Source: Nereocystis luetkeana (lineage: Eukaryota > Sar > Phaeophyceae > Laminariales > Laminariaceae). From it: DNA of 64,000 bases. The notes below the pieces were generated by a model. It made no database searches. It had not been told where the DNA came from and worked only from the letters and a program-made list of their open reading frames with translations. The translations under genes and the position numbers were made by a program. Location of the stretch: positions 1,662,940-1,726,939 of the forward strand of contig JARUPZ010000019.1 in NCBI GenBank assembly GCA_031213475.1, given 5' to 3'. Positions 1 through 64,000 of this stretch are shown one piece after another (within the stretch, counting starts at the first letter, position 1; each line of letters opens with the position of its first letter).

Positions 1-89
1 TTTAGGTAACTTTTTTTCCTCTCGAGGAAGACCCTAAAAATGCTGCTCACGTAGTCATGATGGATGGTTTAAAAAGAAAGGGGAGCACA

Positions 90-190
90 TCCCGAAATGC
101 CGGGACGGAGCATGTCGGGTTTTCAAAGACGAGATAGACGTTGCTTACACCAAGCGCGAAGCACCGTGAGTCGGGGAGGGGGGGGAGCCT
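90..190 (-). repeat. Family D fragment
   Basis: Read on the minus strand this matches the distal part of family D (best copies near 3.0-3.4 kb and 13.8-14.2 kb): the GCGCTTGGTG part, then AAAACCCGACATGCTCCGTC and CGGCATT. It breaks off at about 90, before the GAGGGTCTATGG part, and a G run follows at about 177-186. It is a truncated, diverged copy with no coding capacity. Confidence 0.75.
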
Positions 191-1880
191 TACAAATCAC
201 GTCGAGTGCCACCGATAAAATGTGTACGTTGAAGGAGAGATTGGTGATGTCTGAAGTGTACTTTGTATAGAGATGTGCGCGCTCCAAGCGCAGTGTAATC
301 AATGTCTGGCAATAAACAGCCCAGGATAAAGAAACTGGTTGAGACTCATTTTGATGTTTGAGGGGACTTGTTATCTTAAGAAAGGTTCATTCAGACCCTT
401 TGTGAAAATGTGTAATTACCGTGCCGTCCCGTCGTGTCGTTCAGAATGTGGGCACGTCGGCGGGCGCTGAATGAATACATCTTACCAGTATCGCCCGAAT
501 TGTAGGGTGCTTATATACATAGTTTTGGAACGTCGAGGCACATGAGGCAAATCGCCCGAAATTATTGCAGCACACGCACGTATTTTTCGGACAAACTCCT
601 TTTGAATAACTGCTGTGGCATCATTTTTGCAGAGGAATAATAAAAGGAATAAAACGCTTGGGCGAGACAGACTGGTACCAGGTATACCAGTACAGCAGTA
701 CTTGTTTGTACGTAAACTGTGCTCAAAAAGGTTGGCGTCAAAAACACCGTATCAGCTTTTATCTTCCGTTCAGAAGAGCAGAGCAGCACTCCAAGACGAG
801 GTATGCGCTATACGTAGGCGTTTTTCGTTGGCGGGCCCAAAATGTTCCGTGTTTCAGCTTCCCTTGGTCTTATTCTTCCTTCGGGCAATGCTTATTATTG
901 AGCGTTCATTCTACGGGGTCCGATTGGTAACTTCTACAAAAAAATCACGGTACCAGAACCATATTTGACATCTCCTTGTCACATCTGAAGGAAGATTTTT
1001 TTCTCGGCTCAAGCCTACCGTGAGTGGACGCCTACTCCGGACCACCGCTCCAGCAATCCATCAAGGCGACGCCCTCGCGACCTCATCACCTCCGGGACAA
1101 GGCTAGACTTCGTATCGGTGACCACCCGTAGGATTCGAACCTAAGATTACCACTATAAAAAAACCAAACGGTATATATACCTCATACTCGCGAACCGTTC
1201 GAAGAAAAACGAACGTCTATTTCTCTCTTAGCAGCCTATATAACCTTCCGCTGGACATGAGCGGCGTCCACGCACGATTTTGGTTGGCGCTCGCGTTTGT
1301 CTTCTGCTTCATGAGAACACCGTCGCTGCTTGCGAAGTCAAAAAACGGTGTAAGAGTCTGGAGGGCACACTTGAGAACGTATTATTTACAAGTCCAGCCG
1401 CACACGCCAACAATGTCCCGAGACACGAGCAAACGCGTGATATGAGCGCAGCAAGTTCAGTGCACCGATAGCACGAAAAACGAGACGCTTCTCCTTCGTG
1501 CAACGGGTTGGTTGAGAAAATCAGAGCAGTCTCGACAAACACGCAACTTCGTGACGAGATGAAAGTTAAAGCATGTATTTACCGGGGGGGGGGGGGCATT
1601 AAGCAGAAGGGACGGCAGTCGCATGCTACGGGATAGCGTAGGGATAGCATATTTTGGCCGAAACACATATCATCTGTTGCGCACCAACCGTGCAACGCGC
1701 CAAGACCCGTGTACACGACGGAAATATCAATCGATTTCCACTCTGTCATCGTCTACCCTGGTAGACATTTCCTGGTCTACAGGATCTCTCTCACCAATCA
1801 TGTTGCAGGAAGGGGTGAGAGCCGTATGATCCGCACGATGTGAGAGGGCATGTTTTCCTGAGTTGGGTCTGTACTGTAAA
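190..1880. other. Unassigned DNA, no gene seen
   Basis: Only short open frames are present (117 codons at most, at 615-968), overlapping in several frames and with no recognisable motif. One TACCAGGTA lies at 676-684 and a run of about 11 G at about 1583-1597. I see no repeat shared with the rest of the window. Confidence 0.6.
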
Positions 1881-1889
1881 TAGGCATAA

Positions 1890-2560
1890 GGGCACACCAT
1901 CTCTTAAGGGCACCGAGGATCTTATCCATCCACCATTCCCGTGTTTCCGGGTCGCTCTCGTAGTCTCTGGATGTTTTATCGGGATCCAAATATTGTCGGC
2001 TATTTTGACACGATGTGTTTGCACCTCTGACGGGTTTGTTGGGCCTATAGCGGGGAACGGGTGGCGACACGAAGTGTTTCGATCATCACAGCAGCAGGTG
2101 ATTCTCTTCGGATAGGAGGTCTACACCTCGACCTTGAGGTGCTGCAGTGGTCGAAATCGGTCGAAATTTGGGGTGCACAAAAGGAGGCCAAAAAACAACC
2201 TCCAACTGAACGTTTGGAATTCACTTGCGAACAGCTGCTATTCCTCACGGTAAACTCCAGCCCACGAGGTTGAGGAACGCTCCAGGTGGGGTGTGCGAGG
2301 GCGTCGGGTGCGTCAGATAACAGTCGTAGGCAGCCAGAAACGACTCACAACGTGTTTGCATGAACTCCAACTTACGAGCCAGCAGCACGAAAACAAAAAA
2401 CTTCCATCATCGCCAAAATGTTTCCATTCACACGCGGGAGCCTTCCTCTAGTACGATCGATGGCTGGCTACATCAACGATCAAATAATGGCTTTCATCAA
2501 AAGCTCGCTGTTCTCCAGCCAGGCAGATGTAGAGTGCAGTAGTAGCGAGGGCACTTAGCC
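1890..2560 (-). repeat. Diverged repeat J, copy 1
   Basis: This stretch is related to 30905-31690. Shared blocks include GATGTTTTATCGG, CTACACCTCGAC, GTGCTGCAGTGGTCGAAAT, GGGGTGCACAAAA and GTGTGCGAGGGCGTCGGGTG, then about 200 bp of weaker similarity. On the minus strand a frame near 2270-2370 reads ESFLAAYDCYLTHPTPSHTP, close to ESFLAAYDCRLAHPTPSHTP in the other copy. This suggests that an ancestral reading frame ran on the minus strand, but here it is broken by stops. The protein is not recognised. Confidence 0.6.
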
Positions 2561-2947
2561 GAATAAGCTACCGAAGAAGAAAATCACTTTCCCGGGAGAG
2601 GGAGTCAGTTATTTGGCCTAAAAAATTACAATAAAAAAGTCTTTAAAATAAATCACTCTTTATTCCTGTCTATTTGCAACAGGTTACTCTTCGCATATTG
2701 ATATACAGATCTTGTCTGCTAATCCCATCGTTACTCGTAGATCCAACTTGTTTATGTAGGTTGGCGAAACGCCTGTGTACCTACCTCATACGTGCGCCTA
2801 GTCGACATCAGAATCTTGAGAGATCGTCCTTGCCCTTAACTGCAGGTTAGGCTTCCACTGCAGAGGACAGCAGTGGACCATGATCTTTCTGTCCGACATT
2901 CACGCGACGGGGTGCGTTCATCGTCCTTCCGTTAAACCTGACACTCA

Positions 2948-3010
2948 TGTGTGAAGGTGTCACTATAGGGGTAAAAGATCGGTCGATCACCCAACCCAGG
3001 GTGATCCGCC
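2948..3010 (-). repeat. SINE1 head fragment
   Basis: On the minus strand this is the 5' end of SINE1: a block like ACCCTGGGTTGGGTGATCG, then CCCCTATAG and ACACCTTCACA. It is cut off before the B-box. It abuts the family D copy that starts at about 3012. Confidence 0.7.
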
Positions 3011-3011
3011 C

Positions 3012-3426
3012 ACAGCAGGTTGTCGAGTTAGCTCATTTGTGCGAGGCAAAGAACCTTGACTCTGCACAAGTGGGAATGATCGTATCACGTAGTGTTCAAG
3101 GTAAGGCACCCAAGAGGCAGTTACATAGTACCCCCATTGCTGTCTCTGGAATTGCCTACACCGGAAATTAAATTAACTCATTGAAGCTGTCACCCATATG
3201 CAAGTCCGCCTCACAAGCGGTTCTTAGTAGGATGCAGCTCACCCTTCATGCGACTCGCCGGACACCTCCCGGCGCTTCGCGCTTGGTGCAAGCTTTGTCT
3301 GCCTGGTCGGTGAAAACCCGACATGCTCCGTCCCGGCATTGTAGTAATGCGAGGGTCTATGGTCATACGACTACGCCCATGCATGAGATCAAGTACATAT
3401 CTCCTATCGAGTACCCCCCCCCCCCC
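3012..3426 (+). mobile_element. Family D retroposon-like repeat, near full length
   Basis: About 415 bp, matching 13755-14185 along almost the whole length, with shorter copies at 9994-10127 (+), 11028-11145 (-), 29266-29515 (-) and 90-190 (-). Landmarks in order are GCACCCAAGAGGCAGTTACA, GGATGCAGCTCACCCTTCAT, GACATGCTCCGTCCCGGCAT and CTCCTATCGAGTA, followed by a C run of about 12. Several copies begin at different internal points but end at the same C-run boundary. That is the pattern of 5'-truncated retroposons. Three-frame translations show no conserved protein motif, so I regard it as non-coding. Confidence 0.8.
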
Positions 3427-3429
3427 GCT

Positions 3430-3692
3430 TCTGAATGGCGGGATCTTCGGAACGTAACCGTATCTATGACATAGGGCCGGACGTTGATCTACCGGTTTTC
3501 TTTAAATACCTGGGGAACCAGGGAGGTATTACGATGCTTTTAGGGATGCACGCGCGAGTGTTTCTATAACAGAAACGTTCGTAGTGAGATTCGAGCCCGT
3601 GTCCTATCGACGACGCCAAGTGTGAAGGTGTTCCTTCTGAGCTATAGGGGTACAAGCTCAATCGGTTACCCAGCTCAAGGGTAACCAATTTG
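3430..3692 (-). mobile_element. SINE1, nearly complete copy
   Basis: On the minus strand this reads: terminal block GGTAACCC...GAGCTGGGTAACCGATTG, then ACCCCTATAGCTC as an A-box-like stretch, AACACCTTCACACTTGG, and a B-box-like CGGGCTCGAATCTC. The body contains ATACCTCCCTGGTTCCCCAG and ends near ATCCCGCCATTCAG. It matches the copy at 57220-57490 throughout, with point differences and a rearranged stretch at about 3445-3510. RNA polymerase III transcription is inferred from the boxes, not shown. Confidence 0.8.
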
Positions 3693-3699
3693 ATACATG

Positions 3700-5630
3700 G
3701 TACACAAAATGACGCGTGCTTGCTTTTTTTTAACCGTTACAGACCTGGTTCCACGTCGAAACGGACGACAAAAAATACGGTATAAACCCGTTCTCTTACC
3801 ATCGCATATAAATTCCGCAAGTGTCGTAAGATAGTTAATGTGCCGTTTTGTGCGGCCCGTGCGTCTACATTCATTCTCTGCTAGGTACATACCAGATCGG
3901 TGTTTTTGAAAGCTGCGCTGGTATCCGTCCTCCAAAATCGACAGATGCCAACAGTCTCGGCCTGGATTTATTTTTGTTTGATAAGTACTCGCCTTGCGAT
4001 ATCTCTGGACTGCGATTTTGCATCCTCCTTGAAAAACACGACTAGCGCCTTCGAAGTCTACATATCGATCTCGATTTAATATCGCGGTATCGATTCAATG
4101 AACACCAGGGCTACTACTGCGCTGCTGTGGTGTAGTTCGGCAAGGGTATCTCAGGGGGCAACTCGTTACGCCCCCCACTGCCACCCTCCCCCTGTCACCC
4201 TATTACTGCTGTTGTCCGGTGCGACAAAAAACACATACCGTAGTGCAGTAGTTATACAGATGAAGCACATACGGCTTTGTCCCAATTTTTAAGGAACGTT
4301 TGAATATGAGTAATTAGTCCAAACTGCCCTTTTCAAGTTACGGACAGAGTGGTATGTACCGATCTGTTTTCGCTGGTCGTAACAATGGTGTACGGCAAGT
4401 TGCGTTTCTTGGGGCTGCGTACGTACGGACTTGAATAAATATCAAAATAGTGGCTGGAGGGTGGTGAGCCTTTGTTCCTTTTTTCCTATCTCCGCCAAAA
4501 TCTCATCGAATTGATTCCGCCTCTGCGTCACCTCCACGTCTAAGTGACTCCCGAGGGGGAGCCTTATAAAGTCATACATACAACCGAACGTTGGTGTTGG
4601 CGCCTCTGTCCGTCAATGGAAGGGCCGAATCGGTAGCAATATTTGACCAGTGAAACGTCGGTCACGATAGGAGTCAGCAGAGTCGTCCATCAGGGGGGAC
4701 TGCATTATTTGGTATACTTTCGTCGTATGTTTCAGGTCTGATCAATAGCCAGCTTCCGTGTTTCAAGTCGTTGGATTATGTTAGTGGCTACCCTTTTTAT
4801 GTGCGTGGATGGCATGATTGGTGGAGTAAATGCTGCTCATCATTCTCAGGCAGTCTTACAGTTCCGGATAGATTGGTATTTACTCTGTAATAGCGAAACT
4901 ATAAATACATTTTAGTACCAATAGTAATGTATAAACGACTCCTATATTCCGGACTAGAGTAGCACACCTCAACAGCTTTTTGTATGATACGAATTTTTGT
5001 TTTGACAACAAAAAAAACAAAACAAAAAATACAAGCCAGCTGTGAGTTCAACCGATCGGTCGATACTCATCTTTGCAATGTACGTTTTTTTTCTCTTCCT
5101 CTTCCTTTTCTGATTGATAAGCCGTACTCAAGGAGCCGTGTGGCGTGGTTGGAAGACGAACCTGCTCTGCTCGGCTCGTATTGTCTGACGCCAAGGGGCT
5201 GGGCATAGTTGACGAACGCAGGGCGGAGACGGCAGTCTGGGTAGCAAGGTACCAGGCGGATTAGCAGGGAGAACCTGGCTATACTACTCGTACCACAAGC
5301 TGCTGCCGCCACCTAGAAGGTGCTTTGGGCTTTGGTCTGCCTGTTATTTCCCCTTTGTTATTTTTTCCTTGTTACTTTCTCCTTGGTTCTTTGTCTTACT
5401 CTGTTCACAAGCAGTGGTGTCTTTTGTTATTTCTTCTTTTTTCCAGCTCGTTCTTTTTCAAGTGTAGGCCACCTCGCCTGCGGGGGGGGGGGCACGACAG
5501 ATTGTTTCTCTTAGATTTTGCTTTCATTTTTCTTCTTTTTCTTTTTCGACTTGTCTACCTTGTTTTTGTTTTCTCTTTGATTGTTTCTTTTCGTTTCACT
5601 ATTTCATAGATTGCGTATGTCGTGCCTGTC
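3700..5630. other. Unassigned DNA with a pyrimidine-rich tract
   Basis: No gene is recognised. The stretch at 4730-4900 is weakly related to 38600-38740 and 55780-55900, sharing a TTCCGTGT...AAG block and ATGGYATGATTGG. Positions 5330-5610 are strongly T/C-rich on the plus strand, and a G run lies at 5482-5492. The short open frames in this tract come from base composition. Confidence 0.55.
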
Positions 5631-5643
5631 GTATCTAGTATGA

Positions 5644-5831
5644 TGACATGGCTTTGCATTGCCCACTGCAGTTCACACTGCACACGTGGCAACGTAGTAT
5701 CTCTGTGGCGTAGCTTTGTGACCACAGAACTTGTATCTCTTCTAGGATGGAAGAATCGGCACGGACACTGGTTGTGCTGGATGTCGACGGGTAGAAAGAA
5801 CGGTTTAATGTGAAGAACACACACACACACA
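5644..5831 (+). repeat. Repeat K copy 1 (188 bp)
   Basis: This runs from TGACATGGCTTTGCATTGCC to a (CA)n end at 5819-5831. The reverse complement of 38756-38944 is the same sequence apart from the length of the CA run, as far as I can compare by eye and by the matching translations in more than one frame. A third, diverged copy lies at 19135-19378. No conserved protein function is evident; the frame running through it is a by-product of the near identity. Confidence 0.85.
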
Positions 5832-6390
5832 CGTAATAAAGTGTTCGCGCGTTTCCACTTTTTGCTCGCGATTGACTACCGGCCGGTGACTCCCCCTGGA
5901 TGCCGCCAGCGTCGACGAGACGTGGATTCGCGAGATGAACTGAACAGGGGAGGGTCAGGGGTCAGGCACAGCAGCAGCAGCAGTGCTAGCTTTCGTGCGC
6001 ACACCACGGACGGGCGTAATCTGCACCATTTTGCACCGTACTTCGTACCATTTTTTACCCTTCCGAATCGCCAGCCTACCGCCAACTGAACAAAACACAG
6101 TCCAAACCAATTTTTTTCGGTACAAAAACGTGCTCTCTTGAAACTCGGCCCCGCCACTTCGTCTCCCCTCGAGCCACATCAACCCACCAAGAAAATACTC
6201 TCCTTACGCACGGTAACGGGTCGCCACCGCCATCTCTCGTCTGGGCCATACCAACCTTCACGAAGCTGATCGGAAAATATAGGGGGCGCGTTTGGACGCG
6301 ATGCAGAAAAATTCCACGTACAGGTCAGATCGCGCCGGTTTCCACTTGATGATTGTGATCTAAATCGTCCAGGAAAGATGTGTTCCTGAA

Positions 6391-6416
6391 CTGCGGGATC
6401 TACGTAGATCCCGCAG
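6391..6416. repeat. Perfect 26-bp palindrome
   Basis: CTGCGGGATCTAC followed immediately by GTAGATCCCGCAG gives a gapless 13 + 13 palindrome. It is not repeated elsewhere in the window. The DNA could extrude as a cruciform and any transcript could fold as a hairpin. Function is unknown. Confidence 0.9.
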
Positions 6417-6838
6417 ATCACGTTGCCGGGGGGGTGGGAGTGGTATAATCTTTCATGACCTACGTAGAACAGCTTTCCTTGGTTGCATCTGAGCTTTCGA
6501 GAGGCGGGGCTGTTTATTGTACGAAAAAGTTGTTTTTTTTGTAGGTTATGATAGGCTCGAGAGGCGCTCTAAACAGTACGATAGGGGCATCGATCACATT
6601 CGAGAGAAAAAAAAACGATTTCTGAGACCCCACGTCGCGTCCTTGCCGGGCGGTACCAGTTGAAGGATGGATGAGTATGTAAGTTGTGCTCTACGTTGTT
6701 GGGCAGAATGCGTACGTACGCGTCAGAGATCCGCGTAGCATCAGTAATTGTATTCATGTGTGTGTGTGTGTGTCTCCATTGAGTTCCGCATTGTACCTTT
6801 CGGGGACATAAGAGCCTGATAATGTTCAGCGCGACCTT

Positions 6839-6936
6839 CTATCGTAGAACGCTTCTCGATGAGACGGAGTAAGTGGCGGGCCGATGTAACAAGAGCATAT
6901 TTTTGAGGCGTTCTACGATAGAGCATATTTTTGAGA
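6839..6936. repeat. Inverted and direct repeat cluster
   Basis: CTATCGTAGAACGC at 6839-6852 is inverted as GCGTTCTACGATAG at 6907-6920. AGAGCATATTTTTGAG occurs twice in direct orientation at 6892-6907 and 6921-6936. The CTATCGTAGAACGC block recurs at 25967-25980 beside the related repeat L, so it probably belongs to that family. Confidence 0.75.
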
Positions 6937-6944
6937 AGTTTCTG

Positions 6945-7130
6945 AGGCTCCTCACTCGAAGACTGACTTCGGCAAAAAAAAATCAAATTGCATCCCGATG
7001 ACGAATCTCATGGCCCAAGTATACAAGAAAAATCATTTTTCGAATCAAGATTGGCGTTGCGACGATTTTAGGTTGAGAACCCCCGTCATTCAGGAAACAT
7101 TTTAGCGGAAATGTGCTACCAGGTACCTCT
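6945..7130 (+). repeat. Repeat L copy 1, interrupted by TACCAGGTA
   Basis: This is related to 25766-25970. Shared order: AGGCTCCTCA, ACTGACTTC, AAATTGCATCCCG, CAAGATTGGC, CATTCAG, GTGCTACC and CCTCT. The decisive difference is at the right end. This copy reads GTGCTACCAGGTACCTCT and the other reads GTGCTACCTCT, so 7 bp are extra here and TA is duplicated. Confidence 0.8.
7117..7125. repeat. TACCAGGTA insertion with empty site in repeat L
   Basis: GTGC-TA-CCAGG-TA-CCTCT here corresponds to GTGC-TA-CCTCT at 25957-25967. The insertion duplicates TA and leaves a 5-bp core. This is one of four direct filled and empty comparisons in the window. Confidence 0.85.
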
Positions 7131-7476
7131 TATCATGGAATGCGCCTTTTGTGTTAGATCCGTCTAAGTTGGTATGGCTCGACGAGGAAAGAGTAGCGTG
7201 TGCCGACTTTAAGAGCATACTTCTACTTAATAGACGGTAGTATTATGGTAGGTCCAGAATTCGGAAGGGTTCAAAATCAAGCCTGACGGCGATTCTAAGG
7301 CATCCTGCACAAGCATATCATCATGGCAGCTCGTGATCTTCGTGATCTACAGAGATAGGTCAGGGCCCGTCGGACTTGTGAAAAAACACAGCCAGTTTTG
7401 TGAAGAAAAAAAATGCTCTTCTTATCGCAGAGTAACGGACGGTGTCTCAAGTCGACTGACTTCAACGCCGGCTTCG

Positions 7477-7573
7477 TTAGCACTTTTAGAACTGCAGACC
7501 CGTTAAGGGGACAAACCACTTGGAATTAGATTGTTTTTTTCCCCAATCGAGACTGCAGTCCTATAGGGGTTAA
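7477..7573. mobile_element. TTAA palindromic MITE (copy 1, diverged)
   Basis: The left end TTAGCACTTTTAGAACTGCAG and right end CTGCAGTCCTATAGGGGTTAA are imperfect inverted repeats around a GGGGACAAACC...TTCCCC core. It belongs to the family best seen at 22559-22656. The left TTAA has decayed to TTAG. Confidence 0.75.
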
Positions 7574-7599
7574 CCTACCTGGTACAGAAGAAGACTCTC

Positions 7600-8710
7600 G
7601 TCGGTAGGCCGCTTTTTTGCCGCGTCGAGCAACATCAAGCCACAAAAATATGCTCTTTATATCACAAGCGTAGCAGGTGCCTCAAGCCAACCTGCCCTCA
7701 AAAGCCGACTCCAATCAACCTAAAGACTACCCTCTCATAACCGCTCCACTTTTTCTCTCGAGCCATGCGTATAGCATAGCCGACCTGCAAAGTGTGCTCT
7801 TCTATCACAGGGTAACGTTATGTCTCAAGCCACCCGATTTCAACGCCGACTCAACCAACCTTAAAAATAGACCACGCTCTCTTTTTATCGACACGCCGTT
7901 TTTCTTTTTCTTGGGCCATGCAGTATCCCAGCTTACTGAAAAAACATGCTCTTAACGCAGCGGAACGTTGTCTCCGGCTATTCGTTTGTCGAAGCCGACT
8001 GCAATCAATCATACCGGCAAACATACTATCTTCTGTCGATCCGCCATCTTTCCCTTTAGCGATAGAATGCACCAACCGACAACGCATGCTCGCACACACC
8101 ACGGTGTGACGTTCTTTGCCTCAAGCCACCAGTTGTCGACGCCGGCTTAACCGTGCCCTTCAGGTGAAGGGACTCGAGCATGCATCAAGTTGACACCCAT
8201 CAACCCATCCACTCGCCCACAGAAGAAAAATGAACGGCGTATCTGTCCGCTTCGTTCCGTGATTCTATCGGAACCTGCTGCCCGCCGGCCAGATGGACCG
8301 CCTAGATACCGTCGACGGCTCCGCACCTCGATCTGGACGTTGATCTGAACGTTGATCTGTAGGCTGTGGCCTGTACGATGCTCTGTACGATACCCTGTAC
8401 GTGGATATGTACGTTGCCCTATTCGTCCATTGGCCCATCGACCTGTGCGCCGCGCTGTACCGGTCTGGTCGTAGCAATGAAGGACGTGTCGGTGGCTGAA
8501 ACAACCGTCCAGCTGTACCTCATATTTACGACCAGACTGATTACAATTATTGCCCTCGTTGTACGAGTGCCGCTATTCCCATACTGCAGGCGCTCCGTTC
8601 GTCTCACAGAAAGAAAACGCAAACATTTTTTCCGCTCCTTAACAGCGATGCCTATCAAATAAGACGTGCGTAGTCAACATACGCCAACCGCGCGACAATG
8701 GACGCACCGC
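7600..8710. other. Unassigned DNA, no gene seen
   Basis: The stretch at 7610-8160 contains a loose periodicity of CTCAAGCCACC...GACT...CAACGCC and TGCTCTT blocks (for example 7681, 7827, 8108), suggesting an old tandem duplication. No coding motif was recognised in any frame. Confidence 0.45.
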
Positions 8711-8714
8711 GCCC

Positions 8715-8905
8715 TCACAACGCTGTTCACGGGTCAGGTCAGGCCTCGCGAGCCACGTCGCGTCGAGCCGGGAAGGGTGACTAACCCAGCCCGACCCGAC
8801 CCGTGAGAGAGTTATAACACTTCCCGACTTGGCCCGATCCGACCCGTGAGAAATAAAAAAGTCCCGACCTGACCCGCGGGTCGGGTCAGGCCCCAGTGAA
8901 GAGCC
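8715..8905. repeat. GACCC/GGGTC pentamer-rich tract 1
   Basis: Degenerate repeats of CCCGACCCGAC type occur with spacers such as CCCGTGAGA. Similar tracts are at 12310-12450 and 13312-13345. The encoded TRP-type peptides are artefacts of the pentamer period. These may be copies of one dispersed short repeat rather than independent expansions. Confidence 0.7.
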
Positions 8906-8989
8906 CTGGTTGGTTTGCACGATACACGGGAGCCAGACATACTGCGTCAACCGGGAGAAGCAGGTTTATGGCAACCTTGTAGGCGAGCA

Positions 8990-9105
8990 ATGCAAGCAAA
9001 AGGCAAGCAAAACATTAGCAAAACATAAGCAAAACATAAGAAAAACATAAGCAAAGCGCAAGCGACGCAAGCAAAGCGCAAGCAAGCGCAAGCGAGCGCA
9101 GTCAG
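8990..9105. repeat. AGCAAAACATA / GCAAGC minisatellite
   Basis: About four units near AGCAAAACATA pass into units of AAGCAAAGCGC and AAGCGAGCGC. It is a degenerate tandem array of 6-11 bp units. Confidence 0.8.
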
Positions 9106-9109
9106 CTTG

Positions 9110-9585
9110 GGCCTTAGCACACACAATTCACTTCCTCGACCGCCTCGCTTACTCACAGCACACACACGAAACACATTCCGAGATTGTATACTCCCGACGC
9201 ATCGTGGTTGGGTTGCTTGCTTCCTCCGTCCACTCCTTCATTTTTTGTTGTTGATTTTTTTGGTTCGGCTGGCATCAGCGCACGCAGAACCATATCAATA
9301 TGTTAAGAGATACGAACACCATACCACTCTGTTCCGAAAATCGAAGGGCCATTTCGTCGTCAAGTCAAACCACAAAATTGTCCTTATATTCACAAACATA
9401 GTGGCAACCACTCGGACTGGGAATATTAGGATACTTGTATATCCACACAAGACTCCCAAAAGGTGACTATATTCTCAGCCAGAATGATACGGTGTACACC
9501 AATGTAACACAATCGATAAACTTCGAAGAAGGAAAATGAGCGAAGCATATATGTACGCGCGTTTCAAAGCGTATGCCCAACCAAA
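9110..9585. other. Unassigned DNA, no gene seen
   Basis: A 119-codon open frame at 9107-9466 has no recognisable domain, and its composition matches the neighbouring non-coding DNA. Nothing else was recognised. Confidence 0.5.
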
Positions 9586-9655
9586 CTAAACCAAACCAAA
9601 CCAAACCAAAATCAAATCAAACCACAACCAAATCAAACCTAACCAAACCACCACG
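9585..9655. repeat. CCAAA pentamer microsatellite
   Basis: ACCAAACCAAACCAAACC and variants with ATCAA make a degenerate pentanucleotide array of about 70 bp. Confidence 0.85.
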
Positions 9656-9993
9656 ACGAGATTTCAACTAATAATATTCAAACCTAAAGGATATTCTTGC
9701 CAGAAGAAAAAAACGTGCCCGCCTGCTGCTCCCCGAATTAAACGTACGTACACGTACGTGGATACGCACGTACGTCAAAACTCTCACGGCAGCATCCCCG
9801 TGTGAACTAAAACCCCTCTCGGACCGTATGATACTCTCATCCTGGGGACGAACCATTTGATCTTACAGTCAGAGTTAGGGTTACGTCGAGCGCGGAACAA
9901 ACGATGCATTCGTGCAGCTTACGCAGCTTGATATTTAGAGCAAACCAGTACCCCATTTTCTCTCTCCCCTCTTCCTCCCCCCCTCCTACCTAC

Positions 9994-10127
9994 AATGTCT
10001 GCCTGGTCGGTGAAAACCCGACATGCTCCGTCCCGGCATTGTAGGGAGGCGAGGGTCTATGGCCATACGACTGCGGCCATGCGTAAGATCGAGTACATCT
10101 CTCTTATATCGAGTACACCCCCGCGCC
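9994..10127 (+). repeat. Family D, 5'-truncated copy
   Basis: It starts at TGTCTGCCTGGTCGGTGAAA inside family D and runs to the CTTATATCGAGTA end followed by a short C-rich stretch. The fixed 3' end and internal 5' start fit retroposition by truncation. Confidence 0.8.
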
Positions 10128-10534
10128 CGCTACTAAGCCCTCCGGCCTCATGTACTAAGGCAACAAAAATATTCAGAAGTGCGTTAGAATAGCTCCCTCC
10201 CCCCCTGCTGTGCGAAACAAGCGAGGGCATGCAACACTCGCGCGTACGGGGAACACTACCGACCTCCTCGTCTCGCGTTTCTTGTAAGGATCACGAGAAT
10301 ACCTGGTACGAAACAAGAAGATGGGGGAAAAATCTGGGACAAACTCCCTTTTTATTTGTAGAGGTTTATCCTCTTTGCGATGAGCGACTAATTAATGATC
10401 AATGTGTTGTACATTCAATTAATTCAGCTTCTGGACCGACCAAAAAGTGCTCCGCTCCCAGACACTAACTACTACAGATACGGTGCGTCAGATAGACACG
10501 CTTCTCGCCACACGTCACAGACCCTCTTTTCATG

Positions 10535-10815
10535 CAGGGACCCCCCACCCCCGCCCCCTTTCCCCCCTGCCCCCCCCCCCCCCCCCCCCGCGGCCGGGCC
10601 ACATGGCACCTGTTGGCGGTGGGCATTTATGGCTACTTTTGCTGTGTAGCGACGTACCTAAATCACCGACAGCATCTTCAAGTATACGGTCATTTTTCCC
10701 GGCGAGCAGTCGGGCCACGCCACAGACCCTCTTTCTTCACGGGGGAGACCCCTCCTCCCTCCCCCCGAGGGATCCCCCCCCTCCCCCCCCGAGGGATCCC
10801 CCCCCTCCCCAACAT
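10535..10815. repeat. Poly(C)-rich tracts with duplicated GAGGGATCC units
   Basis: C runs of up to about 19 lie near 10570-10590. At about 10760-10810 a unit of C run plus GAGGGATCC is tandemly repeated. CACAGACCCTCTTTC occurs at 10514-10528 and 10720-10734, so a larger duplication is likely. Proline-rich frames here come from the C runs. Confidence 0.75.
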
Positions 10816-11027
10816 GGCATCGTCAAAAAGTGGAAGGGCTTTACTCAGCGAGCAACCGAGCGATGTCCTGCTGGGTCACGGGTACGCGTACCCAGGTGCG
10901 CACGGTGAAGCACTCCCCACCGGTCGCCATGTTGCTGACGTTTATCTCCTGAAAACCCAGAAACCAGAGGCGCGTTAAGTTTTTTTTTTGCGTGCATCGC
11001 TGTAGAGTGCCAAGGAATGGAAGGGCC

Positions 11028-11145
11028 GGGGGGTGTGTACTTGATAGGAGAGATGTACTCGATCTCATGCATGGCCGTAGTCGTATGACCATAGACCCTC
11101 GCATCCCTACAATGCCGGGACGAAGCAGGGCCCGGGGGGGGGGGG
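11028..11145 (-). repeat. Family D, truncated copy
   Basis: The minus strand shows the GAGGGTCTATGGTCATACGA, CATGCATGAGATCGAGTACA and CTCCTATCAAGTA blocks, followed by a short C-rich end. Confidence 0.8.
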
Positions 11146-11279
11146 GGATAACATAATACAAGGTATCGTACAGTACGTGACAGCACTATCCATACCTTCC
11201 TTGATTTTTCACAGAAAAAATTACAAGTAATTTTTTACTATTGATCATAAGATTTTGTAAATATTCGTACACCGGGAAA

Positions 11280-11366
11280 CCACTCTGGGTGTCTGTCAAT
11301 GTAAGGACCGCTTCGCCTTCATATTATTGTTTAGACGATACTTATATTGACAGACACCCAGAGTGG
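11280..11366. mobile_element. Short hairpin element with 21-bp perfect inverted ends
   Basis: CCACTCTGGGTGTCTGTCAA(T) at 11280-11300 is the exact inverse of 11346-11366. The loop of 45 bp includes GTAAGGACCGCTTCG. The CTCTGGGYG...AAGGACCG order recurs in the hairpin at 27069-27140, so both may belong to one small MITE family. The TATA flank on the right is not matched on the left, so the target duplication is unclear. Confidence 0.75.
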
Positions 11367-11513
11367 TATATATCAGGTGGATATACGGATATGTAAAATA
11401 ATACCTGGTATTTTTCAATAATTCATCATTTTTATGTTGTTCGGCATTTTTGTTATATTCAACTTTTTGCTGTTTTACAATGTTTTCTAGAACTTGACTT
11501 TTGTTTTTAACTC

Positions 11514-11627
11514 TTACGGGGGACCATAGTAAATATAGTAAATAGGACCAAATGTTGTGAGTGAAAATAGGTGAATATATAGGTTTTTGTGTGTACCGTA
11601 GGTCGTATTTGCTATGGTCCCCCGTAA
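11514..11627. mobile_element. TTACGGGGGACC palindromic MITE, copy 1
   Basis: The left end TTACGGGGGACCATAG and right end CTATGGTCCCCCGTAA are perfect inverted repeats; the interior is AT-rich and partly palindromic. This copy has an expanded left arm (TAAATATAGTAAATAGGACC). Confidence 0.9.
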
Positions 11628-11639
11628 TAATCATCAACA

Positions 11640-12300
11640 GTTTAATGTAAATCACTCACACCTCGGAGAACGTGGCACACTTACCATTCCACATCAATGC
11701 TACAGCAGTTAAGCGGTTTTCGTTTTTTTAGCAACACGTTGCGCACCGCGTTACCTGATTCCAGATTGAGGTAACATAGCGTCAGTGCGAAACACAGCGT
11801 TATCGTGTTGGTTTGATTCCGCATCGGCAACAGCATAGTGATACTTTGTTACATTATGTGGCTCAGTGCGAGCAACATAAACGGAGGATGCTATCCGAAA
11901 TGCTATTTGCGCCGCAACGCGTTGTGTTCTTGAATATCGTACGTGAACGATGAAACACTATTCATACCAATTGGTATTGTGCTACATAGCTCGTACCAGG
12001 TGTGTAAAATACGCAGTAGCACGAGTTAGCAGACAACGTGCACCCCCAACCTGACACCAACAATGTGTGCACGGGTGTGACAGGAAAGGGGGGACTATAC
12101 ACAGAGAGGAACTTCCAGAAGTCATAAAAATAACTAAACTAAACGAATACAGGGTGCCGCGTATGAACGTATCGTAGGGTGCTACGCAAGATCAAGAAGA
12201 CACGGAATGCGGCTTTGTCATGTTTTCTAGTTAGCATGTATTGGTGGATGAGCTGACAGCCAGATCAATGGTAATGGGCCACCAGAGCTGTTCATGGGTT
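11640..12300. other. Unassigned DNA, no gene seen
   Basis: No shared repeat and no coding motif was recognised. The stretch at 12170-12640 contains two similar lines (GTAC-GCAAGATCAAG and GTACGTAAGATCAAGCAAG), hinting at an old local duplication. Confidence 0.45.
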
Positions 12301-12309
12301 GGTCCAAGA

Positions 12310-12450
12310 CTCTCGGGTTTGGACCCAACCCGACCCGAATCGACCCGACCCGAATCGACCCGACCCAACCCGACCCAACCCGACCGCCCGGTTCGAACTG
12401 ACCCGCGAGAACTCGAAAACCTCCTGACCCGGCCCGAACTGATCCGTGAG
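12310..12450. repeat. CCCGA pentamer tract 2
   Basis: GACCCAACCCGACCCGAATC and variants repeat in 5-bp and 10-bp steps, ending in CTGATCCGTGAGCAG. The same end block CCGTGAG occurs in tract 1, so these are related dispersed units. Confidence 0.8.
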
Positions 12451-12459
12451 CAGCTCTAG

Positions 12460-13745
12460 TAATGGTGTGTATACCTAACATCCTCTTGTGTATTTGGAAG
12501 TAACGATTTGCTGACTGCTAGTTCTGTGTACGTGGTGTATTCATAGCTATCTGACCGCTAGCTCGAGGGTGATGGTGTGCTACACGTAACACAACGGCAG
12601 TAGTACTACGTAAGATCAAGCAAGTACGGAAAGCGGTGCCCTCTTTTCTACTAGTAGGAATCAGTGACGATTCGCTGACTACTGTGTCGACCTTGACGGT
12701 GTCTACCGGACAAACCTCTCATGCAGTTGAAATAGCTGCTACCAGGTCTATGGTTATATCGCGCGTAATGTATCAAAACATCCTCGTACATAATTCACAT
12801 TATTTTTACTATGTGACAACGTTATCGTGGCGCTTCCTCCCGCCACGCCATCCACGCACACACATAAAAAAAAAAAAATCCCACAATCCAACCGTCTCCA
12901 GAAAACTCGGCAGATGCAAAGATGCTGCGTATCAATACCAATCAGACCTGAATACCTTCGAGGCGAAATCATCCCTTCAAATTGAAACTCCGGCCGGCTG
13001 CTACCTGGGCCAACCAAACGGCTGTAAAGGTGTCGGACCTGCCACCTCGTTTTTTTACATCTGGAATCGGTGACAAGATAGCTTTCGCACCTGCTGATGA
13101 ACGAGCCCCCCCTCCATGAGGTTCCTCGCCTCCACCACGATAAGGCTTGTGCCCCCCGGCCGAACCATGGTGGTCACTATCATAGCTCGGTTCGGCAGCC
13201 CTCCCACTCCGAGGGATGCCGTTGACCGCCGAATACCCGCACTGGTTTGTCTCACTTGCTCGACGTTCAGCCCGTAGCTGCAACAATGGATGAAGGCAGA
13301 AGGGCGGCGCAGGTCAGGTCGGGTCGGGTCGGGTCGGGTCAAATCGGACACAGGTCTCAAGGGGAAACAAAAATGCCGGCCATCACTGACAGAGGCGTAT
13401 CACCCGTTTCTTTCTTTCTTTCTTTCTTTTTCGGTTGAGAGTCACTCTGTTTAATTTTATCGTTTTTTTTTCTTGCCATCCGACAATGCGCACCAGTACC
13501 TAGCATGGGGCTTCGGCGTTGTTCATCTCTCAATTTATTGTTTTCGATTGTTTTTTGTCGACGTACCAACTTGCGGAGTTTTTGTTTTGACACTCATGGA
13601 CGAAAGCGATGGAAACAGATAGGTATAATCCCCTTCCTCCCCCTATTTTATATAGGTTGGGTTGGCGTTGGTTGGCAGCGACACAGCAAAACATGCCGCT
13701 CACTACTTGAGCTAGACAACCAGGGTACCACTTTTTTTTTTTGGG
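12460..13745. other. Unassigned DNA with a third pentamer tract
   Basis: Positions 13312-13345 hold about five GGGTC units, and 13406-13432 a (TTTC)n run. Open frames at 12636-13073 and 13055-13360 (145 and 101 codons) have no recognised domain, and the second begins in the pentamer tract. I do not call them genes. Confidence 0.5.
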
Positions 13746-13754
13746 GGGCGGCCG

Positions 13755-14185
13755 GTCACAGCTGGTGGCCGAGTTAGATAGTTAGTGCGAGGTGAAGAAC
13801 CTTTACTCCGCACAAGGGGAATCATCGTATCACTTACCATGTATGTGGTGTTTATGGTAAGGCGCCCAAGAGGCAGTTACATAGTACTCCCATTCATTGC
13901 TGACTCTGGAAGTGGCTAGACCGGGAATTAAATTAACTCGTTGTAGCTGTCACCCATATGCAAGTTCGCCTCACAAGCGGTTCTTGGTAGGATGCAGCTC
14001 ACCCTTCATGCGACTCGCCGGACACCTCACGGCGCTTCGCGATCGGTGCAAGCAATGTCTGCCTGGTCGGTGCAAACCCGACATGCTCCGTCTCGGCATT
14101 GTAGGGAGGCGAGGGTCTATGGTCATACGACTACGGCCATGCATGAGATCAAGTGCATCTCTCCTATCGAGTACCCCCCCCCCCC
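13755..14185 (+). mobile_element. Family D, second near-full copy
   Basis: It is collinear with 3012-3426. It opens with CTGGTGGCCGAGTTAGATAG, which faintly resembles the A-box region of a Leu or Ser tRNA, but no B-box is at the expected distance. It ends CTCCTATCGAGTA plus about 12 C. A 13-bp difference near 13832-13850 includes CTTACCATG. Confidence 0.8.
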
Positions 14186-14343
14186 GGGTACATAACATGC
14201 CTTCCTGTTTATCGCGATAGCGCATCGTATGACAGGGGACTCTTTCAGCCTTTTCACGTTGTTGGCCCATTTTCCGCGGACTTTGCTCGTTTCGTAGCCC
14301 ATTCCAAGTGCTTTCACCGCTCTCTTGCGACACGAGCGTTTTG

Positions 14344-14607
14344 CCTTGTAGGGGTAGCATCTACGTATAGTCATAATATAGGGGTAGCACCCACACATAG
14401 CCTTACAGGGGTAGCGCCTAATTATAGTCTTATAGGGGTAGCACCTAATTACAGCCTTGTATAGGTAGCACCTAGTTATAGCCTTATAGGGTAGCACCTT
14501 ATTATAGCCTTCTAGGGGTAGCCTCTAATTATAGTCCTATAGGGGTAGAACCTATACATAGTCTTACAGGGGTATATAATACCCATGCATAGCCTTGTAG
14601 GGGTTAA
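14344..14607. repeat. 27-bp minisatellite, about 9 units
   Basis: Units of the type TAGGGGTAGCACCTAATTAT followed by AGCCTTA repeat about nine times with point changes. The minus-strand frame shows the 9-residue period as YPYKAIIRC-like units, which is simply 27/3 and not evidence for a protein. Confidence 0.85.
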
Positions 14608-14609
14608 GT

Positions 14610-15440
14610 TAGCACAGCGGTTGACAAGTTGTGGAGAAGCAGTGCGCGGTTTTCTGTCACCCCCCCCAACCCCACGCACAGCCCATTTCGTTTTATTTCT
14701 CTTGACGGAATCATCCTATTTTTTTCACAGATACTACGAGTATAAAGCGGAAAGAAAAACTGGCACAGAGAATTTTTTTTTGTCTGTGTTCCTTTTGGTT
14801 TCGTTTTTGTTCCTGTCTCAGATCTCACGTCTCGGTGAGGTTGTTCACGGCCGTCGACTTGTGGATGATCAGCAGCGATTCGTCCAGGGCTATCACGTTT
14901 CGGCTCTGGCGGCTCCGTTCTCCAGCCATCTGTTTGTTGGGTCACCGTGTCATCGAAACACACCATCATCACGCGAGTCGCAGCGAAAGACAGACATACA
15001 CACAAATATAAGAAGCAGGTGGAGAAGTTAGTACGCGGGAACATAAAAAACCAGAAGCAAATACGTGTGTGCGGTGTGTAAACAAAAGAAGAATAGATAG
15101 CTCTTGGATTCACCGTGGGTTCTGAATACTATGCCTCCCTGTGATACACCGTACAACAGTATTAATACTAACAGCGCGCCTGTGGCCCGACACCATTAGA
15201 TAGATGTGCTCCACAAGCTCCAACGTTGATCGCACATGAAATTTTATCCCGAAGAAGGAGAGGAAGAATAAGAGGAAGAACAGAAAGAAGAAGAAGAACA
15301 TCAAAGGGAGAGACCAAAACAAAGCGGAGACCTACTGCTGCTGTACGCGCTGTGTGAGCAAAGTCGAAAAAGTCTACCTGGTACTAAATTACTGTGCATA
15401 CCTCACCTTCTGTACGTACCTACTGTACTGTACGTACTCC
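14610..15440. other. Unassigned DNA, no gene seen
   Basis: Two overlapping frames of 148 codons (+) and 169 codons (-) at 14585-15113 show no known domain and run through simple T and C tracts. A coding role is possible but unsupported. Confidence 0.45.
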
Positions 15441-15444
15441 CGAC

Positions 15445-15558
15445 TTGACCTTTCGCCTAGAAGTGCAGTTCCCGTTTTGGGGACAAACTATTAATAGTTA
15501 GAATTTGAGTGGTTTGTCCCGAAAACGGAACTAACAACTGCAGTCATGAAAGATTTGA
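15445..15558. mobile_element. TTAA-type palindromic MITE, copy 2
   Basis: Left arm AGAAGTGCAGTTCCCGTTTT plus GGGGACAAAC, right arm GGTTTGTCCCGAAAACGGAA. Ends have decayed to TTGA on both sides. Confidence 0.75.
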
Positions 15559-15619
15559 CGCACGCACGCGTATCACTGCTGTCCTCGGTTTCCTTCTCGC
15601 TACATTACAATCATTCTCC

Positions 15620-15780
15620 TATATTATTATGATGCCTGCCATCCGACAGTGTGCAGCATGAGCTTCAATGTTGATCACTCAAAACATTCCTGAAAGAAGA
15701 AATCCCCTGAACCTCTCATTATCAATAATATTGACACCGTAGCATGTTAAAATGCCATGCGACAACGTGCAAAATACGTC
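15620..15780 (-). repeat. LINE 3' UTR fragment
   Basis: Minus-strand family F1 tail: TTTCAGGAATGTTTTGAGTG, ATCAACATTGAAGCTCATGC, then GTCGGATGGCAGGCATCATA. A second partial match, GCCATGCGACAACGTGC, sits at about 15751-15768. Confidence 0.7.
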
Positions 15781-15924
15781 TACATATTACACACTCGATT
15801 GAGGAAGTCCCTCCGTCTGTCGTGACTGCTTTCGTCCAAAAGTACCTTCATACAGCAGTGGGACCGCTTGGTGTTCATGTTGATGTCTAAACGGCCCTTG
15901 CAGCAGTTGCGTTTGGAGTGATGG

Positions 15925-15980
15925 GTATTAATACATATATATATATATACATAATTAATATATATATGTATTATTAATAC
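15925..15980. repeat. AT-rich palindrome
   Basis: ATTAATACATATATATATAT and its inverse flank ATAATTAATA, making a near-perfect hairpin of about 55 bp. It is comparable to the TA-repeat palindrome at 33392-33431. Confidence 0.8.
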
Positions 15981-16144
15981 AACAGTATAACGTTGTTTTT
16001 TGCGTTGCCCGTGCTAGCGCGAGATGAAGTTCACCTCACGGGACGAAACTGCCTCATCGTGATCCTTAAGCCCGACTGTGTCGGGGGCGGCCTCGGGCGT
16101 GCTTGCACCGTGCTCTGGCTTCCGGCTGGCCGGATGTGTGAGTG

Positions 16145-17320
16145 CGTCAGCTGTGAGTTGGACCAGTTGAGTGGTCGATACTTGATTTATAACAGTCTCC
16201 GTGCCCTTGCTGCCGGCAGTAGAGTGGCTGATACTTGATTTATCACAGTCTCCTGACCAAAGATTTGGTTGATGACCTACCTTTGCCCCGTCAGGCCTAC
16301 CTTTGGCCCGTCTATAGCTTTGAGCATTGGGATGTCGTTGACGGCTTTCCGTCAAGGGGCAAATGTGCCGTCAGCCCAGATCTATGCTCGCTCGTGACGG
16401 TAAACATATTCTGTTCTCGATGCCAGCACCCAGATTGAACCTCTTCTCCTTTGGTCGAAACGGGAGAGGCCGCATTCTCCGCGGCTTTCGATAGCTCATG
16501 GCGGCAAGAGTGTGGGGAATATGGGCTGGGGTGGACGGTCTCACGCTGCGCCGTTGCTTGTGCGTAAGGGTTGGGCGTTCAAGAAACGAGTGTCGAAAAC
16601 CCGATTCGGGATATTTTACGTGTGAAAGCACGCGTTTAGCGCAAACATGTTGAGATTCGTAGGCTAGCACATGGTCGCGAAACGAACGTCACGAGTGTCG
16701 AAGCTGCTGCGCACGCCGGGCGACCAGACTCCGTAAGACAGAGAGGACGAATTCTTTGGTGCCGACCGAATCGGACGAGGCTACGCCGCGGGACGAGCGG
16801 TACGGTGGTGGACGTACAAACGGTGTCTACGATAACAATTTTGTACGCACAGCAGCACTGGCGGACAAGTCACGTGCATCGTAGAGTTTTGGTTGCGTCG
16901 TGAAGGCGTTTTGTATTTTTTTTTAACTGCCAAGAGAAAACGAAGAAGTTGTGAACATGTATGCCTGAATGTGCGCGTTACGTTCCCCCTGCAACAACAT
17001 GTTTCGTTGCTGACCCTCGAGGGTATGCTTATTATGCCATTCCTCGTCGTGCCAAGTGCTTGCTGTAGAGACGGCCTCTGCTACGCTCGCGCAGTGCCCA
17101 GACGGGGCGCGAGAAACACCTCAAATACGTCAGCTGTGAGTTATACCAAATGAGTGGTCGATACTGAGTTCCGTGGACCAGTCGAGCGGTCGATACTTAG
17201 TTCGACGAGTAGATTGATCGATACCCAATTCTGAAAGCTACCACTACTACGTGATTTATCACAGATTCCGGTTGACGGCCTACCTTTGCCCCGTCAGGAC
17301 TACCTTTGATCCGTCAAAAT
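16145..17320. repeat. Direct repeat pair about 970 bp apart
   Basis: GTCAGCTGTGAGTT...GAGTGGTCGATACT, TGATTTATCACAG and CCTACCTTTGCCCCGTCAGG occur in the same order at 16147-16320 and 17120-17320. Between them (16330-17115) I see no gene and no known repeat. Confidence 0.75.
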
Positions 17321-17329
17321 GTCATTAAA

Positions 17330-18645
17330 AATACTGCTGTGGTTCATGGCTACTGCGGCTGCTCCTCCTGCCGGTGTTACGCCGCTGCTCTGGTGGTGCT
17401 GCTATGTACATGCTACTACTGATGTGCTGTTCTACTGCTTGCTGCTGCTCTTGCTGTGTCTGCGATATGTTTCTGCTGCTGACCCCCGTGATGGCTATTA
17501 TTGTTGAAGCCACCCCGTCTCGGTGATGTGTTTCTGCATCTTGAGCTGAAAGACTGATTCATCTGCTTCGGAAGCTGTACGAGTGCCGTCTCGTAATTGA
17601 TATTTTGTTTGGCATCTCGGCGGAGGTCTCGTGCCAGCGTAGTTTCCGTACGATACGTACCTGTACGCTATGCTGCTGCTGCTGCTGCTGCTGCTAGCTG
17701 CTGCTGAGTTTCCTGCACCAACGCAATCGCCGGCGCTTCGTACTGTCGATCTGCTCGATCGACCGCTGCTGCTCAACTAACTGTTTAGTGGCTATCAGCA
17801 TACGAAGTATACAGTACGGACGCCGAGCGTCTCGTACGTCGTACTATGCAGTGCTGCTTGCTGCTGTACGAACGAGCTATGTGTTGTTGTGCCCGATGGC
17901 GGATGTCAATGTTTTTTTTTTCTTGTGTTTCCAGTGTTTTCATTCTGTTCATTCAAAATTGTTTTTTTATAATGCACCCCTTGGCAGTAATGTCGCACTG
18001 CTGACGGCCTCGAGTTGCATACCCGTACGCCTTCAGCCATCACGGGTAGTATGCGCGGAGCCGCCGGCGGGCGTCAGCCCACCACGGCGAATACATATCT
18101 GGTATAATATATCCTTACCTGGTATATACTCGTACAGTACCCTTGTGTCCTACATGATACGGTGGGTGCCCGCAATTAAAAACTTGATAGTAGTGAGAAA
18201 AATAGGCTCGGATCGCGGCACGAACACAATAAAATTTACAGTAGGTAAAAAAACACAGCTCAGCAGTGGACCAAAACTCTAAATCCTCTACAATAAATAG
18301 GAGGATTAGGTCAAGGTCAGGAAGAAAAAAAGACATTGAGCCTGGACACCAAATTGACGTGTCTCTTATCATCGGCGGGCGCCCACTGCTGCTGCAGTGT
18401 AGCGCACGCCTGCTCGACAAATCTTACCGGACGACTACTACTATTAATAATATCAAATAAGTATATACCTTGTTGTTCAAAATTGGCAAAACCTTCCCGT
18501 TCTAAAAAAGATGAAAAAAAATGTGAGCGCTGAAGGAAAAAAGCGATCGCATCAAAAATCACCCCTTTGTGCGAGCTCAATGCTCTTTGGCGGGAAATAA
18601 CTTGTCGTATATACACATATATATCTGTTCTTCGTTTTCTGTTTT
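17330..18645. other. CTG/CAG-rich stretch and unassigned DNA
   Basis: Interrupted CTG trinucleotides run from about 17335 to 17880, with a pure (CTG)8 at about 17671-17694. The rest has no recognisable gene. Frames at 17788-18282 and 18317-18856 are short and pass through simple sequence. Confidence 0.5.
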
Positions 18646-18651
18646 TGTGGT

Positions 18652-19095
18652 TGTTGTTGTTGTTGTTGTTGTTGTTATTATTATTATTATTATTATTATT
18701 CTTATTATTATGCTTGCCATCCGACAATGTGTAGTGTTGTTCTAATAAACGACTATAATAACAGAAAGTGAAGAACTCTCCAGAACAAAAGCGCGGCAGT
18801 ATCCTACGACAAATCAGAACTGATGTGACGCACATGAATACTACTACAACCAACATCCCTCCATCTCGTCCACCAAAAAACGACCACTCCCTTCCTTAAC
18901 CCTTTTAGAACCGCAGTCCCGTTTTGGGGACAAACCAAAAAACGACCACTCCCTTCCTTAACCCTTTTAGAACCGCAGTCCCGTTTTGGGGACAAACCAG
19001 TCAAATTCCAAGTACTTTGTCCCCAAAACGGGACCGCGGTTCTAAAAGGGTTAAGCACCCCCGAAGAAGCATCTTCTACCAAAAACCCGCTGTGT
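18652..19095 (-). mobile_element. Family F2 element with microsatellite tail, interrupted by a TTAA MITE
   Basis: On the minus strand this runs from ACAGCGGGTTTTTGGTAGAA through TTTTTGGTGGACGAGATGGA, TCTGGAGAGTTCTTCACTTT and TTGTCGGATGGCAAGCATA, then an (AAT)n(AAC)n tail at 18652-18712. Matching copies lie at 21385-21640, 32555-33250 and 42225-42490. A TTAA MITE (18896-19054) splits it exactly at a TTAA found uninterrupted in other copies. Confidence 0.85.
18896..19054. mobile_element. TTAA MITE, copy 3, with 62-bp duplicated left end
   Basis: Flanks are CTTCC-TTAA-CCCTTTTAG and CTAAAAGGG-TTAA-GCACC. The uninterrupted F2 copies read TGCTTAATGAG (near 21440) and TGCTTAACGAG (near 33050) at this point, so one TTAA became two. 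The first 62 bp, including host flank ACGACCACTCCC, are repeated in tandem (TTAA at 18896 and again at 18958), so the duplication arose after or during insertion. Confidence 0.9.
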
Positions 19096-19134
19096 TGATA
19101 TTATACGTGTAGTTTGTTCATTTTGTTATCTCTT

Positions 19135-19378
19135 TTTCATAGAATGTGTATGTCGTGCCTCTGTCGTATCCCGTACGATGGCACATAGAATGTGTATGTC
19201 GTGCCTGCTTTACTGCATAACAATCATTAATGTTGTATCTCCATGAGGCGTAGTTTTGTGACCACATAATTTGTATCTCTCTATAATAAGTAGGATTGCA
19301 GAATCGGCACAGACACTACTATTGCTGTGGCCGACGGGTAGAAACAAAGTGTTTTTAATGTGAAGAACATGCACACGT
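19135..19378 (+). repeat. Repeat K, diverged copy
   Basis: Shared order with 5644-5831: TGTATCTC, GGCGTAG, TTTGTGACCACA, TTGTATCTCTCT, GCAGAATCGGCAC, GACGGGTAGAAA and TTTAATGTGAAGAACA. The start duplicates AGAATGTGTATGTCGTGCCT (19141 and 19187). Confidence 0.75.
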
Positions 19379-19648
19379 ATCACTGCAATTACTCGTACTG
19401 GTACATACTTCTACTCGAGGGTCGATGCGAGCTGGCGCATGCTGCGGTAGGTATGGGGGTGCACCCGCCCGAAACATAGGGGACATCAATTGCATTTCGT
19501 ACCGGGTACGAGGTATATATTTACAAAATATCCAGATGTTTCGGCAGTGGTGTTTTTTTTTTAGGAAACCCAAAGCCAAGGGGGATGCGAAACAAAGTAT
19601 ATTGATCCGGCAAGTAATACGTACGTAGTTAGTTTGTTTAGTTGACTA

Positions 19649-19759
19649 TTAACCTTTTTAGAACTCCAGTCCCGTTTTGGGGACAAACAAGTCAAATTCC
19701 AAGTAATTTGTCCCCGATTGATTGCCCCCAAAACGAGACTGCAGTGCTAAAAGGGTTGA
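19649..19759. mobile_element. TTAA MITE, copy 4
   Basis: The left end is TTAACCTTTTTAGAACTCCA and the right end is GCAGTGCTAAAAGGGTTGA. A 16-bp extra stretch (GATTGATTGCCCCC) lies in the right arm. Confidence 0.85.
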
Positions 19760-19776
19760 GGGCAAACTGTCATATA

Positions 19777-20361
19777 CCAGTCTGGTCGGAAATATAAGCC
19801 TGATTTGAGAATAGCGAAAGTGGTACTTTAAGGACTACCTGGTACCTGGTATGAATTAGAGGTCATGCTTTCGAGCCCCAGGGAGCTCACCTGTTCACCT
19901 TTTGTTTTTCACAAAACAAAAAAAGTTCCATTTTGTTTTTTGTGTGTATTCACTCACAACATGAGTACACCTCGGACCAACATTTGTATTTCCACCGGTT
20001 GAAGGGCAATTCATTATTACAATGATCCCAAAGGCAGTTATTTACATGGGCAAAAGGACCTAAAAAACCATAGTAGAACCAAGTGTAAAAAAACTCGAAT
20101 TTTAGCGCCTGTACGAGCTCCGTAAAAACACAAATATTCCTGACCGGGAAAATGGCGCAAAATTGCGCGAAATAGGGGGGGGACGATAACTGAACATCCC
20201 CGGGCCTACCAATGGATTCCTCGATAACATGGCCTCTCTGGATGGTGTTACGTACGATTGTAAAGGACTCGTAGGTTTGTGATGAACTCTATCGCTTAAT
20301 TTCCAAATCAGGCATATATTTCGGTTTTTCCAAATCAGGCTTATATTTTCGACCGGACTGG
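19777..20361. mobile_element. 585-bp TIR element with CCAG/CTGG ends, TA-flanked
   Basis: The left terminus at 19777 reads CCAGTCTGGTCGGAAATATA then AGCCTGATTT. The right terminus is its inverse with two mismatches, ending GGACTGG at 20361. TA lies immediately outside each end (19775-19776 and 20362-20363), as expected for a TA-duplicating, Tc1/mariner-type insertion. The interior has no transposase frame, so the element is non-autonomous, and it holds two overlapping TACCTGGTA motifs at 19836-19851. A second copy of part of the right TIR (TTCCAAATCAGGCATATATTTC) starts near 20302. Confidence 0.8.
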
Positions 20362-20383
20362 TATATATATATCAGTCGCCGAA

Positions 20384-20450
20384 ACGTGGGGGTACATACG
20401 CGCGGGTACTTGACGACGCATTCCTGAGGGTGCTAGCGTCCCCTTAAGAA
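20384..20450. repeat. Short repeat M, copy 1
   Basis: GTACATACGCGCGGG, GACGCATTCC and AGCGTCCCCTTAAGAA match 31986-32048. The other copy has an extra TATTA at a TA dinucleotide (GTGCTA-TTATTA-GCG against GTGCTA-GCG). Confidence 0.8.
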
Positions 20451-20505
20451 TTTGAGTCGTTTGTCTTCCAAGCGGGGCAGACTGCGGTCCTGAAAGGGAG
20501 TCCAC
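20450..20505. repeat. TTAA MITE, right-half fragment
   Basis: AATTTGAGTCGTTTGTCTTC...GACTGCGGTCCTGAAAGGGA corresponds to the right arm of the TTAA family only. Confidence 0.6.
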
Positions 20506-20689
20506 CAGTCTGGACACGCTTTTTTTGGCGAAAAGCGTGCTACCGGGTAAGACCTACGGTACCACCAACTACAGCAAGCAGTACGTCGTAACCTTATCGC
20601 TTATTATTCGAGAAAAATGTTGAGGTCCTCATCTCATGGCGTACCAGGCGAATTAAGAAAATACTCTGAAAAACATTTTGACCACACAC

Positions 20690-20832
20690 ACGCTAAATAA
20701 ATAATAATAATAATAAATAATAATATTATTATTTCTCTTGCCATCCGACAATGTATGTGCAGCATGATCTTCAACATGGATCACTCATAACTTTCCCGAA
20801 AGAAGAAAACCTCGGAAACAAAAGGAAACCCA
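20690..20832 (-). mobile_element. LINE family F1 3' end with (AAT)n tail
   Basis: The minus strand reads GGTTTCCTTTTGTTTCCGAG, CCCGAAAG...GTTATGAGTG, AAGATCATGCTGCACATACA, GTCGGATGGCAAGAGAAA, then an (AAT)n-type tail at about 20690-20740. Confidence 0.8.
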
Positions 20833-20849
20833 TGATTATTATTATTATA

Positions 20850-21370
20850 GCTCCAGCTCAGGGACCATCAAGAAGGAAGCAGGAACAGGGGGGGGGGGGG
20901 ACGACAGACCCACACCGATGGCGTGGGGATGGAGCTTGGATGCAGCTTAGGATTTAAGAATAGAACGTAATGAGAAGGAAGGAGCAATACCCACACCGAT
21001 GGCGTGGGGATGGAGCTTGGATGCAGCTTAGGATTTAAGAATATAATTTGTTTCCGACGTTTTCTTCTTTCGGGAAAGTTATGAGTGAGATCCATGTTGT
21101 TGAAGATCATGCCGCACATTGTCGGATGGCAGAAGAAATAATAATAGAACGTAATAATAAGGAGAAGGAAGGAGCAAAGGGCAGAGAATGGAGTAGACAA
21201 GCCTAAAGTTGGCACAGAAGGGAGGGAGACTAGGTGCATGGGTTTCCTTTTGTTTCCGAGGTTTTCTTCGTTCGGGAAAGTTATGAGCGATCAATGTTGA
21301 AGATCATGCTGCACATTGTCGGATGTCAAGGGAAATAATAATAATGATAATAATTTTAATAATAATATCA
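20850..21370 (+). mobile_element. Fused LINE F1 3' ends, partly duplicated
   Basis: The segment opens with the last codons of the LINE ORF (PMAWGWSLDAA then stop, at 20917-20950). It repeats them at about 20995-21033, and then carries two successive 3' UTR ends terminating at about 21145 and 21365. Each terminal part reads CGGGAAAGTTATGAG...CACATTGTCGGATG...AATAATAATA. The arrangement suggests insertion of one copy into another or unequal exchange between copies. Confidence 0.8.
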
Positions 21371-21384
21371 GCAGTTATAAACCA

Positions 21385-21640
21385 GCCATTTCGATGGACA
21401 GCGGGTTTTTGGCAGATCAGATGCTTCTTAGGGGTTGCTTAATGAGGGAAGTAAGTGGTCGTTTTTTGGTGGACGAGATGGAGGGATGTTGGTTGTAGTA
21501 GCAGTCTTCATGAGCGCCACATCAGTTATGATTATTTGTCGTATGATACTGCCGCGCTTTGGTTCTGGAGAGTTCTTCACTTTCTGTTAGACTTTTTTTT
21601 AGAACAGCATTTAATTACACATTGATTGTCGGATGGCAAG
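21385..21640 (+). mobile_element. Family F2, uninterrupted reference copy
   Basis: It runs from TTCGATGGACAGCGGGTTTT to ATTGATTGTCGGATGGCAAG. It lacks the TTAA MITE found in the 18.7 kb copy and the 425-bp element found in the 32.6 kb copy, so it supplies the empty site for both. At 21588 it has TTAG where the 42.4 kb copy has TACCTGGTA inserted. Confidence 0.85.
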
Positions 21641-21670
21641 CATAATAATAATAATAATAATGATAATAAA

Positions 21671-21711
<41 letters not shown>

Positions 21712-21831
21712 TATTAATAATAATAAGTTAATAATATGTTAATAATATTAATAATATTAATAATATTAATAATATTAATAATGATAATAATAATAAAAAT
21801 GACAACAATAATAATAATAGTAATAATAATG

Positions 21832-21874
<43 letters not shown>

Positions 21875-21906
21875 TGACAACAATAATAATAATAGTAATA
21901 ATAATG

Positions 21907-21945
<39 letters not shown>

Positions 21946-21957
21946 GTAATAATATGT
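21637..21957. repeat. (AAT)n microsatellite, about 320 bp
   Basis: Nearly pure AAT with ATT, GAT and AAATGACAAC interruptions. ATGACAACAATAATAATA occurs twice. It starts directly after the GGATGGCAAGCATA tail of the F2 copy, so it very likely grew from the retrotransposon tail. The poly-Leu and poly-Ile frames are artefacts. Confidence 0.95.
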
Positions 21958-22440
21958 AAGTTTTGGGCGTCTCGGGGTAGAGGGCAGTAAAGTTCATCGA
22001 CCCGCTGGCAGCAAGTGTCGTGGGGGGGAAGGATGGTGGGTCTATGGGGAGGAAAGGATTGGTGAAGAAACGCCTACTCCAAATCGTCGCGGTGACTACA
22101 ACGGTCGCCATTTCGAAGAGGGTGTCGCGATTCAGACCCCAGCTTAGGGGCCGTCAGGAATCGATAAGGAGGGCACCGATGGCGCGAGGTTGAAGCTTGG
22201 ATGCGGCTTAAGATTTAAGAATAGAAAGTGACGTGCACATACTGGGGCATAGGAGGGAGCAAAGACAGCACATACATAGAGTATCGTAGTTAATAAAACA
22301 TAGAGGGAAGTAGACAGAGAAGGTAAATACCCCTTGTGCATAGATAGGCTTCCTTTGTTTCCGGGGATTTCTTCTTTCAGGAATGTTTTGGGTGATCAAC
22401 GTTGAAGCTCATGATGCACATTGTGGGATGGCGAGCATAA
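21958..22440 (+). mobile_element. LINE F1, truncated copy with reverse transcriptase C-terminus
   Basis: The 5' part carries the C-terminal reading frame (see the separate pseudogene entry). The 3' UTR follows from about 22200 (GATTTAAGAATAGAAAGTGA) to GATGGCGAGCATAATAATAG at 22440. The left boundary abuts the (AAT)n array. Confidence 0.85.
21962..22193 (+). pseudogene. Non-LTR retrotransposon reverse transcriptase, C-terminal fragment, frameshifted
   Basis: The frame reads FGRLGVEGS, shifts by one base near 21987, and continues KFIDPLAASVVGGKDGGSMG, RKGLVKKRLLQIVAVTTTVA, ISKRVSRF and later APMARG before a stop at about 22193. The fragment at 51341-51769 has the same order of motifs (FGRLGKEG, FIDQLAAS, VTTQVAISRRV, PMAWGW). 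A block of the ETFGRLG type near the C-terminus is typical of plant and algal LINE-like reverse transcriptases; that link is from general knowledge. The catalytic domain is absent and the frame is broken, so it is dead. Confidence 0.75.
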
Positions 22441-22558
22441 TAATAGGTCCAAACATTTATTTATTTTTTAGCCAGACCCGATCAACTATTGATTAGCATT
22501 TTTTCTCTTTTTTAGTGTCTCGTACCCAGTGTGCACCCACCATTTTCTCGAATAAGGG

Positions 22559-22656
22559 TTAACCCTTTTAGGACCGCAGTCCCGTTTTGGGGACGAACTA
22601 CTTGAAATTTGAGTGGTTTGTCCCCAAACACGAGACTGCGGTTCTAAAAGGGTTAA
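22559..22656. mobile_element. TTAA MITE, copy 5 (best-preserved ends)
   Basis: It has TTAA on both sides. The left end is CCCTTTTAGGACCGCAGTCC and the right end is the near-perfect inverse. The core is CGTTTTGGGGAC...GTCCCCAAACACG around ACTACTTGAAATTTGAGTGG. The C-run terminus and TTAA target resemble piggyBac-type elements; no transposase was found in the window. Confidence 0.9.
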
Positions 22657-22659
22657 GGG

Positions 22660-23670
22660 CCCGTCTTAACGAGAAAACTTTTCAATGATACCGAATAGGA
22701 AAAAAATGAATTTGATTTGATTTGGATAGAATTTCGTGAAAAATTTGCCTGTTGGGTCCTATCGAGGAATTATTAATAGCGTATTTTTGAAAAAAACAAA
22801 ATCGAATAACGCACAAGGGCCAACGAACACCTTGAGGGGCAACAAACGAGGCGACAGACGGCCCGCGTCCTCCCCGGGCCGCCGCGGTCAGCGGCCGAAT
22901 ATTTCCGCCGGCACCGCTGAAGAGGCTATCGCTCTTGGGACGTCTTGGGTGGCTGGCGCAGCCCCGAAGCCCCACGCAGGCAGCAGCAACGGGGATACAG
23001 CGATCGAACCTCCATGAGCAAAGTCGTGACCTGGTTGGTGCTCGTGCGGTTTGCGAGGCAAAGAGGGATGAAAAACCGGGTTTGCGACGGCCTTGTATTT
23101 GTTTTTAGACGCCGCGGATGTCTACTCTATGCTAGGGGCCGTCAAAACCTCGCGCCGCGGGCGGCTGCTCCGGTGGCCCTGCCTGTTAGGAGTGGTAGAC
23201 CTCACCTGTGAAGCAGCCGACGACACGGCTCAAATTTGCGTGGCTTGCTTCGGTTTCGAGAACATGCCACGTCGAGTTGGGCGAACTCCCCAAAATGAGT
23301 AACACGAAGAGAGCAAGATACGTCCCAAACGACTTCTTATCGAATTCGTTTTTTTTTTTTTTTCATTTGATTCGAGTCAAACGTCGAAATGCCTCATTGG
23401 TGATTTCACTTTTCGACCAATCAGATGCAAATCAAATCAAATCAAATCAAAATCAAACGAAAAAAACTATTGGCGGAGTATCATAAAAATAATGTTATCG
23501 GTAAGATGGGCCCTAAAGCTCCACCGATCGTGGCACCACTCGGCCTCTCTGAGTGACATCCATCATCAATCATCAATCATCAATCATGCAGTCACAACGT
23601 CATCGGTGCCGAGAAGGCAAAGGAAGGGAGTACCGCAGTACATAGGGGGCGCAAACGAAGAAATCGAAAT
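22660..23670. other. Unassigned DNA with a GC-rich island
   Basis: From about 22840 to 23300 GC content is clearly higher than in the flanks. Three overlapping frames of 69-93 codons (22736-23017, 22945-23211, 23093-23302) are open, none with a recognised domain. It could be a decayed element body or an exon. The stretch at 23430-23457 is an AATCA-type repeat and 23562-23586 an (ATCATCA)-type run. Confidence 0.4.
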
Positions 23671-23677
23671 CACTGTT

Positions 23678-23778
23678 TTGACCCTTTTCGGACTGCCGCC
23701 CCGTTTTATTGGGGACAAGCTACTTATAATTTGACTTGCTCGTCCCCAATACGGGACTGCGGTCCTGAAAGGGTTTAT
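23678..23778. mobile_element. TTAA MITE, copy 6
   Basis: Left TTGACCCTTTTCGGACTGCC, right GACTGCGGTCCTGAAAGGGT; core GGGGACAAGC...GCTCGTCCCC. Confidence 0.85.
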
Positions 23779-23840
23779 AATGGAGGAACTCACGTGGCAA
23801 ATCGGAACCAGGCATGACGTGTGTACTGTAAATATTAATA

Positions 23841-23930
23841 TTACGGGGGACCATAGTTATACATAAAAACCTATATATTTAACCATTTTTACTAACAATA
23901 TTTGGTTCCATTAACTTTGGTCCCCCGTAA
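23841..23930. mobile_element. TTACGGGGGACC MITE, copy 2
   Basis: TTACGGGGGACCATAG at the left and TTTGGTCCCCCGTAA at the right, TA on both sides. This copy is 90 bp, lacking about 15 bp of the left arm. Confidence 0.9.
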
Positions 23931-24044
23931 TACTATGATCTGTAATGCCCCCCCACCGTAATATAGGGGGTGTAAAGAACTGCCTCTTCGATAATTGCCG
24001 AAAGAAAAGCCGGAGCGAAAAACCGCTTGCTGCGGGAGGCATTG

Positions 24045-24157
24045 TGTACTGCTGCCACTATTGCTGCTGCCACTGGTGCTACTGCCGCTGCTGCTGCTAC
24101 TGTTGCTGCTGCTACTGCTACTGCTGCTGCTACCTCTGCTGCTGCTACTACTTCCAA

Positions 24158-24220
<63 letters not shown>

Positions 24221-24221
24221 G

Positions 24222-24259
<38 letters not shown>
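24045..24259. repeat. (CTG)/(CTA) trinucleotide array
   Basis: Interrupted CTG/CTA units lead into (CTA)n from about 24160 to 24259, broken once by GTACTA. Poly-Tyr, poly-Thr and poly-Ser frames are artefacts. Confidence 0.95.
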
Positions 24260-24337
24260 AAAACCTTCTCTTATGGGGGGGCGTATACACAGCAGCCATA
24301 ACGCACGATGAACCCAAAAAATCCCTTCTACTTTTAC

Positions 24338-24480
24338 CCACCTTATTATTGTTACACTTGCCGTCCGACAACGTGCAGCATGCGCTTCAACGTTGATCAA
24401 TCAAAACACTCCCGGAAGAAGAACTCCCCGGATACAAAGGAAGCCTATGCACAAGGTCTATCTATCTTCTGTGTCTACCT
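24338..24480 (-). repeat. LINE F1 3' end
   Basis: Minus strand: GGTAGACACAGAAGATAGAT, CTTTGTATCCGGGGAGTTCT, CACGTTGTCGGACGGCAAGT, then AATAATAA. This is a diverged tail of the same family. Confidence 0.8.
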
Positions 24481-24683
24481 TATTTGGTTCGGATGATAGT
24501 AGAGACCGCGGCTTGACGCGGCCCTTGGCTCGCCGCCCTCCTACTCCAAGAAAACGAATATCTTGAGGCCAAAACAAGGCCTTGGCGTGTACAACAAATC
24601 GGTTTCCTATTAATAGACACCACTCTTGCCGCGAAACATTCGGCGACCCGCGATAGAGCAAGACTACGAGCAAATATAGCGGA

Positions 24684-24940
24684 GTGCATGCTCGTAGGGG
24701 ACTTTTTCTTGTCTAAAAACCGACTAGCGGAAAGCGCGAAAGCGTAAGTTAGCTACATTCGATGGAAATCGACGTGCAGTGGGAAATGCTGAACCCTATA
24801 TATGCGCGATAAAAATGACGGCATGGACCGGGGGGGGGAGGAGGGACGACGCGTGTGACCACGGCTTGTCCAGAAGAAGAAGAGGGCAAAACCCCCTACG
24901 AGTTAAGCTGGAAAGTAAAAGTGATGATTAAAATATTTAT
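24684..24940 (+). mobile_element. SINE3 body and tail
   Basis: Order: GTGCATGCTCGTAGGGGACT, CGGAAAGCGCGAAAGCGTAA, GTTAGCTACATTCGATGGAA, GAACCCTATA, a G run at 24831-24839, GGGACGACGCG, GTGACCACGGCTTGTCCAGA and GCTGGAAAGTAAAAGTGATG. The full copy at 62495-62935 shows that a tRNA-like head precedes this body. Here the head is missing. Confidence 0.8.
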
Positions 24941-25573
24941 ACATAGCACCCAATCTTTATGGGGATCCTCCTCAACGGAGGAGCTATACCTCAACACCTG
25001 CAGCAACCCATTTTGTTTTTGTTTGTATTTTGTATTTTTCTGAAAAGCTAGACGTGCAACACCATGAACGCTGTGATGGGTGCATCACGAATGCCACTAG
25101 CGGACAACAATATCACGGTGGCCTCCAATATATACCAGTACCTGGTAGGTCCAAAGAAAGGGGGGGAGAGAGGCTTCACAATGTATTCCAGAAGAATAAT
25201 ACAAAAGCAGCATCGGTTGGAAAGCTCTGACTGAGCCCATCGTCAACCGCGTGTTTTGAAGCGCAGTTTTTTTTTGTCGATTCACGGGGGTGTCCTTATT
25301 GACTACCAGGTATGTTGGGACGGGAGCTATAGTATTGTAAGGAAGTGCTAAATTGACACACGACACGAAGTGGGAACGCGGAAGTGTAGGGAGCTTAAGA
25401 TTTATTTTTACCAACCCGCCGGAGGGGGAACAAAAACAAAATACACACACACATGAGATACAACGCACCATACAGTAGTGGGGGCTTTCGGCTTATTTTT
25501 GGGGCCTGAATTCTCTATGGCCTCCGTGATAGTGTCAACACGTACGGTAGCAGTGCTGTTCCAACGATACTGG

Positions 25574-25650
25574 GTTACCAATCCTTTTAGGGCGGCGGTC
25601 CCGTTTTGGAGACAAGCCACTCAAGCCGCAGTCCTAACGGCCCCCTTAGG
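25574..25650. repeat. TTAA MITE fragment
   Basis: AATCCTTTTAGGGCGGCGGT, CCCGTTTTGGAGACAAGCCA, then directly CCGCAGTCCTAACGG. The centre is deleted. Confidence 0.7.
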
Positions 25651-25765
25651 TCTTAATTTGTTCTGGCTAAAAAGTGCTGCGAGGTACCAAGGCATTGAGG
25701 CACGCCCTGTGGTAGTACTGCCTCTGGAGGCGTTCAACGGTATAGAGGGTCACCCTTTTTGTTTT

Positions 25766-25980
25766 TAGGCTCCTCATTTTATGGAGCTCCATACCTCACC
25801 CGAAAACTGACTTCAATAAAAAAAACAAATGCATCCCGGCGAACAATCCCATCGTCCAAGTTTACAAAAACGCCATCTTCCGAAACAAGATTGGCATTCC
25901 GACTATGCTGGGTTAAGGAACCCCGCCATTCAGAAAATATTTTACGTAACGGAAACGTGCTACCTCTATCGTAGAACGCA
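25766..25980 (+). repeat. Repeat L copy 2 (empty-site copy)
   Basis: It is collinear with 6945-7130 and reads GTGCTACCTCTATCG without the TACCAGGTA insertion. It ends in CTATCGTAGAACGC, which also occurs at 6839. Confidence 0.8.
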
Positions 25981-26029
25981 TCTCTGGATTGTACGTAATG
26001 TGGACCCTGATTGAAATGTTGGACATCGA

Positions 26030-26215
26030 AACGGGAATTGGAAGGAGCAAGGACAGCATATGGAGTATACAAGCCGAAAGTTGGCATAGAAGGGAGGTAG
26101 ACTTGGTGCATGGGTTTCCTTTTGTTTCCGAGGTTTTCTTCGTTCGGGAAAGTTATGAGCGATCAATGTTGAAGATCATGCTGCACATTGTCGGATGGCA
26201 AGAGAAATAATAATA
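26030..26215 (+). mobile_element. LINE F1 3' UTR and tail
   Basis: It runs GGAGCAAGGACAGCATATGG, AAGTTGGCATAGAAGGGAGG, GTGCATGGGTTTCCTTTTGT, TTGAAGATCATGCTGCACAT and GTCGGATGGCAAGAGAAATA, then (ATA)n. It is 5'-truncated inside the UTR. Confidence 0.85.
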
Positions 26216-26219
26216 ATAT

Positions 26220-28020
26220 AATCACATCCCCAGTTTGGCCGGTGGCATATTTGACTAGTAATAGAACAACACTGCTAACAACAGGTACAGAGTACGGTTC
26301 ATGTTCTACCACGCGCTCGAAAAACATAGGCGGCAAAAAGGATTGTCGGGCACTTACGCATAACGTATACAGATATCAATCCCGAACGGCAAACACAATG
26401 GCACCTCGTACTGCGTATGAGTAAGCGGCCCTGAGCACTACCGATTTCTATAATGCTTGCAGCTACGTAGCGAACGCCAAAACAAGGTGAGGGCAACGCA
26501 GTAGTCGCGGCCCAAGAGCGATCTACAGCGAGTAGCGACCCAAGTGCTGTCGGCTTCTACAGTACGTACCGTATAGGAAGTGAAACGGAGGAAACTGTAT
26601 CCCCGCGAACTGAACCGCCAGGCAATTTGCAATGGTTAGCGGACGTGACGCACATATTCCCGCACCCCGGAACCCGAGGCAATCAGAACGCCGTCCGAAA
26701 ATTAAACCATTTTTTTTTTTTTCACCATTCATACCTGTGCTTGGATGGCCGCGCTCGGAGTCTGCAAGCACCGAAGGTAGTCTCCCATCGTGTCCGACCT
26801 GTGTGACAGCCGCCACCACATTCGTTATCACAGCGCGGACACAATGCGTTCGTTTAGGACACAATTCGTTCGTTTGTGCTAACGATTGTTAATAGTTTGT
26901 TTCTGCAGAGCGAACAGCGACTCGTACATACAGTACATGCATGCATAGACTCGACGACGACGAGGGGGAGAGAAAACAACGATGACACACGCCTACGTAA
27001 CATTTTTATGATTTTCATGTGCAAGGGTACGTTATCCGTGGTTGTGGTGAACGAAAGGAGAACAACCAATCTGGGCGGAAATATAAGGACCGTTTATATA
27101 TGAAAATTAATACCAACCGGTCCTTCTATTCACGCCCAGAGCGGTGTACCGTAAATATCGTTGGTTTCGCACAGGGGGTGCGATCGTTTTTCCAGGACGG
27201 GAAGGCTGTTGTTGTAATACCGGATTAACGATACCGAATTATGCTGTTTTTTCGGAAACATCTGGTCAAGAGAGGGAGAGTCTTCCGAGAGTATAAACGT
27301 TCGAACGTTTTTAGCACCCTCATGCCGTTCTTGACGAGGAGGAAAAAAAAAAAAACGAGCCCTTGAAAAAACGATCGCACCCCTCAGCCGCTGTGCGGAA
27401 TCAACGCTCTTTGCGGTAGTACTCATAAAAAAATCCGTTTTCGGGCGAGATTGTAGAGCTTGCTCAGATTCTCATACATACGTACGTAAGAACCTGTGAT
27501 GGCCAACAATGGAGCGCCCCGCTCTACCGTCGTACGTTTTTATTTATCTTGGGATTTATAGTGCGGAGGCTTTTATTTACCTTGGTCTTGTCTAGCGTGA
27601 GGGAGCAAAGGGAGCAAAAAGCGCAAAGAAAGTTTTTTTTTTTTGTTCCGAGACAAAAAAAAAAGTGTGGGCACGTTAAGCAAGCACGCGAAGAAAGCGA
27701 GCGACGCAATGGAAGCGACGATTACTTGTCGTAGACTCGCCGGGCGCGAAGCAGGTGCTTATGGTCAGCGAGTAGAAGAAGAAGCGAGCGAGCGAGCGAG
27801 CGAGGGCGACTGACCGCCCGTGACTGACTGATGCATGCTGCCATCGTCATGACAACTCGTCGGACGGCGCGAACAGCCCGAACGAACAAAAACACCCTTC
27901 GAGGGGTGGTGGGCTGATTGGATTGTTTTCTGAGCTCTCTCCTCGCGCGAAACATGACTTCGTTTGAGGGAAGTTTAGCCTGTTGTTCGCTCAAGCCCAC
28001 CTGCCGTTCTAAAAGCGCGC
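26220..28020. other. Unassigned DNA, one hairpin, no gene seen
   Basis: No frame has a recognisable motif. A stem of about 23 bp lies at 27069-27140: TCTGGGCGGAAATATAAGGA and its imperfect inverse. Its arm resembles the TIR of the 585-bp element (CTGGTCGGAAATATAAG). A (GAGC)n run is at 27785-27806. Confidence 0.5.
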
Positions 28021-28029
28021 TTCGTACAG

Positions 28030-28740
28030 ATCAGATCAGATCAGATAGATCATCGATTCCCACAGTTCATGACCTAGATCCTTCAGGGCACGATCTGCTA
28101 TTAATAGCGCGCGTTGCTGAGTGGGAGCCGTATACAACGTGCATGACCTACGAGCAGATGCTTCCCGGATTGGATTTGTGCTATACAGGTCCTGCCACTG
28201 CTATACCGTCTCATAGCGGCGGCTTAGATGATCTAGATGATCTAGATGATTTAGATGAATACACCATCTAGATGACTAGATGATCTAGATGATCAAGATG
28301 ATCAAGATGATCTAGATGATCTAAACGATCAAGATCATCTAAATGATCTAGATTATCTAGATGATCAAGATCATCTAAATTATCTAGATTATCTAGATGA
28401 TCTAGAAGATTTACATGATCTAGATGATCTAGATGATGATCAGTCCAAGGTGTGGAATACTTCTCGTACCCCTCCGACCGGCCGTATAAGCTCCGTGTGA
28501 TGTTCCTACTACGGGGGACCATAGTAAATAGGACCAAATAGTGGTAGTAAAATAGGCAAATATGCAGGTTTTTTGTGTGTAACGTAGGTCCTGTGAACTA
28601 TGCCCCCCCGTAATATTGGAGTCCGAACTCGGATTACATTCCCGGTCAGAGTCGTCCACTGTTGCCCAGATAATCTAGATGATCTAGATGATTACATTAT
28701 CTAGATGACTAGATGGTCTAGATGATCAAGATGAACTCGG
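28030..28740. repeat. GATCTA/GATGAT degenerate satellite
   Basis: Units of ATGATCTAG, ATGATCAAG and ATTATCTAG repeat at 28208-28440 and again at 28668-28735. A (CAGAT)n run is at 28027-28048. A 41-bp direct repeat, GAACTCGGATTACA...GTCGTCCACTGTTGC, occurs at 28626-28667 and 28733-28775. Each unit is close to palindromic (CTAGATGATCTAG). A MITE copy is inserted at 28509-28613. The Leu-Asp repeat frames come from the 9-bp period. Confidence 0.85.
28509..28613. mobile_element. TTACGGGGGACC MITE, copy 3
   Basis: TACGGGGGACCATAGTAAAT at the left; ACTATGCCCCCCCGTAA at the right. Right-side ATAGTCCC pairing is damaged. Confidence 0.85.
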
Positions 28741-28779
28741 ATTACAATCCCGGTCAGAGTCGTCCACTGTTGCTTGACA

Positions 28780-29260
28780 CCCTACGTAGCAATCAGGGCC
28801 CACCATAGACACAGTATATCTACGGGTATATCTACGGGTACATCTATATTGTTTTTTACCAAGCGCTTTTGGTCCTGATTAGCGTGTTAATGAAGAACGG
28901 TTGATCGCTTTCGAGGAGATCAACTCGGCCAGAAAATACCGAGGCAAAAAACGTGGTGTCCGCTCCCCTACACATAGCGTGGCGCTGCACCTTCGTCGCT
29001 TCTCCATTTATGGCTGCAGCTTTGTTGCCGTAAAAGAGTAAAACAACGTTGCCTTCGTGCAGGTGTGTGATCGATTTTCAGCGCGGCGCTCGTTTTTTCC
29101 CCAGCGACAAGAAGAGCGCAACAACAAAAAGCCCAACGTTATACCTCGTACTCGTATGTGTATACCACAGGTAGACGGCGGTAGTACTGTAGGTCTGACG
29201 ATGGGTGGTATGCAGTTCCATATTTTAATAAAACAGCGGTGATAGGGTATGCAATACACA
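28780..29260. other. Unassigned DNA, no gene seen
   Basis: TATATCTACGGG is repeated two to three times at 28826-28850. No other structure was recognised. Confidence 0.5.
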
Positions 29261-29265
29261 CCACA

Positions 29266-29515
29266 GGGGGGACAGGGGGGGGGGGGTGCTCGATAGGAGA
29301 GATGTATTCGATCTCATGCATGGCCGTAGTCGTTTGACCATAGACCCTCGCATCCCCACAACGCCCGGACGGAGCATGTCGGGTTTTCACCGACCAGGCA
29401 GACATTGCTTGCACCAAGCGCGAAGCGAAACGTGAGGTGTCCGGCGAGTCGCATGAAGGGTGAGCTGCATCCTACTAAGACCCGCTTGTGAGGCGGACTT
29501 GCAAATGGATGAAAG
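29266..29515 (-). mobile_element. Family D, 5'-truncated copy
   Basis: Minus-strand family D from CAAGTCCGCCTCACAAGCGG to CTCCTATCGAGCA, with the expected poly(C) end read as the G run at 29272-29286. A second G run (29527-29553) lies beyond the truncated 5' side. Confidence 0.85.
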
Positions 29516-29629
29516 CTTCTATGGGTACGGGGGGCGGGGGGGGGGGGGGGGGGATATTTCTCACTCACCCGTGTGACAAGCTACGTTCAACCTCCAGGCG
29601 TTTTTATTTTCGTTTGCGTCCCTAATATA

Positions 29630-29790
29630 GACAATATGTCGAAAGTTAGCACAGAAGTGAGGTATACTAGGGGCATGGGTTTCCTTTTGTTTCCGAGGTT
29701 TTCTTCTTTCGGAAAAGTTATGAGCGGTCAACGTTTGTTGAAGATCATATGCTGCACATTGTCGGATGGCAAGATAAATAATAGTAATAT
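29630..29790 (+). mobile_element. LINE F1 3' UTR and tail
   Basis: It runs GTCGAAAGTTAGCACAGAAG, GGCATGGGTTTCCTTTTGTT, AAGTTATGAGCGGTCAACG and TTGTCGGATGGCAAGATAAA, then ATAGTAATA. Confidence 0.8.
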
Positions 29791-30180
29791 AGACACACCC
29801 ACTCCTTGAACTCAGCAGCTTCATGTTTTGTCTTTCTCATATACGGACCGCTGGGTTTCCTGGAGGCCATATATATCCCGTGCGTAGTATTCGCACGCGC
29901 GATCGAAGTATCACACACAGCCTGCAAAGATGGGTTTCCACGAAACCCTTCGATCTCCCAGCTGTTGTTTTTCAACTTTTAATTATATATATAATACTCG
30001 GAGTATATATATACACAATATGTATATATATGGGTACGTACATCATATGTCCGGAAGGTTCTCGATCAGATTCTCCCGTGAAGATAACTTGATCGGCGGT
30101 AATTTGGCAAACAAGAACTTTCCGTTCTGGGGAAAAATTCGGGCGAGCTCAAAAACGATTGCCCCATCCATCCCTGTGGC
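29790..30180. other. Unassigned DNA, no gene seen
   Basis: An AT-rich TATATA stretch is at 29980-30040. No repeat shared with other parts of the window and no coding motif was recognised. Confidence 0.5.
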
Positions 30181-30183
30181 AAG

Positions 30184-30450
30184 TTAGCCCTTAAAGCACT
30201 GCAGTCCTGTTTTTTGGGGACAAATTACTCCAATTCCAAGCGGTTTGTCCCCAAAACGGGGCTGCGGTCCTGGACGGGTCAACGGCGCTATTGCGGTTTT
30301 ATTGTATCGTAAGCAGCAGCTACCCTTTTTTGGGGACTGCAGCCTCGTGTTTGGCACGAACTACCAGGTAGGTATCACATGCTTGAAAACAATCGAGCGT
30401 TTTTTTTTGCCCCCAGTAAGGGGCTGCAGTCCTCGAAGTGCTGAAGAAGG
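30184..30450. mobile_element. Two adjacent TTAA-type MITEs
   Basis: The first, 30184-30282, has CCCTTAAAGCACTGCAGTCC and GCTGCGGTCCTGGACGGGTC arms. The second, 30328-30450, is a diverged subtype with GGGGACTGCAGCCTCGTGTT and GGGGCTGCAGTCCTCGAAGT arms. A TACCAGGTA lies in its loop (30362-30370). The subtype recurs at 48738-48850. Confidence 0.75.
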
Positions 30451-30568
30451 GGCTCCTCCTCGCCACCATAGCTATACAGCAGTGAGTACGGACTGCACAG
30501 CACAGCATCATTAAGTAAAGCAACCCGATGAAAGGTCCAAAAACCTATACACCCGGTAGACGCTACTA

Positions 30569-30673
30569 TTACGGGGGACCATAGTTAATAGGACCTATGG
30601 TATACATAAAAACCTATATATTTCACCATTTTTACTTACAATATTTGGTCCTATTAACTATGGTCCCCCGTAA
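30569..30673. mobile_element. TTACGGGGGACC MITE, copy 4
   Basis: 105 bp with perfect ends, flanked by TA. The inner arms AATAGGACC and GGTCCTATT are also paired, so most of the element can fold back. Confidence 0.92.
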
Positions 30674-30765
30674 TATCACGAAAATGTTGTGTACGTACGG
30701 CGGCAAGTACTGCTATTAATAATTGCCATCAACAGGTAATAATGGCATTCGAACGATGTTCGGTT

Positions 30766-30870
30766 AAACCAAATTAGGACTGCACTCCCGTTTTGGGGGC
30801 AAACTACTTGAAATTTGACTGGTGCCTCCCCTCAAGTGGACCGCCTGAAGTTCGCCCTGAAAGAGGGTCA
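30766..30870. mobile_element. TTAA MITE, decayed copy
   Basis: AATTAGGACTGCACTCCCGT, TTTGGGGGCAAACTACTTGA, then a badly decayed right arm ending CCTGAAAGAGGGTCAA. Confidence 0.7.
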
Positions 30871-30904
30871 AGGCCACGCTGGCACCCAAAGCGTCTCCTG
30901 GTCC

Positions 30905-31690
30905 ACCCGGGTTTCGGGTTACTCTAATCTCTAGTAGATGTTTTATCGGAACACAAAAAAAAAGCGACGCTATGGTAGCACGCTGCGTTTAGAACTCCGG
31001 CTGGCGCGTGCTTGCCGGAGACCGACGGTGACTCAAAGGAGATTCATCTTCATCACAGCAGCTCGCGTTTCTCTCGAGATTGCTCTCCCGCAGCGTCTCA
31101 ACAGAGGCCTACACCTCGACACAGAGGTAGGTGCTGCAGTGGTCGAAATTGGTCGAATTTTGTGGGGTGCACAAAATGAGGCAAACAAAAACTATCCCCT
31201 AACCGAACGGTTGCAAATCTCGCTTGCGGACAGCTACACAGAGCTCCTCGCAGAAAAAAAACTGCAGCCTGCAGCCCGCGAAATCCAGGGATGCTCCTGA
31301 CGATGGAGTGTGCGAGGGCGTCGGGTGCGCCAGACGGCAATCGTAGGCGGCGAGAAACGACTCCCGGGATGTTTTCGTGCATTCGAAGTTGCCAGCGAAG
31401 GCGGCACGAAAAAAAAAACGCTCGCGAAAACGCCAAACAAGGTGTCGTTTCACGCAAGGAAGGGAGCAATACATACATAGCACAATGGCTACATCAGCGA
31501 TGAAGAGATGGCCTCCACTGAAATATTGCAGTTCCCCAGGCGGGTGGCATACCTCTTGGGAAAAGTCGTCGTCGAAGATGCTGCAGGAGGAAAAACTACG
31601 TTCCTGCGATCGAATACGTCCAGGAGACAGCACTTTCACCTCTTGACAGACAGCACATTTGCCTTGGCATGCCTTGGCTGACACCAAAGT
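30905..31690 (-). repeat. Diverged repeat J, copy 2, with a 162-codon minus-strand frame
   Basis: It is related to 1890-2560. The minus strand has an open frame from 31687 to 31199 that includes CQGKCAVCQEV near its start, GGHLFIADVA, and ESFLAAYDCRLAHPTPSHTP. The last segment is recognisable in copy 1 (LAAYDCYLTHPTPSHTP), as is VDVA, so this frame was probably coding in an ancestor. I do not recognise the family. The Cys pairs near the start could be part of a zinc-binding motif, but the evidence is thin. Confidence 0.5.
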
Positions 31691-31985
31691 ACTACCAGAT
31701 AAAATTTACTGCGGAACACCGGGCCCTACACCCTTGGCATCGCACGTTTGGGGTTCCTTGACACGTCTCCTGACATCTTTGCCCGTGATGGGGTATAATA
31801 GTAAGCTATTGGGCCCAAAAGAAGTGCACTAAAAGGCTAAAAAGCTCAGAATTCAGGATTCTTGTATATTTTTGCATCAACTATTCTACATCATATTCTA
31901 CTGCGAAATATTTGGTACGGATCTTGATGGCAAATCCCTTGATCTAATTTCAAGTCGTATGTATATGTTGCCTCAACGCCTACGA

Positions 31986-32230
31986 GTACATACGCGCGGG
32001 CAATTGCCGACGCATTCCCGAGAGTGCTATTATTAGCGTCCCCTTAAGAAGGCCAGTAGTTTTTTTTTTCCCATCTAGTTTGCTATCTTCTCCTTCTTCT
32101 CTTCTTCTCTCTCCTCGTTCTTACGTGGTCGTAAGTCAGATCCCGGGGGCCGCAAAGGCGGGCTCTTCTCCCTCCTTCCCCACTACGTCACGGTTCTTCC
32201 CTTCCTTGGAAGACATTTTTATCGTTCATC
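31986..32230 (-). repeat. Short repeat M copy 2 next to a SINE2 fragment
   Basis: Positions 31986-32048 match 20384-20450 with an extra TATTA. From about 32056, a T run then TTCTCTCTCC, AAGTCAGATCCCGGGGGCC, GGCTCTTCTCC and ATTTTTATCG correspond to SINE2 read on the minus strand, lacking its tRNA-like head. Confidence 0.65.
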
Positions 32231-32554
32231 ATGTATACACTCCGGTGGTCGGTACAAATAGTGGAACCACAAAAAAAAGTACCAGGTAGACATCCTATTA
32301 TTGCCATTAATTACCTGTACACGGACGGTGGTGCCGTAAAAAAAGTACCACTCTCACTCGGAAAGTACAAGGTACCGCTCGGATAAAACGTGTGTCTGTC
32401 TATAAAATATGTAAAAGGGGGTTGGAGGAGGTAGAAGAGCTGCACAGAGAGAGGAAGACGGCAGCGACCATCTCCTAGGTACTACTACCGATAGCAGCGT
32501 ATGTATGTAGACCAGGAACACCGCACGGCCTTCTGCGCGTCGAAACATGCGCGT

Positions 32555-33250
32555 AGCAGTTATGAACCAACCATTTTGATGGACAGCGGGTGTTTGGTAG
32601 ATGCTTCTTAAGCTCATTCTTATCGGAGTCGGAGAGCGTTTTTTCAATAATCTCCAAAGTTTGGAGTTGGAGACATGTATGTATCAATATACGGAGGCGT
32701 TCAGTCACTCTTCGTGAAATTCTCCAGAAGCAAAAAAATCACGTTGGTTGAAATTTCACACGTTTGGGAAAAAAAACCCAGGAAAATATGGAAGTACTAT
32801 CGGAGAGCATTTTTTCCATAATTTCCAAAGTTTGAAAATAATTGGAGCTATGAAACAATATACGCAGGCGTTCTGTCACTACTACTCGTAAAATTCTCCA
32901 GAAGCAAAAAAATCAAGTTCGTTAAATTCCACACAATCGGAACAAAACCCAGGAAAATATGGAAGATTGAACAATTGCGCGAAAAAAATGTCGCTAAAAT
33001 AGGGGGAAAAAAGTTCTCCGATAAGAATGACCCTGTAGGGGGAGTGCTTAACGAGGCGAGTGGTGTCGTTTTTTGGTGGATGAGATGGAGGGATGTTGGT
33101 TGTGTGAGTCTTTATGTGCGTCACATCGGTTTTGATTTGTCGTATATATGATACTGCTGCGCTTTTATTCTGGAGAGTTCTTCACTTTCTGTCCCTTGGT
33201 CTTTTTTAGAAGAGCACTACAACACATACATACATTGTCGGATGGCAAGC
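32555..33250 (+). mobile_element. Family F2 interrupted by a 425-bp TIR element
   Basis: The left part ends ATGCTTCTTA at 32610. The right part resumes at TAGGGGGAGTGCTTAACGAG (33036) and runs to TTGTCGGATGGCAAGCATAC. The continuous copy at 21385-21640 reads ATGCTTCTTAGGGGTTGCTT across the same point, which proves the insertion. Confidence 0.85.
32611..33035. mobile_element. 425-bp TIR element nested in F2
   Basis: The termini share TCATTCTTATCGGAG (32614-32628) and its inverse (33016-33030). The right end continues outward as CAGGG on the inverse strand. TA flanks both sides (32609-32610 and 33036-33037), and the uninterrupted F2 has a single TA there. The interior is a direct repeat of about 171 bp: CGGAGAGCRTTTTTTC, TCCAAAGTTTG, CAATATACG and TTCTCCAGAAGCAAAAAAAT occur at 32630 and 32801, then a partial third. 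No transposase frame is present. Confidence 0.85.
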
Positions 33251-33391
33251 ATACTAATAGTAGCTGTGAGATCGAGGATTTGGTCGAAACTCATCTTTGC
33301 AAGCTGTGTGTAATACCTCGATCGCGCGTACTACGGGTTTTACACGGCCTCGTTTACTGTACTCCTGCAGGACATACTCGTACATACATTC

Positions 33392-33431
33392 CGCATATAT
33401 ATATATATATATAATATATATATATATATAT
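33392..33431. repeat. (TA)n palindrome
   Basis: CATATATATATATATATA joined to its inverse; a pure AT palindrome. Confidence 0.9.
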
Positions 33432-33604
33432 GAGGAAGGTAAATTTTAAACCTGAAGCTGCAAAATTCAAGGGGTGTGTGTCTCTATTTGGAAAAATAAT
33501 ATAATATTTGGAAAAACGATGTTTACCCGATACGTGGTACCGGAACGAGTACGAGTATGTGCTACTTGTAACTGCTGTTCCTATACTCGTATTTATAAGT
33601 ACTA

Positions 33605-33935
33605 CGGTATTATGCTTGCCATCCGACAGTGTGCATTATAAGTTTCAATGTTGATGACCCAAAACATTTTCCTAAAACAAGAATCCCCGGAAACAAAGAA
33701 AACCTATGTTCAAGCAAGGTCTACTATTATAATAATTAATAATACCAGGTAACTATTTATAACTTCTGTGTCTGCTTCCCTGTGCTTCCTCTATACGATA
33801 CTCCATGTATTCTGTGCTCCCTCCTCCGTCTCATTACGTTATATTCTTAAATCCTACCAGGTAAGCCGCATCCAAGCTCCATCCTCGCGCCATCGGTGTG
33901 GGTCTGTCACCCCCCCCCCCACACCCTGCTCCTTC
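33605..33935 (-). mobile_element. LINE F1 3' end, interrupted by TACCAGGTA
   Basis: The minus strand carries PMARGWSLDAA (ending near 33866), then 3' UTR, then GTCGGATGGCAAGCATAATA at about 33605. Where other copies read GCAGCTTAGGATTTAAGAA (20943, 21026) or GGCTTAAGATTTAAGAA (22205), this copy reads GGCTTACCTGGTAGGATTTA. The insertion removes the stop codon that follows the last Ala codon elsewhere. Confidence 0.85.
33855..33863. repeat. TACCAGGTA insertion with empty sites in LINE copies
   Basis: Three other LINE copies have TA at this position without the extra 7 bp. The TA is duplicated and CCAGG (CCTGG on the LINE strand) is the added core. Confidence 0.9.
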
Positions 33936-34216
33936 TCGTTTCCTGGCGATCTCTAAGCTGGAGTTTGAATTGGGGTTAGACTAGTAATGGGGTTGCAATT
34001 GGGATGTCGCACGGTTTTTTTTTAGACAAACCATTTCTCACTTGACTCGGTGGAGGACCTCAACCGAAGAGCCGTACTTGTACAGAAACTCGAAAAAAAG
34101 CCAACATTTTGGTTTTCTTTGACGTTTTTCGTCATTGACACAACCTGCCTACACAGCAGTAGTCCTCGTCGGATGGCAAACATACCCGCACCAGGTACGA
34201 ATACGTACGTATATTA

Positions 34217-34356
34217 TCACGGGGGACCATCATCATAGTAAATAAATGGTACCTACGGTACACACAAAAACCTATACCAGGTACCTGGTACCTGGTATGT
34301 TTTACCATTTTTACCAACAATATTAGGTCCTATTTACTATGTATGGTCCCCCGTAT
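34217..34356. mobile_element. TTACGGGGGACC MITE, copy 5, with three TACCWGGTA units inserted
   Basis: Ends ACGGGGGACCAT and ATGGTCCCCCGT. Other copies read AACCTATATATTTAACCATT in the loop; here the same place reads CCTATACCAGGTACCTGGTA followed by CCTGGTA, then TGTTTTACCATT. The three motifs share their TA dinucleotides (34275-34297). Confidence 0.9.
34275..34297. repeat. Triple tandem TACCWGGTA insertion
   Basis: TA-CCAGG-TA-CCTGG-TA-CCTGG-TA replaces a simple TATA step of the MITE consensus. Mixed A and T centres in one array argue against simple slippage from a single unit. Confidence 0.85.
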
Positions 34357-34584
34357 TATTAATATTATAGTAATAATAATCACATCGTTGGAGCCGATGC
34401 AAATTTTGAAACATCACGTATGTATCTGGTTCGTTAAAATATATCACTCGTATCTCTGGGTATATTACATGTATAATACGTATCATTAAAAATATACTTC
34501 AGGTCCTATATAGCCCATGACGGGATTGTGTTCAATAATACGAGCATCTATCTACTAAACTACGTACAACAAAAAAGGGGGGGG

Positions 34585-34830
34585 GACTACAGACCCACAC
34601 CGATGGCGTGGGGATGGAGCTTGGAACGTAATGAGAAGGAAGGAGCAAGGACAACAAAAAATGGAGTAGACAAACCGAGAGTTGGCACAGAACGGAGGTA
34701 TACAGACTTGGTGCGTGGGTTTTCCTTTTGTTTCCGAGGTTTTCTTCTTTCGGGAAAGTTATGAGAGATCATTGTTGTTGAAGATCATGCTGCACATTGT
34801 CGGATGGCGAGAGAAATAATAAATACCATA
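34585..34830 (+). mobile_element. LINE F1 3' end
   Basis: A G run and ACCCACACCGATGGCGTGGG (the PMAWGWSL codons) are followed by a jump to GAACGTAATGAGAAGGAAGG, the 3' UTR, and CATTGTCGGATGGCGAGAGA with an AATAATAAATA tail. Confidence 0.85.
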
Positions 34831-34979
34831 CCGGTACCTCGGTAAATCAAATACGCACTCGTTGGGGAGGAATCCTCAAGAATCTTTCGGCGTTATATAT
34901 GTGTGTAGGCCTGCTGTGGTCAGGTACACTAAGAGAGAGACACACAAACAAACGTTTGGAACAACTTACTTTCTTGTAG

Positions 34980-35640
34980 TAGCAGTAGTGCTTGTCCTTA
35001 TCCCACGATGTGCCGCGTGTGAGCTTCAACGTTGACTTCAGAATCTCACACAAACATTCTCCCCGAAAATTAGGAAAAGAAAACCGATGCCAGGTATACT
35101 TTATACCGGTATGTTAATACCAGGTACTGGTTAGGTACTATTAATACCACCTGGTACGAGGTACTCGCATTCGATACTCGTAGAGCAGTAGAAGAAGGGG
35201 AGGAGTAAATAGGTACCATGTACAACATACTGCAGTGTACATACTGGCAGTAGTATGAAGTTAGTTAGTGGTAGGTCGACCTCAGCCAACATCGTATATC
35301 GTACGTGGTGGTAAACGTCGAAGAACGAAACGTAGGAGGGCTATACAAGTACTGATGGTGTGTACCTGGTACATATTATACGTTTCGAGCGGAGTAGCCG
35401 GTGACTCTGTTCTCTGTTGTTCACACCCCGCAACGACCGCCTCTCAGCATGCAAGCTGTCCGCTCGTTGGTGACGATGGCAGCAAACAACAAGAACAACA
35501 ACAATAGCATCAAGCTGTTGGAGTCAAACAACACTACTACCTGCTGCGCGGTATGTAGATACGGTAGTCGTAGACGTATCGCGGTGTTGTTTTATGTTGT
35601 ATGTATATAACTATTAATAGGCATACTGCTGTAATATAAT
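34980..35640. other. Unassigned DNA; faint LINE tail; many TA-flanked short motifs
   Basis: Positions 34995-35075 resemble the minus-strand LINE tail (GATGTGCCGCGTGTGAGCTT, CAACGTTGA). The stretch at 35095-35185 is crowded with TACCAGGTA, TACCGGTA, TACTGGT and TACTCGTA-like words. No gene recognised. Confidence 0.5.
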
Positions 35641-35647
35641 ATTAATA

Positions 35648-35752
35648 TTACGGGGGACCATAGTTAATAGGACCAAATATTGTCAGTAATAATGGTTAAA
35701 TATATAGGTTTTTATGTATACCACAGGTCCTATTAACTATGGTCCCCCCTAA
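35648..35752. mobile_element. TTACGGGGGACC MITE, copy 6
   Basis: 105 bp, near-perfect ends, TA on both sides. Confidence 0.92.
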
Positions 35753-35759
35753 TAGTAAC

Positions 35760-36520
35760 TATGTAAGTAGACATATCGCACTGCTACAGCAGTAGATCTA
35801 AGTATGACATATCGCACTGACTACTGCTGCTTGCTGTAGACACAATCGCAAAGGGCTCAATTCATTCCGCGTCGACGACCTCAAGCGAAAAAAGCGAGCA
35901 AAGCAAAGCAAATTCAAAAGAGAGCAAACCTAAAACAAAAACTGGCCTTGACAAGTCCAACACCCAGGCTCCAGCGATGGAAGAGTACCCAGGCAGCAGC
36001 ACTTCATCGCCCATGCCTTGTAAGTATTTTGGTTGCTTCCCAGGCAGAAAGGGCAACCCGGTAGAAAGTTCGTAGTATTAGTACTGGATCCTGCGCGACA
36101 GGCGCCGCCGTTGCTCTGGTGGCGCGGGGGGTGTCGGGGGGAAACGGATCGAGGAAGCGAAGAGGGAGGGATGCAGGGGGGAAGGGGGAGATCTGAGACG
36201 GGCTGTGTGGTTTGTACTTGACGACCTCTTCCTGTCGGCTCGTTGGGGCACACCACACCACACCCTTGGTAGGCGCTGAAGTTGTAGCATCCCTTCGTTC
36301 CCGACGGCATGCATTGTAATCTACTTTAATCAACAGCTGCGACATATTATGCAGCAAGCAGTCTTTGGAATTAAAAGTCTACATGCATACGATATACATA
36401 CATACATACATACCTGTGCTCATTTTTGTATATATATACGCTTGCTCCTTGATTTTGGTACGAGTACCAGGGTATGTAATACGTATGTACCTGGTATGAT
36501 ATTTTTAAGCAGGATGCTAT
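35760..36520. other. Unassigned DNA, Cys-rich frame on the minus strand
   Basis: A 126-codon minus frame (36310-35930) contains several Cys, including CCC and CWTC near its end, but no known spacing. A consensus-like GTAAGT lies at 36020-36025 on the plus strand. Both are weak; I do not call a gene. Confidence 0.35.
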
Positions 36521-36529
36521 TAACCCCTT

Positions 36530-36616
36530 TAGTACCGCGGTCCCGATTTGGGGACAAACCATTCTAATTCCAAGTGAGTTGTACCCAAAACGGAACTGGG
36601 GTCCTAAAAGGGTTAA
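36530..36616. mobile_element. TTAA MITE, copy with palindromic flanks
   Basis: GCTATTAACCCCTTTAGTAC at the left and GTCCTAAAAGGGTTAATAGC at the right. TTAA is present on both sides, and 4 bp of flank (GCTA/TAGC) are also inverted. Confidence 0.88.
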
Positions 36617-37016
36617 TAGCCTCTTTGACTAAAAGCAAGAACGGACCGGTGTAGATACATAGCGGCATCCTCATCATGACATCTCCTGCGTATCTCATGC
36701 TATATAGAGGTCCGCTTGAAACGAAATGTAAAGTATAAGCTGTAGTAGCATACGATACGAAACGTAGAAAGGAGAGACGGCCGCGAGTATTAACAGCAGT
36801 ATAGCTCCACACGCGAGCTCCCCGACGACGACTCGATTGGCCACACCGCAGCCTTCTAAACGATACGCACATCGCGTGCCGCCATACATACGCCGTAGCA
36901 TAACGCGTACCAGGTACGTATATATAGCACAAGCATGTGAATCAGATCAAGATCGAGATCAATTCTTCAGCTCGTTCGGCTTTCTATCGTATGTTACATC
37001 AAAACGGTAGTGTTCG

Positions 37017-37070
37017 GCGGGGGGGGGGGGGGCGGGGGGGAGGGGGGGGGGGGCAGGGCGGGGCAGCTGA
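37017..37070 (+). repeat. G-run cluster
   Basis: Runs of about 15, 7, 13 and several 3-4 G are separated by single C or A bases, giving strong G-quadruplex potential on the plus strand. Confidence 0.85.
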
Positions 37071-37074
37071 TAAT

Positions 37075-37509
37075 GCAACGCACCGAACAAATAACTGAAA
37101 CAAACACCCTTGTTTTGATGAACCACACGTCAGGCGTTCGGGGGGGTCGATCATCTGTCTCTACGAAGCAGTACAGCAGTACATTTAGGTAGGGGAAAAA
37201 AAAACGGTGACCCTTTCATACGCACCTCAAAAGTAGGAAGTAGAAAAGCCAGAGAGCGCGCGAAGAGGCTGATGAGCAGATTCTTACAATGGGCTCACGC
37301 TATCTCACTCACCACGTCGTCCTTTATGGTGGTGTGGTGTGGTGTGGTGGAGGTGGTGGTGGTGGTGGTGGTGGTTGGTGTGGTATCCGGGTAGTGGATC
37401 GCGCCTTCGGCTGGGATCCCCTGCCCTCCCCTGGTTCGGGGTCATGCAGTTCCGGACCTTCCTGCGTATAGCGTATCCGGTATGTGTTCAATATATTCCG
37501 GTCTGTGTG

Positions 37510-37542
<33 letters not shown>

Positions 37543-38335
37543 GGCGGTCTAGCGGTCCGGTGGATAGATTCTGAGGCCGAGAGGTTTTTTTACGGCAGAA
37601 TCGGTTGAGGCGTCGGCAAATGGCGCGTGAGAAATGATATCGCCCCTTTTGTATGCAGCCTCCCCCCCCCCCCTGGGATACTGCTGTGCTGCTGCTGTGT
37701 TATGATACACTTGTACCTGAGGGTATTACCTATTGTACGCTTACTATATACCATGTAATATACGTACTTCTTCGAGTAATATACCAGGACTATTAATAAT
37801 ATGAGTTTCGTTGTGTTGTTGGTGTTATCGGTTTACTACTATTTAATGTCAATGATGTAATATCATTGACACACACACCTGGAATATTTTGATGTAATAT
37901 CATTGACACACACACCTGGAATATTTTACACCTGGTACCTGGCACATGCATACAAATTACCAGCAGAGGTATACGTACGGCTGCACGCTAATTATTAAAT
38001 AGTCTTCATGCTGCACAGACTCCGACAATACTAGAAGAGCCTTGTATCTACTACCACGGTATATATTTATAACTGGTATTTATTACACCTATATATACTA
38101 ATACTTCAGTGGTACCTGTTACGAGCAGTGTGCCCACTTGGCAGTTAGTTGGCACCCCGACCCTTCAAAACAAAGCGTCCAGAGACATTTCATGTTCGTA
38201 TATATATACCAGGTATACGATATCTTTGGGTAGTAGGTGGTCCTCGAGCTCACTCCGCTTCAATTCTTACCGAAGCGCATACATACATATATACTCGTAT
38301 CATACCGACACGTAACGTAAAAAGGCGTTTCTTGC
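37075..38335. other. Simple-sequence rich DNA, no gene seen
   Basis: (GGT)n at 37328-37380, (GTCT)n at 37507-37542, and a 37-bp tandem duplication TGATGTAATATCATTGACAC... at 37852-37926 with CACACACCTGGAATATTTT. No coding evidence. Confidence 0.65.
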
Positions 38336-38339
38336 ATCA

Positions 38340-38400
38340 AAGCTGAACACGAAATGGGAAGCGCGAGAAGAGCGCGAGTTAGCTACTACAATACTATTGA
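38340..38400 (+). repeat. SINE3 fragment
   Basis: GAAATGGGAAGCGCGAGAAG, AGCGCGAGTTAGCTAC corresponds to the CGGAAAGCGCGAGAGCGTGA part of SINE3. Confidence 0.6.
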
Positions 38401-38755
38401 ATACAAAAATTGAATACCAGGTATACTATTAACACTATTATTATTGTGTATACTATTAATATTATTGATAACGCATACCTGGTACCTGATATTAACGATG
38501 TTTATTCGGTAATATTGCCGCCCTTCCAAATTCGAAGGTAATAAGGTCTCGGTTATTATTAATAGGAGACATTCAGTCTATTTTTTAAATATAATTTTGT
38601 TGAGTGTTCAGGCTTGACACTTTCCGTGTTTTAAGTCATCATTGGATTCTACTAATTTACTAAAACCCTTGTATACGTATGATTGGAAAAGAGCTGCGCG
38701 TTGCCAATAATTGACAAAATGAATCTTAATCTCATATTCGATGATCGACGAGCAG

Positions 38756-38944
38756 TGTGTGTGTGTGTGTGTTCTTCACATTAAACCGTTCTTTCTACCC
38801 GTCGACATCCAGCACAACCAGTGTCCGTGCCGATTCTTCCATCCTAGAAGAGATACAAGTTCTGTGGTCACAAAGCTACGCCACAGAGATACTACGTTGC
38901 CACGTGTGCAGTGTGAACTGCAGTGGGCAATGCAAAGCCATGTC
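38756..38944 (-). repeat. Repeat K copy 2, inverted
   Basis: This is the reverse complement of 5644-5831 with no difference that I could find outside the CA run. Flanks differ between the two copies. The right flank (38946-39085) is SINE3 body. Confidence 0.85.
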
Positions 38945-38945
38945 A

Positions 38946-39085
38946 GTAGGAAGGCTGAACCCGACGAGAGCGATAAAAATGGAGGCACGTACCGCGGGGG
39001 AGAAGGAACGACACCACCTGTGACCTGTGACCACACGGAGTGTGTGCCCAGAAACTGGGAAGTAAAAGAGATGGTAGAAAAAAAA
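38946..39085 (+). repeat. SINE3 body and tail
   Basis: GCTGAACCC, GCGATAAAAATGGAGGCACG, CGGGGGAGAAGGAACGACA, CCTGTGACC, GTGCCCAGAA, CTGGGAAGTAAAAGAGATG. Diverged and head-less. Confidence 0.75.
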
Positions 39086-39385
39086 CAATACCTGGTATAA
39101 ATAAAAAATATATACCTGGTATATACCTACCGGTACGTACCTCGTTCGTATGTAGACACTCACGCAGAACCGGTCGGTAGAGACAGCAGAACAGCAGTCT
39201 ACGCGAATATTCACATTATTTTAAGAGGGCAGAGAGCTCTGACAGAGGAGGAGATGAAGTACCCCCCCCCCCCGCCACCCTCTCTCTGCTGGGCCGGGAT
39301 TGTTTCCGATTGATTTTCGAAGGGAGAAACACCAGCCAGCAAAACGAAAAGCGTTGTACCTTCTTTCTGTCGTACCAGGTATATG

Positions 39386-39504
39386 TTACGGGGGGGACCA
39401 TAGTAAATAGAACCAAATATAGTGAGTACAAATAGGTATGTACCATGGTATATAGGTTTATTTGTGTGTACCATAGGTCAGATAGGTGAGGTGGTCCCCC
39501 GTAA
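39386..39504. mobile_element. TTACGGGGGACC MITE, copy 7, with TACCATGGTA in the loop
   Basis: Ends TTACGGGGGGGACCATAG and GGTGGTCCCCCGTAA. At 39441-39450 it has TACCATGGTA where other copies have TATATAGG directly, so this is an insertion like TACCWGGTA but with a 6-bp core CCATGG. Confidence 0.85.
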
Positions 39505-39795
39505 TAGTACATGGTAAGTACGGCCTTTCGTTCTGAACTTTTGCTCCTTCCTCGAGCGACCACGTCCGTCCGTCCAAGCTTCCTCTTTGTATGGGTAAAG
39601 TTCACATACATACATGTACACAAAAAAAAACGTTTATTTGCGTTTTATTTGTTTGTTGTGTGAGAAGGTCAATGTACTAGTATTAATTCCATTCTCCAGC
39701 CGCTTTCGTTTCCAGCCCCGCGCAAAAAGATCATCGCACCCGCCCGGCCGTATGGCGATGTAATATGGGGCGGTGTCGGCGGCAGCAACGAGACG

Positions 39796-39845
39796 ACAAG
39801 AAGAAGAAGAAGAAGAAGAAGAAGAAGAAGAACGCCACAGCGGCT

Positions 39846-39881
<36 letters not shown>

Positions 39882-39930
39882 GCGGCAGCAGCAGCAGCGG
39901 CAGCTAGCTGCTGCAGCAGCCAGCAGCACG
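39796..39930. repeat. (AAG)n and (CAG)n arrays
   Basis: (AAG)12 at about 39797-39832, then (CAG)n with CGG interruptions at 39844-39930. Confidence 0.95.
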
Positions 39931-40059
39931 ATCCCCGTATGAAAGGACGACAGTGCGGTACGCCTGCGAACATCACAGTAGTGCAGGTCTGACCCCAAAT
40001 ACAAAGTAGTACACCACATTATTGAGCAATGAACAAACGATCTCCCTATAAGTTGGGAC

Positions 40060-40290
40060 ATACAACAACAACAGCAGCAGTAGTGGCATTTATAGTGCGT
40101 ATTCAGTTGAGTGATACGCACGGAAGGAGAAATGACTCGATGATATTGGTTGTATTCGACGAGTGGCGTCAGCCTTTTCATTCTGAGTGAGTATTTTTAC
40201 TTGCGCACATTGTCGGAAGCAAAGGCAATTCGTAATACATTACATGATTATTATTTCTCTTGCCATCCGACAATCATGATCATGAATGGG
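40060..40290 (+). repeat. LINE 3' end of the 51.8-kb subtype
   Basis: GGAAGGAGAAATGACTCGAT, GGTTGTATTCGACGAGTGGC, GTCAGCCTTTTCATTCTGAG and GCGCACATTGTCGGAAGCAA match 51825-51925. A short minus-strand tail (ATTATTTCTCTTGCCATCCG) follows at 40250-40273. Confidence 0.75.
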
Positions 40291-40296
40291 CAGCAT

Positions 40297-40655
40297 TTTT
40301 TTTTTTTTTTTTGCTCATCGCATTTATTATCTTCGCACATCTTCTTCTCTCTGTCTCTCCTTCCAACTCGTAACTCAGACCCGGGGTCACATATAGCAGG
40401 CTCTTCTACCCCCTTCCCGCTACGGTACGTGCCTTCATTTTTATCGCGAAAATATTTCAGCCTTTTCCTCCCTCGTCGACTCGCTTCAAATTGTGCCTAC
40501 CCACGCTGCAAAGCGCTCTCGAAAACTATTGAACCCTTTTTATTTTTATTTTTGCAAATAAAGTCAAATGCCCGACCCACCTGAGGGGCTCGAACCCAGG
40601 ACTCAAAACACAAGTAGAATTCGAGGTTAACCACTTGAACCACCTGGGCGACCGT
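40297..40655 (-). mobile_element. SINE2 copy 1
   Basis: On the minus strand this starts GGTCGCCCAGGTGGTTCAAG, TGGTTAACCTCGAATTC, and has B-box GGGTTCGAGCCCC at about 40594. The body runs AAAAGGGTTCAATAG, GCAGCGTGGGTAGGCACA, TCTGAAATATTTTCGC and GGTCACATAG-like blocks inverted, and ends in an oligo(A) tail (T run 40298-40313). It has internal RNA polymerase III type boxes and an A tail, which is classical SINE structure. Confidence 0.85.
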
Positions 40656-40689
40656 GATCTTCAACATATATACCAGGTACCAAGTAAGT

Positions 40690-41015
40690 ATTGTTCGTGC
40701 CTGGTATTAACATTGCTCCCTACGAGGCGCTACCTCCCCGCTACGTACGTACGTACGAGGTCCCCGCATATATAATATATATGTAAAAAACAGTTTTTCG
40801 TTAAATAACTTTTTTTTACTTATATATTTGCTTATTCGGGCGTCAATTTGAAAAATTAAAAGCTACAGCATTAACTGCTGTGTAATAAATAATCTTATTA
40901 ATCTTCTATTTTTTCGTTCGAAGAGGTATACTGCAATTATTATAATGCAGGTACTTCGGACCTGTTTTCGTTCACGCTCCAAGGGTGGCATACCTGATAC
41001 CGATATTATTATGTG
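40690..41015. other. Unassigned AT-rich DNA
   Basis: Between two SINE2 copies. It contains CGTACGTACGTAC-type repeats near 40745 and a TATATAATATATA palindrome near 40770. No gene recognised. Confidence 0.55.
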
Positions 41016-41018
41016 TAC

Positions 41019-41355
41019 TTTTTTTTTTCTCATCCCATTTATTATCTTCGCACATCTTCTTCTCTCTCTCCTTCCAACTCGTAACTCAGATCCGGGGTCA
41101 CATAGCAGGCTCTTCCCGCTCCCCTCCCGCTACGGTACGTGCCTTCATTTTTACCGTGAGAATATTTCAGCCTTTTCTTCCCTCGTCGACTCGCATCGAA
41201 TTGTGCCTACCCACGCTGCAAGGCGCTCTCAACAATTGAATCCTTTTTTTATTTTTGCAAATAACGTCAAATGTCCGACCCACCTGGGGCTCGAACCCAG
41301 GACTCAAACAAGTAGAATTCGAGGTTAACCACTTGAACCACCGGGGCGACCGGCT
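41019..41355 (-). mobile_element. SINE2 copy 2
   Basis: The same organisation as copy 1. The head is GGTCGCCCCGGTGGTTCAAG, the B-box lies near 41291, and the oligo(A) tail is at 41018-41028. The cluster TACCTGGTACCTGGTACC plus AGGTA follows at 41392-41414. Confidence 0.85.
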
Positions 41356-41504
41356 TTGTACTGCTGTGTAATATTAATAGAATAATTTAAATACCTGGTA
41401 CCTGGTACCAGGTAAGCTGTATTATCATACGCAGGCGCACGTATACTTGTAGGCACTTACTTACTTATGAAACGGTACCATCGCTTTTCATTTTCCCTTC
41501 TCCA

Positions 41505-41625
41505 TCCTATTATTATTGTTTCCCTTGCCATCCGACAATGTGCAGCATGATCTCTACATTGATCGCTCGCACAACTTTCCTGAAGGAAGGAAGAAAACCT
41601 CGGAAACAAAAACTCGAAAAACATC
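41505..41625 (-). repeat. LINE F1 3' end
   Basis: Minus strand: TTTTTGTTTCCGAGGTTTTC, GATCAATGTAGAGATCATGC, TGCACATTGTCGGATGGCAA, then GGGAAACAATAATAATA. Confidence 0.8.
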
Positions 41626-41629
41626 CTGT

Positions 41630-41945
41630 ACCGTATTATTCATTATCTTCGCCTCCCTCTCTCGCTCCCTCTTAGCAGAAGTACCTCAAATCCGCGGGGT
41701 CAACAACTCCTCCCCCCTCCCCCCTACGTATTACAGTAGTAGTAGTAGTAGTAGTAGTATTACGGGGGACCATAGTTAATAGGGCCAAATATTGATAGTA
41801 AAAATGGTAAAATATATAGGTTTTTATCCATACCATAGGTCCTATTAACTATGTTCCCCCGTAATAGTACGTGTGCCTAAATATGTTTCGCTGCCTATTC
41901 GCTTCCCTCTCCGACTCGGGTCGATTGTTTCTGTATATAAACTCA
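41630..41945 (-). mobile_element. Degenerate SINE2 split by a MITE
   Basis: ATTCATTATCTTCGCCTCCC, CTCAAATCCGCGGGGTCA and CTCCCCCCTACG represent the SINE2 tail part. An (AGT)n run and MITE copy 8 (41760-41864) follow, then GCCTATTCGCTTCCCTCTCC. It is diverged, and the split is inferred. Confidence 0.55.
41760..41864. mobile_element. TTACGGGGGACC MITE, copy 8
   Basis: 105 bp with TA on both sides; one change in the right arm (ATGTTCCCCC). Confidence 0.92.
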
Positions 41946-42073
41946 CGCCGGCCCGGCGCTTTCTGCATGCTGCAATGCTTTCGTAAAAAACAGAGGAGAA
42001 ACACCAAACAACCCTCCTTCCTTGGCTGCATCATCCATTGTTGACTGGACGCGAAAACATGGCTTTGGCATTG

Positions 42074-42175
42074 TTGACCCTTCCTTTTAGGACCGCAGTC
42101 CCGTTTTGGGGACAAAGTACTTTGGAATTTGACTGGTTTGTCCCCAAAAAAACCGGGACTGACTGCGGTTCTAAG
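42074..42175. mobile_element. TTAA MITE copy
   Basis: TTGACCCTTCCTTTTAGGAC at the left; GGACTGACTGCGGTTCTAAG at the right. The end beyond CTAAG is lost. Confidence 0.8.
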
Positions 42176-42224
42176 TATAGTGACGAGGTCTCACCGCTCT
42201 ATCTACCACCGGGGGCGCGGAATG

Positions 42225-42535
42225 TTTACTGTGAGTGGGCAGCGTGTTTTTGGTAGATGCTCGAGGGGAGGGGTTGGTGTCGTTTTTTGGTGGATGACGT
42301 GGAGGGGTGGATGTTGGTTGTAGGATCCTTCATGATGAGCGTCACATCAGTTTTGACTTGTTGTCGTATGTATGTGATGCGGCAGCCGCGCTTTTGTTCT
42401 GGAAAGTTCTTCTCTTCTTTCTGATACCTGGTAGTCTTTTTTAGAACAACACTACTACGAGTACGCATTGATTGTCGGATGGCAAGCATATTATATAATA
42501 TTAATAGTAGAAATAATAATAATAATAATAATACT
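42225..42535 (+). mobile_element. Family F2 with (AAT)n tail, carrying two short insertions
   Basis: It runs from GTGGGCAGCGTGTTTTTGGT to GATTGTCGGATGGCAAGCAT plus an AAT array at 42506-42533. TACCTGGTA (42425-42433) sits where the 21.4-kb copy has TA, and TACGAGTA (42456-42463) sits in the stretch that other copies show as AACACTACACATTG. Confidence 0.85.
42425..42433. repeat. TACCTGGTA insertion with empty site in F2
   Basis: TTTCTGA-TACCTGGTA-GTCTTTTT here; TTTCTGT-TA-GACTTTTT at 21581-21597. The 33.19-kb copy reads CTGTCCCTTGGTCTTTT, which may be a decayed version of the inserted state. Confidence 0.85.
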
Positions 42536-42689
42536 TGGTATCAGTAATAATAATGTATACCATACAAAATTGTGTCACTTTTACACTGCTAAAGCTTGCA
42601 TTACGCCATACGTTCGTAAATACGATCATATATTATATATGCGTGTGTGTAGACGAATCGTAATGAATGGTATTCCTGGTAGACGGCGT

Positions 42690-42765
42690 CTCCGGTGGCT
42701 TGGTGGGTGGTCCCCGTGCCTGCAGAAATCAATTACGCAAGTAAGCAAATTCAATTCTCATTGAG
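42690..42765 (+). repeat. SINE3 tRNA-like head fragment
   Basis: GTCTCCGGTGGCTTGGTGGG, TGGTCCCCGTGCCTGCAGAA, ATCAATT, and a decayed B-box region ATTCAATTCTCATTGAG. It matches the head of the 62.5-kb copy. Confidence 0.7.
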
Positions 42766-42819
42766 CGCACATACGAAAGAAGGGCCTTTTTATTCTGTCA
42801 ACATTGATCAGCGGTACTA

Positions 42820-42935
42820 TTACGGGGGACCATAATAGTAAATATAGGACTTATGGTACACACCAACACCTGTATATTCACCTGTTTTTACTAACAATAT
42901 TTATTTGGTCCTATTTGCTTTGGTCCCCCCCGTAA
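42820..42935. mobile_element. TTACGGGGGACC MITE, copy 9
   Basis: Ends TTACGGGGGACCATAATAG and TTTGGTCCCCCCCGTAA; about 116 bp. Confidence 0.9.
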
Positions 42936-42959
42936 CAGAGATACGCTGCGAAGGAACTG

Positions 42960-44305
42960 CAGAGAAACAATAAGCTGGTAAGAGACACAGATATGTCGAG
43001 GCTGGATAGGGCAACCTGCTTGTAGTTCGCGGTCTTCTTATTATTGCTCCTCAAGTGACTTCAGAGAGAGAGATAGAGGGATCGAGTGAGCGGGGTGGGT
43101 TTCGTCGGGGACACAACTCAGCCCAGAGACGTTGACGAAAACTGACCTGTATGTAGATACAGTCTACCGGGACGTTATCAGAGTGAAGATTCCCAAACTG
43201 AAACATAATGTTCTGCTCACCGAGGGGTGACTCCACTGACTAAATATTCCCAAAGTGCTACGCATCACCATGTAAGATTCGCATAGAGGTTATTCCCGAC
43301 ACGCGACGTTCAACCATGTAAAAGATTCGCGTTCGAGCATATTACCAAAAGCGCTACGTACAACCATATAAGGTTCGCATATGGATATATACGTTCCAAT
43401 ACGATGCGTGCGCTATACTCCATCCCATTATCCCACCCAGAATAGTCGTATAGATGCACATCTGATTCACACACGACGACAAACAATGAGGGCCCTATCA
43501 TCCCAAAATCGGGGAGGGCGATCGAAGATGCGGCCATTCGGCACAGAAATAAGGTGATGAGTCTAACCTCGTAGTGAGGCTTCGACCTCGCTCAAGAAAT
43601 AAGTGACTCTCCGGAAGGAGAACAAGAAAAACGCGCGTGACCTGAACTACTGCACGTAAAAAAAAACTAATTGACTTGGAATTCAAAAGTAGAAAGGCTG
43701 CCATGATGACGCACATAGATAGGGAAACAGGAGTCGGGGAGGGTAGAAAAAGGCTGTGGGAAGAAGGTACGTCTAGCTCAGCGGTGACCAGTCCTGCCGA
43801 CGACGTCAAATGTGAAGGAGCTACAAATATATAAGCTGGTAAGAGACACTGGGGTGTCGAGGCCGGATAGGGCACGCTGCTTGTAGTCCACGGCCTTCTT
43901 ACTATTGCTCCTCAAGTGAGTTGAGAAAGAGGGAGCTCGAGTGAGCGAGGGGGGCTTCGTCGGGGGCACAGACTCAGCCTGGACGTTGTGACCAGACCTC
44001 ACCTGTATCCAGATACAGCCTACCGGGACGTTGTCATACAGAAGATTCCCAAACTGTAATATCATAACGTTCAGCTCACAAAGGGGGCTTCTGTACTGGC
44101 TCCATTGAACAGTCCCAAAGCGCCACGTATAACAAAGTAGATTCTCGCATAGAGGTTATTCCCAACGCTACGTTTAACAACATAAGATTCATATATATTC
44201 GGGCATATTTTTTAGCGCAACGTACAACCATACAAGATTCGCACACGGGCATATACGCTCCTATTCTATGGGTGTGCTACTCCACCCCATTAGCCCACCC
44301 TAAAC
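42960..44305. repeat. Tandem duplication (two units of about 490 bp)
   Basis: Unit 1 (42960-43450) and unit 2 (43822-44305) share AAGCTGGTAAGAGACAC, CTTGTAGTYCRCGG, ATTGCTCCTCAAGTGA, GGGACGTTRTCA, AAGATTCCCAAACTG, GGTTATTCCC and a CCCATT-ATCCCACCC end, in order. Inside each unit is a second level of about 50-bp repeats (CTACGTACAACCATA-AGATTCGCATA). The spacer of about 370 bp is unrelated. A fragment recurs at 52835-52930. Confidence 0.8.
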
Positions 44306-44383
44306 ACTGAGCTAACAGTCAGGGTTGTCTACTGAGCTTACAGTCAAGGCTGCCTGGGAAACGACGAGCAGATATAAATAGTG

Positions 44384-44520
44384 ATAATGCTGAAACCTAT
44401 TGAGGCCCAACAAATACCAAGGCAAAAACACCGGGAGGGAGAAAGAGCGACACCTACCTACCTGTGACCATGGCTTGTCCAGAACAGAAGCTGGAAAGCA
44501 AGAAAAGCGAAGAAAACAAA
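44384..44520 (+). repeat. SINE3 body fragment
   Basis: AATGCTGAAACCTATTGAGG, CACCGGGAGGGAGAAAGAGC, TGTGACCATGGCTTGTCCAG, GCTGGAAAGCAAGAAAAG. Confidence 0.7.
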
Positions 44521-44699
44521 AAAACGCACACACAGGCAATCACAGTTTAGTTGTTGGTAAATCACACACCCATTCCACAGTTTTCTTCTCAGAATATGCT
44601 ATCTCGTACCGGTATGATACACAGACAACATTTACTTCGAGTATAAAATTTATACCCTGGTATCTCGTTTAATATAGAGAACATTCACTGCCTGCTTCT

Positions 44700-45240
44700 T
44701 TTTTTTTTCCCGTCCCAAGTATCATCATCGCCGTTCTTTTATTTATTTCCTGTTAATAGTTGTAGCTCAGATCCAGGGCGTAATAAGGATTACCCTGGGC
44801 TGGGTAATCGATCGATCTTTTGCTCCTATAGCTCTGAAGGTAACACCTTCACATTTGGCGTCGTCGAGGACACGGATTCGAATCACGCTCCGATTTATAG
44901 AAGAAACGCCTGCGCGTGCGTCCCTGCAAACGCATCTCTCCCTGGCTCCCCAGATATTGAAACGAAGCGGGTAGGCCAGCGTACGGCCGCATACGGTACC
45001 GACGCCCCAAATATCACGCCGTTCAGAGGGAGGGGGGAGAGTGTTAAAAGTATTTTACCCTGGGCTGGGTAATCGATCGATCTTTTACCCCTATAGCTCG
45101 GTAGGTAACACCTTCACACAGGGTCCTCCCGCTTCCCCACTCCCACGGTTCGTGCCTTCGTTTTTATCGCGAGAAGGCTTTATCAGCCCTTTCTTCGCTT
45201 GCTTGTCGTTTCGCGTCTAATTAGCCCCACGGCCAAGAAA
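44700..45240. mobile_element. SINE1 inserted into SINE2
   Basis: SINE2 (minus) begins with a T run at 44700 and stops at about 44786 (AGCTCAGATCCAGGGCG). SINE1 (plus) then runs 44790-45050 (ACCCTGGGCTGGGTAATCGA, TCCTATAGCTC, ACACCTTCACATTTGGCGTC, GGATTCGAATC, CTCCCTGGCTCCCCAG), followed by a second SINE1 head at 45050-45115. SINE2 resumes at about 45120 (GGGTCCTCCCGCTTCC, TTTTTATCGCGAGAAGGCTT). Confidence 0.75.
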
Positions 45241-45631
45241 TTACCTATTATGACAAGAACGCATTACATATACTTCGAAGTAGATAGGGCTCACTTGGTG
45301 GGGGGCGCTTCAAAATTACACCGAATAAATTGTACCTGGTACGTACGTAGTTGGTAGCAGCCGGTCGATGCAGAATAGTCGGTGCAGAATAGCGTATTGG
45401 TCTGTATGAATACGCTCAAGGTTTTTTCACCACGAATGCTGGTGTCACAGCAGTGAGGGTCTAAGGTTTGCTCAGATACATAATCAAGAAAGCGGTTCTA
45501 GCTGGTGGCGTGCCCATATATATAGTAAATCTACCAGTAATAATGTTGGGATGAGGGGTGGCGCGTCATGGTGGAGGCACCAACAGCTGCAGCATCAACA
45601 TACCGGCCAACACCGCCCCCCTACAGCGACC

Positions 45632-46046
<415 letters not shown>

Positions 46047-46049
46047 GTG

Positions 46050-47080
46050 TGCATCAAATGGGTCCCCTCTTCTTGAGCGCTTCCACTCTCGAACTGACAA
46101 CGTGATATTCGTCCAAATACTCACGGTATGTATGTGCGTATTGATGGACTATCTTTTCCACCATCTCCCTCTCTCGTTAGTTGGGCGTTCTACCTCTTCT
46201 ATCTGTTGTTGCTGCCACTGTAGTGGCCCCTCTCTGGTGCCGCCGGTTGACCAGTGCCGGCAGCCCGCTATATGTAGTGCCTGTGGAATCGCTGGTACAT
46301 AATATGAGGTCAACCAGTGTGGCAGTGCGCGGAGTATATATTGTCGGTTGCCGCTATTCGCTATTACAGCAGTCAGTGCCGGTATTGTTGACTGTGCCGC
46401 ATACCGGCACTATAGAGGGACCCATACTGTATGTACAACAAGTAGACGTATTACACCAACCGATCGTTTGACAGGCAGCCTTACTAGAGCATTCGGTAGA
46501 TGCACCGGCCTACAGTGTAGGCCCGCCAATAAGAAAAAGTGCCCAATAAGAACATAATGCTGACTTTTTGGAGAACTCTAAGAAATCGGGTTAATTAAGA
46601 AAAACGGGTCATTGGTGAACTCTACACTAAAATTTAATACTACGAGGTAGGTACCAGGTATATATGTTAGCATATGGTCAAGGTTGTTTGAAGATAGCGC
46701 TCCAATAAGAATCTCAGGCTTGCCCAGATTATTAGGTGTTTCTTGTTGACGGGCCCATACTGTAATAATGTGTGGCATTCATTTGGCATGCCAAGAAGAG
46801 TGGGGGAAATAATAGGCAGGGAGAGGTCGAGACAGCGAGTATTGCACGACGAGAGCGGAACATTCTGGGTGTTTATCTCTCAAGTACGTGCTGAATTCCA
46901 AGCAATTGTAAATACAGCACAGAAGTAAGTACTACCGATAGATCTATTTTATCTATGGGGTCACGGCTGCGTGGTCAAGTATAAGTACCAGGTATGGGGT
47001 TACAGCTACACGGCGGTAAAGTGCGCGGATCACCACACCAGACTGAAGGCTGTCTGCATGTAAGTACGTAGGTAGGTATG
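46050..47080. other. Unassigned DNA, no gene seen
   Basis: No motif recognised. Positions 46200-46450 contain repeated CCGGCA/TGCCGG and CAGTGCC words (46250, 46324, 46374), a weak sign of local duplication. Confidence 0.45.
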
Positions 47081-47085
47081 TGTGT

Positions 47086-47242
47086 GTATGTATGTATGTA
47101 TGTATGTATGTATGTATGTATGTATGTATGTATGTATGTATGTATGTATGTATGTATGTATGTATGTATGTATGTATGTATGTATGTATGTATGTATGTA
47201 TGTATGTATGTATGTATGTATGTATGTATGTATGTATGTATG
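47086..47242. repeat. (GTAT)n microsatellite, about 39 units
   Basis: A pure tetranucleotide over about 157 bp, ending directly at repeat N. Confidence 0.97.
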
Positions 47243-47480
47243 CCTACGCCGCCCACTACGCTCGTTCAGGAAGGAAAAACACATCAAATTAATATGTCAA
47301 ACGGACAGAGGTCCATGATCGTATTTAGTTTTTTCAGAATTGACCGTCGTTGCAAACTGGCGACTTGATAATAATGCCAAGAGTCCTACAGCCTTGCTTC
47401 AGGACAAAACAGTTCGGACGCCACATGCGCTTCGCGTCGCGGGCGGTTGCCGGAAGTACGTCGCCCTCTACGCTCGCTCA
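47240..47480 (+). repeat. Repeat N, copy 1
   Basis: GCCTACGCCGCCCACTACGC, TTCAGGAAGGAAAA, TTGCAAACTGGCGACTTGAT, AATGCCAAGAGTCC, CGGACGCCACATGCGCTTCG match 63757-63990 in order. Confidence 0.8.
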
Positions 47481-47489
47481 CATGCCGTA

Positions 47490-48500
47490 CGTACGTACAT
47501 ATCCGAGGTACGAAGGGTAATCACTTTCCTCTTTTGACAGGCTTGCTGTATGTGCTTCTGTACGAAAGAGAAAGCACAGCACGGCACAGCAGCACCGCAA
47601 AAAACAATGAAAATGAAACCGAAAAAATTGGGAAGAAAAAAAATCCCCCGTCCCCTCATGAAATCATTTTCTGTCTGATTGGAACACCTTGCACTGGTAA
47701 AAAACAAAACAAAAAAAACGTACAACATAGCTTCTCTCTCAGCCTCATACGCCGCCCGCCCCCCTCGCGACCCCATCGCCACCGATTTGGTCCGGGTAAA
47801 GTTTTCTCTACTCTCTGCCACAGTGAGCTCCGTCGCCCGCCCCGGGTTAATCCCGATGCTCACTGTGGCCATCGTTCGCCAGCTCAACAATGTTGTTATT
47901 CAGACCGGGTAACTCCCCCTGTGATTTTCAGCCCGGTCGCACAAATGAGCACCGCTTGAATGTTATCTCGCGATCAATGCCGAACGACCCTTATAACTCG
48001 TACGTACCCTATAAAAAAACACAATTGGGGGCCAGACAGAGCCCATTCATGCATCCCTCGTGTCTCGACGCACACGCCACGCCTAGGGACGAAGGCGTCG
48101 ACCGCGCTCCTTCCAACCCCCCCTCTACCCGCCAGCACCCGCTGACACCCGCGACGGCGCCGGGCTCACCCGCGGTGCCGTGCTCGGAGTACACACACGC
48201 ACACGAAACGAAAGAAGAAAAAAGGAAGAAAGCACCGAGAGTGCCCAGAAAAAGAGAGGAAACAAAGACCCGCAGGAAAGGCCCGGCAAGGAATGAAGGG
48301 AGGCGGTTTCGAAGTGGGAGCTCTGAGAGGCCAGGGATGTACCAACCGAGCACGCTCAGAGAGTGAGATCTAAGTAAGTGGTTCTATGTATTTATGCATG
48401 TACCAGGTATTATGCGTGTATGCTTCAAGAGACAAGACGAGCGATCCTCTGCCAGTGCGCCCAATATACCGTACGTGTATACGTTCAGTATTAGCTTTCG
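47490..48500. other. GC-rich unassigned region with open frames
   Basis: Overlapping frames at 47447-47959 (+), 47468-47890 (-) and 47890-48366 (+) are 140-170 codons long. The last ends in a Lys/Arg-rich stretch (ETKEEKRKKAPRVPRKREE) from low-complexity purine sequence. No domain was recognised. It is the most gene-like stretch in the window by length and base composition, but support is weak. Confidence 0.3.
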
Positions 48501-48503
48501 CGG

Positions 48504-48597
48504 CCCCTTTAGAACCGCAGTCCCGTTTTGGGGACAAACTACTTGAAATTTGAGTGGTTTGTCCCCAAATATAGGACTGCGGTTCTAAAGGGGTTAA
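48504..48597. mobile_element. TTAA MITE copy
   Basis: GGCCCCTTTAGAACCGCAGT and GACTGCGGTTCTAAAGGGGT, with TTAA only on the right. Confidence 0.88.
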
Positions 48598-48737
48598 GTA
48601 CTTCAGTATGTACGCAGGTATATATCTACTGTTTGCTGTACGCCAGGTACGACTATCCACTGGCTGTATGACGTATGACGTAACGCAACGTTGAAGTATT
48701 GCTGCAGTTGCGAGCGAATGTTTTAATGTTTCGGTGC

Positions 48738-48850
48738 ATGACCCTATTTTAGGGCAAACTGCAGCCTCGTGTTAGGGGCAGATCGCTCAATCTATATGTC
48801 ATATGAGTGGTTTGCCCCCAAAACGGGACTGCAGTTCTAATCGAGGTGTA
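48738..48850. mobile_element. TTAA MITE, diverged subtype
   Basis: CTGCAGCCTCGTGTTAGGGG is shared with the 30.3-kb subtype; the right arm CCCCCAAAACGGGACTGCAG is typical. Confidence 0.7.
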
Positions 48851-48859
48851 ACACGGGCG

Positions 48860-51330
48860 ATAAAGCTGACACACCCACATACATCCCCTACTGGGAACGA
48901 TTTCTGAGTCGAGATCTTCTCCGAAACAAGAACAAGGGCACGCACAACAACAGCACACAACAACAAAGAAGGTTTTGTTTTGGAAGAGCTCTCGTCGTCG
49001 AGAGATTGTTATTATGGGCAGATCGCTCGGCGTTGGTTTGCACTCATCACCACTCCGTTCTCGAGCCTCCCTGGAAAATTGTCCGACGGGGGGGGGGGGG
49101 GGGGGGTTGATCGTGCCGTAGTCTACACCGGTACTCTGATACCAGTACCTGGTATTGTCTACGGTCCAGTCTTCCATCAATATAGTCTAGTTACGCACTG
49201 TAGACTTACCGTAGTAACTTATTATGTATTCTCACCTGTGTCCGTTCCTCCGTGGTGGAGTGGTGGAGGTCCGAAGAGTGGTGGAGCGTCCAAATAGACC
49301 AGACCACGGCTTCGAATCGCCCCAGCTAGCGCCCACCATCCCACCACCACCAGCATCACCATCACAACAACCATCGCTGCAGCAGCTGCAGGTTTATTTT
49401 GGAGCCACCATGACGACCCACGACCACGAATGACCTCCCTGAGAGTCTTGACATGACAACAAACAGTCACAAACAACTGGAAGAACGAACGAATGAACGA
49501 ACGAACGAACGAACGAACGAACGAATGAACGCACAACGTGCTCCGCGTTCGCTCCTCGCTCCGTCCCTGCGTCGCCGAGCCAATCTCTCTCTTCATCTCC
49601 TTCTCTCTCTCACTCTCTTCTATTCTCCATCCTGCTTTTTCTTCAAAGTGTCTTTCGTCTCGTGTCGGCGGGGTGCAGCCCGCGACCTGTGGCTAACACC
49701 TCGAGTGCGATGCTGGCAGTTAGCGACAGCAAAGAAAGGCTGGTGGCTTGTCGTCATCATTATGATTATTGCTTGTACGTAGTACTACTATGCCACTACT
49801 GATAGAGGAATGATAGATCACGACCGGTCGTAAGCGGACAAAGATCGGCCGCTCCTACTCACTATCCGAAGCAACAACAGTTGCTATACACACATACTGG
49901 TACCAGGTACAGTAGTAGCAGCTACGTAGTGTATTCTTTATATGCTGAGGCGAAGTACAACTATAAATATGTACTTCAATATATACCACCTTCATTATTA
50001 AGATATTACTATACATTTAATATTAGTAGTTTTGACTTCTCGTCTGTACCTACCTGTTAGTTCGTAGATGTAGAGTAGAATACTAGTAGAATATAATATC
50101 TGTACATGGATAACACATACTGCTGTTGTGATAGATAACCAAGCCATAGGGCTTGCGCCCGATGTATGTCCGAAACCACCGACCGCCCGTGTTAATTCGT
50201 CACGATTGATTTGTAACATTTTATTCGCGTTCTCGAGATCGCGATACTACAATGAATGATTACACAACCAACCCTTGCCAGTTTTATTTGTTGATTCTTA
50301 TTTCAACTATTTAACAACAATGGTGGGTGTTACGATCAGCAGGCGGAATACTTTGTATTGTAACCCTGGACAGGTTTGCCCATTAAGTCGGTACTCGTTG
50401 GCACTCACGTATGTTGCTTGCTTCGAGATGGAAGAAGAGCAGCTATATTCCTTCCGTGAACGGGGAGACCGAGACCAAGCTCGTGCCTCTCTCTGGAAAA
50501 CCCCTGGTTTTCCACCTAAGATACGCCTTCCAAGCACTGCGAATACGATCCCAGTGCCTGAACCCAGGTGATTACCGGGCTTTCAGCCTTATTCAAGGCA
50601 GTATCATCTCATGGGAATGAGAAGCGTGACAGATGGCGGTCCTTTGTTTTCACTGTTGTTAATACTGTGTTCCAACAATAGTCTTGGGATCGTATTCACT
50701 ATTTATTTATCGATGCCCGTCAGCACATAAACCTTTTATAAGGGCTGGGTAGGTATGGGTTGGTGGGTGTGGATTGGTGTGAAGGTAGGTGGGGTGCTGG
50801 GTCCGTCGGATGGTGCGTGGGCTGGTTGGTTCCGCCATCACCTACAACTCACCACCCCACCACCAACAACAGTTTGATGCCAAGCGATGCGCGTCAGCAC
50901 AAAAACTTTGCGTGGTGGATGGGTGGACGGGGGGACGGAGGCCGTACTATCATTTTTCTTGCATGCCTTAGTCATTTAGCAATTGTGGCCACGCATCGCT
51001 TTCGAGACGGAGCTCCGGGGGGAGGGGGGGGGGGTACAAATAATGCCAATCAATGTATTTCTTGACCACTTCACCAATTGAAAAACAATAGTAATAGCAA
51101 CACCACCTACCTGTGAAAAACAAATATAATCAGCCAGCCACAACAACACCATGTATGTATGTGAAAAAATAACACACACTACAACAAAACACAGCAACTG
51201 GCTCGGGGGGGCGGAGGGAAACGATCAACAACATACAGCATCTACAAGTAAGTGCAAATGAAATTCCTGAACCACACACTTGTCACACAGTTGACAACAC
51301 CACAACAAGTTTTGCAAATCGAATGTTAAT
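48860..51330. other. Unassigned DNA with simple repeats
   Basis: G run at 49088-49107; (AACG)n at 49485-49526; AT-rich 49910-50110. Frames at 50275-50620 have no known domain. Positions 50961-51035 resemble 52138-52208 (CTTTCGAG-SGGAGC...GGGGGGAG), flanking the LINE copy at 51.3-52.0 kb. Confidence 0.5.
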
Positions 51331-51340
51331 AATAACCTAA

Positions 51341-51769
51341 GTAAACAACACCATTAATCGAGACGGAACAGCCGCCTCCACTTCTCAGACGCGAAAGCGC
51401 AACCACTACGCTCGTGCAGGACAAGTGTCCTCCGACGAGCGCAGCCATAAAATTGTCACCCTCGCGGTGGAAAGCTTTGGACGCCTCGGGAAGGAAGGGA
51501 GCGATTTCATCGACCAGCTGGCGGCGAGCATCGTTGGAGGAACGGGCGGGGGATCTTTAGCAAGAAAAGGGGTTTGTAAGGAGCATCTTTTCCAGGTCAT
51601 ATCGGTGACCACCCAGGTCGCGATCTCGCGCAGAGTGCACCGATATAAGCTCGCCCTGCGAGACGGCCAGGCTGCCAGGGGGAGAAGGGAGGAGGAGGGA
51701 GGACTACTTCCCATGGCGTGGGGGTGGAATGTAGATGGGGAGCTGGACACATGGCGTATAGATACATAG
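51341..51769 (+). pseudogene. Non-LTR retrotransposon reverse transcriptase, C-terminal fragment (open)
   Basis: The frame is open from just after a stop at 51338 to a stop at 51767-51769. In order it contains KRNHYARAGQV, HKIVTLAVESFGRLGKEGSD, FIDQLAASIVGG, ARKGVCKEHLFQVISVTTQV, AISRRVHRYKLALRDGQAAR and PMAWGWNVDGELDTW. The ESFGRLG-type block near the C-terminus is known from plant and algal LINE-like reverse transcriptases. The catalytic YADD-type region is missing because the copy is 5'-truncated, so no active enzyme is encoded. The same blocks occur at 21962-22193, and the PMAWGW end recurs at 20917, 20995, 33870 (minus) and 34595. Confidence 0.8.
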
Positions 51770-51960
51770 TAGTAGGTAAAACATCTCGGTAAATGGTGGT
51801 GGTGCGTGTTCAAGTGAGTACACGCAGGGAAGGAGAATTGGTTGGATGAAGTTAGTGGTATTCGACGAATTATGTCAGCTTTTTCATTTTGAATGGATAA
51901 CGCCCTGCGCATTGTCAGATCTGATGGCAAATAATGATAAAAAAAAAAAAAAAAAAAATA
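51341..51960 (+). mobile_element. LINE F1, truncated copy with the best reverse transcriptase fragment
   Basis: ORF remnant 51341-51769, then a 3' UTR of a subtype shared with 40060-40205 (GGTATTCGACGAATTATGTC, AGCTTTTTCATTTTGAATGG). It ends GCGCATTGTCAGATCTGATG, GCAAATAATGATA and a run of about 20 A. The TTGTCRGAT...GATGGCAA end shows an extra ATCTG. Confidence 0.85.
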
Positions 51961-52300
51961 AGTGGAACATAATCACCGACACACATCGACAACAAATACC
52001 AATTAAACTGGCGGGGGGGGGGGAGGAAAACACTCATCAACATTCAACAACAACAGTACAACAGCAAATAAAAGTAGTCAACCACATGCCGCAAGTAATG
52101 CAAAACAAAAAAACAGCCGGGGGGGGGCGTACTCATTTATTTGTTGCTTGCCTTCGTCGTTCGACCATTGACCACGTACCCCTTTCGAGGGGGAGCCTGG
52201 GGGGAGAATGAGCTATTCTAAATTTCAGGCGTGATTCATATATTTATAAAATTAAAACACAACGACGGCTGCGAGATCGAGAATTTCGTCAAATAAATGT
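51961..52300. other. Unassigned DNA
   Basis: Two G runs (52012-52022 and 52122-52128) and a stretch at 52138-52208 resembling 50961-51035. No gene. Confidence 0.5.
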
Positions 52301-52304
52301 ACTA

Positions 52305-52409
52305 TTACGGGGGACCATAGTTAATAGGACCTATGGTATAGATAAAAACCTATATATTTAACCATTTTTACTAACAATATTTGGTCCTATTAACTATGGT
52401 CCCCCGTAA
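52305..52409. mobile_element. TTACGGGGGACC MITE, copy 10 (near consensus)
   Basis: 105 bp, perfect ends, inner arms AATAGGACC and GGTCCTATT paired, TA on both sides. A good reference for the family. Confidence 0.93.
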
Positions 52410-52414
52410 TAGGT

Positions 52415-54535
52415 AGTAGCGAACGAAAAACCAATTTGCTGCTATTAACTACTGCATGAACAGCAGTAGCATACAACAGTAGTAGTATGCTACCTGCTGC
52501 CAGGTACCAGGTATTTATTCAATGTAACACCAGTAGTCTGTATCCTCTAGTCGCTGCTCAGCAATACAGGGTTACCTGATACAACGTAGCTTGTAGTAGT
52601 AGAGTACACAGACAGTACCCCTCTAGGAGTAGTGATACGCTCGGGATCACAGTTCCCATGTATGTGATGATACAGACACTGGACGGCAGTATCAGATACG
52701 TACGTGCCGTTAGCCATCATCTGTCGTTACTGGAAAAATGGAATCATGTGGAATTGTGCGTATAGCTTATGTTAAATAAAGATCGGGATCCTCGAGAGAT
52801 CCGCTAGCGACCAATAGAGGTGCTTTACAAGGCCAGTAAGTGTCATGGTGCCTCACCGTCGAGGAGGGCACAGGGATGTCGATGCTGGCCAGGGCACGTT
52901 CCTTCTCGGGCAAGTTTCTCCTTGTCGCTTATCTCGTGGATATATGCACTGAGACGTTTCCGTTACTTCATACAAAGTGCACTACCGTAGATATTAACGC
53001 GTAAAGAATCAGTGCAAGGTATGCCACGGTTGTTGCGTTACCAGACGCGTCGTAGGCTGTTGTGCGAGGTGTATATTGCTGTATGAGATAATCAAGATCG
53101 CCAGAAGAGCAGAGGAGCGTTTGCACGCCCACTCTTTCACTCAGCTTAACTTTTGCTCATTATCATCAACCTCGGTTTTGAACACAAACTATTCAATCTA
53201 GCATTGGCCAGGAGTTGCCAAACACTATCTTGTCTCTTCTATTGTAACGTTCGTACAAGTTTGCCCCACGGCGACTAACGCGCTCATTTTCAACTTCGGG
53301 CTGTATTCTATCCAGTCATCGGCAAGTGGGTCTGCTCACATACAACACCTGCTATGCGCTGGTATACAGGCTATACCATATCCCTCTATAACCACCAGGT
53401 GCTTTGGGATATCTGCCAATCAATGTCCACGTCGCTGATCATCATGCGAATATATCTATCAACATGCGTACGTGTCCGTGCAGTCCCCACTTCCCTGGTT
53501 TGAAGCCAACATGTTCATCTCAAACCCACATACCCTGGTACAATGCAGCGTAACATGTTAATCTCAAACCCACATACATCGCGAGGTCGTGCGACAAATT
53601 GACGGCGTTTTTTCCTTCGGCCTGATAGCGACGAACACAGGAACAACCTACAGAGCCCTGGGAGCTCTACCCTTCGAGGCCTCGTTTCTATCTGGTGCGG
53701 CTGTGATACTCTGCGTCTTTGTTTTCGGAGGAAGTAGTTGCTGCCAGAGTTCCCGAAATGCAAAACTTACCAGCGCTGCCTGTATACCGCTGCTGTCTTG
53801 TATGATTCCTGTGGCACATACTTCAGTTCCTACTGAATAAAATACAGTAGTTACGACCGGAACAATCCCAGGTGGTTCGAGCACCCAACACGACCAAGCT
53901 CGACGAACTCAACACGGATTTCGACGCAAGCACAGGAGGACGGAGGCACAGATAAGAGACCGTCTTAGGCACCGTCAGTGTCGTAATCGGCGACGATTTG
54001 ATCACGCGCGAGGAACAAAAGCCCCGAACGCACTCCCTTCTTACACGGGAAGAAACGAATTTTTGCTCTATTATTGGTACACTTTGCTTGAATTTTCTGG
54101 GAACTTTCTCGGGACCACACAGCGGCCCACGACACACATGACCCTTGTACTCGTATGTCATGCAGAGATGCCATTTCGAGAGCTTTGCGCTCGAACGGGC
54201 GTCAGGCTCCCCGTTATAACTAACAGAGTACTACTGCCAAAAAGGTTGACTATATGTGCTGCCATTGGCCATCGATACCGGCACCGTCGATGGCGGTTTT
54301 GATACGCCATGAATTGCGGTACTGTACACCTCTTCGTATCATACCGCCAAGGTCTCTCTGTCCGCCCTCTCTGAGCGAGTGGTCGCACGCGGGAAACGCG
54401 CACCACGCGTAGCAAAGAAATCTTCCATGAACAAGGAAACGTAGGTTGAGCTACCAGGTAGGTAGTATGGAACGGGCCAGACATTTATTTACTACTACAG
54501 CAGTATACTGTATGCGCAGGTCATCGCTGTTTCTG
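52415..54535. other. Unassigned DNA, no gene seen
   Basis: A 25-bp direct repeat ACATGTT-ATCTCAAACCCAC occurs at 53508 and 53552; the first copy is followed by TACCCTGGTA. Positions 52835-52930 match part of the 43-44 kb duplication. Short frames at 53515-54484 have no known domain. Confidence 0.5.
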
Positions 54536-54540
54536 TTTCT

Positions 54541-54880
54541 GTTTTTTTTTTTTTGTTTCATCCCCTTTAATCTCTTGGCACATCTTCTTCTCTCTCTCCT
54601 TCCAACTCGTAACTCAGATCCGGGGTCACATAGCAGACTCTTCTACCCCCTTCCCGCTACGGTACGTGCCTTCATTTTTATCGCGAGAAGATTTCAGCCT
54701 TTTCTTCCCTCGTCGACTCGCATCGAATTGTGCCTACCCACGCTGCAAGGCGCTCTCAACAATTGAATCAATTTTTCTTTTTTTCCAAATAAAGTCAAAG
54801 TCCGACCCACCTGGGGCTCGAACCCAGGACTCAAACAAGTAGAATTCGAGGTTAACCACTTGAACCACCGGGGCGACCTG
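54541..54880 (-). mobile_element. SINE2 copy 3
   Basis: Head GGTCGCCCCGGTGGTTCAAG, B-box GGGTTCGAGCCCC near 54822, body as in the 41.0-kb copy, oligo(A) tail read as the T run at 54542-54553. Confidence 0.87.
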
Positions 54881-54889
54881 TAGACACAC

Positions 54890-56720
54890 TTGATCGCTCA
54901 CATGTATGTGGTGGTATCATAAGCATCATCACTGTAGCTCTTTCTTGCCTCTCCAGATTTTTTCGAGAGGGAGGGAAAACAGCAGTGTTCCCCGTCTATC
55001 AAGATACACTATATTCATATTACAGGTAGTAGCAGCCCACCCCGAAGGACCTTACGGAAGACACCGTGACACCTTCCACAAACAAGCAAAAAACAAGGAC
55101 ACCCAAAGAGTCAGATATGGTTGGCGCCGCTCCAACTGGTAGTTGTTATACAGCTGTATAATACCACTTTGTCCCTGAACATAAGGAATGTTTGAATGTC
55201 GCTACTCAACTAAAAATATACCTGTACTTATTTGTTAGACCATAATAATGGTATCCTTTGGTGGCTGGTGATGTTAATCATCCATCTCCCAGCCGGCTCT
55301 ATCTTTTGGGCATTTAAGGCCGAGGCACCTAAAAAAGAACAGTCCCGTGCCGTCTCATTAACCCGTCTACGAAATACTATTTTATTAAACCATCACACTG
55401 CAAGTACTGCATACTAATGGTAGTATTATTAATGGGGTCCCTTATCGAAGAACTGTTTGTCCTACTCTTCTTCCAGATTGGCCTCACCAACCATTGTTTT
55501 TTCGCGCAACTTTTGGGTCTCCCAGCTATTATTCCTGATTATTTTTTCGAGTAAATAAATGGGAGAAAGCTACGTGAGCGAGTGCGTTCCTGATAGGCTT
55601 TCCTTTGTTGGCAAGTTCGAAAGGTGTGACAGAACGCCTCCCCCGTAGCTTGATACCACACAATTGAGATAAAAGCTGAAAGATCTCGGGAAAAGATCTA
55701 GATCTGAAAACAGTACGGCCCCAACGGTTCACAGTATTCCTGCTGGTAGCATATGGTTTATATCATGTATGTGTGTATTGTTGCCGATTGGTATCAGTAT
55801 TTTCCGTGTCTGAAGCCATTCCGGGTTCCCTCATATCACCACATACATGTAGATGGTATGATTGGTACAATAATCGCGCAATATTGTCAAATGGCTAGTA
55901 ATACTAAGGGAATTGCGAAACTGGTACACTTCTACGGAGCGCTGTGTGTACCACCCCACCAGCGTGCAGCATGAAGTCCAAGCTCTCCGATTAAATATTA
56001 CGAAACATCAACATTCCCCGAAGAAAGGAGAAGAAGTAGTGTGTGCGTACGTATGTACTATTAATACTCGTATTGTGAGTTGTTTTTTTCCGGGGTATTA
56101 TTTAACATTCAATGTGAAATTATTGGACCCTGTCCCATCTATAAACGTATGACCACAGACTTAGGTTTTGGAGTGGATCCTATTGTTAATACTATCAATA
56201 GTGTTACGAACGAACATCAGCAAGAGGGGGGTCGACCTGCACCTGCATGCAGTATTCAGCAGAAACGTTGAAGATCAAATAATCCGTGCGAATGAGCCAG
56301 ATTCAGAATTAATGCCGTTATTTTCCAACTTTCTTTGAGGCCCGTATAATATCAAAATTCAAAAGTAATATCAATACCCATAATAATACCCTTGGGTATG
56401 TATGGTAAAAATAATCTACCCACTAAAGATATTGATCGTACGTCTTCCTCCCCCTTTCCTCTTCCTCGCGTTGATCCTCGGGCCTCGGGCACCAACGTAT
56501 AATTTATTTTCTACTACTCCAGGTGAGAGTCACCGGTCTGTCATATATTTCCCCTCCTTTCTTTGGCAAAATGAATTGATCCGCACACTACCAGCTCAGG
56601 TCATTAAAAAATTTAATTCCTATCACCCCTCTATCTACATAAATGTAAACCCCTTTCCCTGCACTTCTTGGTGCTTCTTTTACGAAACGAATTACAACCC
56701 CTATTATTTGTATTGTTTTA
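54890..56720. other. Unassigned DNA, no gene seen
   Basis: Positions 55955-56035 weakly resemble the LINE tail on the minus strand (GCGTGCAGCATGAAGTCCAA). The longest frame (56402-56725, 107 codons) has no known domain. Confidence 0.5.
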
Positions 56721-57074
56721 GCTAAAATCAGGTATACCTGCCCACTTTTCGGCCCAAATCAGTTACACGCTAAAAACAAGTACAGAACACACCCCAGGAG
56801 CCCTGTTATCGGCCAGGCTGACATCGTAACTGATTTTGGCTCGAAACGGCCAGGCTATAACCGACGTTTTCTACTCTGTCTAGCGTTCAACTGATTTTGG
56901 CCAACTTTGAACCAATGAGAGAGGCCATACGTGCACTGTTCGTTCTCTCCGTAGGTATGCGTCTGCCCTCCCTCGGATGAAATTCTTCGATATTTACTTA
57001 ATAACTCTGTACTCGTACTTCGTAAGTAAGTAAAACTGCGTATTCAGACATGCACACATACATACATGCGTGTT

Positions 57075-57560
57075 CAGAGGATTACCTTGGGTTGGGTAGT
57101 CGGTCGGTATTTTATCCCTATAGCTCAGTAGGTAGCACCTTTACATTTGACGTCGTCCAGGTCACGGGTTCGAGCCTCACTTCAAGCGTTTCTAATAGAA
57201 CGGCGGGGAGAGTGTTCTAAAGATTACCACCCTGGGCTGGGTGTTTGATCGGTATTTTACTCCTATAGCTCAGTAGGTAACACCTTCAATTTTGACGTCG
57301 TCCGGGTCACGGGTTCGAACCTCAATTCGAACGTTTCTTATATAGAAACGCTTACGCTTGCATCCCTAAAAACATATCTCCCTGGTTCCCCAGGTAATGA
57401 AAGGAAGCGGGTAGGTCAGCGTACAGACGTATACGCTTCTGACGCCCCAAATATCCCGCCATTCAGAGGGGGGGAGAGTGTTCTAAGGATTACCCTGGGT
57501 TGGGTAGTCGATCGGTTTTTTACCCCTATAGCTCAGCATGCAACACCTTCACATGCGTGC
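57075..57560 (+). mobile_element. SINE1 tandem array (three heads)
   Basis: Three heads start at about 57085, 57225 and 57490. Each has TTACC-TGGGYTGGGT, then CCTATAGCTCAGTAGGTA (A-box) and ACACCTTCA. The first two also have GGGTTCGARCCTC (B-box). The TTTGACGTCGTCC stretch between the boxes resembles the anticodon arm of a tRNA-Val. Only the second unit has the full body (CTCCCTGGTTCCCCAGGTAA, ATCCCGCCATTCAGAGG). Unit 1 lacks the middle and unit 3 stops after the A-box region. No unit can form complete D and T stems, so they are not tRNA genes. Confidence 0.85.
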
Positions 57561-57564
57561 GCTG

Positions 57565-58050
57565 GTTTCACTTTTCCTTCTTCGGGGTGTGCGATGTGCT
57601 TCAGTTAGTTGTTGTGATATATATGTGCTCTGTTGTTTCCTATGGTCACAGCAGTCTATACAGGACCATGGTCACACGGCATTTTGTCTGCACCACCCCG
57701 CGTCGAGGCGATCTCAGGTTTGGTACCACAAGGAAATTTCGTGCCGAGCAGGCGGTTCCAGGAGGAGGGCCTAGAAGCTTTAAAGCAGTCAAAGCGGGGG
57801 GGGGGGGGCGCCAGAGGAAATAAATACGCTTATTGGCGCTCCCGCCGTAGCGAAACAAACGAAGCCTATTAAAAGTGACTCTCTGCAAGTCCAAGTGGAA
57901 CCCGTGGTGCCTACATCCTAAAGAAAGGAACACTATTCAGATTTCGGAGGCTATGTGGCATTCTTAACGCTTTAGGCGCATTCTTTTTTTACCGGGTTTC
58001 CATGGACAGAACACCGCTCGTGGCGCGCGTTTTTTACTTGTTTTTTTTAA
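57565..58050. other. Unassigned DNA inside the candidate TIR element
   Basis: A G run lies at 57796-57808. A frame at 57500-57823 begins inside the SINE1 head and is unlikely to be a gene. Confidence 0.5.
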
Positions 58051-58513
58051 TGTACCTGATTTTGGCTCAAACGGATTAGGTATACCTGATTTTGGCGTTT
58101 ACCCTATTTGTTTCAGCCCTTGATACGAGCGCACTGATATACTACTGTACTTTTCACACTGGTATAATACAGCGTAGAACTACCCTTCACCGCTTAGTCA
58201 CAAAAGGTTACGTTCATACCTGGTATATACCTGATATATATGCATAATGCGCCAGACAGCTCATCATCATTCTTTCGTACCTGGTACCATGTATTACAGC
58301 AGTGTTACAGTAGTACACAGGGTTTTCGACACTGTCTACAACAACAGCAGTACGTACACATATATTTCGTATCATGTATGCATGGTTGACGCACGCACGG
58401 TACATACAGGTACGATGCACAAGACGAAGAGGCATACTACTTGCACTCGTATACTCGAAAAATATCCCTAAATCAGTTGGGTAGTTGTTGGGTACTTGGA
58501 CAGGGTTATAGAG

Positions 58514-58960
58514 GGGTTAGGGTGTGTCTTAACCCCCCCCAGAAAACATTGGAACGAGCCGAATGGAATATTATCTGCCGTATGAATTCGTGTTGATTGG
58601 TTGTGGGAAACGAATAGATTCAGTGCAGCCCGAGGGAAACAGTATATCTAGGAAGAGGAAAAAGAAGTGTTGCACCCCTTTTTCTTGTTTGGGAGGACCG
58701 AACGGCCCGACCGAACGGGAACAAATAAATAGCACATTATTTGATGTAGATGGACACCACCAAAGATGATGTGGACACCAATTGGTCGTGGCATGTGCAA
58801 AATATACCGTTCGTGCCGATTCGGCTGGCGAGGCCCAGGATTCTGCGTGGACCCAAACACGTTTCTTCAGATAGGAACGAAACGAATGACCACGAGCAGC
58901 CTCGTCGTTCCGTTCCGCTCGTTCCCATGCTCTTGGTGAGAGTTAAGACACACCCTTAGT
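58514..58960. mobile_element. Harbinger-like MITE with TTA flanks
   Basis: TTA-GGGTGTGTCTTAAC at 58517-58533 and GTTAAGACACACCC-TTA at 58942-58958. The 14-bp termini are perfect inverse copies, and TTA is a direct duplication at both sides, as is typical for PIF/Harbinger elements. Size is about 440 bp with no transposase. Confidence 0.75.
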
Positions 58961-59144
58961 TAGCTTTAGTATTTGTCTCGTCTCCAGCAGTAGTGGCAGT
59001 AGTGTGGTAGTTGTGGTAGTAGTAGTAGCTCTCTCAACCATAGTATTCATCGAGTAGCTATCAGCCCTCCTGATTGGGCGATGATATATAGGGCACGCAC
59101 GAGACCAAAGGGTAGGTGCACCAATTATCTCGAGGTCACTCAGT

Positions 59145-59245
59145 CACTTAGCTGTCAGGTATCAGGTGTCAGGTGTCAGGTGCCAGCTGTCAGCGGTCAG
59201 GTGTCAGGTTGCAGCTGTCAGCCGTCGGCTAGTTGTCAGCTGGCA
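59145..59245. repeat. GTCAGGT-type minisatellite
   Basis: CTGTCAGGTATCAGGTGTCA and variants make about ten 7-10 bp units. Confidence 0.85.
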
Positions 59246-59249
59246 CGGC

Positions 59250-60185
59250 TGACACGGTCAAAATGTGTTGCTACCGGCAAATTTATCTCGTCGATGTCAC
59301 AGCAGCAAGCAGCAACCTACCTGTCCACGCATCCTTTGGTGTTATGTACAGCTACTATAGTACAGTCAGTATATCAGCAGTTAGTTTGGAGTACGACATA
59401 GTGCGCGAAAGGGCAACCCGAAAATACCGACTACCTGGTAGTATATACGAGTAAGTACACAGCCAGCATGATGGCGACTTTCAATAATACTCAACGTAAC
59501 CGCTAGTAATATATATATATCTATAGGGTGTGATTGAATTCTGTATTGTTGCTCTATTATATATAGCAGACACCCTATTAAAGAGCAATAATAGATGACC
59601 CACGCTGTTTTTTTTCCCGGCGCGAAAATTGTACCAATATACGCATAATAGATCACAGCCACCCTGGGATGGGTTTTCCGATTCATTCGATGTTTCTAAA
59701 TAACATGGGCGGCTCGCGAAACGACTAGTGGCTTTTTTGGAAAGGCCTTGGGATCGTTCCATACGAGACGCATCGCTCGGATGGGATCAATATTACGTTG
59801 AAGGCATGGCAGTATGGGTTCCTAGGGCCCGAGTGCTGAAATAAATGCAGGTTTGCCTCTTCTTGGCAATGAGTGATCACTCGCAGACGCGTGTTTGGTT
59901 TTAAGCCTGCGGGCGAGGCCTTCCTCTAACATGTTTGTAAACCACAGGGGTGAGTGAAAAAATAAAAGCCGACAATCCACCATCCATTTCAAGACCCTGG
60001 CAGGAGATGTGGGCTGCACTAAAACCAAGAAAAAACATTTTCTGAAAAAATTAAAACGTTTTTCGTAAATTCGTCCAGAAATCCCATACCTACTGGTGGT
60101 TTGTTTTTCATTGTTGGCTTTTTAGTAGTGTAGCGTCGTTTTTGTTTTTCGTCTCGCGCCTTGTGTTAACCGGTAAACATAAGTA
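59250..60185. other. Unassigned DNA, no gene seen
   Basis: TATAGGGTGT at 59522 and ACACCCTATTA at 59571 form a loose inverted pair. Nothing else recognised. Confidence 0.5.
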
Positions 60186-60189
60186 CGTG

Positions 60190-60335
60190 CATACCTAGGC
60201 GCGACGAAAAATAAAGGCACGTACCGGGGGGGAGAAGGGTGGACACCTGTGACCACGGTTTGTCCAGAAGCTTTCGTTGAGGGTATACCTCCCACGAGTA
60301 AGGCTGGAAAGTAGAATTGATGTTGAAAAGAAAAA
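60190..60335 (+). repeat. SINE3 body and tail
   Basis: AAATAAAGGCACGTACCGGG, GTGACCACGGTTTGTCCAGA, GGTATACCTCCCACGAGTAA, GGCTGGAAAGTAGAATTGAT. Confidence 0.8.
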
Positions 60336-60339
60336 TGAA

Positions 60340-62490
60340 TAAATAAAAATACGAATGTACGCATGTAAGTATAGCAGATACACATAGCATAATACTCGTG
60401 CTACGAGAAAGCGGGCGATCGACCCAGCGACGGCGCGACGGAAGTGAAAACGACCCAACGCCGCCGCCGATGGTTTCCTCGTCGTATCAGCGTGCGGTAG
60501 TCACAACATCATCTACATCTGCAGTACGAAGTCGTATTGATTCCAGATCCTGATGGAGGTTTTGACAGGGTCAGGTGATTGTGGGAAATATTTTCAGATG
60601 CGCTGTAAAATGAATCATCGCCACGGAACCAGTGAGTGGGTATCGCGTGGCGCCACGGCTCCTCATTTCCGGGTGCACCGGATTTGCCTTTATATCTGCA
60701 ATGTATGCACTTCATCTCCATGAAGTTGGAGCACAGCAGCAGCAGCAAGTGCCGGTAGTATTGAACGTGGCGTCGTGAGACGAGCAACGGATATCACATG
60801 ATGATAACAAAAGCGGCGTGATGTAACATACCTGGTATGGTGTAGCGCGCCTGCGGGTTGTGCCTAAAAGTAAGCCACTCGTCTTGTACGACTTCGTATA
60901 CCTGGTGCGCATGTACGTTATACCAGTATCACAGCGAATGGTCGTCGAAGCGCTGGGCATAGCGCTGCAGGAACACCGCTAAAATGACGAGGACTGACTT
61001 CTGAATTTACTAATAAATACGAGTATTATTACGCTTATTTCGATGTCTGCAGTGCCCACGCTGCCTCTGCTATGTAGCACGAGGTCGAGTAGTCAACGTG
61101 TAGGGGCTCCGGGTTCGGCCCCAGTACCGCTCGCTCTACATATATGCTCCGTCAATGATCTGCCGGCTTGCAAGGACACAACGCGATAAATAACCAACAT
61201 TTTACCGGCCGTGATCGACGTAACAGCACTAACTGCAGAGTACTACTGTAGTGCCGCAGTGGGTTTTCTGTATCAACTACGGGTGAGTACGTATGCGTAC
61301 GAGTACGCGATATGAGTCTCGGTCTGCCGGAGCCTCTGGCTCATAACAAGTACCAGGTACCTGGTAGGTCGCAGCACCAAGTCAGTCGTTTCTAGGACAA
61401 TTCACCGACTACTTGCGGTCCTCGGGTGTGTGTCATCAAGCCTAGGGTGAGATAATAACGCGTACCTAGACGCACGTCTACATACAGGTGCGTCAGGCCG
61501 AACGACAGCAGTAGTGATGGCTCCAGCATATTTATGCGGCGGAACCCACCCACACCCATATATATCAGGGAACGAACGCTGACATGGCGGGATCACTCTC
61601 CGACCAAGACGCGGATTCTCGTAAACACACTACCAACAGCGCAGCGCGTACGTACGTGCCGTGTTATCCAGCATCCATGGATGTGAATGCCATCAACTTT
61701 CCTCTCAGAGGGTGCGGTCACAATCACAGCAAGCACACCCTCCTCTTGTTTCACCACGAGGAGAAAAAATAAAATAAATACTTCGAAGTACGATTTTATT
61801 TTATTTTCGGAAACAAACGTGACAACATTACGAAGTCAGCCGCCGAGGGACGCAATCAACGAAGCTCATCCGCGAACTTAATACACACCAGGTAGCAAGC
61901 AAGTCTTCACCTTCCTACTGTAGACTCCCGTGCCATACCGATAACCACCACGCCAGGCCTCAGGTGAAGAGCCGTGGTTGGAGACGTACAAGCGGAGAGA
62001 TTACAAACGTCGAAGCGTTACCTATTGAGCCGCATAGATTGCGGTGCACAGCAGTGTACAGTACGAAATCATTCCGCATAATATATGTTTCTACACTGCC
62101 TTCTGCTGTCTGTTGTCTCCTGTCTGCTGTAAATACTCGTACCTCGGACTCTCGCACTCCCTACCGACGAGTAGTCGCAGTTAGTGCTGGCGTGTGGGCG
62201 TTGAAATGCATACGTATCTTCTACAGAATATTGTGTTGTGCAGTCATTACGCACTGATTATACGAGTATACGAGTCATATCTTAGCTCCTCAGTTTGGAT
62301 ATTCGGGTAAATGCAATATATATGGGGAAGGTTTACATTTGCATATCATACCTTTCTTTCGAGTAAGTATGTCATCGTACACTCCAGGTACGGGCTTAAA
62401 ACTTGCTAAGCGGTACTACACGCACATTTCAATGAACGCCCACAGTTTCTTTTCGATTTACTTCGATTTCTTGCAGTAGTAGTAGTAATT
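60340..62490. other. Unassigned DNA, no gene seen
   Basis: All frames are under 100 codons and none has a recognised domain. Several TA-flanked short motifs occur (TACGAGTA, TACCAGGTACCTGGTA). Confidence 0.5.
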
Positions 62491-62494
62491 GTCC

Positions 62495-62935
62495 TACGTC
62501 CCCGGTGGCTTGGTAGGTGGTCCGCGTGCTTATCAAGATCAATTTCGTGGGTTCAAGTCTCACCGAGTGCATGCTCGTAGGGACTTTTTCATGCTTAAAT
62601 ACATTGATTATTAGTAGCGGAAAGCGCGAGAGCGTGAGTTAGCTACATTCGATGAAAATCGACGTGCTCGTAGGGACTTTTTCATGCATAAATAAATTGA
62701 TTATTAGTAGTAGTAGTAGTAGTAGCGGAAAGCGCGAGAGCGTGAGTTAGCTACATTCGATGAAAATCGACGAGCAGCGGGAACGCAGAACCCTATAAAC
62801 GACAAACAATAAAGGCACGTACTACCGGGGGGGGGAAGGGACGACACCTGTGGCCATGGCTTGTCCAGAAGATCGCCGAGGGTAAAACCTCCTACGAGCT
62901 AGGCTGGAAAGTAAAAGTGATGTAAAGAAAAAAAA
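62495..62935 (+). mobile_element. SINE3, full copy with tRNA-like head and duplicated body
   Basis: Head: CCCCGGTGGCTTGGTAGGTG (A-box region), then GCTTATCAAGATC, B-box GGGTTCAAGTCTC. The next block, GCTCGTAGGGACTTTTTCAT to ATGAAAATCGACG, is present twice in tandem (about 62572-62665 and 62668-62772; the second has an AGT expansion). Then GAACCCTATAAACGACAAAC, a G run, GTGGCCATGGCTTGTCCAGA and GGCTGGAAAGTAAAAGTGAT, with an A-rich end. Confidence 0.85.
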
Positions 62936-62944
62936 AAAGTAGGA

Positions 62945-63750
62945 TCCTTTGAGGGGCGAAGAACACGTACATTAGATACTTTGTTCCGGTTTCTTTTCTA
63001 GTCATGGGATATATAACTCGCTGGTAGAGTAGCACCACGACTATCTTTTGTGGAAGGAATACGCCCACCGTAGTGTATTGCCGCACTATCTGTGCTTCTT
63101 TCGAGCACCCACGCGCATGTACGAAACTGCGTAGTACGCCTTTTCGCTTTACTGGACGAACGGCTACAGTTTTCTACTTTTTCTACTCAATGTTGCTCTA
63201 CAGCAAAATACATCAATTCAGGGGGCGTGTTGGACACACAATAGACGGGTTTGCGCGTTCTTTTTTAGGTCATAACTCGGTGGTAATCACATCACGATTT
63301 GTTTTCTTTTTTGACTTTGCTTCTGCTTCAGCAGGTATTACTCTGTAGGATTCAACCGGGTTAGTGTGTACACAGGTATATGCAGGACACTGGACACATG
63401 ACCCAGTTTTATCAAATGTTTCTTCGACTGTTAATATCTGCTGTTGATTGCTGGACAATCGAGTCTTAATATATACTGATACAAACAGTAGTAGCGCAAC
63501 CTTATTTTCGTCTGGATAATAACCCACCGACTTTCTATTGTTCTGCGAATATAACGCACCATTTTCGTAGCTCTAGATCATAGCATTCCAATGAGGGGGC
63601 GCGTTGCAAGTACAGTACAGCAAACACTTTCCCACGCTTTTATTTTGTGGTTATCACTCAGTGGTCATGCACAACCATGGTGACGCGAATACACTCATAT
63701 TGCAACCGTTCTTACACGGACCTGCGTATGTTGTTACAAGGTGCTTCGCT
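62945..63750. other. Unassigned DNA
   Basis: Positions 63215-63300 and 63590-63665 share GGGGGCGYGTTG and GTGGTAATCAC/GTGGTTATCAC, a weak local duplication. No gene. Confidence 0.45.
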
Positions 63751-63756
63751 CCGCGG

Positions 63757-63990
63757 GCGGCCTACGCCGCCCGCTATGCTCGCTCAGGAAGGAAAAGTAC
63801 ATCAAAGGACTACTGTACGTATGCGAAGCGGACAGTGGTTCATGGCTGGATATTGTTTTTTATTATAATAGTAGTTGCAAACTGGCGACTTGATAATGCC
63901 AAAAGTCCCGCCGCCATGCTTCAGGAGAAAACAGCTCGGACGCCACATACGCTTCGCCTCCCTGGTGGTTGCCGTACGTACATACCCCAA
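63757..63990 (+). repeat. Repeat N, copy 2
   Basis: It matches 47240-47480 (GCCTACGCCGCCCGCTATGC, TTGCAAACTGGCGACTTGAT, CTTCAGGAGAAAACAGCTCG). The other copy is preceded by the (GTAT)n array, which is absent here. Confidence 0.8.
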
Positions 63991-64000
63991 GTAAGGTACT

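Follow-up and report, generated by a model that had tools for sequence, protein, structure and literature searches.

What is the nine-base palindrome TACCWGGTA (W being A or T), and how did it come to be so abundant in the window, the whole 64-kb stretch of DNA analysed here? We conclude that it is very probably the excision footprint of a Tc1/mariner-like family of cut-and-paste elements, and it is called a scar below. The preliminary description of this locus had suggested that a TA-targeting transposon left such scars in large numbers on excision, and this is supported by empty TA sites in homologous copies, by CCWGG inserts, by matching target preferences and by an element found at a scar site (locus L036).

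Abundance and arrangement of the scars

Exact matching finds 47 copies of TACCWGGTA in the window, spanning positions 676 to 61366, where an order-2 Markov model built from the window expects 0.89. The reversed word ATGGWCCAT does not occur there. The over-representation claimed earlier thus stands, the count of 46 given with it being replaced by 47. The word is its own reverse complement, so that forward and reverse counts are identical sites. Across the whole 465-Mb eukaryotic genome there are 182,395 sites against 1,744 for the reversed-word control, an excess of about 105-fold. The word is denser in the window than elsewhere: 20 other stretches, together 200 kb including 2,500 bases of N, hold 77.

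Single exact copies lie at 676–684, 7576–7584, 10300–10308, 11402–11410, 15375–15383, 18116–18124, 25139–25147, 25304–25312, 30362–30370, 32280–32288, 33743–33751, 35118–35126, 35363–35371, 36488–36496, 36908–36916, 38207–38215, 38415–38423, 38476–38484, 39089–39097, 39113–39121, 39373–39381, 40671–40679, 45333–45341, 46652–46660, 46986–46994, 48401–48409, 49146–49154, 49901–49909, 52505–52513, 54452–54460, 58217–58225, 58278–58286, 59432–59440 and 60829–60837; three more, at 7117, 33855 and 42425, are described below. The remaining 10 of the 47 form four head-to-tail arrays with a period of 7 bases. Two are double (19836–19851, within a 589-bp CCAGTCTGG element, and 61351–61366, of exact copies) and two are triple (34275–34297, within a TTACGGGGG MITE, and 41392–41414, again of exact copies). 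Such arrays would be expected if the word grew as a 7-base tandem repeat, or was inherited within repeat consensus sequences. This explanation is very improbable. Three of the four arrays contain both orientations, and 91 of the 124 exact scars in a 264-kb sample are isolated; the comparison of homologous copies, to which we now turn, also argues against it.

Scars are insertions at TA

Four loci had been read as insertions in which TA has become TA-CCWGG-TA, and on realignment all four hold. At the scar at 7117–7125, one host copy (25818–25979) has a lone TA, and all three copies that align with the scar at 33855–33863 have TA. For the scar at 42425–42433 the aligned copies, all diverged, have TA three times and TG once. 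Nine other window copies of the MITE align with the array at 34275; none has a scar and seven read CCTATAT, while the 264-kb sample includes two copies in which a scar, in one case substituted, lies one TA off.

After merging, the same sample has 110 scar sites, of which 9 have a homologous copy spanning the site. The homologous copies show an empty single TA at 8 of these 9 testable sites and GA at the other, so that filled and empty sites differ as expected of an insertion and not as expected of inheritance. The independent arrival in different repeats that had been proposed earlier is supported. Among the testable sites, a single MITE hot spot has homologous copies that also carry scars, placed either at the identical TA or at its neighbour.

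Open scans were also conducted, accepting any short insert at a chosen TA without presupposing CCWGG. At the MITE site CC-TATATA-TTTAACC, 844 copies genome-wide have an insert, and 77 of 100 listed inserts are the exact scar, in both orientations. These 844 inserts may partly share descent, because other sample copies at the hot spot carry scars, one of them substituted, and to this extent the site favours inheritance. Against inheritance, the TA of scar 33855 lies in an unrelated repeat, and there all eight inserts of 3–20 bases found genome-wide are CCWGG, four in each orientation.

A short palindrome with a very high count could also be a binding or signalling word that is kept or spread by selection, like HIP1 of cyanobacteria. 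We regard this as extremely unlikely. Instead of arising or persisting without insertion, the word appears as a TA-duplicating insertion, TA to TACCWGGTA, in unrelated repeats, and the target signature, which is of an integration type, lies outside the word.

Target preference and candidate source elements

The flanks of the 91 isolated scars show a palindromic target preference: Y at +1 (81%, with A at 3%), T at +6 (50% against a background of 25%, p 1e-13) and A or T at +7 (83%, p 4e-13). The likely source of the CCWGG scars, judged from sequence, is a group of TA-flanked inverted-repeat elements starting CCA[G/C/A]TCTGG. Genome searches find 3,764 such ends at up to 3 mismatches, compared with 1 in the control. 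Pairs of opposite ends lie 575–691 bp apart, and the proposed sources, with CCA[G/C/A]TCTGGNCGNAAATATAAG ends, comprise inverted-repeat elements of about this size and hairpin MITEs of about 83–101 bp. The family came into view because ends starting CCAGTCTGG were used instead of CCAGG; when elements with inverted ends beginning CCAGG were sought in the 264 kb, only scar pairs were recovered.

The flanks of 54 distinct CCA-type ends match those of the scars at +1 to +4, +6 and +7: 46 of the 54 have Y at +1 (p 1e-4), 23 have T at +6 (p 0.004) and 39 have A or T at +7 (p 0.009). When the comparison is made with the 50 ends not adjoining a scar, the enrichment profiles of scars and ends correlate with r = 0.73, the maximum of 1,000 null draws being 0.51. 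The two profiles disagree at +5, +8 and +9. With the other scar family, described below, the correlation is negative. Words other than scars can also reach a high signature score, as does CATACA (z 12.8), which is the most enriched TA-X-TA word (45 against 0.5 expected) and is probably a microsatellite. GGACC, which is found in the MITE, has a signature z of 4.9.

In the window, the candidate source family is represented on the forward strand by an element at 19775–20363 (589 bp including the TA at each end), with inverted ends CCAGTCTGGTCGGAAATATAAG and CCAGTCCGGTCGAAAATATAAG. Three shorter relatives of the CCA..TCTGG ends lie on the same strand: an 83-bp hairpin at 27064–27146 with decayed terminal TAs (fold z -5.9), a decayed 85-bp hairpin at 8458–8542 (z -3.3) and a decayed 85-bp copy at 9322–9406 (z only -1.6), the latter two each having one end without TA. 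Folding of five CCA-type copies of 83–101 bp gave z of -5.9, -5.2 and -3.3, and of -1.6 and -1.1 for a decayed pair. CCA-type copies and the TTACGGGGG MITE are alike in having the features of a MITE, namely short length, inverted ends and a hairpin.

At locus L036, a 603-bp element flanked by a TA on either side occupies a position at which the other copies read a single TA. One TA of the MITE hot spot thus occurs in three states: with the L036 element, empty, and with scars. Two features of Tc1/mariner elements (the IS630-Tc1-mariner group) are seen directly. Duplication of the TA target is found at L036 and in the TA flanks of other elements, and terminal inverted repeats are found at 19775–20363, in the paired ends and at loci L032–L034. 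A third, the footprint, is indicated indirectly by the sequences: the scars would be the first bases of the element ends, they share a target signature with them, and all three states occur at the one TA.

Proposed mechanism and minor joints

We propose that an element inserts at TA with duplication, giving TA-CCA...TGG-TA, favouring a TA flanked on both sides by Y at +1, T at +6 and either A or T at +7. On exit, the non-transferred strand would be cut, presumably by a transposase, probably about 3 bases inside each end, so that both flanks would keep a 3' overhang of CCA. On joining, the overhangs would overlap by one base, A on A, and resolution of this mismatch to A or T would give TA-CC(A/T)GG-TA. 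The one-base overlap has to be assumed because the fourth base of the element ends varies (CCAG, CCAC and CCAA). A 4-base CCAG overhang would produce the joint more simply; it is ranked second because of this variation, fitting neither the CCAC nor the CCAA ends. The resulting scar, having C at +1, T at +6 and A at +7, is itself a favoured half-site, which helps to explain the arrays.

Alternative joints of the same ends would yield CCATGG, CCGG, CCAG/CTGG and CCAGGG. In the 264-kb sample these occur 3, 14, 30 and 11 times, compared with 0.4, 4.2, 13.8 and 0.7 expected, and they bear the target signature of the scars (z 3.6–5.2). They fit repair of CCA overhangs. No enrichment was found in the sample for CCTAGG (0), CCAAGG (1 against 0.8) or plain CCA. 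TACAGTA was considered as a Tc1-type scar and set aside: it occurs 103 times against 43.6 expected but does not have the CCWGG signature. CAGTG ends are a possible source of it.

One uniform insert predominates (77 of the 100 listed), and recognisable elements are far fewer than scars. Both facts would suit a dedicated micro-insertion mechanism, or an autonomous micro-element, by which 7 bases, CCAGGTA, are added at TA with no larger element involved. We consider this quite improbable, because the minor joints look like variable end joining and share the target signature. In addition, a full element occupies the same TA at L036, the target preference of the scars matches that of a real element family, and a second pair of element and scar runs parallel.

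TA-bounded elements, uniform joints and scars greatly outnumbering elements would also result if the scars were confined to the sequenced tissue, germ-line elements being removed in development like the internal eliminated sequences of ciliates. This is highly unlikely. Scars are nested, as the arrays show, and of 54 elements three have inserted exactly at a scar and a fourth at a scar with one mismatch; scars therefore predate later insertions. Substituted scars are also common, with 149 single-substitution neighbours beside the 124 exact scars compared with 33 for the reversed word, and TCAA and TTGA occur beside TTAA.

A probable second pair of scar and element

The word TATTAATA occurs 93,112 times in the genome, against 10,689 for its reversed-word control. 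Its candidate source is the TTACGGGGG MITE, of the form TA-TTACGGGGGACC...GGTCCCCCGTAA-TA, of which the window has several copies, including those at 30567–30675 and 52303–52411 on the forward strand. A copy of this MITE folds with z -10.2. The flanks of scar and MITE are alike, with G at +1 in 51 and 61%, T at +2 in 60 and 78% and A at +3 in 61 and 66%, respectively, and the profiles correlate with r = 0.75. On these sequence grounds the two are a parallel pair of scar and source, and TATTAATA is the joint that TTA/TAA ends overlapping by 2 bases would be expected to give. The words ATCTAGAT and CAGCTAGCTG are also abundant, the former falling partly inside a local tandem repeat.

Scars today most likely outnumber their source elements by a wide margin. 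We tentatively suggest, as a possibility slightly short of even, a hit-and-run regime in which elements are nearly always lost after insertion and scars are nearly all that stays. The scars (182,395 of the first kind, and about 82,000 of the second above its reversed-word control) would then form an odometer of transposition, recording targets and repair outcomes, and would be self-seeding, attracting further insertions and growing into arrays.

Search for a transposase

Profile searches of the genome gave no match to PF13358 and none to PF01359, the control genomes for PF01359 likewise giving none. PF03184 gave 28 matches. Six of these loci were read, and in none do matching ends flank the gene; a single weak CCA-like end is present at L031 and another at L041, and L030 holds a TTACGGGGG MITE copy. 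Searches with these three profiles, and the six loci read, thus linked no transposase to either the CCWGG or the TATTAATA family. Of ten ORFs from the sample scanned against Pfam, one is a reverse transcriptase and another a mitochondrial carrier, the other eight having no match. No tRNA or Rfam match was found in the window.

Significance and comparison with known systems

Assays or studies of single loci are the usual means of measuring how DNA transposons excise, which targets they choose and how the break is repaired. Here, one genome allows very many past events to be read, with their targets and joints, even where the elements are gone. This suggests that repeat annotation that counts elements can miss most cut-and-paste activity. 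The 7-base insertions total about 1.3 Mb (182,395 x 7), and each would shift the frame of any coding exon that it hit.

The footprints of Tc1/mariner elements such as Mos1, Tc1 and Sleeping Beauty consist of terminal bases between two TAs and are quasi-palindromic, with a central A/T ambiguity. The scars share the TA target, the terminal bases between two TAs and the central ambiguity; they differ in that the modal joint has 5 bases, compared with 3 in those elements. HIP1 of cyanobacteria and the scar are both very abundant short palindromes, but to our knowledge HIP1 is not an insertion with target duplication.

A Mos1 study places the 5' break within the element, two or three bases from its end (PMC2642840). 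Stowaway MITEs of the Triticeae are also similar, being TA-flanked, with several footprints made of short terminal fragments and re-insertion beside a used site. The available portion of that work reports five putative footprints at one intron locus, and describes no genome-wide class of scars (PMC1925063). In the brown alga Ectocarpus, Mariner-Tc1 elements likewise have many, mostly non-autonomous copies (11,912 in 17 families), but the main text does not use the words footprint or excision (PMC12477816). Among the matches listed for the open-licence literature, none dealt with scars as a genome-wide class. The comparison supports a mechanism that is known, being Tc1/mariner-like, on a scale that we did not find in print. 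The preliminary description had been aware of no described system of this kind. Footprints of Tc1/mariner type are in fact known, and it is the scale that is unusual: in the available parts of the sources, theirs come from assays or from individual loci, whereas here one footprint is present 182,395 times.

Abundance and insertion of TACCWGGTA

The word TACCWGGTA (W = A or T), here called a scar and read as a TA target carrying CCWGG and a second TA, occurs 47 times in the window, where 0.89 copies would be expected from an order-2 Markov model trained on the same sequence, and the reversed control word ATGGWCCAT has 0 occurrences there. The over-representation claimed in the preliminary description extends to the whole genome (465,085,209 bases in 1,987 contigs), with 182,395 copies compared with 1,744 for the reversed word, a density of one per 2.5 kb. 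Retroelement reading frames in this genome may point to a brown alga. No prior report of such a genome-wide scar class was found in the open-licence literature searched. The window also carries long microsatellites, (CTA)138 at 45633-46046, (ATGT)47 at 47058-47242 and (ATA)104 at 21642-21954, and an array of the 9-base TAGATGATC at 28225-28437.

Each scar in a 264-kb sample, made up of the window and 20 further 10-kb stretches, was swapped for TA and its flanks were aligned to the sample. The 124 scars gave 110 merged sites, 4 further merged sites near sequence ends being left out. A homologous copy spans 9 of the 110, and at eight of these single-TA copies exist, the sole copy at the ninth having GA. 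The nine include all four loci at which the motif had been said to interrupt a repeat at a TA (7117, 33855, 34275 and 42425), the last being the weakest. Scar-bearing homologues are confined to one MITE site in the sample. The scar at position 7056 of stretch L026 has a counterpart in L014 in the opposite orientation and with one substitution, and the scar array at window 34275 is one TA away from both. At most that single MITE site could therefore reflect descent in the sample, and the view that TACCWGGTA was not inherited with the repeats is supported. An unbiased tally of the gaps between aligned repeats is led, at 7 bases, by a rotation of CCAGGTA (4 places); at 6 bases a rotation of TTAATA is one of the most frequent inserts (5 places, level with ACGACT).

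Three sites were scanned genome-wide for any short insert, with 0 matches for the reversed-pattern control in each. The repeat site TTTTTAC-TA-ACAATATT has 11,822 exact empty copies and 428 with 2-20 extra bases plus TA; among 100 listed of the 428, TTAA alone occurs 45 times, CAG 7 times and CCTGG 3 times, every time beside a TTAA-like insert. At CC-TATATA-TTTAACC in the same repeat, 844 copies hold an insert, with at least one exact TACCWGGTA in 77 of 100 listed (6 of these hold two); others among the 100 include CCGG, CTGG, CCAG, CCTAGG, CCAAGG, CCAGGG, CTTCGAAG and CTCCG(G)AG. Descent of the scar within a MITE subfamily may account for part of the 844. The third scan is independent of that question: at the TA of an unrelated repeat, with any insert of 3-20 bases allowed, all eight matches are CCWGG, four per orientation, two of them on small contigs that may be duplicate haplotypes. 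Genome-wide, TA sites of the TTACGGGGG MITE also hold rarer inserts between two TAs (CTTCGAAG, CTCCGGAG and CTCCGAG), which look like scars of further families.

Target preference and candidate source elements

The target profile was taken from 91 isolated scars, 33 of the 124 being dropped as in or beside arrays. Outward from either TA, position +1 is a pyrimidine in 81% and A in 3% (background 19%), +3 is T in 40%, +6 is T in 50% (p 1e-13 over a background of 25%) and +7 is A or T in 83% (p 4e-13). The signal is faint at +8 and +9 and absent from +11 onward. A symmetric signature beyond the inserted bases is the kind of trace left by an integration complex.

The candidate sources are TA-flanked inverted-repeat elements with CCA-type ends. 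Scar pairs aside, the scan of the 264 kb gave a single element that begins with CCAG at both ends, at window 19775-20363. When its end was sought in the genome with the prefix left free, there were 66 exact matches (control 1), 54 with distinct flanks, and at up to 3 mismatches TACCAGTCTGGNCGNAAATATAAG has 3,764 (reversed control 1). Among 100 listed of these, CCA is nearly always retained, the fourth position holds G, C or A, and opposite ends form six pairs spaced 575-691 bases. Shorter relatives of 83-101 bp are present in the window and in fetched loci, and 2 of the 5 that were folded fold poorly.

Around the 54 ends, flanking bases agree with the scar profile from +1 to +4 and at +6 and +7, and less at +5, +8 and +9. 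With flanks scored as enrichment relative to all TA sites, and using 50 ends (four adjoining a scar were excluded), the two profiles correlate with r = 0.73, against a maximum of 0.51 in 1,000 random TA-flank draws; under the scar model the 54 ends score 23.1 bits, against a maximum of -14.6 in 2,000 draws. At locus L036, a 603-base CCAGTCTGG element lies within the TTACGGGGG MITE, flanked by ...ataaaaacc-TA and TA-tatatttaacc, at the TA that is left empty in other sample copies and that holds most of the CCWGG scars among the 100 listed MITE inserts; the other two of the three loci fetched with it are outside this MITE.

Transposase profile searches of the genome, and the DDE_1 loci read, linked no transposase to the scar or element families. 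DDE_1 gene fragments at L029-L031, L040 and L041 are without a surrounding TA-flanked inverted-end pair in the stretch read, and are possibly domesticated transposases. Elsewhere in the genome (G000), five copies of one element end, alike in sequence and in flanks, lie at intervals of 113.6-123.7 kb on contig C9 (5355023-5819717), suggesting either a giant tandem segment or a duplication in the assembly. Contigs C7 (9604770-9793623) and C16 (2011430-2288778) carry runs of CCACTCTGG ends whose flanks also recur, at a spacing of roughly 34-82 kb; these are possibly further large tandem segments.

Arrays, scale and parallel classes

Outward from either TA the scar itself reads CCWGGTA, which fits the preferred C at +1, T at +6 and A at +7. 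Arrays contain 10 of the 47 window copies, and 3 of the 54 element ends abut an exact scar, compared with 0.8% of all TA sites (p 0.009); a fourth abuts a one-mismatch scar, a class excluded from the 0.8% background. Scars could be self-seeding, each offering a favourable half-site for further insertions, and we put the whole reading, hit-and-run elements together with self-seeding, at slightly under an even chance.

Exact scars outnumber ends at up to 3 mismatches about 48-fold, and elements (two ends each) about 97-fold, older elements being undercounted; looser matching in the sample gives 124 scars against 14 ends, some of them by chance. Single-substitution neighbours of the scar number 149 in the sample (0-13 per single word), against 124 exact scars and, for the reversed word, 33 such neighbours, so that substituted scars, plus some other joints, are about as frequent as intact ones. 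This frequency implies that scars are inherited, with mixed ages, and that 182,395 is a lower bound.

The TATTAATA scar, with 93,112 genome sites against 10,689 reversed, shares a TAC-TA-GTA target with a MITE with ends TTACGGGGGACC (41 ends). After microsatellite-like sites were dropped, 62 of 77 sample sites served for the target profile and 67 for the correlation, which is r = 0.75 (null maximum 0.67). This pair parallels the behaviour of the CCWGG scar and CCA element, and profiles compared across the two systems correlate negatively. TACAGTA/TACTGTA is over-represented (103 against 43.6) and may be a third class of scar. Window 46511-46764 and positions 8695-8906 of stretch L016 hold Tc1-like elements flanked by TA, with inverted ends that begin CAGTG.

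Proposed excision joints

If the scars are footprints of Tc1/mariner-like cut-and-paste elements, CCA would stay as a 3' overhang on both sides after excision, and a one-base A-on-A overlap would give CC(A/T)GG. Full retention of both overhangs would give CCATGG, loss of both A would give CCGG, and for a TTA-ended MITE a two-base overlap would yield TTAA. In the 264-kb sample, the CCWGG target signature accompanies the joints CCGG (14 against 4.2 expected, z 5.2), CCATGG (3 against 0.4, z 3.6), CCAG/CTGG (30 against 13.8, z 5.2) and CCAGGG/CCCTGG (11 against 0.7, z 3.9), all without the TTAA target signature. Counting against the joint model in the same sample, plain CCA/TGG between TAs is not enriched (44 against 38.1, z 1.6), CCTAGG occurs 0 times and CCAAGG does not rise above background (1 against 0.8). 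By itself, the signature score is no proof, since CATACA, probably a microsatellite (45 against 0.5), scores z 12.8 there, and GGACC, present in a MITE, z 4.9. As for known systems, a Mos1 study (PMC2642840) states that footprints seen in vivo agree with 5' cleavage two or three bases within the element, and that mariner MITEs 80-120 bp long transpose in vitro.
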